Source: Undaria pinnatifida
Lineage: Eukaryota > Sar > Phaeophyceae > Laminariales > Alariaceae
Reading direction: 5' to 3'
Assembly: GCA_012845835.1 (NCBI GenBank)
Contig: JABAKD010000026.1
Coordinates: 8,790,558 to 8,854,557, forward strand
DNA: 64,000 nucleotides
Positions 1-64,000 of the stretch are shown in pieces. Under the pieces are notes generated by a model. That model did not search any database and was not told the DNA's origin. It saw only the letters and a list, made by a program, of their open reading frames with translations. The position numbers were made by a program, and so were the translations under genes. Numbering within the stretch: the first letter of the stretch is position 1; each line of letters starts with the position of its first letter.

Positions 1-703
1 AGTAGAATCGTTGAGGTGTGTGATTTCTATATCTACGCATTGTTTTGGAGGCACTGCACACAGTGCATACATTAACATCTGGATTACATAGATATTGCTG
101 TTGGCTCGCGTGAACTTTGACGTTTCGATTGTACATTTTTGCACTGATGTTTGTATTTTTGTGCACCGGAGGTAAACCAGGCAGTCGATCCGATTGCGTT
201 TTTTTTGTGTTTTCCTGGTACTTCCGCAGGCAGTTGGAAATTATTGGTCAAGATAATCAAGACGGGTATATTGTTGGTGCGCTTGGGCCAGCTTAGGACA
301 AATGCGACAAAAAGTAAACTCTGCACCGAGCCGTCTGAGCCTGTATTATGGGTTTTGACAGAAACAAATGTGTTTCCTTTTGATTTCTGTTTTTTTTGTG
401 CGATGACAGAAATTGTACGTGATATATTTTTTCTGTCGTCCATACGCCAGAAGGTCTGGTATTCTGTCTTAGGTGAGAGCTGTTCTCGAGCTATGAAAGC
501 TGCAGTACGCCATGGATTTCGGTTACAAAGCAAGAGGGCGTTGACTTGTATCGAAACATATAGTGAGTACAAAAAGCGTGTACAGTCTGAGCATGCTGTA
601 GTTGGGATGTTGTTGCCAAAGCTCGGTAGGGTATGATGCACGAAAGCGAGCAGACAAGAAAATTGCTTCACTATCGTACGTGTTGTCTGCGTTTTCGTAC
701 TCT
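1..703. other. No gene seen
   Basis: Open frames exist on both strands between about 84 and 671, but they mirror each other and show no domain, splice-site pattern or compositional bias. I see nothing else in this stretch. Confidence 0.5.
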
Positions 704-711
704 CGGATTGG

Positions 712-1058
712 TAGGGCTGTGAGTCGGCATCGTTTCACGACTAATAACTACCTGGTAATTGGTAAGTGCCGTAGGTAAACTTATTGAGACTATAGTCGGC
801 AAGTAGGCTGGCGAAACCAGCTGATGGCCAGTCGACGTACCGACTTTAGACAGGCGAGCGAAGCGAGCCAAGTTGCCCCCCCTCCCCGGCAGAGGAGAGC
901 CCGCCCAAAAAGCCATAAAATGCATGCCGCATTAAGCACTCGTTCCTATAAGTATGGAAACCCAATAAGTCGGGTAGTCGGCACCTCCGGGAAACGACGA
1001 ACTATTTGTCCGACTAACAACTAGTTGGTGACTTAACTCCTACCGACTCACAGCTCTA
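712..1058. mobile_element. hAT-type MITE, 347 bp
   Basis: The element starts TAGGGCTGTGAGTCGG and ends with the near-perfect inverted copy (CCGACTCACAGCTCTA, one mismatch). The flanks are an exact 8-bp direct repeat CGGATTGG at 704-711 and 1059-1066. An 8-bp target duplication with a TAGGG-type terminal repeat is the signature of the hAT superfamily, in which Ac also begins TAGGG. There is no room for a transposase, so it is non-autonomous. The perfect duplication suggests a fairly recent insertion. Confidence 0.8.
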
Positions 1059-1066
1059 CGGATTGG

Positions 1067-1550
1067 TGTTTGGTTAGTTGTCGTGATATACCCAGGCACT
1101 CGGTATTGAAACGATAGCGTATCGATGTTCGTCGCCATGTGTTTGGGGTCGTTTCACGGGTGGCGGGCGGGGGGGGATAGGCGTGAGTCAATCAATCCTG
1201 AAGAGGAGTGTTTTGATCAGAAAATTAATCACTCGGGAATGGTTGGTTAATGAATGTGGCCTTCAAATCGTGTTACGCAAGGAACACATTCCCTTCACAG
1301 AGGCAAAACCGCAGACAGTTAAAGAAGCACAACAGCTACCCGTGCAATCTTCATATCGTCTCTCTCCAAGATGGCAACTACAGTAGTAGTGATTGAAGTC
1401 TTGAAAATATTGGTGAACTTGAGAAATAACAAACTAACCTTGATCGCTGTCGACTGGTGGACAATCTCTTGACGATCGGTCGGTGCCGTCTGGGGCGTAT
1501 ACAGCACCTGATACCGGTATTATTTAACCAATAGCAATCGTGACTGACTC
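1067..1550. other. No gene seen
   Basis: Short open frames only. There is a poly-G run near 1165-1175. I see no exon-like segment. Confidence 0.4.
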
Positions 1551-2152
1551 TACGATAGCCCCCCAAAAAATCGGCGATATCAACAACAACAACAAATTTC
1601 TTTAACGAACGTTTCATGGCTGCTCGACACGAGGAAGGATGCCATGAAAGAATACACGTGAGAGCAGCAAAGACTTTGTTGGTTAAGACAGTCAGTCGAG
1701 ACGTGCAACGATAGAGGCATGTGTATCGCTTTTTTTGTCTGAATATGTTTCCTGGATGACGGGGCCTGCTCCTTAACCTGTTAATACCGTAACCTGTTGA
1801 TACAATCGTCGGAAAGACGCCGTTTTTTTTTTTGTCTTGACTCTCGTCGAGTGTACCTCGGGCGCACATGGGATTTTGCAGCATCCGAAGGGTGCGCCAG
1901 CTAGCGTTGGGTTGCGAAAGCAACTTTGAGTTAAATCGACACACGACGCGTATGAAAATACGTGGAAGTGTGGTGAGCTTAACCTTTATTTTTCCCCATC
2001 CGCCGGAGGATGAAGAAAAAAAAAAAATCCAGCCGGCGTGGCAGTTTCGTTTTTTCGGTCCAGATCAGTTTTTGGGAGAGGTCTTGAGCTCCTGAATTGA
2101 GGGGTAGTTTTAGAAAAAACAACTATTATGGTTGGTGCTCCCCTCTATCGTA
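1551..2152. mobile_element. TACGATAG-ended repeat element, copy with nested insertion
   Basis: The segment begins TACGATAGCCCCCC and ends CTCTATCGTA, so its termini are inverted. Its left and right parts match the element at 9711-9950 (shared stretches around the phrases CTTAACCTGT, GACTCTCG, GAGAGGTCTT and AAAAAACAAC). About 140 bp in the middle are absent from that copy and correspond to a poly-A-tailed retroposon. The start of this element also matches, inverted, 2720-2813. No coding capacity is seen. The superfamily is not assigned because no clear target duplication is visible. Confidence 0.55.
1886..2027 (+). mobile_element. Poly-A-tailed retroposon, copy 1
   Basis: The unit runs from about CCGAAGGGTGCGCCAGC to GGAGGATGAAG plus a 12-A tail. 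It is absent from the otherwise similar element at 9711-9950, so it is a discrete insertion. Related copies lie at 2326-2520, 14287-14460 and 37876-37955, each ending in CGCC-GGAGGAT plus an A-run of variable length. The A tail and one 5'-shortened copy fit a SINE or the 3' end of a LINE; no RNA polymerase III boxes were confirmed. Confidence 0.55.
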
Positions 2153-2325
2153 GTAGCACGCGTCTTTCGAATCATCATCATCTCGAAAAAGGACTACGAG
2201 TCGTATCGAACCATGTCGTCGGGGTGGCACTGGGCACCGTATTTCCGGAGATACAACCGGGAGCTGGTCTCAAAACCTGCGATTTCGATAAATGACAGTT
2301 GCTGCCGGGGTTGTAACGAAGACCA

Positions 2326-2520
2326 CTGATAGGGACAGCTTGCGCTATACCTACAATGGGACCCGAAGGGTGTGCCAGCTAGCGTTGGGCTGCGAAAGCA
2401 ACTGAGTTAAATCGACACACACACACGACGCGTATATGAAAATGCGTGGAAGTGTGGTGAGCTAAAGCTTTATTTTTCCCCCCCATCCGCCGGAGGATAA
2501 AAAAAAAAAAAAAAAAAAAA
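2326..2520 (+). mobile_element. Poly-A-tailed retroposon, copy 2
   Basis: This matches the copy at 1886-2027 (GCCAGCTAGCGTTGGG, GTGGTGAGCT, CCGCCGGAGGAT) and ends in about 22 A. It has a small CA-dinucleotide expansion in the middle, and its 5' part is longer than in the first copy. Confidence 0.5.
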
Positions 2521-2573
2521 GACAGTTATGTTGGGGGGGGCTACTGCAGAACGGCTCATGCGTGCCAGAGTCA

Positions 2574-2813
2574 TTCTACGGTAGCCCCCCCAACTTTTCT
2601 TTAACCAAATCGCCGGTTTTGAAACTAGCCGACGGCCGTATCTCCTGAAATACGGTGCCCTTCGCCACCCCGACGTCATCGGTCGATAGCCCGGCGCGAA
2701 CAAGAACGTATGTGAATATTTACTTTCCATAGCATCCTTCCTCGTATCGAGCAGCGCCACGACACGTTCGTTTAAGAAAATCGCCGGTTTTGGGGGGGGC
2801 TATCATCGTAGAA
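2574..2813. mobile_element. Short inverted-repeat element with TACGATAG-type ends
   Basis: The left end reads ATTCTACGGTAGCCCCCCC. The right end reads GGGGGGGGCTATCATCGTAGAAT, an imperfect inverse of the left. The interior is related, inverted, to 1551-1650 and to 2200-2290. It looks like a third, rearranged member of the family at 1551 and 9711. Confidence 0.45.
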
Positions 2814-4328
2814 TCAATCGTCAGTTATTTTTTTTAGTATATTTTCAATTTTTCAATCTTGCCGTGCGGATGATATCGAGTCTCACACCTCTTCTTTTCT
2901 TCGGGCAGCAAAACACTTATTGGTACTGCACTTGTTGCATGCCTTTTCGTGTATTTGTGTTGTTTTTCTGTTGATCATACAGGGAGGGGGAATACTTCAT
3001 GTGTTTCAGAACTTTTTCCCCGTGGAGGAGTTATATTTTTCCATATATATATCGGCATCTGGTGGCATTTTTAGTGCAGTCGATCGGTTGATAAAACCCG
3101 GGACAACCTTCAGATAAAAATTCGACTGGAAAATCCTCAGCTACTACTGGTAAACATTAGGACCATACATACTATTTTTTGGTTCCTCGAGGAAACTTGC
3201 CGCGTTTCGCTGATTGGGTGGCGAGCGTCCTAATATTTAGTCAGCGCCATCTTGAGCAATTTTCGAAACTCTTAGGTCTCTCCGCCTCGTCGAGCAAATA
3301 CAGTACCTGGTACTGTATAGGCTATTATTCGGCCTTCCGGACTGACTGTAACTTGACCGTAATAAATACAAAGCGGACAAAAAAACGACGACGAATGATT
3401 GCCGACAAAACAAGCAGTACTGTAGTGTCATCAAGCACCTGCTGTAGAAATAGAGCGTGCACAGCAGGACGAGTACTGCCATGATGCTGCACATGTCGCA
3501 CAGCTTTTCGTTGTTGATTCGGAGATAATCTACTAATAGTCTATACGTACAGCGGCTAGAGCTGCTTCGTGCGGTCGATATAACATACCATACCATATAG
3601 CATACCTTGTGCCAGGAACAATGTAGTCTATTTTTTTTTCTCGGCGTTTTTTTTTTCCTTTGACGTCCGCTGGGGATTATTATATTGTTATGTATATTTA
3701 AAGGGTATTCGGACATATATAGCCGGGTGGTACGGTGTGAAAGAGGAGAGCGCAGTCAAGTCAGTCAGTCGCTCATGGCCGACAAAAACATGTTTTGCTT
3801 CAACTTTCTCCTGAATAAAAAACCCTCTTGACTACGTCGCCCTTCCTTCCTTCCGGCCCCCTAAAGCAAGAAAAAAATATCACATGATGACCTCGGTCGC
3901 TACGATAACCCCCCCCCCCCCTCCCCCCTCCTAGGACTACAAAACATTATACTTCGTATATATGTATATTGGGGTTGGCGTTGGTTGGCAACGACGCTGT
4001 AAGACATGCCAGTCGCTGCGTGTGCTAGAAAACCAGGATGGTACCGTTTTTTTTTCTTTTTTTCGTTTAGCGGTCACCATGATGGTTATCGAGTTAGATC
4101 ATATTGCGCGGGGTGAAGACCCTACTTCCGCACAGGGGGAATGATCGCATCACGTAGTGGGAATATGGAAAGGCACCAACGAGGCAGTTGCAAAGTAATA
4201 CCCCTTGCTGCCTCTGGAGTGGCCACGCCAGAAGACAAAGTGATTCATTGGCGAGCGCTGTCATCCATGAGCAACATAGTAGGCACAAGGTGCCGAAGTC
4301 TGTCTTGTGAGCGGTTATGGAAAGGATG
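2814..4328. other. No gene seen
   Basis: This AT-rich stretch has homopolymer runs (poly-T near 3630 and 3650, poly-C near 3910-3930). Open frames here are short and lack exon signatures. A fragment at 3050-3100 resembles 11040-11085 and so is probably repeat-derived. Confidence 0.4.
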
Positions 4329-4500
4329 CCGTTCACCCTTCATGCGACTCGCCCAACACCTCACGGCGCTTCGCGCTTGGTGCAAGCAGTGTCTGCTTGG
4401 TTTGGTGATAACCCGACGTGCTCCATCTCAGACATGGTAGGGGTACGAGAGTCTATGGTCATACGACCACAGCCAGTTACAAACTGAGCACACACCCCCC
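4329..4500 (-). repeat. Dispersed repeat R3, copy A (inverted)
   Basis: The reverse complement of this stretch matches 7900-8074 and, more distantly, 60060-60235. Shared blocks are the ACCATAGAC phrase, CACGTCGGGTT, GCACCAAGCGCGA and GGCGAGTCGC-type sequence. The family is about 170 bp long; no ends or target duplications were identified. Confidence 0.5.
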
Positions 4501-5276
4501 TTCCCCCTCAAGGCCCCGCGTCCCCCTCAAGGTCCCGCGCGCCCTGGCAAACCCTGGTAAGCTCAGCACCCGTAGAAGCGCGCAGTCAGGGCGGCAGTGC
4601 AATGTTTTTTTCTGGCCCTTCTAGCAAGGTTTAAACTAATCTACAAAACGTTAAGCCACGCCACGCAACACGGCGCACAGCACGCTCGCTGCTGACGATT
4701 CTTCCTCACCACCAACAAGGGCAACGACGGCCAATGTGTTGCACGCGGCTCGCTCCGCTTGGCGGCCAGAGACGCGCAGGTAGATGCTCACTACTCGTAC
4801 TGCTGTTGTTGCAAATGCATTGTAGCCCCATCGGTGCTTCAAGCTGGGGGGGGGGGGGGGAGGGGGGCTGTCGACAACAATATCATATAGCTCACACACT
4901 ACACGAAGCAGCCCGAGCTGCTGAGGTAGAGCATGCATGTACCCGCGAACTGCAATGCACAGATATCTCCGACACGCGCGGCGCAGCGTGACGCTAGTCG
5001 TAGTCGTAGTCATGCTGCTGCGCGCTCAAACCAAACAGGTTGGTATTAATAGTAAAATCGAATAATAATATCTGACACATTTTTTGGTGGTACTTGTCAC
5101 CCCTGGGTCCCTGCAAGATTGACAATGGCTACTATCAATATTAACACTATAATAGTAATAGCACTACTGCTGTCGCGATGTTGCGTTGCCTCCGAAAAAA
5201 CACCATGCATGGCGTCGGAACGACTTCATGGGCGCGGGAGACAGGGCGGGCAATCGAAACTACGGCCCATGACGCC
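4501..5276. other. No gene seen
   Basis: There is a 15-G run at 4846-4860. Open frames on both strands at 4651-5013 are low complexity. No splice-consistent exon was found. Confidence 0.4.
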
Positions 5277-5446
5277 TTTTTTCTTATTGCCCGTCGTTCG
5301 AGATCTGTGATACACCTCTTCATATTGGCACAGAGGGCTATTATACCCTTTTTCTTATTGCCCGTCGTTCGAGATCTATGATACACCTCTCTTCATATTT
5401 TGGCACAGAGGGCTATAACCCCTTTTCGTATCGGCATAGAGGGCTA
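5277..5446 (+). repeat. Tandem repeat, about 73-bp unit
   Basis: Two near-identical units (TTCTTATTGCCCGTCGTTCG, GATACACCTC, GGCACAGAGGGCTAT) are followed by a shorter degenerate third unit ending near 5446. Confidence 0.75.
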
Positions 5447-7089
5447 AGAGCTATATACCTAGCATGACACCTTTTCATGTTGTCATACTTGAACTAAGAG
5501 GGCAACGACACCGTCTTCTTGCAGGCCTAGCCGGTGGGATCGCACTGCCGCTCATGCATTGTCACCATCGCCACCAACTCCATCCAACTTCATCGCCAGC
5601 ATACCCGGGTGGCGTCGGCGTCAAGACGAACCCTTGCACTACTGTAAACACAAGACGCTACAAGTAGTGCTAGCACTGTAGAGGTGCACTGATGACTTTC
5701 CCCAGGCTCTTAACATGATGAGGAGCTCCAATCCTCACCCTCAAACTGTTTTTGGAGTAATCTGAGGGTGCCGCCATTGTGATCAACAAACCCCATCGTC
5801 TAGGTATACCAAAAAGTCGAATTGCAGAACAACAATGTCATTTCGACCATTTTGGGTTACGACTTTGGGTCATTAAGGAGCCCCGTCCTTCAGAAAATAT
5901 GCTCGCAAACAACTGGTATATCTTAATACCTATATAATACCTCTGCTGTAGCATGCTTCGCTACGGTACTATGGTACCTCTCGCTACGTCGCGAAAAGGT
6001 GGTACCCCGACCCTCCTTAATCCTTCGCGAATTACAAAAATATCAACCACACTAAGTCCTAGTCATGTGTCCCAAAAAACGTGGCTGCAGTTCAAAAAAA
6101 GGTAAACAATTGCCGATCCTCCTCGCTGCCGTCCGCCTCGCTTATACAAAAACCAAATAAAAAACGTGGGTGAGAGATAAAAGAAACGCCGCCATATCGT
6201 GCAGCTCCCGGCCATTTCTAGGGACGCCGCCGACATTAGGCGCGCCTCCGAGCGAAAAACTTGGCTCGACGAAAACACCACGATAAAAAATGTCACACGA
6301 AGAAAAAATATGGCGTAGAGGAGAGGCCTGAACCACTCACTACCTGCACGTCAGCTCGGACGGGTTTACTAGAGACAATTCGCAGAGGCACGCGGGACCG
6401 CAAAAGACAAAATAAACAGCAAACAAAGAGCAAACAGCGCTGACGTTGATGCCACCGCTGTGCCAAAAAAATACACACACATACAATCGAAATTACAACC
6501 ACAAACTGCCACAGCACTCATATGCGGCCGCCACCGAACTACTAACAATATTGCAACAATCGCACGTACACAAAAATTAAAGGAGAGGCCGCGAAAAAAT
6601 CACACGAGGCATCCTCATCACAAAAAGGGTACAACATGACAGCGGTATTCAAAAAAAAATGAAGGTACCCGGTACAGCAGTAGAAAGTACTCCACAGGTA
6701 ACCGCCGTCCCACCCACCCGCGCGCAAGAAGCAACCTTGAGCGCACGCACTACCAAAGAATCACCGCAATACAGCTCCTATTGCTTTTCAATTTTCTTTC
6801 CCTCAAGTTCTCTCCCGTGCCGTAGAGTATCTACGATAAAAAAACGACACGTAAAGAACGACGAGTGTTTGTTTGCACGTACATGCAAGCACTGTGGTAC
6901 AAATAGTACTGCTTGCAGTGCTTCTTTTCACCCATGAGAATTCGAGCGTTTCACAGTAACACCGTACAACGACCCCCCCCCCCCCCATCCCCCCTGTGAG
7001 TCGATCCAACCCACACCTCGCATATCAACAACCCACCACACAGCCAGCAGTTTAGCAACAGCACCACCTTACCCCACCCCCCTGTCCCC
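5447..7089. other. No gene seen; fragment of dispersed repeat R4
   Basis: At about 6048-6110 lies a fragment of a family whose core is TGTCCCCAAAAACGTGGGCG followed by CAGTTCTAAAAAGGT. Other copies are near 10785, 12835, 51195 and 63825, and one inverted near 39000. The stretch at 5740-5900 resembles units of the tandem array at 10150-10590. No exon was found. Confidence 0.4.
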
Positions 7090-7560
7090 TCACTTCCCAT
7101 GCATGGCATAAAAAAAATCCGGGACCCCCCGTGTCCCATTCGTTCCCATGCACTGATTTGACGCAACCGGGGCCCTCCATGTCCCATTCGTTCCCATGCA
7201 CGACAACGGGACCCGCGCCCATGCACGACACGACAACGATGTAAACGGGACCATCCGTGTCGCAGTCGTTCCCATGAGTGACATCGACCCAAATGGGACC
7301 CCCCTAAGTCCTATTAGTTCCCATACATGACAACGGAACCCCCCCGTGTCCCATTCGTTCCTATGCACGGCATCCAAAATGCCCGGGACCCCCAATGTCG
7401 CCATTCATTCCCGTGCACGATATCGACGGTATCGGGACCCCCCGTGTCGCATTCGCGGCCCCCTGTGGTGCATTCGGGACCCCCCCTGTCCCATTCGAGA
7501 TCCCCCGTGTCCCATTTCGTGTCCCAATCGTTCCCATGCGCGACAACGACACATCCAGGG
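7090..7560 (+). repeat. Degenerate GGGACCCCCCGTGTCCCATTCG tandem array
   Basis: A phrase close to GACCCCCCGTGTCCCATTCG followed by TTCCCATGCACGACA recurs about every 50-70 bases, with a shorter 20-odd-base phrasing near 7430-7520. It keeps several frames open on both strands, so those open frames should not be taken as genes. Confidence 0.7.
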
Positions 7561-7597
7561 CGGGAGGGAGTTCCGATTCGCTAGATCGGCGTTTTCG

Positions 7598-7791
7598 TCA
7601 TGCGTAAGCCCAGGGAAAAGCCATTTCGTCCCCCTCATCCACCATGCCCCAGCTTTGTAGCAAACCCTGACCGAACGGGAGCTTGTTCGAAAGAAACTCA
7701 GCGAGCGGAGATCCCCCCTGTAACCACACGGCGAGGCCTTGCGACGCTTGGTCAAGCCAGATGACGTACAGCGTCAACAGGCACACTCCAA
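7598..7791 (-). CDS. Possible terminal exon of an unknown membrane protein
   Basis: On the minus strand an acceptor-like TTTACCAAACGGCAG is followed by 63 codons and TGA. The segment starts with a hydrophobic stretch (VCLLTLYVIWL), then an amphipathic part (LAEFLSNKLPFGQGLLQSW) and an acidic tail ending FPWAYA. Codon third positions are GC-rich, as in the clear genes of this window and unlike nearby repeats. The incoming phase would be 1. I found no matching upstream exon; the next 300 bases upstream are dispersed repeat R3, so any partner lies further away. I do not recognise the protein, and it could be a chance open frame. Confidence 0.3.
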
Positions 7792-7899
7792 CTGCCGTTT
7801 GGTAAACACAAGGCACGAGGGGGGGGCGGGGGCGCAGAGCGTGAGGTTATTCGTTTGCAAAACTTGAGCCACAAGGAGGAGAGCACGGGTTAGGCGGGG

Positions 7900-8074
7900 G
7901 TGGGCGGGTGTGCTCATTTCATGCATAACCGTAGTTGCACGACCATAGACCCTAGCATCTCTACAATGCTGGGACGAACCACGTCGGGTTTTCACACCTA
8001 CGAGGCAGACATCGCGTGCACCAAGCGCGAGGCGCCTTGAGATGTTCGGCGAGTCGTTCGCATGAAGGGTGAGC
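7900..8074 (+). repeat. Dispersed repeat R3, copy B
   Basis: Matches the inverted copy at 4329-4500 and the copy at 60060-60235 through the phrases GTGCTCATTTCATGCAT, GACCATAGACCCT, ACGTCGGGTTTTC and GCGTGCACCAAGCGCGAGGC. Confidence 0.5.
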
Positions 8075-8296
8075 TGCGTCCTTTCTTCGAACCAGGACGA
8101 TTGCGAGGTTAAAAGTGATCCACAGAGTTAAAAGTCACGGTCGGGTGTAACTAATTTACTACTAGTATTAGTACTAATACTAATAGTAGTACAAATACTA
8201 GCACTACGGTAGTGGAGAACTCCCGTTGGCGCTTGAGGGGGAAACTACGTGGGGAAAAAAGCCGACTACGACCCATCCTACGGTATCGGCGCAAAA

Positions 8297-8637
8297 GTTG
8301 CCTTTTTAGACATAAAACTTGCCTTCTTAGACATAAAAGTTCCCTTCTTGGACATAAAACTTGCCTTCTTAGACGTAAAAATTGCCTTCTTAAGACATAA
8401 AACTTGCCTTCTTCGACATAAAACTTGCCTTCTTAGACTTGAAACTTGCCTTCTTAGACATAAACTTGCCTTCTTAGACATGAAGCTGGCCTTTTAGACA
8501 AAAAAAATGCCTTCTTAGACATAACACTTGCCTTCTTCGACATAAAACTTGCCTTCTTCGACATAAAAATTGCCTTCTGATTAGACGTAACACTTGCCTT
8601 TCAAGACATAAAACTTGCCTTCTTAGACATATCACTT
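8297..8637 (+). repeat. 21-bp minisatellite
   Basis: About 16 copies of ACATAAAACTTGCCTTCTTAG occur with point changes and one or two length variants. The 21-bp period equals seven codons, so open frames in it read as KTCLLRH-like repeats and are artefacts of the array. There are no unique spacers between units, so it is not a CRISPR-like array. Confidence 0.9.
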
Positions 8638-8707
8638 GAGGAGCTCCATACCCCACCCAAAATGTGACTTATTGATAGAGCAAATTGAAAGTGCAACCCG
8701 ATGAACA

Positions 8708-9692
8708 ATCCCGTACTGTAGCCTAGTAGTGTAGCCTAGTAGTGTAGCCTAGTAGTGTAGCCTATTAATAGTAGTGTAGCCTATTAATAGTAGTGTAGCC
8801 TAGTAATAGTAGTGTAGCCTAGTAATAGTAGTGTGGCCTATTAATAGTAGTGTAGCCTATTAATAGTAGTGTAGCCTATTAATAGTAGTGTGGCCTAGTA
8901 ATAGTAGTGCAGCCTATTAATAGCACTGTAGCCTATTAATAGTAGTGTAGCCTAGTAGTGTAGCCTATTAATAGCAGTGTGGCCTATGAATAGTAGTGTA
9001 GCCTAGTAGTGTAGCCTAGTAGTGTAGCCTAGTAGTGTAGCCTAGCAGTGTAGCCTAGTAGTGTAGCCTATTAATAGTAGTGTGGCCTATTAATAGTAGT
9101 GTAGCCTAGTAGTGTGGCCTATTGATAGTAGTGTAGCCTAGTAGTGTAGCCTCGTAGTGTAGCCTATTAATAGCACTGTAGCCTAGCAGTGTAGCCTAGT
9201 AGTGTGGCCTAGTAGTGTAGCCTAGTAGTGTAGCCTAGTAGTGTAGCCTATTAATAGCACTGTAGCCTAGTAGTGTAGCCTATTAATAGTAGTGTAGCCT
9301 ATTAATAGTAGTGTAGCCTAGTAGTGTGGCCTATTAATAGTAGTGTAGCCTAGTAGTGTAGCCTAGTAGTGTAGCCTATTAATAGCACTGTAGCCTAGTA
9401 GTGTAGCCTAGTAGTGTAGCCTAGCAGTGTGGCCTAGTACTGTGGCCTAGTAGTGTAGCCTATGAATAGTAGTGTAGCATAGCAGTGTAGCCTAGTAGTG
9501 TGGCCTAGTAGTGTGGCCTATTAATAGTAGTGTAGCCTATTAATAGTAGTGTAGCCTAGTAATAGTAGTGTGTAGCCTATTAATAGTAGTGTAGCCTATT
9601 AATAGTACTGTAGCCTAGTAGTGTAGCCTATTAATAGTAGTGTAGCATAGTAGTGTAGCTTATTAATAGTAGTGTAGCCTATAAATAGTAGT
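8708..9692 (+). repeat. Mixed 13/19-bp minisatellite, about 1 kb
   Basis: The array is built from a short unit, GTAGTGTAGCCTA, and a long unit in which TTAATA is added (GTAGTGTAGCCTATTAATA). The two interleave irregularly over roughly 60 units. Variants include GTGG for GTAG, GCACTG for GTAGTG, and TAATA for TTAATA. No open frame of note. Confidence 0.9.
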
Positions 9693-9710
9693 ATAATAGC
9701 CGACAGGGGC

Positions 9711-9950
9711 TACGATAGCGGCATCGGTTTTCGTCGACGGGGCTCTTAACCTGTCAATACAATCGGCGGAAATTGAAATAGACTTTTTTTGTAGTTTAGC
9801 ATGACTCTCGTTCTGTACTGGGCCATGCGATTTTTCATCCGGTAGCAGTTTTTTTCTTCTCCAAAACAGTTTTTGCCTTAAGAGAGGTCTTAAGCTCCTA
9901 AAGCCAGGAACCCCAGAAAAAACAACAATGGTTGGTTCACCTCTATCGTA
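9711..9950. mobile_element. TACGATAG-ended element, copy without the nested insertion
   Basis: It begins TACGATAGCGG and ends CTCTATCGTA. It matches 1551-2152 on both sides of position 1886-2027 and so represents the empty-site form of that element. No coding capacity. Confidence 0.55.
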
Positions 9951-9975
9951 TCCTAGTAGTGTAGACTATTAATAG

Positions 9976-10125
9976 TGTACTGTATGCACTGTATGTACTG
10001 TATGTACTGTATGTACTGTATGTACTGTATGTACTGTATGTACTAACTGTATGTACTAACTGTATGTACTGTATGTGCTGTATGTACTGCTGTATGTACT
10101 GCATGTACTGTATGTACACTATTTA
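9976..10125 (+). repeat. 9-bp tandem repeat (TGTACTGTA)
   Basis: About 15 copies of TGTACTGTA with small interruptions. Confidence 0.9.
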
Positions 10126-10149
10126 TACTACTGTAGCTCAAGCAGAAGA

Positions 10150-10590
10150 AAAAGTCGTACTGTACTGCAAAACAAGAACGGCGTGGCATTCCCACGATGT
10201 GGGGTTAAGGACTCGGGCCATTCAGGAAAATATCTGGACAGAAAGTAAAAAAGTCATCATTGCAAAACAAGAGCTCGGCATTCCCACGATTTAAGGAAGC
10301 TTAAGGAAGGTTAAGGAGCCCCGCCACTTAGAATAATGTCTGGACAGAAACTAAAAAGTCATAATTCATACCTGGTATTGAAAAACAAGAATGGCGTGGA
10401 ATTCCCACGATTTGGGGATAAGGAGCCGGGCCATTGAGGGTAATGTCTCGACAAGAGAGTAAAAAGTCGTAATTGCAAAACGTTGACATTCTTACGATTT
10501 TGGGCCAAGGAGCCCCGCCATGTAGGAATTATATCTGGACAGAAAGTGCTACCCGCCATTTAGAACTGTATCTGGACAGAAAGCGCTACA
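10150..10590 (+). repeat. Tandem repeat, about 100-bp unit
   Basis: Four to five degenerate units share GCAAAACAAGAACGGCGTGG, CATTCCCACGATTTGGGG, AAGGAGCCCCGCCAT and ATATCTGGACAGAAAG. A more distant single unit lies near 5800-5900, so the unit also exists outside the array. Confidence 0.75.
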
Positions 10591-12314
10591 CCTACGGTAG
10601 CAAGCGTCTTGCAGTATCAACCACATCATCATCCTCAAAGCAGCCCGGGACGTTTGTTCAGGCAGGGGGGGTGTCCCCAACGCAACGCAAGGAGGGCCTG
10701 TACGAGACGACCGTATAGAGCATGGCATGGTGATACTCGTACCGCTGCACGCTCTTAACCCCTACAGAGCCCCCAAATCCCTCCCTATACTAACTTCAAG
10801 TAATTTCGTAAAAAAAGGGTTTCCAGTCGTAAAGGCGTTAATCGACTCTTCCATCACTCTGCATCCGTCGTTTTTTTTCATCACTACAAAAAAGGGTTCC
10901 AAACGGTTCAACACTACACCGTACAGAAACAAACACATCTCTTGACTCTGGTTCTAAGTAACTTGTCCTCGACAGGGGGGAGCAGTCCTCAAGGGGTCAT
11001 ACATACCAACACGGCCATTTTTGTGCTGGTTTTCGTATCCGCACCGGAGATCTGGTGGTGATTTTAATGCGGGCAGATCGGTAGCAAAGCCTTGAGTTAG
11101 TTGATCGACTAATATATATCATACGTCGGCAGTTGTCGTGGTCCTTTCTTCAATAAAAAATATGTTGTAAAAAATAACAATACACTCCAGCTGTGAGATC
11201 GAAGATTTCATCGTGAAACTCATCTTTGCAAGCTGTGTGTGATACTCCGATCGCGCGTATTACTGGGTGTGTATCCTCATCAAGGATACAGGTCGGCAAC
11301 TCCCAAAAATATATATGTCGCCTGAATCGTGACAAAAGAAACAGGCGGAGTATCGCGAACCGTGGCATTTTCTGTGGGAGCTGGTCGGCGGCGAGCGCTA
11401 CACCAGGGGACAGGAGGAGGGATTGATGGGGGAACTTGACCTCTTTCGGTGGACACATTACTTGGAATTAGCTAGACGTTTTGTTTTGCTTTCGCAGTTC
11501 TAAAAGGATTGCAAGAGCGAAAATGCAGGACTTCGGCCTGAATGACCGAAGGGCTGAAGGGCGACGAACGGAGCAACACGGAATGCGGATACTCCTCAAG
11601 GGATGAGGGGTGAGACCCGAGCACCACAGAATGATGATAGTGCTGAAGGGCTCATGGGAGACCCGAAGCAACACAGGCTGGGCGTAGTTTATGCAAACGT
11701 GTTGACACCGCGACGGAGACCTTGATGAGGGGATGGCATGCCACGGAGAGGAGTACAGTGGGCGCCCGCTGTTAATCCTTGTACTGTGGTAGCTGCACCT
11801 ACTTTCGTGGGGACGCAAGGACCACAGGCTGTATGGCTGCATGACTGCATGACTGCATGACTGGGGAATATTTGTTGCCGTGGTTAAAACTCGTTCGTGA
11901 AAACTTGAGGCTCGTTTTCTGATCTTAGAACAACATTTTTCACCTAATAAACGGTGTTTTTCGTCGGATGCCCTGCAAAATCCCATATAATAGCCAGTTG
12001 TAGCCTGTGCTCAATGGTGGCAACAAAAAATATACTGGGCCTCGGAGCCAAATTGACGTTTCTGGCGTCTTCTGTAGAGAGGCAGCACGGCGCAAGAGTG
12101 CGAAGCGAAACACAATCCAGCGTTCGAGACTACTGCTGTAGGCAACAGGGGTGGCGGGGGGAGGGGTTGGGCAAAAGGAAGTACAGCAGCAGTAGCTGTT
12201 GCTACGCGGTAGATATTCGGGGTGGGCGCTTACAAAAGGCATTCAACATCATCATCGAAGCGTGTCTCGTCTCACCTAGCACACACTTGAAGGGTAGAGA
12301 CTAGTGCTGTTGTG
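10591..12314. other. No gene; dispersed repeats
   Basis: A dispersed R4 fragment is at about 10785-10880. A copy of repeat R2 (core CAGCTGTGAGATCG followed by TTTGCAAGCTGTGTG) spans about 11160-11300; related copies are at about 14690-14850, 52690-52775 and, inverted, 22335-22435. The open frame at 11468-11986 (-) is made of degenerate internal repeats. No exon found. Confidence 0.4.
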
Positions 12315-12620
12315 GTTTCCTGCGCTTGTCTACGTACCGCGTGTACCGCCATCTGTCCCATCTTTCTCCGAGTACTTTTTTCATTGTTCGGTACGCTGTA
12401 CCTCCGTCTGTCCGATGTTTCTCCACGTACCCCTTTCACTACTCAGTTCGTTGTACCGCCGGCTGCCCTATCTTTCTCTGCCTATATTTTTCATTGTCCA
12501 GCACGCTGTACCAGGTACCGTCGTTTGCTCCATCGTTCTCCATGTACCTCTTCCATTACTCAGTACGCTGTACCACCTGTTCGAGTTTTTTCCGGCGACT
12601 TTTTCATTCTTCAGTACCGC
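12315..12620 (+). repeat. Degenerate tandem repeat, about 57-60-bp unit
   Basis: Around five units share TACGCTGTACC, TCTTTCTCC, GTACC and TTCA-ACTCAG. All three forward frames stay open across it because the unit lacks stops, so the open frames here are not evidence of genes. Confidence 0.7.
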
Positions 12621-14286
12621 GGTATACCCCGTGGTCTGGTTTACTTGGTACGCTCAAGTTAGCATATCCTCGATAAACAAAAAGGCGCGCGCCGGACGGG
12701 AAAAGGGCACACACCTGCTTTGTAACCAGGGCTTATCCAGCAGCAGTATCAGTTTTGTGCCTGTTCTTCCGGTATAGGGTGGGTGTGTTTTAATCCTCCA
12801 GCGGAGAGACAAAAACGAGAGCCCAAAGAACTCCTCCCTATACTAAATCCAAGTAATTTGCCCCCAAAAACTGGGTTTCCCGTTGTAAACGCGTTAATCC
12901 CACCGCATTTCCACGTATTTGTCGTGTGTCGATTTCACTCGGTTGCGGAAACAACGGTGCTAAAGTGGCAACGGCAACGCAAGCTACCACGACTTCCCGC
13001 TGCAATGGCCACGGCAGCGTTAGTGTCGGAACAACGTCAACACCTCTCGCGGAGGACGGTGGCGCCATCACGCTTTCCATAGGACAGATTAAGGGTCGTG
13101 CGCTACGGTCTGCGCCGATTCTCAAAGCCGAAATATAACCATGGCGAAGAAGAACTAAAAGTCGTGTCGATTAGCTCTTTAGGGATTCAGAGATGGCCAC
13201 CTGACAAGTGACACGCTTGGTCCTGTCCACCGTCTACGAGTGGGGCGAGCGCACATGAGCATGAGTAGGATCATGCTGCGCCCGTGACGCAGGACTCCTT
13301 GCATTGTACTTCGGGCACCAAACAAAACATAATGCATCTCCCGATCGAGCACTGGCCGAATCTGTAATCGTAAGTAATCGTCATTTCTTGTAGCCAATCT
13401 TTCCATATCAAGATGTGCCAAGTCTCAAGGACAACCAGGTTTAGTAGATAGGAAACGGTCTGCAAACTGACTCTTCGTGGTCGGGTGGGTGGGTGGGTGG
13501 GTGGGTGGGAAGTGGCGAGTTGGCGGGCGAGCTCGCTCTTGTTTCTCGTAAACTGACGCTTCGTGATGGGGTGGGTGGTGAGTTGGCCGAGCTTACTCTT
13601 CTTTCTGTTGTGTTAACGCTGGAGTTGATGAGACGTGCGGGTGAACTGTACTCGATACCGATAATGCCTGCCATTATAGGTGGTACAGCTCTTAATAGTG
13701 GGTGACACTACTCTAGGATCGTTCTTATACCTGTTTCGGATAATCCAGAGGTCGCCGAGCTCAAGCTCAACGGGAGCTGTAAAAACAACAACGAGAGATG
13801 ATGGCCAAGAACCATAAGCCAAATATATGACATCCCGTGGGCTGTGGGCAGAACAAATTCTAGGATGGAGAAGAGAAGCAGTAGAACGGCCCATACATGG
13901 GCGTGAATGTACAGAAAGGAACTGCTGTATCTAGGTGGCCGAGACCCTCACTGCTCTTGTCCTCTTATATTCTCAAAGGAATCCAAACTACCACCTGGTA
14001 CACCCGACCGCTTATTCAGTGCAAAAAGGTAAGTGCAACATTCCAGCCGAGGACCAACGTCCGAATGGGTAGGGTGGACCGTCACTGGACCAAGTCCGGC
14101 GTCAGGCTGTTTTCTCATGGCCGGGGGGTTTGCTAGTGGGTGAGCTCGCGTAAGTCCCACACCACCCGAAGGGATGACTTTACGGGAGGCTATCTCCATC
14201 GCACCTGATCACCAGGGATCAAGTCGGGTCTGAATATTCCCGCATCCGTACACAACGGCAGCTTGCACTACTGGAGTAGTAACGAT
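12621..14286. other. No confirmed gene; R4 copy and G-rich microsatellite
   Basis: An R4 copy is at about 12835-12900. A (GGGT)n run at 13483-13509 has at least four G-triplets in a row and could fold as a G-quadruplex. A plus-strand open segment near 12926-13138 is GC-rich but lacks a convincing acceptor or start. Confidence 0.4.
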
Positions 14287-14460
14287 GACCGCCGGTAGGG
14301 ACAGCTCGCGCTGGCGCCACCACGGGAACTGAAGGACACGCCAGCTAGCGTTGTATTGCGAACACAATCGAGCTAAATTGACACGACATGTATGGAAATA
14401 CGTGAAAGTGTGGTGAGCTCAAGCTTTATTTTCCTCCACCCGCCGCAGGATAAAAAAAAG
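14287..14460 (+). mobile_element. Poly-A-tailed retroposon, copy 3
   Basis: Matches the copies at 1886-2027 and 2326-2520 (GCCAGCTAGCGTTG, GTGGTGAGCTCAAGCTTTATT, CCGC-GGAT) and ends in a short A run. It abuts a second repeat (14462-14690) that recurs inverted at 19010-19215. Confidence 0.5.
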
Positions 14461-14461
14461 G

Positions 14462-14690
14462 CGCTTGCCATTCACGACACCGGCGACGTAAGCTCTTGTT
14501 TACGACACCGCGCTGTCCTTGAGCCATACGCCCCGGATCATCCCGGAACTGCCACGGCTGTTTTGGGATGGTATGGTTAAGAGCTATCATTGAAGCTATC
14601 GTGTGCCCAAAACGGCCGAGTACATGACGAGATACCTGCTATCATACCCGCGTGCTCCCGCCAAATTTTATAAAAATTGAAAAACGTCAG
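14462..14690 (+). repeat. Dispersed repeat, inverted partner at 19010-19215
   Basis: The reverse complement of 19010-19215 follows this sequence from the GACACCGGCGAC phrase through ATCATCCCGGAACTGCCACG to the CCGCGTGCTCCC end, with a few indels. Confidence 0.6.
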
Positions 14691-14850
14691 CTGTGAGTAT
14701 GACCGATTGAATGGTTGACCCTCAACTTTGCAAGCTGCGTGGTACATCTGTACTTCGCTAATACACAATAGTTCACAAAGTTTTACGGAATGTCGTTCGG
14801 GCGTATTATATATTTGATCCTCATGAAAGATATGGATCGGTGAGTCCCCT

Positions 14851-17800
14851 GGATGTTGTCAGGGTCAACAGGACCATTTTCCATAATAATCACTCTGTGC
14901 ACTGACACTATAAAACCCGCATTGACGGTAGATATTATAGTAAGCATTCTATTATTTTATGACATGTCAGTAGAACCCGCATAGAGGGCGGAGGTTATAA
15001 TAAGCACGATATTATCACATGATATGACCAACAGGCGGGTTGTAATTATCGTTGTACGTATGATTATTATATCTATCACTGATCAAATAATATACATTGG
15101 TGTATTATTGTCAGTCAGAGTTTGATTATTATATCTATCACTGATTAAATAATATACATTGGTGATATATACTTATCTCCAGTAGTTTAGGCACTACTAC
15201 TACTTATGGTAACTGTGCTAAGTGTTATTTATGTTATGAAGTACATGTTTACTTGTGGCTGATTATGTGTGTATGTATCTGGTATTGTTTGCCGTGAGAA
15301 TACAAGAGTCGAGTAACGTATTATATACTACAAGTTTTCCCTTCGGGATGCGGGTAACGTGAAATCCCGGGGGCGTCGCAAGGCAAAGAGGGAGACACCG
15401 GTAACACGCGCGTATATAATACTTTCCCACCTATAATGGTGTTACGCGTACTCACATAGATAAACCCCACTGCTCTTCTTAGAGGGAACGTGTGGCATGA
15501 GCTAGTGCAGTGCTCCAAAGAAAGAGTAGTAGTAGTACTCAGCGGGAAGAGTGTGATAAGCGGTGGGTGCACGTTGTACTAATGGACGCGCAAACGAATT
15601 ATTAGTGGTCAGGGGACGGATGCTGTGTACCGTACGTGGAATAGTCTCGTTGCTACGTATATATATATAGTACGTCACATGCGTTTGCACTTGGTAATGG
15701 ATAGGGTTGACTAGCCAATGTCAGTCGCTCTTGGATGTTGTACAATAATTAATTGGTTGGCGGCAACAATTTCGGTTATGTGTGGCGTACGTGGTAGGAT
15801 TTTCCATGAGTTGGACGTAGTGTTCAACGCTTTGGTACTGTGTTTGAGGGGAACCGAAACCTTGATGTACTCCTCGTTTATCCCCGTAGAAAGTAGAGCT
15901 AGATTGATAATGTTCCCGCCTGAATCCGCCAATACTTGATGCATGTGGTCAGAAATGTATGTGTGTATGATATATGTGTACGATAATAGCAACAGGCCTA
16001 GAACCGATCCACCCAGCCAATCAGATGGCGTCCTGGGCGCGTGGCGAACGCTGAAATAGAACTGTACCTGTTTTTGGCCACAGCAGCACGTGTATATACC
16101 TGTGTTTGGCGATCGCTAATATCGAGTGATACATCCTTGAACCCTACCCATGGTTTCACTCTGCCGCCAAAAAATATTTGGTCTGGTCGAGACTCGCGTT
16201 CATGCTGTGCTCGCGATGCCTGCCACCGTCGCCCCGCTCGGCGCCATCTTCCAAGCTTTCCCCGCTCTATGTCCATGTGAGCCTCGTCTCCCGCGCGGAA
16301 GGATGCACGTCGTGCCCGGTGGCGCTCGTTCCGACACTCGGCTGCTCCCGGCCTCTACCACCCAGCCTCTCCTGCTGGCATCCGCTGTCCCGAAGCATAA
16401 CACTGCGATATGCTTTTTGTTCAAGCAAAAACGGGCCTTACATTCGGACACGTCTAGTTACTCCGCAAGAGAAAGATAAACACACCGGGTCAACCACGCC
16501 CACTTTCGCTCCTGCCTCGACGAGCGGCCGCCTGCGCGGCGGGAGAGCGCAGGCCGGTTTACCCTTGTCTGAACCCATGTCCACGCACCCACGTCCAGAT
16601 CCGGGGCCGAAACGGCCCAGGGCGGCGCGCCCCCAAACCCCACACTAATTCGATCCATATGTGTACTGCTGCTACTACTGCTGTATGTTGCTGCTACTGC
16701 TGCTGTGCTGCTGCTGAGGTTAGTTGGGCAGCGGGTCAATTTTCTACGAACAAAATAACAAAGAACAAAAAATTGTAAAATTTTATCAAAATATCAAAGT
16801 TTGAAAAACAATTTGGAGTGTTCCAAGCGACCTGATCGTCTCAGGGAGGCGGAACGCAATCCCTCGCCAAGTGGAGCCAGGTAAGCGACGTTTAGTGCGC
16901 CGAGCGCCGCCACAGAGCTCGGCCGAGATCAAGACATTAGCTTGCCCCGCGTCCGAAAGTGCGAGAAGAAACATTCGGCCGCCGGAGAGCAGCGAGCAGA
17001 ACAAAAACGAAGATCATATTTTACATATACATATACCTGGCATGTATCAAGTACTGCATTGCCGCTGAATTATAAAACCGAAAGGATTTTTTCCGACACC
17101 GGTTCCACAACCATTCAATCGTTGGTATACAGACCGATCACAATGGAAACCGATAGCTTGGTCAAAAAGTTTGCAATTTTTTTCAGGGGTTATTTGCTGA
17201 AAGATTCCGGGTAACGTCGCTATGGGGAAAAAATGACTAAATGTTTTTTTTCTGGCTCTTTCTTGGGTCATGCGGTCCAGGTCAATTTGTCTATTTTTCA
17301 TCAAGCCTTGATCAACACTGTCCACCAAACACGATTGACCTTCGATCTCGAGATAGAGACAACCCATGGTCACAAGGCCACATGAGTGTAGGTGACAGCG
17401 GTGAAGAGTTCATCTCGATCCATGCCCTAGGACGTGAGAGGTTGCTTGTGTTGTCCTGTGGTCTTCCGTCACATCCTCCCAAAATTCTGTTTTTGCCCGT
17501 TGGGAGAGGACAGAGTTTTTATCTCAGTTTTCTACACACCAGCCGCCAAACATTTTTAACAGAAGCCTGATCGGCGCCCGCCACAAATCAGCGGCTGTAG
17601 AGTGAGCGCTATATACCAAGGGGGGGTCGGAGCCCCTAACGAGCTCGCCATGTTCAGAGTTCACGACGCTGTCGTTGATTTCGTCGAACGAAGCGTGTGG
17701 AGAACACGAAATTGCGCCGCGTCTAATCCAACATCTGCTTGAGAATGTCTCAGGCCGATGTTGGCGAAGGTCGCCGGGCGAAATCGTTTTTTTCCGAAAT

Positions 17801-18597
17801 TCTGGAAAGCTTCAAAAAATACCTGTACCAAATTGGGTCCATGGGCGACCGTTTTAGGCTGGGATCTTCGGGAATTTTAAAGTTTTGGCCTTCGATTGTC
17901 ACCGGTCTGAGGTCACAGCTGACGTTTGAAATTTTATGCAAGGTTCCCCTTCGGAGGAAGGGTGACGCAAGAGGCGGATGCTTTTTTCGCATTTTGCACC
18001 CCCGTGCGTTCGCCCGCATCCTTACGGCAGAGAGAGCATGCAGCTATACTGCAATGTAATTGATCCGGGTGTAGTATCGGAAGTAAGGAATGTATTTGTG
18101 ATACTACTGTAAGGACGGCCCAGATAAATTATGGTGATCTAACGCTGTTGTAGCCTACCAGGTATTTCCAGATCTTCTTGGAAAATACACTGACTGGTCG
18201 ATGGGTGACCGGCCATGTGCAACAATTTGCGGGTGCTTTTTGATGTGTGTGCAATTTGACTGCTGTCTTGGTGTAAATAAATGCTCGAAGCTGCAGCTGT
18301 GTTGGGCGATCCGAAACATACGATGCGAGTTCGCGCAACACGTTGCTGCAGCAACGGCGACCTCCGCAGCCAGCACTTGAGCGCCTTCCCCTAAGGTGCC
18401 CGGTCACAGATAGCACTGGTGCCGTTATAACAGCCAGCTCCCTCCCTCCCATGTTCCCCACGCATAGACACTCCGCCATGGAACGAGTATGTAGCAAGGA
18501 AGATAGGCTAGGCGAGGTCATGACCACAGACAGCCGATGTTTTTCCTTTAAAAATTTACGCTTTTTACCTTTAAAAACTTACGCAGTATTGACACCT
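14851..18597. other. No confirmed gene
   Basis: 15060-15165 holds a two-unit tandem repeat around ATTATTATATCTATCACTGA and AATAATATACATTGGTG. 16170-16640 is GC-rich with several open frames on both strands, none with convincing splice sites or domains. 17640-18060 contains an open frame of about 106 codons of unknown meaning. I do not call a gene here. Confidence 0.35.
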
Positions 18598-18598
18598 G

Positions 18599-18645
18599 CA
18601 GCAGTAGCAGCAGCAGCAGCAGCATCAGCAGCGGCTGCTGCGGCG
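18599..18645. repeat. CAG/CTG microsatellite
   Basis: Imperfect (CAG)n passes into (GCTGCG)n. It gives poly-Leu or poly-Ala readings in different frames. Confidence 0.85.
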
Positions 18646-19009
18646 GCGCGGGGGGGCTGGCGGTGGCGCTGGAAGCTTCGGCGACAGAGCTGTGGTATAG
18701 CGGTAAAAATTCAGCACCAAGTACGATACGGAATCTGCTGACGTTGTGAGCAGCAGCGGACAGGGGGGAAAAAACGAACGGTAGCAGCAGCTGATGAAAC
18801 ATTTGCAGTCTTAATCACCACCAGCATTGAAATTACAAAAAACATAGCTGACGTTTTGACGTTCTGGGACAGCCGTTCGAATGGCCCAGCACCTGTGGAA
18901 GCTGTTCGAAGGGTCCAGCAGCAGGTGCAGCTTTGGAAATCTGTACAGCCCAAAAATCCAAAAAACGAATGTTAAACGACCGATCGCGACCGAGATAAGG
19001 GTAATTATG

Positions 19010-19215
19010 TTTATAAAATCCTGTGGGAGCACGCGGATATGATAGCAGATAGCAGATATTTCTTCCAGTACTCGGCCGTCTTGGGCATACAATAGCTTCA
19101 AGATACTTCGTAGATCTATACCGTGCCAAAACAACCGTGGCAGTTCCGGGATGATCTGGGGCGTGTGGCGCAAGCACTAGTGCGGTGTCGTATAAGAGTT
19201 CACACCGGTGTCGTA
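19010..19215 (-). repeat. Dispersed repeat, inverted copy of 14462-14690
   Basis: Ends with ACACCGGTGTCG-type sequence. It contains CCGTGGCAGTTCCGGGATGATC, inverse to the copy at 14462-14690. Confidence 0.6.
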
Positions 19216-19490
19216 GCTAGCATTATGATACCCAAAAAATAAAAAAGTAACACCAGGGCTTCATTGTACACGGCCGCAGTATAATAGGACATGTGAATGC
19301 TTTTAATAATGTAATAGCAGTACGAATGTGAGGATGTGAGGGTGAGAGAAAAAGACGAAAGAAACGCCGATCGCGTTGATAGCACGTGTGCGTCGGTGTT
19401 GCGTTGGGCTACACTGCCGGCGCAATTAGGGAAGCCACGCGTAGTCAAACCCCGTGCTGTTGTGCTACTGTTGTCATGGCGAGTTCTTAC

Positions 19491-19950
19491 CTGCTCCACC
19501 AATCGACCCGCTCATGTAGAACCATCTAGGAGTATGATTGGTCACGTCGGGCACGGACCCCATCCGACATCCAACTCTACCCTGCAGAGGCAACACAAAA
19601 ACAGACGACCGAAAGCCCTTGCTACTTGCTAGGCAACTCGACAGTTTCTCCAAACCACTATCATAGCAGCGACGCCTCCTAGCGCCCTCATCGGACCAAC
19701 ACAAGGCACAGCTGTGATGGGGCTTCTACTACCATAGCTCACAGACGGGTATGATGGCGAAGGCCGAGGAGCAGTCGTCCGAAGCTTCCACTGCCCGCTC
19801 CCTCTCCAGCATCCATCTCACAGAAAAATACCGCTCAGCGGACCCCTCGCGTGTCTCCCTTTCCACCCCCTCACCCCGCTCCTCAGGAGAATGCCGCGCA
19901 TGTGCACCATCACTACCCCCCTCGCTTGATTCCCTCTCCTCAGATGACAT
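19491..19950 (-). CDS. Possible first two exons of an unknown minus-strand gene
   Basis: Exon 1 (19822-19950) would begin with ATG, read SSEERESSEGG and end ERYFS before GTGAGA. Exon 2 (19491-19581) follows a strong acceptor (TGTTGCCTCTGCAG) and ends GCAG before GTAAGAAC. Exon 2 is open in only one frame, which needs incoming phase 0, and exon 1 delivers phase 0. It reads GRVGCRMGSVPDVTNH and then TPRWFYMSGSIGG, leaving phase 1. Exon 1 is rich in Glu, Arg and Ser and looks disordered. No clear third exon was found. The start lies only about 155 bases from the GNAT start at 20106 on the other strand, which would imply a shared promoter. Not recognised; exon 1 could instead be GNAT 5' leader. 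Confidence 0.3.
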
Positions 19951-20105
19951 GTTCCAACAGTAGTCTACACCAAAGGCAACCTCGGATGTGGAGCGTTTTC
20001 GCTGGAGATCGGCGATCCGCGGGTAGGTAGGGTTTCTGTATCTTGAAGTAGGATGTTTATAGCGGGAAACCCGGGAAACAAGAACATGCGAGAGGCCAGA
20101 TTGCC

Positions 20106-20670
20106 TTGCAGCTGAGTGCGCTCTGGCTTAGTGCTTGCTGTGCGTTGCCCATGCCACGGGTGCTGTTCGTACGATGGTGGTGCTGGCTCGTGCTCTCGAG
20201 CATAGCTCTATACCACGTAGATACATTTTCCTTAGTCCCCTTTTCATCGGGTATTAGCGGGCCCATTAGAAGCAGGCACACCCCCGCACGTCACTCGTAC
20301 ACCCAGCAGCACACGCCAATACCACTGTACCGTCCACATGGCCTTGGGAAGAGGCTATCGCCAGCCGCCCACGAGCCAGCCGCAGCAGACACGACGCTGG
20401 CAACAAGAGGTGACACCCTCGAGATCGACATCAAGCCAGCGACCTACTTTGGTTTGCGCGCGGTGTCGAGGTTGTTGGTGGAGGAGTTTTACGGGATCGG
20501 GCTCTGGTTTCCGGCTCAGCGCCTCGTTGAGCTGAACCGGCTGCAGGACAACTTCCACTCGTACGAGGAGGACGCTGACCGACACTTGATGCTGGTTGCC
20601 ACTACGGTCGAGGACGGTAGCCTCGTGGGGTTTGTGGACATCGACGGGAGGGAGAAGAATCCTGGACAAA
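20106..20670 (+). CDS. GNAT-family N-acetyltransferase, exon 1
   Basis: This is the first half of a GCN5-related N-acetyltransferase (acetyl-CoA-dependent transfer to an amine; substrate unknown). The start could be 20106 or the second Met at 20151. After it come a hydrophobic Trp/Leu/Val leader (about residues 16-40) and a Ser/Pro/Ala-rich, basic linker to about residue 105, as in an organelle-targeted protein; the plastid is possible but no clean A-x-A-F motif is seen. The fold begins near DTLEIDIKPATYFGLRAVSR and continues through LMLVATTVEDGSLVGFVDID, the usual strands and helices 1-2 before the acetyl-CoA loop. The reading ends at CAAA before a consensus GTGAGT donor, phase 1. Frame remains open past the donor but the sequence loses GNAT character. 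The second half is 17.7 kb downstream at 38348-38646. Joined length is about 287 residues. Confidence 0.85.
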
Positions 20671-21649
20671 GTGAGTTGAAGTGGTCATACAAGCGTCCCG
20701 GAAATAACGTTCAAGTAGGATTCAGACTACACGAGAGTATGGCTGTACCTGCGTTACCTATATGGACATAAATATAGATACCGTTATGTAATTAATATGA
20801 ATAAAAATGGTATTTATGTTTAAGTCCGAAAGGGTACACGATGCAGCACGCGACCATCGTAAGAGGATACCTGTTACCTGGTTATTCACGGCAGAATAAC
20901 GCCTCAACGGATACCGTCAGGAGTCACGACGTCAAGGGCATCCGGTCGCTTTTGGTTTTGGACCGCGATGTTGATGTCTATGCGTACAAGTTGGAGGTGT
21001 TCAGAAAGCTCCACAAGCAGCACGTTGCCTGCAACTGAAGTTTAGGGTGGGTCCAGGGTCCAGTCTGATGCATTTACCGGGGAGTATGTTGCCTCACGGA
21101 TCCGAGCCTATAGCTTACCAGGTACGCAAGATGATACTCGCAACTTGAGGATATTAATTCTGTGCTGCACTCCAATTTTACAACTTGATGTTGATACTCT
21201 TCCAGTAGTCTATACCAGGTACCTGACATATTGAACCCGACACCTCGTACTTGTAACGGTACTATAGATGGTTGTTACGGTGTACTCCAGCGAGTCTCGG
21301 TTGTTGATCGGCATCTGGAGGCGAGGGGGGGGGGGGGGCTCAGCTCGATCAATCGCGCCTGCTCCCGTTGCTTCCTTTCTGCAATGTTTGCCTCCACCTG
21401 GCTAATGTGATGCAGTCAGGGTCAACTTCCTGAACAAACTTTTTATTTAAAAGCGGCACGCGCGTAGAAAGATTCAAATATCTGGCACGCGCTTTTAACT
21501 TTGCACACCTCGGACAGATCATGATTAAATAGATCATATAGATCATATAGATCATATACATAATATATTACTATATGCCCTCACCACCCGCACCTAGACC
21601 TATTAATAGCATGTATAGTAAAGTTCCTCCCAGGTATCATTCATGCGAC

Positions 21650-22270
21650 CGAAAGGGGTTTGATCCCCCCCCCCATCGCCCCCCCCCCCGTTTGGTTCTC
21701 TCCCGCCGCCCCACCAAAAATTAAAATCTGCGAAAGTAGTAAGCACTACGTACCAGACAGTTGATATCACCTCATTACCTTTCTAGCCATCCATGCCGTA
21801 GTTCCAATTCATACCCCCCCCCCCCGCTAACGCCCCCTCCTTCCCCACCACCCCCACCATCGCTTAGCACCACGCTTATAACAAGCTCCTAACAGATATA
21901 CATTTATGCGACCTAAAGCTGTTGGAAATCCCCCTCCCCCCCCCCCCTCCCCCTCCTTTCGAACACTCCGCCCTCTCCTCACCGGTTGTACGACTTACAG
22001 GATATACATGGTAAACTGATGCATTCCTTCCACAACCGTCAGGTTTGTCCCCTTGAAGGAATTATAGTTTCCGCGCACAGATTAAGTTGCCCCCCCCCCC
22101 CCGCTCCCTCTTGTTCAAACCCCGACCCCCCCGCCCTTAAAATCTCCGCCCTCCCCTCACCGGTTGTACGGCTTACAGGATGCACTTGATAAACTGATGC
22201 ATTTCCTTCCACAGCTGTCAGATTTTGTCCCCCTCAAAAACGGGTTTTATTGTTTCCGCGCACAGACTCA
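21650..22270 (+). repeat. Poly-C-punctuated tandem repeat, about 190-bp unit
   Basis: Units share CACCGGTTGTACG-CTTACAGGAT, AAACTGATGCATT-CCTTCCACA, GTTTCCGCGCACAGA and runs of 10-15 C. Two units are clear (21975-22265) and one or two degenerate ones precede them. Confidence 0.6.
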
Positions 22271-22765
22271 TTAACATCACCCTGTTGACTCTGGTATAAG
22301 CTACACTGTAGTTCCAAGGGGAGTCGCCGACCTATATCCTTAATGAGGACACACACCCAGTAATACACACAGCTTGCAAAGATGAGTTTCGACGAAATCT
22401 TCGATCCCACAGCTGGAGTGTATTTTTATGTTTATAATATAAATTGGTCTAGGGTGGCCGATACGAGCAGCCCAAGCGGGCTCGCTTTCACAGGGCCTTT
22501 TGGCCCTACTAGATTCTTGCTTGTAACTTCTTGGCCTGAGTAGCTTCTTTCATTCCTTGCCGCTGTCGCTTTCACAGACTTATTGGCCCAACTAGCGACT
22601 AGCTTCTTGCCTTTAACTTCTTGGCCCGACTACGAGTTTCTTTCATGTTTTGCTGCTGCATGCAGGCCAAAATGTCTCGCTTTTACCTCCCGCAGACGTA
22701 GCACCGCCACAACGCCACAAAAGCAACACCAACCCCTTTAGGAACCACCAACTCTGCCTGAAGTC

Positions 22766-22924
22766 ATGAACACCGAATCCAAGATCAACACCAACACAAA
22801 ACGTTCCAAGGCTAACGCAACGAGGGGCAAGCGGGCTGCTGCCTCAAACGCTGCTGCTGGTCGTAGTGCCGCCGCAACTATTGCTGCTCTGTGTGCAACT
22901 CTACTACTACTGCTGTCTATCTGA
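22766..22924 (+). CDS. Possible 52-residue peptide with a hydrophobic C-terminus
   Basis: ATG at 22766 starts a short frame with a polar Lys/Asn/Thr/Arg-rich N-terminal half (MNTESKINTNTKRSK), an Ala-rich middle and a Leu-rich tail (ALCATLLLLLSI) before TGA. The arrangement resembles a tail-anchored microprotein, but Leu and Ala runs here come from CTG/GCT-type repeats. It may be noise inside the GNAT intron. Confidence 0.15.
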   Translation: MNTESKINTNTKRSKANATRGKRAAASNAAAGRSAAATIAALCATLLLLLSI

Positions 22925-23395
22925 TGCGCTGATGTGGTCTACGTGTGGTGCTTATTATGTATCTACATGGGGCCCCCCAAAAATGCCGGTGCTCTTGCGT
23001 GGGTATGCGTGTGTTTTTTGTTCAACGCACAACAGCATCACATAGTAGTGCCAGTATATGTGCCAGCGCTATTCAGGACACCGGCACTATTGGAATAGAG
23101 TTGTCATTCATAGCTACCTACGTGCAGAGAGTGCAAGTCGTGCCACGTGATTCTACCAGCACTATACAGAGCAAAGGCATTATTCAACCGGCTCTATAAT
23201 AGCCCGTTCCTTGCCAGCAATGAATATCAGCGAAAAACGCTTATATATCTGTGGTCCAGATGCCTTCACGCAAGAAAATCAACAACATATTTAGCACAGC
23301 GCAAGACAGCGTCATAACAGAAAGAAAGCAAGAGCATGGGGGAAGCGGGGAAATGGTCCTCCTGCTCTGCTCTACTCTGCCGGTGTTGCTGCTGG

Positions 23396-23440
23396 TGCTC
23401 GTCCTGCTGCTGCTGCTGCTGCTGCTCTTGCTCTGTTGCT
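23396..23440. repeat. CTG microsatellite
   Basis: Imperfect (CTG)n giving a poly-Leu reading. Confidence 0.85.
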
Positions 23441-23939
23441 GCACGGTGTGTCTGTAACTGACATAATACGTTTATTTTTTTGCGGTGCACGTGTGTGTGT
23501 TTTCTCGCGTATCAAGACAGCATCACATGGTATTGCCGGTATGTGCCAGCCCGATGTTATACCGGCACTCGTCGAGACGCCACCACTACTTTTAAAGTAG
23601 GGCTGCCATGCATTTGTGAATTGTTTCTATAAAGAGTTCCAGTCCTGCTACTTTCGCCGGCATTATAGAGATCAGTGGCACTGTTCAACCGGCACTAATG
23701 GGAGTCCCCCACTACACCAGCTGTTTACCACCTAACAAGCACTTGGGGCTGGATTTCTGCACATAAATAAGCATGATATTCTTACTTACCTGGTGCGTAT
23801 GACTGAAAACATTATTATGGGCCTGTTTTTTACTTGATTCAGTATACCGGTTTATCCCCGCCAGTCTGCGCTGGTTCTTCCAAAAACCGACGAGGATTGT
23901 TCGCTGCTACTTGCTCCTGCTGCTGATGATGATATTATC

Positions 23940-24152
23940 CAGGGATTTTCACGGGTCAGGTCAGTTCTAGCGGGCCGGGTCGGGTCAGGGTGATCCGGCC
24001 CGACCTGACCCAACCCGTGAGACTTCCAAAGCCTCCCGGCCCGAACCGAACCGTCCCGTGAAACCTCCCGACCCGACCCGACTCGACCCGCGAGAGTCTA
24101 GGAACTTAATGACCCGGCGCGCGGGTCGGCTCATGACCCGTGAAAAGCCCTG
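23940..24152. mobile_element. hAT-type MITE rich in GACCCG, copy 1 (213 bp)
   Basis: The termini are inverted: CAGGGATTTTCACGGGTCA on the left, TGACCCGTGAAAAGCCCTG on the right. The flanks ATATTATC (23932-23939) and ATATTTTC (24153-24160) match at 7 of 8 positions, giving an 8-bp target duplication as expected for hAT. The interior is a run of degenerate (GACCCG)n and its inverse. Related copies are at 45117-45308 and 58778-58960. Confidence 0.75.
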
Positions 24153-25069
24153 ATATTTTCACTGTTTGCTTGTTATTTTTTTCGCGTTTCTTTCTCCGCC
24201 ATTTGAAGGTATGCGCTGCGGCCACAAAAAAAGTGATAGGTTGTTGCGCTGTTATTTTATTATTGTTTTCTCTCTTACTAGCTATGCTACTCCCACGACA
24301 TTTATTTCTAGGCTATTTTCGTCAGTCTTGATAGAGCCGTCTGCCCCCACTCCACCTTCCCCTACTATTACTACATGTTTGTCTACTTTTTCTTATACTG
24401 GTACAACTTTGATTAGTAACAGTTTTTTGGGGCCCGGGTTTTTTTGCCTCAAATGAAGCACATGTAACCACTGCAGTAAAATATTGGTGTAGGAGCCCGA
24501 CACTACCTATTAATATATACTAAACCTACTCGTCGTGTTTGTACAACAATAATAATCGTCCACTCACTACAGCAACCAACTGCTCTCTTCATGTCTTTTC
24601 TCGCGTCACCCTCTTTTGGTCTGCTCGCCTCGCCTCTCGTATTGTCTCCTTACTTTCGACTTTGCCGTTCCCTGCTATTGCTATTGCTATTGCATACGTT
24701 TGTTTATGTTTTAGTAGTTCTTGGGTTCCACGCTCACTTTTATTCTGCCTTCGTAGCATTTCTGCCTCCTTTTATATATTTTCACCTCCGAAGGGGGAAC
24801 TTGTAGAAAATGCAAGGGCTCTGCTCCGCGGGCGGCAGACGCCGCCCGCTACGCTCGCGCCAGGTATACAACACAACCAAATGTGAAAGAGACAGGAATA
24901 AAAGGTGCATGATTTCATGAAGCCCGCGACTTGATAATGCCAAGAGCTCTATGGGGAGAGCTGTTTACTCTGTGCTGTGTCGCGAGCTTGCTGGCGATGT
25001 CACGTTCAGATTGGCAGTACGGGCGAATACGACAAAAAAAGACATTTATTATTCAGAACGGGTGTATGA

Positions 25070-25950
25070 TAGCGCATCATCACCAGCTGCTTGTGGTAGA
25101 GCACCAAATACGAACGCAAGATGACATTGTGGTTGTACACCGTAATATTTTTACTTACATCTATGGAACTAGCTATGGAGAGCGACAACAAAAGCGAAAT
25201 CGTAGTGCATCACCACGGCCTGCTATTGGTCGGACGCAGAATACGAATGCAAAACGTAGTCGTATAACGTAGACGCTTAACTTGCATCTATCATATTAAG
25301 GCTTATATTAAGCTATACGGTTTATGCGCGTGGGGCGTATAAATAGACACTACTTGCAGTATATGGAAAACGAACCCGACTACCCAGTGCACATTGGACA
25401 TGCACGTGACTCTACAACTTGATTGTACTTGGGGCGCCCAAAAATAACCAGCTGCTAGCTTACTGGCGTTTATTTATGGGCGTGGGTCGTATAAATAGAT
25501 ACTACTTGCAGTAGACGGAAAATGCATCCGTGGCTGTACTGCTTGCCATGAAGTAACGCGCTTGGGGCGCTAAAAAAGAGCCAGGTGCATGTGGTAGGGC
25601 ACCAAATACGAATGCAAGACGCGGGTGTACATCGCAAGCTTTTACGGTACATCTACGATACTACTAGACATCTATTAGCATGCGCACGGGGTTCAAAAGG
25701 ATACACCTAGCTATCAAGACTGAAACAAATGCGAAATCGTAGTGCATCACCACGGCATGCTTATGGTAGGACACAGAATACGAATGCAAAACGTAGTCGT
25801 ATACCGTAGACGCCTAACTTACACCTATCGTATTATACTATACTTCTGGACTACTTGCAGTATACGGAAAAGGCATCTGAGCACCCGGTGCACATTGGAC
25901 ATGCACGGGGCTGTACTACCTGCCATGAAGTAACGCGCTTGACTTCCAGA
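25070..25950 (+). repeat. Divergent tandem duplication, about 540-bp period
   Basis: The block GCGAAATCGTAGTGCATCAC, then AATACGAATGCAAAACGTAGTCG and CTACTTGCAGTATA, then GTGCACATTGGACATGCACG occurs near 25190-25405 and again near 25728-25905. A partial copy lies between (25495-25640). No coding potential. Confidence 0.65.
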
Positions 25951-26159
25951 AAAACATCTGTAACTATGAATACGAGCAAGTAGTCGAATTGGAACACTGT
26001 GACAACAACACTACATCGAAAAACAAAAACCCTTCCAACGAAGGTTGATCATACTGTGCCTATTTTATGCACAAACTTCCACGACACGCAATTATCACAA
26101 AACAATCTGTCACAATCTGCAATATGAAAGTCAAAGGACTGCATCTAAAGGTTATAAAT

Positions 26160-26690
26160 AGCCCACAATGTGACGGAATACTAACATGAAGCAAGCACCT
26201 GACCAATATATGATGCAACTCGCTACGGCTCAGTGTTGGCGCGAAGTGACACTACGTACAAACACCAACATCGACGGTACAAAGCAGACCACGATGTGAG
26301 GGCATTCAAACACGAAGCAACTACCTAACCAACATGTGATGCAACTCGTTGGCGCGAAATAACATAGACACACGATACGAAGAAACACAAACGTCGACGT
26401 TACGAAACAGCCCACGATGCGAGGGAATACAAACATGCAGCAAAATACCTGACCACCATATGACGCAACTCGCTACGGCTCTGTATTGGCGCGAAATTGC
26501 ATATATATACACACGTTACGCTACGAACAAACTCAAACACCACGGTACGAAACAGCCCACGATGTGAGGGAATACAATCATGCACCAAACTACCTGACCA
26601 ACATATGATGCAACTTGCTATGGCTCTGTATTGGCGGGAAATAACATAGACATACGTTATGTACAAACTCGAGACTACAAAGTTGCACGA
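26160..26690 (+). repeat. Four-unit tandem repeat, about 125-bp unit
   Basis: Units begin near 26184, 26308, 26428 and 26576 and share CCTGACCAACATATGATGCA, GGCTCTGTATTGGCGCGAAA, GGTACGAAACAGCCCACGAT and GTGAGGGAATACAA. The array lies about 0.5 kb beyond the helicase stop codon of the minus-strand Helitron, where the 3' end of that element is expected. Confidence 0.75.
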
Positions 26691-27230
26691 CACACAACAA
26701 CAAAAATCTACCTGCGACGACCTGCAGGGAAAAATATAAAATGTTGAGTTTCACATACTTTTTGGTGTGCAACAGGTTCACAAACTCCGATGATAGGAAA
26801 TAACCCACGGCCTGCGGGAAACAAAGATGCAACCCAGTAGCAACGTTAGGGCTTGCCGTTCCTGTACAACGGCAACGGTAATTTATGTACCAATTTCTAC
26901 GATACGCAACATACAAAATGATTTGAGATGCCTTGGCAAACATGCCTCCATGCACTACGGCATCATAAAAAAGGGCGAAGACGAATGGGCGGAAATCCAA
27001 TCACACGTCTTCTGCTAGGGCGGGGAAGTTGCTTCCCGGCCCTTAGCTTGATGGAAAAACTTGCTTGTAGAAGCAAATATTTTGTCGTCTTGACGGCGGA
27101 GGTCGTAGCGATGTGTAGATGGCCACATGCGCGGGTTGGAAACACCTATACAATGCTGAAAGAAGGGCGAAAGTTGAAATACGTGAAAACAGAGGTGACA
27201 CAAAGGAGACGTGGTAAAGACGGTCAGGTT

Positions 27231-29843
27231 TTATGCGTTATAACGTAGTGAATCATAGTGCGAGAAAGAGGGGTAGTACAGAACATTGCAGATGTTATGG
27301 GTTGGACATGCAGGGTATAACTGGCCGTGCTGGCTGTGAATGGTTACCGAAATGTCGATGTTGTAGACAAACTGTGCAGCTACCATTTCAAGGTACCCGG
27401 CATAGGTCTGAGGGTTCGACATGAGCCGAAGGTATTGCTCGACAGAGTTATATGGTGTTGGTTGGGTGCCAAGAGCTTGTACCGGTTCGGTGTGTATGCC
27501 AGCAGAAATTGCCAGTAGGAAAGAAAAGCCGGTATTGGGCAGTTCGTCGTGCAGGTGTTGTGTAATATATTGTACGATGTTGGTGCGAATAATATTGTGC
27601 TGTTCAGGATTCCCCAGGACTTTGCGTGAAATGCATCGGAGGAGGCAAGCTCCATCACCGATTTCGTTTATAATGGTCCAGTTGTGACTACCCGATGGCG
27701 GAGGTGGTGGTGGAAGAGGAGGAGGTAGGTAGCCTGGAGGCGGTATAGGTGGAGACGAAGGGCGAGAAGGGAGAGGCGGGATGGTGATGCCTGTGGGAGC
27801 TTGGATGAAGGGTGAGTACACGACGTTAGGAGCATGGGGTATGCCGTCGGCAATGTGTGAGGCAGGCAGGAGGCACAAAACCAAACGGCTAAGGGCGACG
27901 TATAATTGTCCATGGGCGAATATATCGTTTCGCAAATCGAGTCCTATGCGAGACAGGGTTTGCCCTTGGGATTTGTTTATTGTAAGAGAGTAGGCGAGGC
28001 GGAGAGGGAACTGGACACGACTAAATTTTATTCCTTGTCGACCAATTTTCGCGTGAAAGTTGATTCGTGGCACGAGGACAATGGGCCGACGCTCGGTGAG
28101 GAGCTGTACTTGAAGGACACGAGAATTGGGTGAAACCCCCAGCAAAACGCCTTTCTGGCCATTGACGAGACCTTCTCCAAAGTTCAAGTTCCTGGTGAGC
28201 ATGGCGAGATCGTTCGAGCGAAGCTTCAGTTCGTGGGAAGGAACTCCCTGTGCGTTAAGAAGGTTAAGGTGCTCAGGGGCTGCAAACGCGGTGTTTGGAT
28301 TGGACTCATCACTGATAAGGTTGTCCGAGCTGAAGAACGTGGAGGCATTGTCAGAGCGCCTTCGGGCGATGTCTTCATTAGAGGTATCGATGGCGTGGTT
28401 GGTAGTAGCCAAGATAGCGCGGTCATGCATGAGTTGTGTCTCTTCGTTTAAGTCTGGGTACACAAATTTGACGAGGTCTTCAAAATCAGTGGTGCACTTA
28501 AGCACGAAGTGGTCAGTGGTTGAGTTGTCATCGGCGTTAGAGAGGGCAACCATGTCGCCGTTGGGCATATGAACGATAGGCTGCCTGTTCTCTCCCACGG
28601 TGCGCACGAAGCTGGCATACTGTTCGTCGTCTTTATCACGTTGCGAGGCAGTAAGTCTCAAACGGGTAATATGTGGCCAGAGAAAGCTGGAGATGACGGC
28701 GGCTTCGACGGTGTCAGATGCGGAACCATATTTAACAACAGGGCCAACTTGCCTCCAGTCCCCACTAAACAAAATCGTTTTACCTCCAAATAAGGTATCG
28801 TTATTGAGGAGGTCTTGCAAGGTTGTGTTCAGCGCTTCTACGCAATACTTGTGTGTCATGGGCAGCTCGTCCCATATGATAAGATCACAGTTGCGATTTA
28901 GTTCTGCGCGTTGTGATTCACCACGGATAGTGCACATTGCTCCTGGCACGACCTTTTCTTCAAGCGGCAAACCGAACATGGAGTGGGCTGTCCAGCCGCC
29001 TGGGAGTTGAAGGGCCGCAATGCCGGTCGAAGCTACCGTCAGAACGATTCGTCCATCCCCCCATAAACGGGCCGCTATAACCCTCTCGGTAAACGTTTTC
29101 CCGGTGCCTGCAGGGCTGTCAGCCATGTACGCACCCGGTTTGCCTAAGGTGACAGCTTCGATGACTGTAGAGTAGATGATTTTTTGCTCTCGAGTCAGAA
29201 GGACTTCGTTACAGTCGGCGTACGCTGTTTGTTCGACACGGTCAAAGGAATTCCTTGTCCGTTGAAGTTCAGTCTGTTGGTGGATAGCGGGTGGAAGGTT
29301 AACTTGTTCGTTATCTTTTCCGTGCAGCTGTAGTTTCAGATCGATCTCGTGCAATGCTTGTGCTATGGCTTGGTTTCTTGTCATAGACATGCGCAGGTCC
29401 TTAATTAGGTCTTCTTGGAATTCGCGCCACAGCTTGGGAGCTGCCGCACCGTCTAGTATGAGCGTAACGAATAAGCCTCGGAGTAGATTTGCTGTTTGGA
29501 ACAAAACAGCTTCTTGCATACAAATGAAGTACTCTTGATCACCAGTGACGAGCCCTCGAGCCCGAGCGGCATCGTGAAAATTAGGATAAACAATGGCAGG
29601 TCCTACTGCGGGGTGAACAGTCCGCAGTTCCATGAAGCTTCTTGCTGGTATTTTGTAGAGGAGGAGTCGAAGGTAAAAAACATCGCCAACCGCAGGACTT
29701 TTGAAGTGAATGCGGCAGACATGGTCTGTAGTTCTGGTGGAAACAATGTTACCATACTGGTCGAGCCATTTACCTACAGGTGCGGAGGTTGGGACAGGGT
29801 CGTCTTTTTTTTTTTGCGACGATGTACTTTTTAAAGTAATCAA
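27231..29843 (-). CDS. Helitron PIF1-type helicase with C-terminal OTU domain
   Basis: True coding starts around 29810, after the homopolymer frameshift; the residues before that are out of frame. In order: the end of the Rep-helicase linker; Walker A ADSPAGTGKTF; GWTAHSMF; Walker B LIIWDELPM; FSGDWRQVGPV; RLTASQR; SLTINKSQGQT and GQLYVALSR (motifs V-VI), all typical of PIF1-like helicases. After a Pro-rich spacer (roughly 30 residues) comes an OTU-like domain with DGACLLRC (catalytic Asp/Cys region) and SFSHYDSLR (His) near the end. Helicase motifs are all present, so this part looks functional apart from its lost connection to Rep. About 249 bp of it (27957-28205) have been copied into the Rep part. 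Confidence 0.92.
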   Translation of the reverse strand: MITLKSTSSQKKKDDPVPTSAPVGKWLDQYGNIVSTRTTDHVCRIHFKSPAVGDVFYLRLLLYKIPARSFMELRTVHPAVGPAIVYPNFHDAARARGLVTGDQEYFICMQEAVLFQTANLLRGLFVTLILDGAAAPKLWREFQEDLIKDLRMSMTRNQAIAQALHEIDLKLQLHGKDNEQVNLPPAIHQQTELQRTRNSFDRVEQTAYADCNEVLLTREQKIIYSTVIEAVTLGKPGAYMADSPAGTGKTFTERVIAARLWGDGRIVLTVASTGIAALQLPGGWTAHSMFGLPLEEKVVPGAMCTIRGESQRAELNRNCDLIIWDELPMTHKYCVEALNTTLQDLLNNDTLFGGKTILFSGDWRQVGPVVKYGSASDTVEAAVISSFLWPHITRLRLTASQRDKDDEQYASFVRTVGENRQPIVHMPNGDMVALSNADDNSTTDHFVLKCTTDFEDLVKFVYPDLNEETQLMHDRAILATTNHAIDTSNEDIARRRSDNASTFFSSDNLISDESNPNTAFAAPEHLNLLNAQGVPSHELKLRSNDLAMLTRNLNFGEGLVNGQKGVLLGVSPNSRVLQVQLLTERRPIVLVPRINFHAKIGRQGIKFSRVQFPLRLAYSLTINKSQGQTLSRIGLDLRNDIFAHGQLYVALSRLVLCLLPASHIADGIPHAPNVVYSPFIQAPTGITIPPLPSRPSSPPIPPPGYLPPPLPPPPPPSGSHNWTIINEIGDGACLLRCISRKVLGNPEQHNIIRTNIVQYITQHLHDELPNTGFSFLLAISAGIHTEPVQALGTQPTPYNSVEQYLRLMSNPQTYAGYLEMVAAQFVYNIDISVTIHSQHGQLYPACPTHNICNVLYYPSFSHYDSLRYNA

Positions 29844-30462
29844 GCAAGGTCAGACCGTTAAAAGAGACCAAGTTAGGCCGTTTAAGATAATGCATAAGCT
29901 GCGAGGCGGAGTTGTTCGCGATAGCAGCGCGTTCTTCGGGGGATGCATCCGCAGGGTAAATTACGTTATTATCTTGCTCAAGGTGGGCGTGCACACGGGT
30001 GACTGAGGGATAACGGCTGTTGGTTTCAAAGCCTAGCATTTTCCAAGTAGCTTCTGATGCTGAAAGATATCGCGCAGTACGGTACATTTCTATTTCACTC
30101 TTAATCCCTGCGATTCTGGCTTTTGCGAAGTCGTTACCTTTCGAAATATATTTGTAGAGATATTTGGCGCATGATGCGGCGGTGACATCAGTACAAATGT
30201 AGCAATCTAGTAGAATAAGCAAGTACGGGTTGTAAGGGACCACCCATTGGTTGCCTACCGGTACATCCATCCAGGAATTGCCAATTTTGTTTCTTACCGA
30301 GGGATTGTCCCCATTTTTTGTTCTGCAGTATTCTGCCCGGCCGCTACGTTCGTTTAAGTGTAGCTGTAGTCCTAAAGGGTTGCGGGTAGAACTTATTGCA
30401 GGACTTCGTGTTTGTATCCCGGTTTGTTTGCATACATGGGGCGTTAACGTTGTGAGAACCAC
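29770..30462 (-). CDS. Helitron Rep domain, C-terminal part
   Basis: This carries the tyrosine motif of Helitron Rep, AKYLYKYISKG, with Tyr and Lys spaced as in YLxKYxxK of known elements. It is preceded by SWMDVPVGNQWVVPYNPYLL, the usual strand before it. It should follow directly on the upstream frame (…QPFRTTATL) but is shifted by one base near 30350, where this copy has one extra T in the run TTTAAG. Downstream it runs out of frame into the helicase at the poly-T tract 29802-29813. Both breaks are one-base homopolymer changes. Confidence 0.88.
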   Translation of the reverse strand: MVLTTLTPHVCKQTGIQTRSPAISSTRNPLGLQLHLNERSGRAEYCRTKNGDNPSVRNKIGNSWMDVPVGNQWVVPYNPYLLILLDCYICTDVTAASCAKYLYKYISKGNDFAKARIAGIKSEIEMYRTARYLSASEATWKMLGFETNSRYPSVTRVHAHLEQDNNVIYPADASPEERAAIANNSASQLMHYLKRPNLVSFNGLTLLDYFKKYIVAKKKRRPCPNLRTCR

Positions 30463-33400
30463 AAGGCTTATGTATCATATATTTTAGGACCATCTCACGC
30501 AGCTTGCCGCCAGCGATGGACGCATCGGGCAACTGCGCCCAGACCCATGAGTCCATTTGATTAAGCAAATCGGGACCTGCGTTTTTGAATTTGGCTATGG
30601 CATGGGTTTGCCCTTGGGATTTGTTTATTGTAAGAGAGTAGGCGAGGCGGAGAGGGAACTGGACACGACTAAATTTTATTCCTTGTCGACCAATTTTCGC
30701 GTGAAAGTTGATTCGTGGCACGAGGACAATGGGCCGACGCTCGGTGAGGAGCTGTACTTGAAGGACACGAGAATTGGGTGAAACCCCCAGCAAAACGCCT
30801 TTTTGGCCATTGACGAGACCTTCTCCAAAGTTCAAGTTCCTGGTGAGCATGGCGCTACGTTCGTTAAGTGTAGCTGTAGTCCTAAAGGGTTGCGGGTAGA
30901 ACTTATTGCAGGACTTCGTGTTTGTATCCCGGTTTGTTTGCATACATGGGGCGTTAACGTTGTGAGAACCACAAGGCTTATGTATCATATATTTTAGGAC
31001 CATCTCACGCAGCTTGCCGCCAGCGATGGACGCATCGGGCAACTGCGCCCAGACCCATGAGTCCATTTGATTAAGCAAATCGGGACCTGCGTTTTTGAAT
31101 TTGACTATGGCATGGGTTTGCCCTTGGGATTTGTTTATTGTAAGAGAGTAGGCGAGGCGGAGAGGGAACTGGACACGACTAAATTTTATTCCTTGTCGAC
31201 CAATTTTCGCGTGAAAGTTGATTCGTGGCACGAGGACAATGGGCCGACGCTCGGTGAGGAGCTGTACTTGAAGGACACGAGCATTGGGTGAAACCCCCAG
31301 CAAAACGCCTTTTTGGCCATTGACGAGACCTTCTCCAAAGTTCAAGTTCCTGGTGAGCATGGCGCTACGTTCGTTAAGTGTAGCTGTAGTCCTAAAGGGT
31401 TGCGGGTAGAACTTATTGCAGGACTTCGTGTTTGTATCCCGGTTTGTTTGCATACATGGGGCGTTAACGTTGTGAGAACCACAAGGCTTATGTATCATAT
31501 ATTTTAGGACCATCTCACGCAGCTTGCCGCCAGCGATGGACGCATCGGGCAACTGCGCCCAGACCCATGAGTCCATTTGATTAAGCAAATCGGGACCTGC
31601 GTTTTTGAATTTGGCTATGGCATGGGTTTGCCCTTGGGATTTGTTTATTGTAAGAGAGTAGGCGAGGCGGAGAGGGAACTGGACACGACTAAATTTTATT
31701 CCTTGTCGACCAATTTTCGCGTGAAAGTTGATTCGTGGCACGAGGACAATGGGCCGACGCTCGGTGAGGAGCTGTACTTGAAGGACACGAGAATTGGGTG
31801 AAACCCCCAGCAAAACGCCTTTTTGGCCATTGACGAGACCTTCTCCAAAGTTCAAGTTCCTGGTGAGCATGGCGCTACGTTCGTTAAGTGTAGCTGTAGT
31901 CCTAAAGGGTTGCGGGTAGAACTTATTGCAGGACTTCGTGTTTGTATCCCGGTTTGTTTGCATACATGGGGCGTTAACGTTGTGAGAACCACAAGGCTTA
32001 TGTATCATATATTTTAGGACCATCTCACGCAGCTTGCCGCCAGCGATGGACGCATCGGGCAACTGCGCCCAGACCCATGAGTCCATTTGATTAAGCAAAT
32101 CGGGACCTGCGTTTTTGAATTTGACTATGACATGGGCATGGGGAAAGCCTCGTTTTTGATACTCGATCACTGACATGTGAAAATCATACGGCCCAAAAAC
32201 TTTGCCACTTTTGAGGTGAGACATTGATACGGCAAGCTTTATCTTGAAAACTCTGCAGCAAAGATCTGGGCGGTCAGCAGCTTGTTGGCCTTGTAGGAGG
32301 TTCTGCACAATTTCAGGCCAGAGCGGGTTGCAAGTCATCGTTATCATGAGATGCGGTTTGCCTTTTCTGTTGACAACCGCAAGAGCATCTTCAGTGTCAT
32401 CTTTGCGCTTGGCAGGTGAACCATGAAATGAAACAGGAAGAAGTTGACCCGGCTTTTCTGCGCCGCTTGATTGCGAAATTGATCGCGCCGTGGCAAGTCG
32501 TTGCTGGAATGATTCAGATTGAAGGAACGTTAGCTTATTCTCTTCGCTCCGGGAAAGACTGTCTGTAACCCACTCCTGTGCTATGCGGCTATTCCTTTGG
32601 AACACACGCTCGGAAAGAATGCGTTGTCTGCCGTAGAAAGGGAGAGTCACATGGGCGTCGCCTGATATGTTCATGGTCCGAGACTTCTTCGGAGGATTTT
32701 CGTGGGCATTGCCAGGGCTCCAACCAGCTTCACCGTGCATAAAAAGTAGAGGATATTGTAGGCTTTCGTATGCCGGCGACCAAAGTGGGAGGAAACGGGG
32801 CAGGGAGTCCGGGCTATCTTTGGGGTATGTGACCACACTTCGCTTGTTGACGTCTTGTACACCTGAAGTGTAAACTATAGCCGCGATTTCTGGGCCGGAT
32901 ACTTCTTGTCCGAGGATATTACCATCGTTGACTCTGCTAGCTTCCGCAAATGCAATAAACGCAGGTTCGGAACTAAAAGCGTTGGAGTTGATAATATTAT
33001 TGACAGCAGCACGATATTGCTTAGCCCATGAGACGTTTTCGTGTACGTGGTCGCGCAACGTTTTAGCGATACCAAGGTCGATACCTAGGTGTTGAGCCTG
33101 GTCTACAAACTCGGAATCGTAGATATAAAATCTTGCGCTATTGGAAACATTTGTGGTTTCGTATTTTTCTTGCAGGTCGAAGATGCGGTGATATGCTTTC
33201 CCGTGTAAAGTGAGCATGGACGGAGGAGCTGGATTAGTCCAAGTTTTAGTTTCACAACCGCCCGCGGCGAGCGCTGTGAATGAGAACAGGCCGTTATAAC
33301 TGCGTTGCGAACTGCTAAATGCTTTTGTATTGAAGAGACGCCAAATTTGATCGCTGACAGGCCGGAGGTGCGAAATTGCAGCGGCGCCGGACTTGCAACA

Positions 33401-33733
33401 ATTGAGGGATCTTTCTTCCCACCAAAGTTGAGATCTACAGTGCCGGCACGTGTAGTTGTTTGGGTCGCTCAAAATGGGGTACCGAAAATTAGAGGTTTCA
33501 GGAATGTGTAAATCAGGAGAGTTGAACGCGCAAACACCTAAGAGGGGCGTTGAAGGAGCAGGGGCGGCAAGGGATGATGATCCGCGTACATGACGCAACA
33601 GTGCTCTACGACGGCGAGCGATTTGACCGTTGTCGGGCGCACGCCTGCTTGCCAGGATGGCAGTGCGCAGGCTTCGGTGGAGACGTGCTCGTAGTCGAGT
33701 TTCAGTGTCATCGGTTGAATCCGACATATTCAT
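30344..33733 (-). CDS. Helitron Rep N-terminal part with in-frame chimeric repeats
   Basis: The ATG at 33733 begins a 1,129-codon frame. Around residue 93 is a zinc-type motif (YTCRHCRSQLWWEE, then CC). The HUH motif FPHAHVIV is at about residue 531 (32132-32155). From there the protein should continue into the Tyr motif, but it enters three copies of a 170-residue chimera. Each is about 85 residues of helicase (AMLTRNLNFGEGLVNGQKG to INKSQGQT) followed by about 85 residues of Rep (KFKNAGPDLLNQMD to FRTTATL). The frame stays open through all copies and ends out of frame after the fourth Rep segment. Confidence 0.9.
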   Translation of the reverse strand: MNMSDSTDDTETRLRARLHRSLRTAILASRRAPDNGQIARRRRALLRHVRGSSSLAAPAPSTPLLGVCAFNSPDLHIPETSNFRYPILSDPNNYTCRHCRSQLWWEERSLNCCKSGAAAISHLRPVSDQIWRLFNTKAFSSSQRSYNGLFSFTALAAGGCETKTWTNPAPPSMLTLHGKAYHRIFDLQEKYETTNVSNSARFYIYDSEFVDQAQHLGIDLGIAKTLRDHVHENVSWAKQYRAAVNNIINSNAFSSEPAFIAFAEASRVNDGNILGQEVSGPEIAAIVYTSGVQDVNKRSVVTYPKDSPDSLPRFLPLWSPAYESLQYPLLFMHGEAGWSPGNAHENPPKKSRTMNISGDAHVTLPFYGRQRILSERVFQRNSRIAQEWVTDSLSRSEENKLTFLQSESFQQRLATARSISQSSGAEKPGQLLPVSFHGSPAKRKDDTEDALAVVNRKGKPHLMITMTCNPLWPEIVQNLLQGQQAADRPDLCCRVFKIKLAVSMSHLKSGKVFGPYDFHMSVIEYQKRGFPHAHVIVKFKNAGPDLLNQMDSWVWAQLPDASIAGGKLREMVLKYMIHKPCGSHNVNAPCMQTNRDTNTKSCNKFYPQPFRTTATLNERSAMLTRNLNFGEGLVNGQKGVLLGVSPNSRVLQVQLLTERRPIVLVPRINFHAKIGRQGIKFSRVQFPLRLAYSLTINKSQGQTHAIAKFKNAGPDLLNQMDSWVWAQLPDASIAGGKLREMVLKYMIHKPCGSHNVNAPCMQTNRDTNTKSCNKFYPQPFRTTATLNERSAMLTRNLNFGEGLVNGQKGVLLGVSPNARVLQVQLLTERRPIVLVPRINFHAKIGRQGIKFSRVQFPLRLAYSLTINKSQGQTHAIVKFKNAGPDLLNQMDSWVWAQLPDASIAGGKLREMVLKYMIHKPCGSHNVNAPCMQTNRDTNTKSCNKFYPQPFRTTATLNERSAMLTRNLNFGEGLVNGQKGVLLGVSPNSRVLQVQLLTERRPIVLVPRINFHAKIGRQGIKFSRVQFPLRLAYSLTINKSQGQTHAIAKFKNAGPDLLNQMDSWVWAQLPDASIAGGKLREMVLKYMIHKPCGSHNVNAPCMQTNRDTNTKSCNKFYPQPFRTTATLKRT
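30601..32130 (-). repeat. 3 x 510-bp tandem array inside the Helitron
   Basis: Units start at 30601, 31111 and 31621 with CATGGGTTTGCCC; the array is exactly 1,530 bp. Each unit joins a segment matching the helicase (27957-28205) to one matching Rep (30344-30600). The copies differ from each other at only one or two bases (for example A/C at the base before TTGGGTG in 31281, and GGC/GAC before TATGG). All three share T where the native helicase has C (near 28154), so they descend from one fused molecule. Confidence 0.95.
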
Positions 33734-33822
33734 AGGTAGAGAGCAAATAGCTCAAAGGGGGCCTTTTGCCCGGTATATATATATATATATATCAGTAGTA
33801 AGGAAACGCAGAACGCTTACCT

Positions 33823-33936
33823 TCAGAAGTCGTCACCGAGGTCTGCGGGGATCCCTGCGCAGGCCTGCTTGGCCTCTTGCTCGGGGGAGGTTCCGAGGAG
33901 CTTGAACTCCAACTTCTTGGCGATGATGCGGTGCAG
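33823..33936 (-). CDS. Probable zinc-binding protein, exon 4 (C-terminus)
   Basis: After the acceptor GTGCACAG come 37 codons (LHRIIAKKLEFKLLGTSPEQ through ADLGDDF) and TGA. Incoming phase is 0, matching exon 3. Four bases after the stop is a perfect donor (AAG|GTAAGCG), so the 3' untranslated region is probably spliced, and the Helitron lies in or beyond that intron. The helix-like basic start (IIAKKLEFKLL) and Ala/Glu-rich end show no known domain. Confidence 0.6.
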   Translation of the reverse strand: MHRIIAKKLEFKLLGTSPEQEAKQACAGIPADLGDDF

Positions 33937-34139
33937 CTGTGCACGCGCGTTTCAAATACAGGGGCAGTGTAGCGGTGATTATTGTATCACATTATTAACA
34001 TCACTAGTGGTACTCCCGAAATATGCCAGTTGCCGGCCGGTATGGCGGACAAAAACAAATTGGTGCTGTATCCTCTGTATTAAGTACTAAAAGAACAAAA
34101 TAATAACAGGGCAGTACGACAATGCCGCCGTACGGGTTC

Positions 34140-34570
34140 ATCTCCCACAGGACGCAAAAAGACTCCCACGTACAGAACGGCCCACTAACCCACCACGGAC
34201 GACGCAGTGCACCCTCCACCCACCCACCGACCAAACCTTTACTACATACAGCAGAACAGCAGTGCAGCAGTTCGTCCATCAGAACAGCCGTGCAGCAGTA
34301 CGTACAGCAGTATACACCTGGTACGCGGGGCGCAGTTAGTTGGTTGGTTCTTATGAAACAGGAAACAGAAAAAAAGACTCCCACGTACAGAACGGCCCAC
34401 CCACCCACCACGGACGACGCAGTGCACCCTCCACCCACCCACCGACCAAACTTTTACTACATACAGGAGAACAGCAGTGCAGCAGTACGTACATCAGAAC
34501 AGCAGTGCAGCAGTACGTACATCAGAACAGCCGTGCAGCAGTACGTACAGCAGTACAGCAATACAGCAGT
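34140..34570 (+). repeat. Tandem duplication, about 225-bp unit
   Basis: AAAAAGACTCCCACGTACAG to CACCCACCGACCAAAC occurs twice (34155 and 34372), each followed by CAGCAGTACGTACA-type short repeats. It lies in the last coding intron of the minus-strand zinc-protein gene and holds open an unrelated plus-strand frame. Confidence 0.8.
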
Positions 34571-34798
34571 ACCTAAAGCAATACACCTGACAGGCGAGCA
34601 GCAGCCGATTCGTTGGTTACAATGCTCCCGGGCTGGGCGGGAGTCGCCTTTGTTAGGCCAAGCGAAAAGCGCTCGCGTTGCCGATTCTGCGCACGGCGAT
34701 CCAAGCTACAGAAAGACACAACAATGTATCATAGCGTAAATATATAATATGCGTAAATCATTTAAGTCTGTGGTTACAGCGTATATACGTATATGTAC

Positions 34799-34969
34799 CT
34801 CAATGTCAAAATCGCGCTTGGCGCAATGGTAGTGGAGCGCAGGGAGCTCCTCCAAGAGGTAGTCTCCGGATTTCTTGAGCAGCAGGTGCCCTTCCGCGAT
34901 GGTGCCAGTGCACTTCTGCTGAATGATGTTCCCCACCTGATCACCTCTCTCCGCGGCCTCGCAGACCTT
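34799..34969 (-). CDS. Probable zinc-binding protein, exon 3
   Basis: This is a clean 171-base exon (57 codons, phase 0 in and out), with acceptor GTCGTTTGCAG and donor GAG|GTACAT. It reads KVCEAAERGDQVGNIIQQKC, then a run ending LPALHYHCAKRDFDIE. Leu-rich helical parts alternate with charged residues, and C and H residues (KC, HYHC) could add metal ligands. GC-rich codons contrast with the AT-rich flanks. Not recognised. Confidence 0.65.
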
Positions 34970-35898
34970 CTGCAAACGACAACGTGATGCAACTACTGTC
35001 AGCTGTGCTTTTTGTGGGTTAGCAGTGCCGTACTGTAACAGCCGAAAACGTGAAGCAATCTAAGATCCCGCCCAGTTTGTCCACCCGAATACCTGATACC
35101 GTTCACCTACTCTCGTCTGCGCTTCTATGTGTACGGTGGTACCGGTAGTTTCAACGAAGGTGAGAATATGAAAATAAACCGTGTTTGGTATAATACGTAG
35201 GGTGGTTATACGTACGTACTGCTGTGTAGCATGAGAGTACTCGGTCTGCTGGATTGTAGGAGGGTTTTAGAGCCTGGATACGTACATCCTGCTGTATGTA
35301 GATGACTTGTAATTACAATGAATACTGTCTCTGGACAGACGAGCAGGTATCAAGCAAAGGGCTTCCAAGCCACCACGCCAAAAGTGTGGGGGGGTATTCA
35401 GGAGAGTGAGAGAATAAAACGGGCCGAAAAAAACAGAAAAGCAGCATGGTTCAGTTGTTCAGCCGAAAAAATATCTGCGGCTCTATTTTTCCAACCAAAA
35501 ATACCTGACACCCAACCTCCCGGGACAAACTTGGCTCCTTTGCTCTTACTCGACAGGCGGCCTACAACAGCAGATCGGAAAAACGAAAAAATAAACAGCA
35601 GGAACCCACCCGCCCTGTTGCATCATGAAAGTACCACGCCGCGCGTTTGTGATGTAAGCAGAAGCAGGTGCACAACACCCTCTCGTCTCGCGCGAGTATC
35701 ATACGTGAAAAATATTACTCCACAGCAGTCGCCGGCCTACAACAGTGTCAGAAGCCAGGAGTCGTACTCGGTCTACCGGACAACGAAGCGTCTTAGAGCC
35801 TGCGATGTACTCCGAACCACGGGAGAAAAAGGAAAAAAGAAACTCTGATTCAACATTAACATCAATAGAGCAAAAACGGAGTGCATTTTTTTACTCAC

Positions 35899-36002
35899 GC
35901 CAATCACGGGACTCCCCTCTGGGACGATCCACCCAAACTTGAGCTTCTCGCTGGTCCTGCTGCCCAGGCACTCCTTCCACACTGCGTGGTAGTTGTACCA
36001 CG
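35899..36002 (-). CDS. Probable zinc-binding protein, exon 2
   Basis: A 104-base exon between TTTTGTTGCAG and GGC|GTGAGT. With one base carried from exon 1 it reads P-WYNYHAVWKECLGSRT and SEKLKFGWIVPEGSPVIG, leaving phase 0. The aromatic-rich start and the GWIVPEG turn look like a folded domain. No family recognised. Confidence 0.65.
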
Positions 36003-36320
36003 CTGCAACAAAAAGGACAGCAGAAGCAAACGGCGTGTGAGTGTGATGATTTCAAGCACGCACACACATCACAACAACCGTAAGGTACGAAGCAGCCAAG
36101 CTGAACGCAGACACTCGAACAGAAACGTATTAATTAAATCACGCAGCGACGAACCGCAGAATGGGTGGAAAAGTGATGAACACCACTCACCAACCGGGCA
36201 TGCCTGCTAGACTGGCTTGGTGGCACACCGCGGGGATCAAACATCTAGAAAGGAAACACCGGCGCGGTCGCCACACGAAAACAAAAGCGGCGGAAGTAAT
36301 GCGAAGGAAATCCGACTCAC

Positions 36321-37029
36321 GTTTGGACGCCTTGTCGGGGCCGTCGTTTTCCACACCAATAGACGGGCTGTCAGCAGTGTCCCCTCCGCACCAGTCACAC
36401 TTTCGGGGGTTGTCGCCGGTGCCCCAGAACTTCTTGTTGAAATTGTAATACACCCCGCAGGTGTTACAATTTCAACAAGAAGTTCTGGGGAACCGGCGAC
36501 AGGTGCAGGCTGGACCGTGGTCGGCGGCGTTGCGGGCGTCAGAAACACGTACCCTTGCTCTGGCAAGCACTGCTGTGAGGGCACGGTCAACATCCGCAAC
36601 AGGCGGAATTCGGCTTTGCTCTTCGGTGTCTGCGACACCTGCGGGGTGTATTACAATTTCAACAAGAAGTTCTGGGGCACCGGCGACAACCCCCGAAAGT
36701 GTGACCCGCACCAGTCACACTTTCGGGGGTTGTCGCCGGTGCCCCAGAACTTCTTGTTGAAATTGTAATACACCCCGCAGGTGTCGCAGACACCGAAAAG
36801 CCGAATTCCGCCTGTTGCGGATGTTGACCGTGCCCTCACAGTGCTTGCCAGAGCAAGGGTACGTGTTTCTGACGCCCGCAACGCCGCCGACCACGGTCCA
36901 GCCTGCACCCCCACCCCCACCCCCACCACCGCCACCTGCAGAGCCTCCACCACCTCCCCCGCCTTGGCTTTGGTTGGTAGGCTTCGGCTTTTTAGCAGGA
37001 GAGCTACGATAGATGGTTGAAGACAACAT
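36321..37029 (-). CDS. Probable zinc-binding protein, exon 1 (scrambled)
   Basis: ATG at 37029 starts MLSSTIYRSSPAKKPKPT, a Gly-rich linker, then a Cys-rich module: CSGKHC, VCDTCG and KCDWCGG, spaced as a zinc ribbon or double zinc knuckle around the phrase NFNKKFWGTGDNP. The exon ends ASK plus one base before GTGAGT (36315-36320). Between 36466 and 36782 the assembly carries inverted extra copies of this same exon. Removing them (37029-36783 joined to 36465-36321) gives the expected module, but one frame error remains: the 36790-36830 copy lacks 5 bases that the inverted copy at 36610-36625 has (GCTTTGCTCTTCGG against GCTTTTCGG). With those 5 bases the exon is 397 bases, phase 1, exactly what exon 2 needs. 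The full protein would be about 261 residues. Confidence 0.6.
36428..36910. repeat. Nested inverted duplications within the exon
   Basis: Arms of about 38 bp (36428-36465 and 36466-36503) meet with no spacer. A second pair of about 200 bp (36504-36707 and 36712-36910) is separated by about 4 bases (GTGTGAC-CCGCACCA-GTCACAC). All arms are copies of one coding segment. The small indels between arms (3 and 5 bases) show that they are not exact mirror reads. Confidence 0.9.
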
Positions 37030-37875
37030 GCTGCTCGCTCTCCGAGTTTAAAAGTGGTGGGGAAGCGCTACGGCGACAGGTGGCCAGCGTAGGGAGCTGA
37101 AAGTAGGTGCCTACTCGTAGAACACTAAAAAGCCGGCAGTCAACTTCAACATCTCACGACTTTGCGCCGTAGATGCGTCGTAGAGTCGTAGATCATACGT
37201 TGGTAAAAACGAATTTTAACACCTGAAAGTCGATCAAAAACGAAGGAAATACCTGAAAGTCGTAGATCATACGTTGAATAAAGTTACGGAATGAAAAAAA
37301 TAAAAGAAAAACGGGAAACAAAGAAACGAAGAAAGCGAAGAAAGTAAGGAACTCGAAGAATGCCGGGAAGGTTTTCCAAGAGGGGGGTTTAGGCAGGCGT
37401 GTTCCAAGTGGGTGCGCTGAGAGCGAAGCAGGTCCCATTAACCAAGTGAAAAAGGTTTAAAGAATTTTCGAGGACAGATGTAATTATATCTATAGATAAT
37501 ATAGATAATATAGATATGTAGATAATCTACCACAATATACTAAATCCTATAGCTGCCGCTATGAGGTGTGCAGGATCTGTATGTACGTGAAGGACAGTTT
37601 CATGCCGGGAAACATGTACCAGGTACTAGATAATGCAGATCGCACGGCTCCCACCCGGCAACATCAGCTGGGCCATACAGATCTTCCTGAAGTATCTATA
37701 TCGTCATGTGGGGATCGATTATCTGTCCGACGGGTGTGACTTAAACGTTGTTACCGTTTGCTCGTAACTTTACGACTGTTGTATCCATGCTGTTTGGGGG
37801 ACAAACGTTATAGAGTGCTTTACGTAGATGGGTAGTGTACAGATTCGGTCATGGTTGGGGTCAAAACAGGTAATA

Positions 37876-37955
37876 ATATATATGAAAATACGTGGAAGTG
37901 TGGCGAGCTTGAGCTTTATTTTTCCCCATCCGCCGGAGGATGAAAAAAAAAAAAA
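37876..37955 (+). mobile_element. Poly-A-tailed retroposon, 5'-truncated copy
   Basis: Matches only the 3' part of the copies at 1886 and 2326 (ATGAAAATACGTGGAAGTGT, CCCCATCCGCCGGAGGATG) and ends in a 15-A run. 5' truncation with an A tail is typical of retroposition. Confidence 0.6.
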
Positions 37956-38347
37956 AAATGTCACAATCACGTCAATGCCACCATAGATGGACGAAAATGT
38001 AAGCGCCGGTGATGGTCCTCGCAGGACACCCCATCTCGTCAGTGTTCCATACTGTTCCATAGAGTATGATGTTGTCAGCCTTGTGTCAAGTCTAACCAGC
38101 GGGTCAAAGGAGAGATGAATGAGACACACCGTGAACCATGAGGAGAGCGCTTCCCATCACCGACAACCCTGCGTCCCCCTATGACAAAAAGTACTTGGAA
38201 ATGTTATTGGATTATTATTGTAGTACTCCTAGTAGGAGGGCTAACTCTCAGCTGCCTGCCCTCCCCCCCCCCCCCCCCCCCCCCCCAACCAACACACTTG
38301 TGCGTTCCTTGGAAACCCATGTTCCGCGCGCGCTTCTCCCTCCGCAG

Positions 38348-38646
38348 CGGGATGCCGACCTTATTTGTCGGACCTCGCCGTAGCAAATCGGTTCAAACGC
38401 AGGGGCGCCGGGACTGAGCTGGTGCGAGCTTGCGAGGAGGCGTGCTTGCGGTGGGGATTTGACTCGATGTATTTGAAGGTTCAGGCGGGAAACATTGCGG
38501 CCGAAAAGCTGTACGAGAACCTCGGCTACTACATTCACTCTCCCAAGGATTCGAAAAACGAGGTCATGCTATGCGTGAATCTTACAGCGCGAGCGGAGGC
38601 GGTGACGGCGGCGTCGGGCAATGTGGTCGTCGCTGAGGAAGGGTGA
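38348..38646 (+). CDS. GNAT-family N-acetyltransferase, exon 2 (acetyl-CoA-binding half)
   Basis: After the acceptor TCCCTCCGCAG this exon completes a Thr codon with exon 1 and reads GCRPYLSDLAVANRF then KRRGAGTELV, the conserved acetyl-CoA loop (a K-R-R-G-A-G form of R/Q-x-x-G-x-G/A). It continues through EEACLRWGFDSMYLKVQAGN and AAEKLYENLGYY, the N...LY..LGY signature of motif B, and ends with an Ala/Val-rich tail and TGA at 38644. On its own it lacks the first strands and helices of the fold; exon 1 supplies exactly those. A frame call starting at TTG inside this exon would be wrong. Confidence 0.87.
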
Positions 38647-39730
38647 AGCCCGAACGAGCGTGCTGATGCCGGGTTCTAATATGGACGGAAAATTTAAGAG
38701 CGGTTTGGTTTTCGTTTTCATGCCCCAACGGTCTCTATATTTCCGTCTAGAGTTGTACCCTGTAGTGGAAGATTTTATCGGCCTTTGCGTAGGTGGCTAT
38801 TAATAGGGAGGCGAGTTGTGCTGGTGGGTTGTGCTGGCACCTTTCCCACGTGTAGATACTAATTGGGGGCGGAGAGCGTTGCTCTTGTAGTGTGCAGACC
38901 GGACACGAGATGGATCAATCGATGGGCTGCGTCGTTTTGTTCATTGCCATCGCGTCGCAAGTAATATTTCATGCAAAATATTAGTCTGGGGGAGAGAAAA
39001 ATCGAGGGAGGTTCACCCCGTCAGAGCTACGCCCACGATTTTGGAGAAAAAAACGCTGGGAATTAGACTTGGATCCTCTTTTGAGTAGTAAAAGGTAAGA
39101 GTGGTAATACTTTGTTCCGTTGACATCGTATGCTCGTTGTTGGTGTGTAGGTAACCTCCTCTCCCGCTCTCGTGGCGCCTCCTTTTTTACTTCGTTTTTT
39201 TTTTGTTTATGGGGCTCCTTTTCCTCGTCAGCGTGTTGGCGCTACTGCTGTATAGAAGCGCACGGATGCTCTGGTTTTTCCGTCTTCCATTTTTGAGATA
39301 AAGGAACCGCGGTCACAAGTTAGGCTTTTGTAGACCCCTGTCAAGGTTTCTAAGAATTGATTTGTTTTATTTTTGCTTCGAGGAGGGTGTCTGTGATTCC
39401 ATGTTTTTATGGCTATACCTGCCAGGCATCAGGTCAGTTTTGTTGGGCGGCAGAAACGTTTGCTGGACCTCAGATGCCAGTTAACAGAGGGTGGTTCCCG
39501 TTAGTCTGTGTTTGTAGGTGAAGGTTTACATTTATATTAGTTCATTTTTTGCTTTTTTAATGTACGGGACGTGGAAGTCCACGAGTTGACTGGCGATAAA
39601 GAGCACCCGGGGATTGATTGCAATCTGGGTTTTGGTCCGTTCGTCTTTAGGAATTTGGGGGGGAATAAATGATGAAAAAAACAAACGACACACAACACTC
39701 GCCACTACGAAGCTGTCCACTCCGCTGTGC
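38647..39730. other. 3' flank of the GNAT gene; no other gene seen
   Basis: Likely 3' untranslated region followed by T-rich sequence. An inverted R4 fragment is near 38995-39060. No exon recognised. Confidence 0.4.
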
Positions 39731-39995
39731 AAGGTTATAGGTGGGGACACAGAGTGCCCCCTGCAGGTCTGCCAATTGAGCAGGTCCTCGGAGAGTACTC
39801 ACTTTCTTTTCCTTCGTAAGAGACGTAGCTTTATTCGATGCCACCAGAGCCCGGATAGCTCCTGAGATCGGAGGCACGTGCCTCCGATCTATTTCCTAAC
39901 TTTTCTGAATATAAAACGCCAACCTTATCATACGAAACCCATCCAAATGATACCAAATTCGGATAATTACAAGCCTTTCGAGACCGTATCTTAAC
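39731..39995 (+). repeat. 265-bp direct repeat, copy 1
   Basis: Starts AAGGTTATAGGTGGGGACAC and ends near CGTATCTTAACA. It contains a perfect 26-bp palindrome at 39865-39890 centred on GGCACGTGCC. Copy 2 is at 40189-40453, 458 bp downstream, about 92-93% identical by eye. Confidence 0.9.
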
Positions 39996-40188
39996 ACTAG
40001 CCCACCCTGATGAGTCGCATATGCAGAAATATGGGAGATTCGGGGAAACTCCGGTTCTACGAACTAGACCATGAGTCGAAGATGCGGCTCCTCAAAACCC
40101 GCTCCCACACCTCCAACCGTCTGGCTATGGAGCCAGGAACACGCGAAGAAGCAGTTGAAAGAAACGTGCTGCCGACGACGCTATTTGT

Positions 40189-40453
40189 AAGGTTATAGGT
40201 GGGGACACAAAGTGCCCCCTGCAGGTCTGCCAATTGAGCACATCCTCGGAGAGTACTCACTTTCTTTTCCTTCGAGGAGACGTTGCTTTATTCGATTCCA
40301 CCAGAGCCCCAGATGGCTTCTGAGATCGGAGGCACGTGCCTCCGATCTATTTCCTAACTTTCCCGAATATGAAACGCAAACCTTATCATACGAAACCCAT
40401 CCAAATGATCTCAAATTCGGATAATTACAGGCCTTTCGAGGCCGTATCGTAAC
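40189..40453 (+). repeat. 265-bp direct repeat, copy 2
   Basis: Same unit as 39731-39995, including the perfect palindrome (40323-40348). The 193-bp spacer between the copies holds a short frame (40010-40198) and no recognisable transposon motif. The ends are not TG...CA, so LTRs are not supported. Confidence 0.9.
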
Positions 40454-42447
40454 AGCTGGACTACAGGCTGATTCAAGTAAGAAAACCAAAATTTCTCCCC
40501 AACGAATGCCGCTCGCAATATCTAGTCAAAGAATGAATATTTGGTCTCACACTGACCCCCATGACCAGTGGAAGAGGGTGACACGGCCAAACAAAAATTA
40601 CCGGCCTCGGGCTCTCTCTAGAAGCGAAACTCGTATCGACCAATGACAGGCCTTCAGTTTTTTCAATAATATTCAGGCTTTTTCCCAGCGAGAGGGCGAA
40701 AAACAATTGCGCCGCAATTTGCATGATCCAGTTGGACGTGCTCCAAGGCATGCCTGTAGAATTTTTCGCGCAAGAAATCGAAGATCTGACCTGCCTGTGT
40801 TCAACATTACGCAGAATCTAGCGAAAAAACTGGACCCTACGCTAAGACGAAGTCATTTGAAGAAAACGACGTAACCTGTTCATTTTTACGCACAAAAGTT
40901 CAAATGTCCACGCCGTTTTCGAGAGATTAAGACCCTGAAATTGTGCACACGTGTTCTACATGCCCATCCCGAGTTCTGACCCGCGGAGGGGTTCGATTTT
41001 ATTTTATTTTTGCCAAAAAAAAAATGGGCTAAGGTGGTCCACATTTTATTCCTCGAAAATCTTGACTGACAAAAAATCAGGCAAAAATAAACAAAAACAT
41101 CGGGTGAGGTCTTCGAAAAGGGCATATAGGAGACGTGTGCAAAATTTCACGGTCTGAATCGACAAAACGGCGTGGATATCCGCTGTGGGATAAGTTGGGG
41201 CTTTTAACATGAACCAGCCTGTAGTGTGTAGCACGTTTTATATTTCCCAACCGAGCTACGAGTGTACGACACGCAGGTTGCACGATACCAGCGTATTTGC
41301 GATTTTCAAATTTCTGTCGGATTGGAGCAAATGTAAAACTAGTATTGAAACCGACAAATGTCGTAACCAACCGACCCACGAAAACAACTAGGTTTTAGCA
41401 AATAAAAAAATGATGAGTGTACGAAACCGACGAATGTCATAGTCCAAGGCCAACCAACCCACGAAAACATTAGGTTAGAAAGTAGAAAAAAGGTACGAAA
41501 ACGAATTTCTCAAACCATTTCTTCGGCTGATTTTTCGTGGTGGGGTGGCCCTGGATTTTGACGTTCGACGGTTTCAATAGTGTCACTATAGTATTAAATG
41601 TTTTCCTACCCAACACTTACCAACAAAACTCTAACTAATCGCAAACACTCTGCTAGTCGGACGGCTGCGCGCTCTACCTAGGCGTTCGACACAACCGGTA
41701 AGTGTCAATATAGCCGTTCGGTAGACCTGGGTCCCAAAAGGGGTACATATCCAGCAGTAAATCAAACCGAGCGTTTCCGGCCGTTTTTTTTTGCTCCGTG
41801 ATGAAAACGAACCCCTCATCGGGCACCAGCTGAATACATCCACAAATCAACATGTCTTCGCGTGCTTCTTCTGGCAGCAACGACATCACACTGCGAGCCA
41901 ACGCCGACCGCACCGCGCGGATGCTGAATAGGGCGCGCTGAAAACATAACACAACGAGATAAAAACTTTTAACTGTTTTCTTGCGTGGGCGTACATGAAG
42001 TCTACTGGTGCACATGCACTACTTCTTGAAGCTCGTGCCAGCATAATAACATAAAAACTCATGTTCCTACTGCCGCTGAACCGCTTTTGCAGCGATCTTG
42101 TTGAGGTATTCTAGGTATCCTACCGCACCTGCAATAAAGCTTAATGGAACCCCCCTTACGCTGTACCAGGTACACATCAATTTGACAAACAGTGACAAAA
42201 AATATCCGATAATACAAAACACAACAGCATAAACTTCTGGAGCGGAAGAGTACGTACGTATTATACGTGCCAGGGCAGCAACAGCATGTTTTCAGCGGAC
42301 GCATACAAGCCTGTAGCGCAAAAATCGCGCTCTTGTTCTTGCTGCCGACTGGTCTTGAGACGTTTCATACAAGACGAAAAAACAACCCCCGATTGGCACG
42401 CGTCGCCCGCACCGCTCGCACCGCCCAATCCTCCTGCCTATTTCCCG
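40454..42447. other. No gene seen; fold-back element at 40902-41178
   Basis: 40902-40965 and 41110-41178 are imperfect inverted repeats (TCCACGCCGTTTT, GTGAAATT-TGCACACGT, ATGCCC). The loop contains a second small inverted pair around TTTTTGCC/GGCAAAAA. The region 41620-42010 (-) has open frames without splice-consistent structure. Confidence 0.45.
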
Positions 42448-44885
42448 TCAGAGGTCCAGCAAAGCTTGCGTAAGCTTCCTCTCGAAGTCCAGAGACTCCT
42501 CCCGCTCCCGCTTCAGCCTCTCCAACAACTCCCCGGCCCTTCCACCCACCCGCAAGCCCAGGACACTTTCCTCCGGCTGGGCATCCGGCGACGGTCGTTC
42601 GGCAACCGCCGCGGCCCCGCTTTCCCCTTCTGTGCATGTAGCTTTTCGACTGCCCGCTCCTCCCTGCCCGCCCGACGATCGAACGCTCGACTCAGCGCTG
42701 CGGAGGACGTTTTGTGTAACACGATGGGCACCCGGCTCATTTTCGGACCTGACGCAGACATGAGCAGTAGGAGCAGCAGCACTAGTAGCAGTAACAGGAG
42801 CGGCAGCACAAGTAGCAGCAGAAGCAGAAGCACCAGCACCAGCAGCACCAGTAGCAGCAGGAGGGGCAGTAACAGCAGGGACAGCAGGCGAGGGCGGCGG
42901 TGCAACACGTGAAGTGGCGGCGAGGCTGGATGTCGGCCTTCTGTCATGACCTGACGCGCCGCCTTCTCCTCGGCCACCGCCGCCGCCACCACTGCTGGCG
43001 ACGGCAGGCCGCACAACACCCGGCCCCGTTGCAGTTCCGTGATCACGCCCCAACCCACTGATGCCATTAGGACCAGCGTCCCTCCTGATAGTAACAGCAG
43101 TGTCCGTATCAGAAGGTTGCGAAAAGGACCGGGCCAGCGGGCGGCCCAGATTTTTGGCGAAGGTAGGCGCTTCCGGCGACAGAACCCACGGATTTTTCAC
43201 CGAATCCGCCACGGGTTGCGACAGCGCCGTAGCAGCGGTGGCGGTGGCGGCGGCCGGTTCTGTGGCGACAGCGATGCCGAATGACGGACCCCATGAGCTT
43301 TCACGGGAGAGGGCTACGCCAGGCGCCACCTCTTCGGCTGATTTGGATCGAGATATGGAGGGAGATGTTCGCGCTGCTGGCGATGGTGGTGCTGGTGATG
43401 GTGGTGGTGCTGGTGGTCCCACCGGCACCGCAGGACTGCTCACGGTCGACGCAAGGGGACGCCGTGATGGCTTCTCTTGGGCAGACAAGTCTACGGTAGG
43501 AGCCGATACGGTGGTCGAGGGCAAAGGTGCCGGCTGCCGCTTCTGATTTGTCCGAGGCAGGTTTGGTGGGTCGAACCCCTTGCATTCTTCCACCCCGCCA
43601 TCCACTGGTGAGTTGGGAGGTTCGAAACTTTTGGACTCCTCCACCCCGCCGAAAAGCGACTGCTCGTCCCCGGATAGGTCAGCGCGTAGGCGCAACCGCA
43701 GAGTGTGGACCTTCACGGCGTCTCCTCGAGCTGCTGTTGCCGCTGCCGCTGACGGTGACGATGTCCCCGCCCTTTTCGCCGGCGGCTCTATAACGACAAC
43801 GTCTTCAATATCCGGGGCAGGCCTTTTGAAGCGTGACAAGTTAGTAGTCGTTTCGATCGGCAATACTTCGTCCACCACTGTAACAAACTTTCCCGAACCT
43901 CTGGCCTCGCTCGGTTCATCCTCCTCAATGTCGATGGTTGTTACGATCGGCAGAGCCGGGGGGGCAGTAGTTGGCGGAGTCGGAGCCATGGACGATAGCT
44001 CGCCCGATGCCGCCGTGGGCGACGCAACGCTTGCGCGATGAAGCCCGATGACTCCAGTCACACGAGTCGCACCGGCAACCGCACCCGGTGCGGACGCGGG
44101 CGCCGACGACGAAACCGTCGTTATCGCCGTTACACCTGCAGTATTTGTAGGCAGTGGGGATCTTGGCAAGGACGCAGAAGTCTCAGGAGGCGGTGACGGT
44201 GTGGACGGAATCCGGTTTACGCTTCTGTTCCCGTCGTGGACTGCTCGTCCGTTTGCGTTATCAATGGGCGCTTGTGCAGAGGGTAACGCAGGCGCAGAAT
44301 TGTTGCCGGCAGGCGGTGCTCTCCTCGCTAACGAGGACGACCGATTCACAGCAGAGTCGGCGCCAAAGCGCTCCTCTCGAGCCCGCGCTCTCGCTTTCTG
44401 CATCTCCGCGGCTAGCTTTGAGGGAGACATGGATCGCGCCGCCTCTTCCGCGATTGCGGCGGGCCCGCCGCCGCTGAGACTGCGCTTGCGCCTGGCAGTC
44501 TGTGGCGTCTTCGCGCCGGTTTCGCCCCGACTCCTACCTTCCGTCTCCTCTTCGTCAAAGCCAACATTCTCTCCATAACGCTCCTTGAAAGATGACGCCA
44601 GAGAGAAAAGGTTGTTCTGCGTGACAAGATTGTCTCCGCCGGTGCCGAGCCCGGCGGCACCAGCGCCGCGGTAAATCGAGGAACCAGCACCGGCTTCGCC
44701 GCCCCCCCCCGCTTTGCCCGGACTCCACAGCACCTTCGGTTCCCTCCCCGGGTTGGTCTGTTTGTTGGGGTGAGAAACCTTCCTCGCCTTCGGAGCAGGC
44801 GAGGTGCCCGCGGCCGCGTCAGATCCGGCCACGCGTTTCCCGCCCCTGCCGCCCCTTCGGGCCTGAGCTCTACCTCCTCTACCTT
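42448..44885 (-). CDS. Low-complexity Ala/Pro/Ser-rich protein, exon 2
   Basis: After the acceptor TTTTCATCAG the exon reads GRGGRAQARRGGRGGKR, an Arg/Gly-rich basic patch suited to RNA or DNA binding, and then about 790 residues to TAA-type stop at 42448. Short conserved-looking islands break the disorder: LFSLASSFKERYGENVGF (about 80 residues in), SPSKLAAEMQKARARAREER (basic helix), and the C-terminal helix GELLERLKREREESLDF to LTQALLDL, a probable coiled coil. The rest is Ala/Pro/Ser/Thr-rich, much of it over imperfect trinucleotide repeats (for example 42760-42870). A GTG in the exon at 44830 is not the start; the RGG reading continues upstream to the acceptor. No known family; a nuclear scaffold or RNA-binding role is only a guess. 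Confidence 0.7.
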
Positions 44886-45116
44886 CTGATGAAAATAACC
44901 CGTCGCAAACCGAATCGAGAGGAAATTAAACGAAACAAACGAACGTAAGCAGGTGTTGGGACAGCGAAGGGGGGGCATTGAGAGAAGGTGTCAACGGGTG
45001 GGTGCGGAGGCCTGGATGTTGTCGAGTATCGACATTATATCACGCGCCTACTAAACGGAAGCTATACTGCTGTTAACTTCTGCCGAATTGAGATGGACGG
45101 CTTGTCGAACAAAAAT

Positions 45117-45308
45117 CAGGGGTTTTCAAGGGTCATGACGAGACCCGCGGATCATGTCAGGAGGTTATCAAAACCTTGCGGGTCGAGTTGGTTCGGGTCT
45201 GGAGGTGTTTGAAATATTACGTGATGGGCCGGGTTGGGTCAGGAGGTTTTCAACTCTAACTGGTCGGGAAGGGTTACCCTGACTCGACCTGACCCGTGAA
45301 AGGCCCTG
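45117..45308. mobile_element. hAT-type MITE rich in GACCCG, copy 2
   Basis: Begins CAGGGGTTTTCAAGGGTCA and ends TGACCCGTGAAAGGCCCTG, like 23940-24152. The flanks (ACAAAAAT and AAAATATT) match poorly, so the copy is older. It lies in the intron of the minus-strand low-complexity protein gene. Confidence 0.65.
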
Positions 45309-47704
45309 AAAATATTGGCGACGATTACTAGCGATGACAGCATCAACCAAATGAAGAAACCAACCAAGGCTGCTGGGGTTGGGAATGTGTCCGAGTCAAG
45401 CGTACGGAGCTGTAAGACGCGCGCAGCATTGCGATACAGTCTGTACTCGTATCATAATGCTGCACGATTTTGAAGATGCTAGATTAGATCGTACTCGATG
45501 TTTCTTCGGTCGTTAGACATGAGTCCCAACGGGTAAATTTAACCTGCTGCTGTTGATAAGTGTTAGAGCTACGATCTGGGGCAGCCATAAAACGCACATA
45601 AGTCATGGAGTCGTATTTCATGCACCATTGCTGTGAGTTATTAAGCGGACGTTACATTTAGAAGGGCTGACCCTGACACCTGATATGAAAAAAAAAATGT
45701 AACATTTTTATAATTCGACTCGATTTCGCCGAGATATCCGTAAGAGTATTCTACAAGTACCATTTTTTTATTTTTAGGTGACGTTTAGACCGTAAAATCC
45801 TAACAGGTACGTAATGGTATGACAGCGTTGGACAGTTCCAAAAATCATCGTTCCCGAACGAGGCCAAATTAGGCGGGGACGTTATTAGAGACATGATGAG
45901 AAGATCGACGTCAGTTTTATTGGTCAATCCGTCGCCCAGTAGGGCAAAGATAATTACCCATACCTACGTAGAAATCAAGTGCAACGAGAAAAAGGTATGT
46001 ACTGCGACACCGCTCAATTCTGCGATTTGTTATCTGGAATTTCAAGACCAATTAATATACAGGCCGATTTCCGACTGGACTATATTTAGATCGGATGCTT
46101 CTGGGCCTCCTTATTGTCAGCCAAGTCGAGTTTATAGCTTTGGTGCTCTTTCTGGAGGCGGTTTGTGCGAGGGAGCACTGCTGTATGGCAGTCCATGGTT
46201 GGTTGGAAGTCTGATCTCTGCGCGTTCTCCGCGAGCAACGCGTGCTTCGCGCGCGACGAACCCTTGTCCAGGCGGGTTGGTGGTGTTGGACTTAGCCGAA
46301 AGTCGCCGAAGCTACAGCAGGCGTAGCCGTTGTTGGCAAAACGACATCGATACCGCGCGCTGCTGCCATCGTACGATACACGCCGCTAGCGGGCGGAGCT
46401 GGGAATAATGCGCACGCTGACTTGCGGCGAAAAGCACCAGAAGTGATTGTCAAGCCAGCGTCGGCGCTGGTGTATGATACTGCTGTGTGGCACCGTACCT
46501 GGTATGGGTGTGTCGGCGTGTGAGTGTGTGTTTTGAAGTGGGATGAGCGATGCGATGAGTTGAAAAAAATGAGGCGCAAAAGCTCTTTTTCGACTGTGCA
46601 AGAAGGCCGATTCGGGCTTCAGTCAGAAAAGGGCCGTTTTCGACTTGCGGATCCGACTGTGAAGTAGTTGGCTTAACACCGTATTCGTGACGCCCGTGCG
46701 AAATTTTGTCTTTCCTGGCTGTTCGATTTTTTTTTCCCGTGCGTTTCAATTGCGCTTCTATTTCTTTGGGGTGCATTGTCGGTCATACCTGTCGAAAAGA
46801 AAAACCCGGAAGGCACGCCTCGGTTGGTGCACGAACAACGCCATGCCAATTTTTCAATTTTTCATGTCCAACTGCGTAAAATTGGGCGGCGCGTTGCCGA
46901 TCTCCCGTTTTGAGAGGGTCTTGGCTGGCCCAGCTCGTATGGTACCGCTGCGGTAAGCGTCGGTAAAGGAGGCGGCAGAGCTACACAACAAAACGTGGCC
47001 TCATGAGACTTTTTCCTCTTTGACATTCAGGCTTCAATTACCTGGCACCTGGTACCTGGTACGATTTATGCTCGAACGATAAGAGTCGTCTATAGACTCG
47101 TGAACATGACACGGCTCGGTCTCCGTCCCAGCCTCGTACTGCATTCTCATGCGCGTTCTTGCTTCATAAAGATCTGCAGCGAAACGGAACGAGTCCTTGG
47201 GACGAAATTGCATTCGCTGTGAGCCAAAGCTTAGTACTTTTTAATATTTACGCAGTCTCCCCGAGCCTGCTGCCAACGGCAGGCCTTATCGCATCATACC
47301 TCGTGCGCCTCCTCCTGTACCGCCGCCTCCTCTCCCGCCGCCTTCGCCTCCATTTTCCCCTCGCCCTGGAGCAGGGTTAGGATTCGCCTGGTTCGAACCT
47401 CGACCTGATTTGTTCAATTACACCACACAAAGTACCAATATAATGGAGAAAGGGAGTCGCTCAGCTAATGGCAGCAATTATCGGCCCGGAGACGCAGGCA
47501 GGCACTGATATATGACTGCAACCACTTACTGCTGTGCTGTTGCGTTGAAGGTGAGGCTCGTTGCGCAACAGCAGCAATGTGCCTCCCCCTCGCGATAAAA
47601 CAAGAGTGTCAACCACAAAAGAGTCTGCTGATGCACCTGGCGTATAGCGCAATTATCACGCCTCTGGGCTTTCCCCACCACCATTATAAAGACCCCAACC
47701 TTAC

Positions 47705-47798
47705 CTCGTCCGCCTGCCTTCCCACTCTTGGCACCCGCCCTTCCCCCACGTCTGCCTCGTTCGTTCGCCATGTTGGCAGCAAGGAACACTGCCGCCAT
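47705..47798 (-). CDS. Low-complexity protein, exon 1
   Basis: ATG at 47798 (or a second at 47771) reads MAAVFLAANMANERG then RRGGRAGAKSGKAGGR and ends CGAG before GTAAGG. It leaves one base; the exon at 44885 needs exactly one, and the join gives Glu followed by more RGG. The matching Arg/Gly composition on both sides of a 2.8-kb intron supports the join. Total length about 843 residues. The intron carries a GACCCG MITE. Confidence 0.55.
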
Positions 47799-50700
47799 TT
47801 GTTCACTCTGATCCTTGTGGGTTTCACGTGATAAGGGTTTGACGTACATTAGGCGGGGTGAGGTATCGAACATCCCCGGGGTAAGCCTAATATTTTGGCA
47901 GAAAAGCCCGACGATATCTGATGCTACGTTACGGAATACACACCACGGTGATCGGCGAGTTACCCGAACAACTGTGTGGCCTTGGAGTTGAAATATATTA
48001 CCTTAGTATGGTGGAAGGAGCGTCGGGGTCGGGATCACTGTCGATCTTACTGGTGGATCCGGCGATCCGGCACTAGATACGTACAAGTATATTTTTTTGG
48101 ACATGTTTTCGATTGAACCGTTACCACTTGGCGCCAAAAAAAACCATAACCGCCCTCCCACTGCTGTGGACGGCGCGTGGCTAAAGTCTCGCGCTGGACG
48201 CCGGTGATCCGCCAATAAGATCGCGAGAAGATTCGCGCAGTCAGCATGCGTGACAGAGATCGAAAACTGTGCGTGAACAATTTGAATGACCAGTGGTATG
48301 TGTGAGGAGGTATATCATACCCGCGGGTCCCGTAGCTGGCAAACAGCTCACTCAGTCAGTCAGCAAAAAAACAAAGAAAGCAGTTTCAATGTCGTCGTTG
48401 TCATCTTTCGTATTGGTAGGAAAAACAGCATACACGTGGGCACGGCCTGGAGACAACCGTGCATGCATGTATTACTACCTAAGGGCGGTCCGCCTGACTG
48501 TGCCGTTCCCCTGCCACACCTTTCGCGGAAAATGCCTACTACTACCTGTACAGGTAGTAGTGCATGATAAAATACACCAAAATCCGTCAGTACTAGGAAA
48601 GAGAGAACTGCGAAAAGCCACCCGTCCTTTATTCCTTTTTTTCCCCCGGTACCTACCCTTAATGGAACAGAGATCTCTATTTATTTCTTCTGCGCGTTGA
48701 TTGTATGCCAGCTCTTACTTGTTGTACTTTGTGGGGAATTATCCTGATCTCGGCCGTTTACTGCGCTCTTCGGTGCTGTCTTATTACAGCCGGCGGCGGC
48801 TGGCGATGACGATGTTGTATTTTGCATGCATTTGATTTTTAAAATCTCTCCACCGAGTCCCGGGTGGAGTTTTCCTTTTTCTTGCTCTTGACCATTTTTC
48901 CTCTTTTGCCCGTTTTCCTGTCGAGATCAACGAAGCAGCATAACTTTACGTGTGCGCTCTGACCCTCAGAGTGCTGTCCCTGTCGCTTGGAGCAACAACT
49001 GCTCGATCAGGCCTGAACGTTGTTTTCGTCGTTTGCAGCCCCCTTTCAATGGACTGCGAATGAATGAGCATGATATCGAATGCATATTTTTTCATGAGTA
49101 GTTGTTGCCGATTCGAGGCGACTTCCCGAAGATCCATCAGCAAGGGAGGAGGCGTTTCGTGCCACTCGCATCATCAGAGACAGAGCTGTCAGCTGATTGT
49201 CGGAGGCTTTTCTGTTATTAGCTGTGTGCTCGTTCTTCTGCTTGCAGCTGTGCTTTTTAGCTTGCGTACGCCTCGATTTCATTTCATTTAGCAGCGTTCA
49301 TTCCAGTAAAATGGACAGGGCGTACGGACACGTGCTTGCACTTTCCCCCACACCATAGACTATAATAAGAACCCCTGCGTTCACGGTTTGATGCGCTTTT
49401 AAGTTTCGTCCGCCCATTTGCCATGCCAACAAAGGTAAACCGGTGGATTGGGTAATGGACTCCGCCGGAAGTGGGATGGGGTTTCAACAGAGAATATAAC
49501 CAGAGATGATATATACCAGGTATCAGAGAGTAACCAAAGATGTTATGGCGAGGCTGTCGCACAATTGGCAGGCGGTGCCTCTCTGTCGTAGTAGTAAATA
49601 TGTTATTACAGTGAACGATCATGCATGTCGTTTTCCTCCCCACTTCGCGGCCGTCAGATACGCTTTTACCGCCGGCGATTCTCGTGAACTTCACATATGC
49701 TCCTTGGTTGCTAGATGAGCACCGATCGGTGAACATGCGCCAACTTCGTAATCCACCGTCTTTACGAGCTTTCTTGGCCATATAACACTATATGCCCGGT
49801 CTCCATCGTATCGAAATCCAGCCTCTGACCTCCTACGCTTTGACCCGATGCTATAGAAGTGCGCGACCCTGTGTTTCTACCGGCCCGTACGAATATGGGA
49901 CTGCAGAAACTATGAATATCAGGTACCGTGTTCTTCAGCACGTGAAAAACGTTCCCATTTATCCCCACCCAGTGGACGTTAAGATGGCTGCACGTTCCAA
50001 CCTTGACCATTCCACCCCGCCTTCGTACGAATCAAGATGAACTAAAGCATGAGCGCAGCATATAGCTACAGTCAAAATGTTGTCTGCTTCGCTCCACGCT
50101 TGCCATTCCGTATACGGTACCGCCTAAACACAGCCAGCCGCACAAAACGGAATCAAGAATGCCGTCGTTGTGAAGTTTCTTAATTGTGGACCCTCGAAAC
50201 TCTTGATCGTCGTAGAGCCGCTCCTCCGGTAAATAGCAGTGTCCGCAATGGCACAACGCATCCTGTAGGAGGCGACCACGGTCCGACATCCTTCACTATC
50301 TGCAAGTAAAAACACTTCCAGAAACAATAGATTCATCTCTGGGCAAGTACGGGAAACACTAGGCAATCTCGTAGGGTATCGAATCAATGCAAGGTAGCCC
50401 CATGGTGTATCTTAGCTCCATCTACGAATCAATGCAAGAAAAACTCACTGCGAAGGTGTACCTTAGTGTAGCTGTAGCTAAGAAACAATTCAACGAGCGC
50501 AGACTGTCCTCGTCGCTTTCTGGGCGAAGACGAAACCGAGTGGAAGAAGCGAGCGTAACAACGGAAAAATGTATTGTCTCGCTGAAAAAGTATCCGCCAT
50601 AAATAACGCGATGCAAATACTAAACACAGCGAGAAAACGCATCGCGCGAGTAAGCTAACATCAACGCAACTAAACGAATGCTGAGGGCGCTAGACCCAAT

Positions 50701-52036
50701 GCAGCACGACGTAAAGCAAGTGGTACAGAAACCGGCGGGCCCTTACGTCAACGGGAGGGGAGATCTACTCTCTGACCGCGGGTCAGCGTAAAAATAGTGC
50801 AATAGCGCAGAGAGACGGCCGAAACAACAACAACGACGCTTACGGCCGAGGTCTAACCTACATCTTATCCTTGGACACCATCCGCACTGCCACTTTAAAT
50901 ACCAACTGCGCCCCAATTAGCCCGTCCTCCAGCCCCCGGATTACAAACAAATACGCGATTGTATCCATGTTATGTCCATTCAGAAAACCGTTCTTCTGCC
51001 CGCGTTTGTCAAAAACCTATCCGAAGGATATATCGTCATTTGCTCTGCCCCTCGTTTATCAAAATGATCTGGAAGTATCTATATATATCACTGGCGCTGC
51101 TGTATAAGCAGCAAAAGCCCTAGCGGTCAGCACAAAAAAAACGGTCGGGAAGTTAGAGCGATGCCCTACCTTGAAAATTGACCAATACAAAACGATCCCA
51201 CTCTAATTCCAAGTAGTCTGCCCCCAAAAACGTGGGCGCAGTTCTAAAAAGGTTTAAAAGGCGGCCGGGCATCCGCTTCGCCCCGAGGCGTAGACACTTC
51301 TCTGCGCTGCCGTAGTCTACTTAGAGATGGCTCGAAGTCTGGCTTGCGTCCATTGGTAGAGCGCGGGGGAGACGACAAAACGGTCCGTAAGGGGGGACAA
51401 CAATAACGCAACGCCCCCCTGGGCGGCGCACTTCAAAACGTCCACCCGTTCCCATGGCAATGCTTCCACCACCTGGTAGGGATGTTGGAAAGGCAAAATG
51501 CGGAGGTTGGGTTGAGCCTAGCGGCGACGTATTTTCCCCTATTTTAACATCGCTGTAAAACATGGAAGCGGTCAACGAGGCTCGATGGTTATGATGGTTA
51601 TGTTGGCCATTATTAATCAATGCCATAATTGACGGAGGGAAGGAAGGATTACCGCTCGCGCGTCGTGCGTGCCATAAATACTCTAGTTACCACCGTTAAC
51701 AGACCCGGCGAGAATCACCAAGCAAGGGTAGAAGTAGGTCAACGAGAGTCGACGAAAGGAGAGAGCACTGGACTCGAAGCACTAAGGGCGTGCAACGCGA
51801 GAAACCGGAGAGGTAGGGGAGAAAAGCCTCACTGGGCCTGAAAACAATCGAGCGGGCCGCAAGACATATGATAGAATGAGCGCATACCCAAACACGTACA
51901 CGAGTCTAGGTCAATGTCGGGACTTGAAGTCACGCACCCCATGCTCAGGAGCAGACGATCTATCCACCAAGCCAGCCACATGACTTACTAACAGTAGTCT
52001 ATGGGTGGTGCTATACAACCAACAAGGTTGGTGAGC
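47799..52036. other. No confirmed gene
   Basis: Several open frames exist (49284-49781 -, starting MAKKARKDGGLRSW; 50032-50289 -, reading CHCGHCYLPEERLYDDQEF; 51321-51626 -), but none combines a domain with matching splice sites. 50032-50289 has a good upstream acceptor (TTTTTACTTGCAG), yet all three frames are open across it. An R4 fragment lies at about 51195-51260. Confidence 0.35.
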
Positions 52037-52434
52037 CTACACGCTCTTGACACTCACCGGCTCTAATGGCGACCCCCCAATGGCTGCCGCCGCCGATTTA
52101 CAAGTTTCGATCACCGGTCCAGGCACCTTCCCGGTGCTGACGCAAATTGCCACCGGCACCAACACGATCGAAACATCAATCGCCAATCGAAGGGCCGACT
52201 GAGCAAATTGTCGCACCGGCTGGTTGTCTTCGCCGTACCCGGCTTCGCCGGCTCCTTGCTCCGCGAAAGGATTGCGGCCATCAACGCGATCAACAAGATC
52301 GCCGTACTCCGTAGAGTCTATGAGGCGCTGGCGGGCATCGTCAATCGACCCTTGCGAAGGTCGGGGAGAGGCCTTTTGGCGGCTTGATTGTCCTCGAACA
52401 GGGCGAGAGAAAGCGCTTTGCGCTTGCGACTGAA
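52037..52434 (-). CDS. Plastid-protein-like membrane protein, exon 2
   Basis: After a strong acceptor (CCCTTTTTGTCTCCCCTGCAG) the exon reads QSQAQSAFSRPVRGQSS. QSAFSRP resembles the ASAFAP cleavage motif of plastid proteins in algae with complex red plastids. A Ser/Arg/Pro-rich transit-like stretch follows, then an acidic part (DDARQRLIDSTEYGDLVDR), a transmembrane segment (LRLAIDVSIVLVPVAICV) and a short tail ending PVSVKSV. Incoming phase 1 matches exon 1. The mature protein would be about 115 residues with one membrane span. I do not recognise the family. Confidence 0.6.
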
Positions 52435-52569
52435 CTGCAGGGGAGACAAAAAGGGAATGGGCGTTTCGTGGATTTTTTACGTACCAGGGTTTCAGAAAAA
52501 GACTCGAGAATACCACCAGCCGTTGTCATGTAACGGTCACAGGTTTTCAGAAGAAAGCCCGGAGCTCAC

Positions 52570-52660
52570 GCTGGATGACCAAGGATCCAGCAGTCAGCAC
52601 GAAGAACAGGACCCAACACCTAGAAACTTAGAATTCGAGACCACTACTCACGGCAGTCAT
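52570..52660 (-). CDS. Plastid-protein-like membrane protein, exon 1 with in-frame stop
   Basis: ATG at 52660 reads MTAVSSGLEF, then TAA at 52628-52630, then in the same frame VSRCWVLFFVLTAGSLVIQ, a typical signal-peptide core, and a donor at C|GTGAGC. Joining to 52434 restores Leu and the A-Q-S-A-F motif. The leader, motif and phase fit so well that the single stop looks like a recent mutation or a base error, since no intron removes it in frame. The CAA-TTT-rich flank just upstream belongs to a dispersed R2-type repeat (52690-52775). Confidence 0.5.
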
Positions 52661-52775
52661 TTTGTTTCAAACCAAATATTTTTATAAAATTATTCCAAAC
52701 ACGTCAGCCGTGCGATCGACCAATTGAGTGGTCGATACTGATATTTTGCAAGCTGCGTGATACTTCGGCCAACAA

Positions 52776-53596
52776 GCGCGCCTCTGAGCCGCAAGTGGAT
52801 GGTATGGTGGGTGAGGGTACTAGGACTGCTGTGTGGATTACGCCGCATGCTAAGGTGACACGATTCGTGTGTGGCATCCAAAGATCAATATACGAACAGA
52901 TCGATGGTACCAGGTGTCATATATATTCCGAACGCCGAGTATACGATACCTGGTGTTGTAGATCGACGAACTTACTGCGATATAGACGCCTTCGGAGACC
53001 ACCCTCGGCAGTTTTTCGCCCTCTCAGATTATTCTGAGCTCTTCATTGCGGACGGGGGGGATTTCTTTCTCCGGATCCATCTCTGGATGCTTTTTTATTA
53101 AATTTCAGCTGTTGGTTTAGTTTAGTTTTTTCCTTTTATTTTTCACCCCTGCTTCTTCTGCGCACACCGCCAAGGAAGAGCACGAATCAACCTCCCATAG
53201 CCTCAATATCTACGCACCGCAAAGACAGCAGAACAGCCTGCAATAGGGCCCTGCACAAAACAGTAGAGTACATACCTGATACAACAATACGCCCGTGTCG
53301 GCCAGACAGCAGGGTGCGCCAGCGCAAGCAAGCAGACAATAACAGTTGTTGCCGAGAGTCACCATGTACATGTATGCATGAGTATTTATGTTTCCCGCTT
53401 TCCTCTTTGTTGTTGTTATTGTTGTTTGAATGCGAGTATTTATGTTTTCTTTTTTCCCTTTTTGTTGTTGTTTGAAAGCGTCATATAGCCACCAATAACT
53501 AATTTAGATTTTTCCCAAGCACCACTGACACTCAGCCCTGTGACGGTCCGCTGTCTAGACGTGTGACGGCCCGCTGTCTAGACGTATTGTACTATA
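52776..53596. other. No gene seen
   Basis: Short plus-strand open frames (52795-53101) and T-rich sequence with a duplicated TTATGTTT-TTGTTGTTG phrase near 53385-53475. No exon recognised. Confidence 0.4.
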
Positions 53597-53605
53597 TTTA
53601 TTTTA

Positions 53606-55555
53606 GGGAAATGGTCAAAGGGGGGTAAACCCCCGGGTTTTCGGGGCATTTGGGGGTACAGAGAGAAAACGGCCGCGGAACTCCGCGCCCGCGCTCGCTC
53701 CAAACGGCCTAATATTTAATTCTGACGCGCTGCCATGACGCCCGCAGCCCATGCCGAGCATGCACCCCCCCCCTTTTTTTTCGGGCACGGTGTTGGGGCT
53801 AACTGGGCCGCGGCAAAGAAGCGGGCAACCTAATCCTCCCTTTTGACTGAAAAGTGGGGGGGGTATACCCCACAAAACCTACTGAATTTTTCTTGTACCC
53901 CGCTGTGACTGCAATTAATTGTCCCCCATTTGTCCGAAAACTGCACCCCCGCATGACCGATTATGACGCCTTCGAAACCCAACGTAGCAAGCCCGGAAAA
54001 AGCACGTCCCCGCCCAATGGCCCGAATAGACCGCGACGGAACATCCAGTAGTAACGAGTATCTGCGATCGTTTGTCTCCGAAATTAAGAAATTACGGGGA
54101 ACAGGAAACAAACTAAACAAAACTAATCTTTAAGGAACGCGAATGAATACAAACGGCGAATCAATGTATTTGCTTCTTGGAAAATGCAATTTTTTGTCGG
54201 ACAACCAGAACAAAGAATCCTACTCTTGAGACGAATAGGGCCATACGTGGGCGGGTGCCCTACCCGTCTGCTGCTGTCCACCCGTGTGCTGTGCTCGGGG
54301 CTATGGGCTGGAGGGAACACACGCGCACATCGAAGAATTCATGTCGAAGACAATAATAACCAACGGCATAGCAAGCCTGTGCCCGTACTCGTCGAAGATC
54401 AAAGCAATGGCATCCTCTTATCCATCACCGAGAACGCTACAAAGGTTATCTGATACGCCATGAAATGATATAAGGGCTATGTTGCCCGCTACAGCGCCTG
54501 TGACATCGCCTGGCGGCACAAAATGTGTACAACAAACAGTACTGGAAGTATCGGGAGTAGTGCCGGTTGTGGCCATAAAATGGCCACAAAAATGGCAAGG
54601 GAATAAAGGCGGAATGTGCGGCTGGCACATACCGGAACTATTGAGGGACCAGCACAGAACTGGTATATGCGAGGGCTGCTGCTTGCGGTCTCTGTTTCTG
54701 TTTGTTTCTCATTTTCGTTCCATCCGTTTGTGGTGGCGCGTATGGCCCTACTCGACTTAAGAACAGGGTTCTATGTTAGAACTGGTTCTCAAACAAAAAA
54801 TCGCATTTCGCAAGAAGCAAATATATGGCCCCAAATATATGCGGGTGTCCTACATTATTGCGTGTTTTCATCATGGACGGAACTAACCCTAACCCTGACC
54901 CTGACCCTGACCCTAACCCATACGAAATATACCGGTGACTGCCCCCTGGTGACGTCACTGGAGTCAAATGGTTGAAAAAACACAATAATGTGTATCTCTG
55001 ATATATTCGCCGTTTGTATCCATTCGTGTTCCTTGAAGATTCGTTTTGTTTAGTTTGCTTCCTGTTCACCGTGATTTCTTAATTTCGGAGACAAACGATT
55101 GAAGCTACTCGCTATTGCTGGATGTTTTGATCGTGGTCTGTTCGGGCCGTTGGGTGGGGACGTGCTGTTTTCGGGCTTGCTATACTGGCTTTCGAAGGTG
55201 TCACAATCGGTCATGCGGGGGTGCAGTTTTTGGACAAATGAGGGACAATTGCAGCCAAAGCGGGGTACAAGATAAATTTAGTAGATTTTGTGGGGTATAC
55301 TCCCCCCACGTGTCAGTCAAAAGGGGGGATTAGGTTGCCCCCTCCTCCGCCGCGACCCCGTTAGCCCCAATACCGTGCCCCCAAAAAAAAAGAAAGTGTG
55401 CGTGCTCGGCATGGGCTGCGGGCGCCATGGCAGCGCGTCAGAATTAAATTTTAGGACGTCTGGGGCCAGCGCGGGCGCGTTCCGCGGCCGTTTTCTCTTT
55501 GTACCCCCGAAAGACCCAAGAACCCTGGGGGTATACCCCCCTTTGACCATTTCGC
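53606..55555. mobile_element. Long-TIR DNA transposon, non-autonomous (1,950 bp)
   Basis: The left end GGGAAATGGTCAAAGGGGGG and the right end (inverse: GCGAAATGGTCAAAGGGGGG) start terminal inverted repeats of more than 550 bp each. The flanks are the exact 9-bp direct repeat TTTATTTTA (53597-53605 and 55556-55564). Long TIRs with a 9-bp duplication point to the Mutator-like (MULE) group. The arms continue inward with interruptions: 54170-54200 pairs with 54795-54825, but the right arm has about 180 extra bp. No transposase-like frame is present in the 0.5-kb core, so it depends on another element. Confidence 0.8.
54884..54919. repeat. Interstitial telomere-like repeat
   Basis: Six 6-bp units, TAACCC/TGACCC mixed (TAACCC, TAACCC, TGACCC x3, TAACCC). 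It lies in the extra segment of the right arm of the long-TIR transposon. TTAGGG-type repeats are telomeric in many eukaryotes. Confidence 0.8.
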
Positions 55556-55564
55556 TTTATTTTA

Positions 55565-57693
55565 GTATGGATTATTTTGAGGTTTGATTGCCTTGACCAA
55601 AAGCAGCCGTCTTTTTGCTGCCACTTCAACCACATATGTTCCACGTTGCTGCGTGTTATATCTAAACTGTTTTCCCCCCATCGACATCCTGCACACCCAG
55701 GAGTCATTGCCGTTCCGATTCGTCATCCTATAGAGGGAAAAGCTTTGCAGTCAGAAACTTTTTGTGACAGGCATACATATCGCAAGCACTGCAGCAAGAT
55801 ATCATGTACGTAAGGTGTTCTCATGTATGTGGCGTCCGATTTTTTTCCTGGAGCATGGCGGCGGGGCTCTATACATTTTCAGGTCGCCAGTTTGCACCTA
55901 CAATCAGTCATGGACCTCTGCCCACTTCACAAAATTTGATCTATTTTCCCTTCCTGAGCAAAGCGGCGAATGCCGCCCACGGGGCGAAGCGCACCGTATA
56001 TAGACGTACAATACATATTTACTCTCCAACTAGTTGGCCAGAGGGTTTACCCTTGGCGACCTTCTCAACAAGCCGCGGTCACAGGTGTTTTCCCTCCCCC
56101 CCGTTAATTGCCTTCATTTTATCGCGCATAGGGTTCAGCCTTCCCACTTCTCAGCCTATTATGCTTGTCGATTAGCATTGAACTACAGTTGTCTCTGGCA
56201 ATTAAGAAACAGAAAATGCTGGCCCCCAGAGGCAGGGTTTATTATTTCGGAAACGGGGAAATGGTGTAATCTCCACTAGCTTTGGAAAAGCGGCTCCCGA
56301 ATTTCGTAGTTTGATGTCAATCACAGCCTGGCTTTCTTTGTGACGTAGAGATCGGTACAGGATGACATGACAAGGAGCACGCGGAGCACATGGCAGGTTT
56401 CTCCTGATTATATGAAGGGCTGTAAGCTGCGTTCTTGCGCACAGTACTGGTGGTCCCGTTGTACAGTCATGCGTTGTACGGCGAGTACGGCTATAAGGCG
56501 GCCTACAAGGGCTTCACACCAATGAGAGCTTGTACAGGGCGAGTCGCCCTATATACTTCGAAGTAGTTTCTATTAATATCAATAGCACCTATATCATACG
56601 TGTCGGGGAGGTTGCCTTTTTCATATCGACTCCGACAAACAATAAAATAGCTAGACAACCCCTACCCCCGGCCACACAACACCATCCCATTGTTCTCGCA
56701 ACTTCAGCAGCCCTCGGTGAGATACATCGTGCGCCGCGGGTGATGTACGCGTCATTTCGAAAAGCATGCCGCCGATCGTGTGCGTTGAGTCCAGTGCGGA
56801 GGCGTGTTGTGAAGGTATAAAGCTGTGTGGTCCAAGGAACCCACTGTTGTTATGCAGGGGTACCACTGGCTCTGCACCGGTCACTCACACGAGGGTTGCT
56901 TCGGTTGTTTTTATGGCCTATCAGAGGTCGGTCAAGCAAGTGAACATTAGAGCGTTCATCGCAGAGAGTTACTGTACAGATATTCGCAAATCGTCTTCGA
57001 GGGTCGCCAAGACGTTACTACTAGCTCGCAGTGAGAGTCGCAGGGTCCGGCGTTGCTTCATGTAGCGCAAGTAATTTCGTAATTTCGTACACACGGCGGT
57101 GCAGTACGACGCAGTAAATTGAGAAGATAACGATCTACATGAGAAAAGCACCAGCGGACTTCTGATGATTTATCAGGTACTACTGTATTGTTCCACAGCT
57201 ACGCTCTATCGCAGACGATCCTGATGAAATGTTGTTGAGCTGGGCATCAAGCTCGCGAGAACATGCACGGCAGGAGCACACGGACGGCAGAACACAAAGA
57301 AGTGCCGTCGCAGCGCCAACTGTCAAAGTTAGCGCTCAGTAAGGCATGATATCGTCACACGGCCGACTATATAGTGCGTATCATATGAGACGACACCCCT
57401 ACAAGGCATGCCGGCTTACATAGGAACTATTAGGCTATTTGGCGTGTACGTCTATAAGGCGACTCCAAGCCGCTTGTTACTACGTGCAGCATAGGTCGCC
57501 TCGTATAACTCCCGAGGGACCACCATTTTCACCAGGCCTGGTCATGCAAAAATGAAACGATGAATACGAACCCGTGTTTCGATCGAGGGTATTGCATAAG
57601 GTTCGACGGTCAGTCCAGTGGACGGCGAGAGCCGCAAAATGTTTGATGCATGACTACTCACGGAACATGCGATAGAGCTCTTGCGCAAGCAAG
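55565..57693. other. No gene seen
   Basis: Open frames of up to about 120 codons occur (55804-56175 +) without domains or splice support. Confidence 0.35.
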
Positions 57694-57939
57694 CTACTGC
57701 CACGAGCTATTAGACGTTGTGAACGTACACTGCTGTGGTGCAGTACAGTCAGCAGACACAGGCAAGCATGCATGAGTTTGTTTGGTACAGACAAGAGAAT
57801 AGTCGAAACGGTCGTTCGTTCCAAAAGAGATCGTCCACTCACAGCTAGCACCAGGTTGCAGAGGAGTAGGTGTGACGACGAAGGACCGGCATCTTGCAAA
57901 CACCAAGAAAGCAAGCAGCAAAGGCAGGAGTGGTGTCAT
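57694..57939 (-). CDS. Possible small secreted Cys-containing protein
   Basis: ATG at 57939 gives 81 codons to TAG. MTPLLPLLLAFLVFARC is a clear signal-peptide core, followed by RSFVVTPTPLQPG, then a part with five Cys (SCEW, VCTK, ACLP, DCTA, QCTF) and a Ser/Thr/Asn-rich end. The Cys number suggests an extracytoplasmic, partly disulfide-linked protein. Alternatively AGCT|GTGAGTGG after residue 32 is a donor and only the leader is coding, in which case RSF could be a plastid-type cleavage site. It points away from the BCAS2 gene, whose start is 336 bases off, so the two may share a promoter region. Not recognised. Confidence 0.4.
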   Translation of the reverse strand: MTPLLPLLLAFLVFARCRSFVVTPTPLQPGASCEWTISFGTNDRFDYSLVCTKQTHACLPVSADCTAPQQCTFTTSNSSWQ

Positions 57940-58274
57940 GATCTACACTGCTTTCCAGCAGAAAACGCGTACGTAGCATGTTGTTAGCATGTCGGCGGCC
58001 GGATGGCACGCTGGGGTTTTCCAGATCACAGTCGGGATGTGTTTTTCTGGATTATTGGGGGGATGGGGGGCACAATTGAATTACCATCGCCGCCGCTGGA
58101 CCCAGACCAGACAGCCCTCTGTTGACCCTGTCTGCGTTGCTGTTGGTGCCCCCTTACGAGGTACCGTATCCGTCCCTTGCCTTGCCTATTTTCTTGTGGC
58201 AGTAAACGTCTGAGACGATTTCAAGCGGGGGCCGGAAGCCAGAGAAATCTCGGGTCGGAGAGGGTAAACCGGAT

Positions 58275-58648
58275 ATGGCGCAGCCACAGCAGCAGTCCCA
58301 GCCGGCGCCGGCTGCGCAGCCGCCGGCAGCGGCAGACGCTCTATCATACATAGATAAGGATTACGACGACCCGCGCATGAAGCAGGTGGTGCACTCTCTC
58401 ATCGAGGAGGAGATGGCAGCTTTCGAGCCGCCGGACTACCTCGCAGATAAGCCTGCGCCGAAAACGCGATTTGCAAGCTCTCTCCTCAAGGCGGAGTGGG
58501 CGCGCGTTCGGGCCGGCAAGGCGATGGACACCATGGACACGTCGCGGTACGAGCTCCAACCTCCGCAGGGTGCGGCTGCTGAGGACGAGATGGCCTGGAA
58601 GCATGCGTTGAATAACGCGCGAGCGCAAACTGAGCACCAGCACAACAG
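58275..58648 (+). CDS. Pre-mRNA-splicing factor BCAS2/SPF27 homologue, exon 1
   Basis: BCAS2/SPF27 is a core subunit of the Prp19 (NineTeen) complex, which activates the spliceosome in the nucleus. After a Gln/Pro/Ala N-terminus the exon has the family's opening, DALSYIDKDYDDPRMKQVV and LIEEEMAAFEPPDYL, then TRFASSLLKAEWARVRAGKA, MDTSRYELQPP and DEMAWKHALNNARAQTEHQ. These align with human VDALPYFDQGY, LVEEETRRY, the F-x-x-x-x-L-x-x-E-x-x-R block, SMKRYELPAP and AWQECVNNSMAQLEHQ. It starts at 58275 and ends AACAG before GTAACA, phase 2. With exons 2 and 3 the protein is 227 residues, against about 225 for the human protein. Confidence 0.93.
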
Positions 58649-58777
58649 GTAACAACTCGCTTTATATGTTTTGTCTACTTGTAATAAGTCCGCCGAGCAG
58701 ATTGAAATCCTGATGTACAGAGTGTTGGCAGACCAGTAGATTCAGCAGAGGCAGGACACCTGCTTCAATCGGATCAC

Positions 58778-58960
58778 TTCCCTCGGGTCGGATCGGGTGA
58801 GGGCGACCGGACCCTGACCCGTGAGATTTGAAAACCTCCTGACCCGACCAAATCCGACCCGTGAGATTTCCAAAACCCCCCTGTCCCAACCCCGCCCGAC
58901 CCGTGAGGTGTTGAACACCTCGTGATCCCACCCGCGGGCCGGGCCATGACCCATGAAAAG
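58778..58960. mobile_element. GACCCG-rich MITE, degraded copy 3, in BCAS2 intron 1
   Basis: GGGTCGGATCGGGTGAGG through CCTGACCCG repeats to CATGACCCATGAAAAG matches the body and right end of 23940-24152. The outermost CAGGG ends and target duplication are lost. It makes up over a third of the 492-bp intron. Confidence 0.6.
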
Positions 58961-59140
58961 TACTACAGCGGTAGTTCTTCCGCAAGGGAACCATGCTGGC
59001 TGCTGCTGCATCTTGGTCATGTTGCTTATCCTTACCCACGTGTTCCGCGTCCTTCACCGATAACCGGTCCGATCACCGGCAATGGAGGTTGTTGAACTTT
59101 CGTCTCCATTTATTGCAAATATTCAAACTTTTTGTTACAG

Positions 59141-59237
59141 GTTGCTGAACTTGGAGCTTCTTCAAAACTACGGCGCTAGCATGTGGTTGGGGCACAACAA
59201 AGCGGAGGAGGGGACGGAGGCGGCGGTCGCGTCTCAG
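59141..59237 (+). CDS. BCAS2/SPF27 homologue, exon 2
   Basis: Starts after TTTTTGTTACAG and ends TCTCAG before GTGTGTAG. It completes Arg with exon 1 and reads LLNLELLQNYGASMWLGHNK, matching human [21 protein letters not shown]. 97 bases, ending in phase 0. Confidence 0.9.
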
Positions 59238-59329
59238 GTGTGTAGCATGTGACGTGTTTTGCTTTCCCCTTTCTTTCACCGCCACGGGTTCGCGCTAAAA
59301 CCGTCCGCGACAGCCTAAAACCTAAAATC

Positions 59330-59819
59330 ACCGCCACCTCCCCCACCAGCCTAAGTAAATAATGATTGCTAGAAGACCAACACCAATGCCACCGACACCA
59401 ACACCACCAACACCAACATCACGCTCACACCAACACCACCAAACCACCACCGACACCACGACCAACAACAACACCACCAACACCACGAACAGCAGCACAA
59501 CCAACACCAGTAACACCACCACCAACACACGAACACCACCAACAGTACCACCAACACGTAAACATTACCAACACCACCACCACCACCAACATCACCAACA
59601 CTACCAACGCCACCAACACCAACACCAACCCCAACAGTTTACCACCAACACAACCACGAACACCATAAACACACAGACACTATCACCAACACCAACACCA
59701 CCCCACCACCAACACGCCAAAGCCACCACCAACACCACCAACACCACCACCACCAACCAAACAACCAACACCACCAACACGCAAATACCACCACCACCAC
59801 CAACACCACCAACCACGAC
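59330..59819 (+). repeat. ACCACCAACA minisatellite filling BCAS2 intron 2
   Basis: Nearly 490 bp of degenerate (ACCACCAACACC)n-type sequence, with almost no G on this strand, run right up to the exon 3 acceptor (CCACGACAG). Because the units lack T, stops are rare and long Thr/Asn/His frames stay open on the plus strand; they are not genes. The acceptor has a C/A-rich rather than T-rich upstream tract. Confidence 0.9.
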
Positions 59820-59821
59820 AG

Positions 59822-60034
59822 GCGAAGCGAGCGCGCGAGAAGGCGGAAGGCATTAACATCCAGCGGAAAACGGCACAGGAGGCGGCAGAACGAACGCTGT
59901 GGAACCTGACTAGAAAACGATCAGAGGGTTTCGACAAGAATATGAAGATTCAGATGGCGTGCGAGGGGCTGAGGGCGGACGTAAAGCGACTGAAAAGCCT
60001 TACAGCGGCCGCGGCTAAGGCGACACCGTCGTGA
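59822..60034 (+). CDS. BCAS2/SPF27 homologue, exon 3 (C-terminal coiled coil)
   Basis: Begins after CCACGACAG, phase 0, with AKRAREKAEGINIQRKTAQE and continues through TLWNLTRKRSEGFDKNMKIQ and CEGLRADVKRLK to TGA at 60032. This corresponds to the long helical C-terminus of the family (human LNWQRKNMQ and NYEIERTIVQLENEI). It contains the charged heptads that hold BCAS2 in the Prp19/CDC5L coiled-coil bundle. Confidence 0.92.
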   Translation, partial: AKRAREKAEGINIQRKTAQEAAERTLWNLTRKRSEGFDKNMKIQMACEGLRADVKRLKSLTAAAAKATPS

Positions 60035-60059
60035 ACGTCAGCGTGCAGGGGGAGGGGGA

Positions 60060-60235
60060 GCGGGGGGGGGGCGTACTCATTTGTTGCTTTGCCTTAGTTA
60101 GGGAGAGAGTTGTCATTTTCATGCATGACGTAGTCTCAAGACCAAAGACCCTCGCGCCCCTACACAGCCGAGGCGTAGCGGGTTTTCGCCGATTAGGCAG
60201 AAATTGCGTGCACCAAGGAGGCGGTAATTCGCCGG
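60060..60235 (+). repeat. Dispersed repeat R3, copy C
   Basis: TACTCATTT, TTTTCATGCATGACGTAG, ACCAAAGACCCTCGC, GCGGGTTTTCGCC and TGCGTGCACCAAGGAGGCG follow the order in 7900-8074. It begins within 30 bases of the BCAS2 stop codon, so it probably forms much of the 3' untranslated region. Confidence 0.5.
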
Positions 60236-62159
60236 TGTTGCTTGTGGGCTGAACGTGTGTGATTGGTTGACGCCGATTCATCCGCGCCGTGGCTCTTTTG
60301 TTGTGCTGGCCGTGTTTTTGGTTGGATTGAGCTCATGATGTGTGTGATTGGGTGACGCCGAATTGGTCGTGGTGTTATATTGGTCGGCACTGATTTACCC
60401 GCATGGGGCGCTTGTGCTGCGCTGGTCGTGTGTGTGCGACGATTCGCCCACGGTGTTTTGTTGGTTGGTAATATTTACCCGCGGCGGGGCGCTTGTTCTG
60501 GGCTGGCCGTGATGTTGGTTGTCGCTGCTAATTTACGCGTTGGCAAGCTACGGACAGGTGACGCGGTGAGATAGGATGATGGTGTTCCAGCTTGCTTCAC
60601 CGGAGCGCTGGAATTTTTCCCACGTTGCTTGAACGGGGACTTGTCCATGTAAGAGGCTGTTACGAGGCACAGTATCCACCTTTTAGTGAAACAAAGGTCA
60701 AGTTCCGCTTGTAACGGTTGTTCCGTTTCGGCCCCTTCAGTGGCATGGCCCCATGAGCGACGTACCGCGGGAGTAAATGTGGACAGGGCTGTCCGCCTAT
60801 GGTAGGAATAGTAGACTAGGCGGTACACGCATCAGGCGTGACACATGAGGGGTAACGCTCATTACCCATTGTGGGACCCTGAGGAATCAACAATAATGAC
60901 ATGACCTTTGCTCTCATCAACTGGTACGAAAGAGTACATGGGTTGAGCGCGCAGCAGTACGAGCATGATCGTGCTGCACCCGCAAAGTATCGCTTCCCGC
61001 TTTGTTGTTCGAACACCACGTGGCCCCACCCAAGGAGTAGCCGATTCTGTTATCATCACTTTTCCCCTCCGAAGTCTCGAGGGTTAAACCGTTAAGTCCG
61101 TCCGAGCTGTAACGTGGTAAGCGTCCCCCTTTTCTTTTGTGCGTCGTCCAAAGAACGGAGAGATGGCGATCCGTTGCGTCAGGTTACGGTGCGGTGCGAT
61201 ATTTTATCCGGAACTCCACGAAGCAAAGCATTGGGCGATACTGCTTCTCCAGTCGTAGATCCAGCAGACTGTCTGGTGTGCTGACTAAACTGCTGTCAAG
61301 GATCAAGCGAACGAAAACGAATTATCGTACGTACAGTCTACTGCTGCACTTTTTTTTTTATGCTTTTATCGCGCCGTGGGGCGTCAATACGCATGGGTCT
61401 TAAGAGGAGACGGCTTTAACGATATATTTTTTTCTGCCTTCAAGGCTAAAGTGAGTTTTAATTGGTGGTCGTGAATGTTGCACGGGGTAAAAGCGCTGCG
61501 GCGCAGGTGACATGCGGGCAAACCCCCAAATGAAAAAAGAAAACTTGTCCCTGTAGCTCAGTATAGCTCGGCCTAGAGCCGTCCAACCGGAAGTTTAGGA
61601 CACGATGGCATTCAACACAAATGCTTCAAAGTTTAAGCCCTTTCAGAGTTCGGGTGTTTTGATTCAGTGAGGGTATCCACGTATGCATCCACACGATAGT
61701 GCGAGATGAGCACATTCCGGCTGAAGTAGTGATAGACACCAGTTCCATGCCATAAAATGTATCGTTTTAGCATTCAACCGAACTGAAGAGAAAAATACAA
61801 TCCGGCCGAGCATACCCCTTCGGTTTTCCATTCACAGACTGCGCGTGGTGACATCGAAGAGGTACAAAAAGAACGGCTACGTGTACTAAAATTCCGCCAA
61901 AAGTGCAAGAATGCTCCCCACCAATCACCACGTCATCACTGCCAGGGTGTTAGCGAAGGATTTCGTGCTGGCAGGTATCTGGTTGGTTTATTTTTTTTAC
62001 GGATGCACAAGAGTAAACTATTTCATATCATCGTATTTGCGGAACCACTACAGCAGTAGATTTCATGTAATAGTACTTGCAGAACCACCCCCGCCTCTTC
62101 AAAACGTACTTTCTAACGCACACCACAATCAGTACATGATCAATCAGTACATGGACGCC
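60236..62159. other. No gene seen
   Basis: 60235-60545 holds two to three degenerate repeats around GATTTACCCGC-GGGGCGCTTGT and TGGTCGTG-type phrases. The rest has short open frames only; 61911-62387 (+) is kept open by an A-rich duplication. Confidence 0.4.
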
Positions 62160-62325
62160 CGCCACTACCACCAGGATACAAAGAAACAAAAACTAAACAA
62201 ACACAAAACACAACAAAATATACACACGTACGTAGCAACTACTTTCCGTACCACCAGGGTACAAAAAAACAAGAAACAAAACAAACACAAAACAAAACAC
62301 AACAAAATATACGTACGTAGCAAAC
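62160..62325 (+). repeat. Two-unit tandem duplication (AAACAAACACAAAACA-rich)
   Basis: CCACCAGG-TACAAA-AAACAA, AAACACAAAACA and ATATAC-ACGTACGTAGCAA occur twice in a row. Confidence 0.75.
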
Positions 62326-62694
62326 TACTTCCCGCCCCTCCCTGTTCTTGTGCGGGCGGTGCAACCACTGGTTCAGCGCTTTCCTGAACCGGGGGGTGTC
62401 GGCATACCGTACATGTTCGAGTAGCGCATTCGATTTCTTCCCTGAACCCTTGTACTACTAAAGAAAAAAGAAAACAATATTGTTCTCATGTAGTTTGTCC
62501 TCGAAAAAGTTTTCAAGTAAATTATCCTCGAAAAAAGTTCCACAGTTCGAAAAGGGTCAACAAACGAACGAACGAATCACAATGCAGATAAAAAACATAC
62601 AACATAGTGGTATGTTGCTTGCGTGCGGTAGAGATGCTACTGCTAGTCTAGACTTACTGGCATATATAGTACACCAATCATAGCCCAGGCTTAC

Positions 62695-63450
62695 GACCAT
62701 TGTCGTCGACTCCCGAATCGCGGCATCGGCGGCTGGTCATCATCCCCGAATTCCAACTCCCTAATCCCAAATCACGGCAGCGGCAGCTGGTGATCATCAT
62801 ACCCAAACCCCGCCTCCCGAATGCCGCATTCCGAATCACGGAGTCAGCGGCTGGTGGCTATCATCCCTGACCACCGACTTCTGAAAGGCGTGATCCGAAT
62901 CACGGCATCGCCGGGCGATCACTTCATCCCGGAATCCCGAATCTCAAATCACAGCATCAATGGCTGATGACCATACAGCCGAACTCCGAATCCAAAATCC
63001 CGACATCGGCGGCTGGTGACCATTACCTTCGAACCCTAAACCCCGAATGCAGGTTCCGAATCACGGTATCGGCAGCTGCTGACCATCATCCCCGATCCCC
63101 AACTCATGGTTATCGGCGGCTAACGACCATCATCCCTGAATCCCGGATGTCAAGTCACGGCATCGGCGGACGATGACCAATATTCCCGACTCCCGAATCC
63201 TAAATCACGGCATCGGCCGCTGATTATCACAATCCCCGAACCCCGACGTCTGAATCACGGCATCGGCCGTTGGCGACCATCGTCCCCGAATCCCGAATCT
63301 CAAATCACGGCATAAACGGCTGGTGACCACCATCCCCGAATGAATCCCGAATGCCGAATCACGGCATCAGCGCCTAGTGATCATCATTTCCGAATCCCGA
63401 ATCCCAAACCAGGGCATCGGCGGCTGGTGACGATCATTTCCGAATCCCGC
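62695..63450 (+). repeat. Satellite-like array, about 60-bp unit
   Basis: About a dozen degenerate units share CCGAATCCCGAATC, AAATCACGGCATCGGCGGC and TGGTGACCATCATCCC. The spread of changes is high, so this is an old array. Confidence 0.85.
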
Positions 63451-64000
63451 ATTCAGTCACCAGACCTTGCCCCCCCCAAAGTATCATAGAATGTCATCAC
63501 ACGGTCACCAGACCCGCAAATCCCCAAAATGTAGAAATGTTGTCAACGCCATTACGAGAGAAGAATCCCTTGTCAAGGAGGGCGGGAGGGAGATCCTGCT
63601 TAGCTTCTGTCGGAGCACTCCCTCCCAAAATTGAAACGCCATCACAAGGTCACGAGACCCGCAGCCCCCGACAATGGTTGTGCACAGTTCTCAAGGACGT
63701 AAAATCTCTCCTCAAGCAGGGAGATAGGGGCCTTTGTCCAGTCTCAACAAAAATTCTGACGCTAAACGCAAACGCCAGCCGCTATTCAAATCCCAGCCTT
63801 TTTCTACTGCTGGAAAAACCAACCTACTCTTAACTCCAAGTGAGTTTGTCCCCCGCCAAAAGAAAGTGCAGACATTCTAAAAAAGTGAAGTCAACCCTTC
63901 TAACACCGCACTCCCGTTTTGGGGACAAAACGCTTAGAATTAGACTACAAAAAAATAGGAGTCGGAAAAGGGTTAAGCCTAGTCATTTTCTGCGGAAAAA
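63451..64000. other. No gene; R4 repeat with inverted partner
   Basis: 63815-63890 (CTCTTAACTCCAAGTGAGTT, GTCCCCC) is an R4 copy. It is followed at 63895-63950 by a partial inverted copy (TTTTGGGGACAAAACGCTTAG), forming a small fold-back. No exon seen. Confidence 0.45.

Follow-up and report, generated by a model that had tools for sequence, protein, structure and literature searches.

Helitron1 transposons begin with TC at the 5' end and end with CTRR at the 3' end, have a hairpin near the 3' end and insert between A and T without target duplication. Helitron2 transposons have an asymmetric terminal inverted repeat, and in Helentrons an AP endonuclease is fused to the Rep/helicase protein and the element carries OTU protease and RPA genes. 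Helitrons are also able to capture genes. For introns, the sections of the Ectocarpus study considered here give a median autosomal length of 524 bp, with the share of intact transposable elements (TEs) being lowest in introns (PMC12477816). A different kind of rearranged transposon sequence is maize Mu killer, an inverted duplication about 4 kb long that derives from a portion of a transposon gene, as described in the portion of the source used here (PMC3440606).

The window, a stretch of 64,000 nucleotides of Undaria pinnatifida DNA, very likely contains one nuclear GNAT gene with two coding exons, whose intron would have reached 17.7 kb by the insertion of successive mobile elements, and no independent nested host gene (Table 1). 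The largest and apparently youngest insertion would be a single Helitron-like element of 12.7 kb in opposite orientation to the GNAT gene, which would have brought in both a Rep/helicase/OTU gene and a four-exon zinc-ribbon gene. Transcription of the GNAT gene would run through this element.

Table 1. Features of the GNAT gene and its intron, in positions of the window
Feature	Position	Strand	Description
GNAT exon 1	20151..20670	+	Hydrophobic leader and N-terminal half of GNAT domain; phase 1 at donor
Intron	20671..38347	+	17,677 bp; GTGAGT...CTCCCTCCGCAG; ~92% dispersed repeats
Dispersed repeat R1	21579..22444		Near-full copies listed 85-87% identical
Dispersed repeat R2	22432..24805		Matches at 22432-23939 (near-full copies listed 76-88%) and 24150-24805
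Helitron-like element	24810..37493	-	12,684 bp; 5' end 37493 (ATAGATATAATTACAT...); 3' end near 24810
Rep/helicase/OTU gene of element	27231..33751	-	Three open frames here; a single frame of 1651 codons in L057, a copy on C30
Extra 510-nt tandem units (n = 3)	30354..31883	-	Rep piece and helicase piece, within Rep frame
Accessory zinc-ribbon gene of element	33823..37029	-	Exons 37029-36321, 36002-35899, 34969-34799, 33936 to ~33823; exon 1 broken here
Inverted duplication of zinc exon 1	36461..36705		Predicted to form a strong hairpin with 36714-36909
Older dispersed repeats	37491..38180		37491-37736 (74-78%), 37796-37881, 37958-38180 (74-81%)
GNAT exon 2	38348-38646	+	Acetyl-CoA-binding half and stop (stop ends 38646)

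The splice donor GTGAGT starting at 20671 and the acceptor TTCTCCCTCCGCAG ending at 38347, which the original prediction had joined in phase, were both confirmed, and the frame opened by the ATG at 20151 is carried on in phase by exon 2 to give a GNAT protein of 272 aa. In the Pfam search, exon 1 alone did not match PF00583, and exon 2 alone scored 49.0 bits over profile positions 61-116. The joined exons scored 61.3 bits over positions 24-116 of 116, leaving positions 1-23 unmatched; this is above the curated cut-off of 20.7 bits, and the match spans both halves of the domain. With a trimmed construct, the real join scored 62.3 bits, compared to 48.4-53.1 bits for nine joins with a shuffled exon 1. 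Two of these nine shuffled joins exceeded the score of exon 2 by itself, by 2.9 and 4.1 bits, indicating that part of the gain of the real join can be due to chance. The in-phase join and the increase in Pfam score agree with the earlier claim of a single GNAT gene interrupted by an intron of 17.7 kb, and the splice from 20670 to 38348 is probably as drawn.

Each exon half has one match in the 511-Mb genome, and the two matches lie on the same strand. On the plus strand, two open stretches with a length of 60 codons or more run into a GTRAGT donor in phase 1 upstream of 38340; exon 1 is one of the two. The window contains no runs of N. A weak GNAT paralogue on contig C38 has a single open frame across the junction, with 27 of 74 aligned columns identical and 7 gap residues required near the junction. 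A search of bacterial and archaeal genomes for an outside relative with an intact join gave 95 pattern matches, none of which was confirmed, and none was found among plasmids. The joined protein resembles GNAT acetyltransferases in its near-complete domain match but differs in matching members of solved structure weakly (best score, 28.9 bits). That the protein is addressed to the plastid is a guess.

The gene may instead have been killed by the insertion, in which case exon 1 would now terminate within the intron, through early polyadenylation or read-through, and exon 2 would be a relic. The exon 1 frame remains open for 33 residues beyond the donor, and a near-full 12.7-kb element would be unusual in a working intron when judged against the available Ectocarpus description (PMC12477816). 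Loss of the gene is nevertheless unlikely, since both exons retain open frames, consensus splice sites and a similar GC3 (0.699 in exon 1 and 0.690 in exon 2; intron GC, 0.490), and the divergence of the repeats suggests that the intron was already several kilobases long before the element arrived.

This divergence is unequal among the intron repeats. Among the Helitron-like copies, the nearest ones are 94-99% identical to the window copy in their Rep/helicase part, and the two larger right-hand repeats are 74-81% identical to their relatives. With dispersed repeats of differing divergence making up about 92% of its length, the proposal that the intron has grown by transposon insertion is supported, and the gene structure would represent ordinary though extreme intron growth. 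Its length greatly exceeds the median given for autosomal introns of Ectocarpus, which counts against the proposed gene model. The intron is comparable to the Ectocarpus TE landscape, as far as the source sections describe it, in being TE-rich with nested, layered insertions; it differs in that a single near-full-length Helitron-like element accounts for 72% of it, whereas in Ectocarpus the share of intact elements is smallest in introns (PMC12477816).

The original prediction placed in the intron a Helitron, further repeats and a separate gene with four exons on the minus strand, around which the intron had grown. The Helitron, the repeats and the four-exon layout were recovered. The independence of the gene and growth around it were not, because at other loci, too, the zinc gene is enclosed by this same pair of element ends. 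The order 5' end, zinc gene, Rep/helicase, 3' end was found at C30:24.970, C29:3.673, C30:14.334 and C30:19.384 Mb, and both the zinc gene and the Rep/helicase are present at C30:16.512 and C30:24.957 Mb. In a diverged family of four loci, the zinc gene is likewise close to the Rep/helicase (75-80% at the nucleotide level for the Rep/helicase and 52-54% at the amino acid level for the zinc protein). Judged by this arrangement, the zinc gene and the Helitron are parts of one 12.7-kb Helitron-like element.

It is highly improbable that the zinc gene is an independent nested host gene that came to resemble, by chance, the genes captured by Helitrons. Such capture is in favor of a host origin, as are the introns of the zinc gene, an exon that looks selected and a second multicopy group of zinc genes, one locus of which (L064) has no Rep/helicase frame across 7.5 kb. 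On the other hand, at 13 of the 14 distinct loci compared the similarity continues beyond the coding part, across the flanks, as far as a shared 5' end of the transposon, and the gene lies near a Rep/helicase in two diverged families. With 17 near-full matches at 16 loci, the gene is also not a low-copy one, and a single-copy host version was not identified among the 150 matches listed, for few of which the surroundings were examined. The common 5' end and the linked Rep/helicase also led us to drop a host gene family as the identity of the zinc gene. As the zinc gene is cargo of the element, any antisense overlap with the GNAT transcript, which in the original prediction could influence either gene, would face a transposon gene. 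A "nested gene" read from raw sequence may thus be transposon cargo, which calls for caution.

The Pfam matches of the window frames to Helitron_like_N (5.7e-37) and PIF1 (3.7e-54) identify the Rep/helicase gene. In the copy L057, the Rep domain and the PIF1-type helicase are joined in one 1650-aa frame, as expected for a Helitron of any class, with an OTU domain at the C-terminus (2.3e-6). AP endonuclease was not among the 10 Pfam families matched by the L057 protein at E values up to 10, a search in which filters can drop weak matches, and no RPA match was detected in the window frames or the L057 protein.

The aligned ends of the element read ATAGATATAATT... and ...CCCTTG(T/C)AT, and thus lack the 5' TC and 3' CTRR of Helitron1. 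A GC-rich hairpin, GCGGGCGGC-GTCT-GCCGCCCGC, precedes the terminal CCCTTG[T/C]AT and lies about 18 nt from the element end, as in Helitron1. Most copies with a fully aligned 5' end have an A ahead of TAGATA, and this A may be the element's own. None of the loci compared spanned the joined flanks as an empty insertion site would. For the asymmetric terminal inverted repeat, an equally good match was obtained in 203 of 500 shuffles (one copy, simple scoring). The element is similar to Helitron2 and Helentron elements in its Rep (Helitron_like_N) and Pif1 helicase, OTU domain, 3' hairpin, accessory gene and deleted derivatives that retain the ends. It differs in the lack of AP endonuclease and RPA matches in Pfam, the lack of an asymmetric terminal inverted repeat in the simple test, its 3' end and its unclassified four-exon zinc-ribbon gene. 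In the tests run here its ends fall outside the described classes, and a limited literature search found no published element of this kind.

The zinc-ribbon gene appears to be under selection, with dN/dS of the exon at 0.09-0.36 in 7 of 11 comparisons where it was defined. The intact protein matched no Pfam family below E = 2.7, the window pieces matched none at E up to 1, and no NCBIfam family was matched at E up to 0.01. Searched as a single sequence against PDB, the protein gave best E values of 0.011, for a glycine-rich stretch, and 0.016, for 23cp_S, in which cysteine pairs were also aligned. The aligned region of 23cp_S is, by appearance, presumably a GATA-type finger, and a GATA-like finger in the zinc protein is an unproven lead. 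When the glycine-rich part was left out, a profile built from two sequences retrieved only myoglobin from PDB, at E = 0.95 and above. An RPA-like identity of the protein was not supported by the family and PDB searches. The protein may serve transposition; as an unclassified and apparently selected gene kept in two diverged families, it points to an undescribed transposition factor.

The window copy itself is broken. Frame breaks split the Rep gene, which also contains the 510-nt tandem units, although the tandem preserves the Rep frame. Zinc exon 1 has a 5-nt deletion and the inverted duplication. The three tandem units are missing at all six other loci where that stretch is listed, and of the 16 other loci with both flanking pieces listed, none carries the inverted duplication. 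Both rearrangements may be assembly artefacts, which we consider possible but the less likely origin. The tandem units are 99-100% identical to one another and the inverted arms 95-100% identical, and the probable source assembly, in the parts of its description considered, was built from PacBio Sequel reads corrected by means of short reads (PMC7058681). Against an artefact, the arms differ in that the deletion is in the forward arm only (the matches I1 and I4 are out of register by 5, and L057 served as a comparison), opposed arms are also present at other loci of the element family, and the rearrangement junctions have microhomologies of 2-3 nt. Furthermore, a missed adapter would mirror the whole insert, unlike this duplication, which turns back after 245 nt.

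For a lineage in which little is known about silencing pathways, this hairpin-forming rearrangement in a host intron is a candidate silencer of transposons. From the portion of the source used, the duplication resembles Mu killer in that host transcription could yield a hairpin RNA, but at about 200 bp it is far shorter than the ~4 kb of Mu killer, lies within an intron and is possibly an artefact (PMC3440606). By this analogy, the ~200-bp hairpin in the pre-mRNA would be processed to 21-nt RNAs silencing related Helitrons in trans, and the inverted duplications elsewhere in the family would be further silencers that arose from template switching during rolling-circle replication. We regard this as very improbable, and silencing by the intron hairpin as speculation; a limited literature search found no publication on Helitron inverted duplication by template switch. 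The computed folding is consistent with an inverted duplication able to form hairpin RNA, as in Mu killer: the intron RNA hairpin has a predicted energy of -518 kcal/mol, compared to -197 kcal/mol (SD 7.1) for shuffled sequences (z = -45), none of 100 being as good.

The original prediction that two plus-strand exons, separated by a 17,677-bp intron, form a single acetyltransferase (GNAT) gene was supported by profile searches. The exons join in phase, and the joined product of 272 residues matched PF00583 in Pfam with 61.3 bits (profile 24-116), versus 49.0 bits (profile 61-116) for exon 2 alone; exon 1 alone gave no match in the Pfam search. When exon 1 was shuffled and joined to exon 2 (n = 9), all nine scores were lower, from 48.4 to 53.1 bits; the real join, trimmed in the same way, reached 62.3 bits. 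In two of the nine shuffles (51.9 and 53.1 bits) the match also reached the N-terminal half, so part of the gain from joining can be due to chance; the best shuffle was still more than 9 bits below the real join. It is thus very likely that the two halves form one real GNAT gene, with the splice predicted; as a gene structure it is ordinary.

The window (C33:8790558-8854557 in a genome of 511,146,479 bases and 68 contigs) contains no run of N, and thus no scaffold gap lies between the exons. Before position 38340, the plus strand has two open stretches of 60 codons or more that run up to a GTRAGT in phase 1, namely exon 1 and 148-562. The GC3 values of exons 1 and 2 are 0.699 and 0.690, with a GC content of 49.0% in the intron and near 50% in the window. 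The joined protein gave three matches in the genome: the two exons and, weakly, a place on C38 (40% over query 155-224). In tblastn, this C38 match continues through the exon junction within a single open frame, with 27 identical columns out of 74 and 7 gaps. No outside relative confirming the join was found in bacterial and archaeal genomes or plasmids. The leader has a hydrophobic start and is then slightly basic (7 K/R versus 2 D/E in residues 26-86); it could conceivably be a plastid leader.

Features of the GNAT gene, its intron and related loci (window positions unless a contig is named; zinc, zinc-ribbon gene)
Feature	Position	Strand	Remarks
GNAT exon 1	20151 (ATG) to 20670	+	phase 1 at end, then GTGAGT
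GNAT exon 2	38348 to 38646 (stop)	+	preceded by TTCTCCCTCCGCAG
Dispersed repeat R1	21579-22444		near-full copies 85-87% identical
Dispersed repeat R2	22432-23939 and 24150-24805		near-full copies of 22432-23939 part 76-88% identical
Helitron-like element	24810-37493	-	nearest copies 94-99% identical (Rep/helicase part)
Right-hand repeat fragment	37491-37736		74-78%
Right-hand repeat fragment	37796-37881		
Right-hand repeat fragment	37958-38180		74-81%
5' end, zinc, Rep/helicase, 3' end	C30:24.970, C29:3.673, C30:14.334, C30:19.384 Mb		consistent order and orientation
Zinc, Rep/helicase	C30:16.512, C30:24.957 Mb		
Zinc, 3' part	C27:18.312, C30:25.500, C13:3.031, C30:18.707 Mb		without a listed Rep/helicase coding match
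Diverged family	C30:26.56, C61:8.60, C61:8.62, C28:14.99 Mb		
Opposed zinc exon 1 arms, window	36461-36909		
Opposed zinc exon 1 arms	C61:19611110-19611901 (C61:19.611 Mb)		
Opposed zinc exon 1 arms	C13:2241128-2241672 (C13:2.241 Mb)		
Opposed zinc exon 1 arms	C34:10376004-10376573 (C34:10.376 Mb)		
Opposed zinc exon 1 arms	C28:14.99, C61:8.61 Mb		may be neighbouring elements

In genome searches with intron pieces, dispersed repeats covered at least 16,253 of the 17,677 intron bases; the repeat tables score best candidates, and the counts are lower bounds. The segment at 33.9-36.2 kb was assessed solely via protein matches and comparison with L057, the C30 reference copy of the Helitron-like element. 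Because the repeats differ in divergence, successive insertions are suggested, with the element arriving last, divergence from relatives being only a rough clock. The plus-strand end of R2 (22432-24805) is GGAACTTGTAG, adjoining the 3' end of the element. R2 may be a non-autonomous relative of the element, inserted in the opposite direction.

The four-exon zinc-ribbon gene in the intron had been read as an independent nested gene. That reading did not hold, as the gene lies inside the element, whose ends and gene order are common to other loci. Judged by sequence, the nested gene is transposon cargo. The suggested antisense overlap with its transcript would therefore concern a transposon gene, and a regulatory effect of it is hypothetical. 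Its region recurs elsewhere in the genome with up to 98% DNA identity. At 11 of 14 distinct loci fetched, the similarity ran through non-coding flank and ended at most 3 bases from 37493; it ended at 37488, 37476 and 37305 (C30:24.957 Mb) at one locus each. Copies also have the 3' end near 24810 in common, where CCCTTG(T/C)AT comes after a hairpin rich in GC. In a diverged family (Rep/helicase 75-80% identical in nucleotides), the zinc gene lies near Rep/helicase at four loci, its protein 52-54% identical; one of these (C28:14.99 Mb) carries two opposed zinc copies, the closer one in the other orientation. At L064 (C24:9013000-9020500), from a further multicopy group, the zinc gene was seen and no Rep/helicase frame was found in 7.5 kb, which suggests that it may sometimes move without Rep/helicase. 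Among the best 150 matches listed, at least about 90 are zinc-gene relatives with protein identities of 44-54%. Many of them have the same score, so they form a second numerous family, which perhaps spread recently.

L057 has one frame of 1651 codons with Helitron_like_N, PIF1 helicase and OTU domains, and its four zinc exons encode 260 residues. The zinc protein could not be securely assigned to a family by Pfam, NCBIfam or PDB sequence searches; one PDB alignment, weak at E = 0.016, hints at a GATA-like finger but is mixed with a glycine-rich stretch. Zinc exon 1 (76-77 codons) of each locus was compared with L057, and dN/dS was 0.09-0.36 in 7 of 11 comparisons, most of the seven resting on one to three synonymous changes. 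Informative comparisons were those of L022 (9 synonymous, 9 non-synonymous changes; dN/dS 0.27), L023 (9 and 12; 0.36) and L064 (33.8 and 55.2; 0.24, with dS of 1.66, near saturation). In the remaining four comparisons, L013 and L017 had zero changes, L014 had one non-synonymous change, and L018 is the same place as L057. L015 has a stop codon. The ratios point to purifying selection on the zinc gene, whose protein may act in transposition.

The element was set against the class features of Helitron, Helitron2 and Helentron, as defined in portions of PMC4067079 and PMC5148889. Its 3' hairpin matches canonical Helitrons, but its ends differ from their TC and CTRR ends. The asymmetric inverted repeat of Helitron2 was not found by simple scoring of one copy. 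As for Helentrons, OTU was found in the L057 protein but an endonuclease was not, in Pfam at E up to 10. In these tests none of the three classes was fully matched, and the element is therefore termed Helitron-like.

The window copy is damaged. Relative to the L057 frame, its Rep/helicase is broken near 30.35 and 29.8 kb into three open frames. The Rep frame contains three extra 510-nt units (30354-31883) that keep the reading frame. In each unit, part of Rep is joined to part of the helicase that in L057 lies about 2.1 kb further along. The units are 99-100% identical, with junction microhomology of 2-3 nt; the tandem resembles the product of replication around a small circle, or an error of assembly. 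In zinc exon 1, the forward arm has lost 5 nt, shifting the frame, and an inverted duplication (36461-36705) has two distinguishable reverse stretches. Among the matches listed, the tandem was absent at 6 and the inverted duplication at 16 other loci with both flanking pieces. The window rearrangements could be a product of long-read assembly; the published Undaria pinnatifida assembly (511.28 Mb, GC 50.14%) is described in passages of PMC7058681 as based on PacBio Sequel and Hi-C. Opposed exon 1 arms were found at other loci as well, as if the inverted duplication recurs in this Helitron family. Template switching during replication would account for both the opposed arms and the window rearrangements.

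The inverted duplication folded as RNA at -518 kcal/mol; shuffles averaged -197 (sd 7.1), and none of 100 was as good. A GNAT pre-mRNA crossing the intron would include this hairpin. According to the abstract of PMC3440606, maize Mu killer arose as an inverted duplication of part of a transposon gene, with read-through from a flanking gene proposed; the window's duplication likewise copies part of a transposon gene. For Ectocarpus, passages of PMC12477816 report that small RNAs peak at 21 nt and also lie on transposable elements, and that there is a single Argonaute. It is highly improbable that the hairpin acts as a Mu killer-like silencer of related Helitrons. Of all the features at this locus, the zinc gene private to the element and the hairpin most merit further work.

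Among the matches listed, C30 (27.5 Mb, about 5% of the genome) holds 12 of 17 near-full zinc-gene matches and 12 of 16 loci; it is a sink for the Helitron family and perhaps a low-recombination chromosome. In the window, a minus-strand frame at 42448-44925 is open for 825 codons and is rich in Ala, Pro and Ser; with an E cut-off of 1, Pfam gave no match for it.
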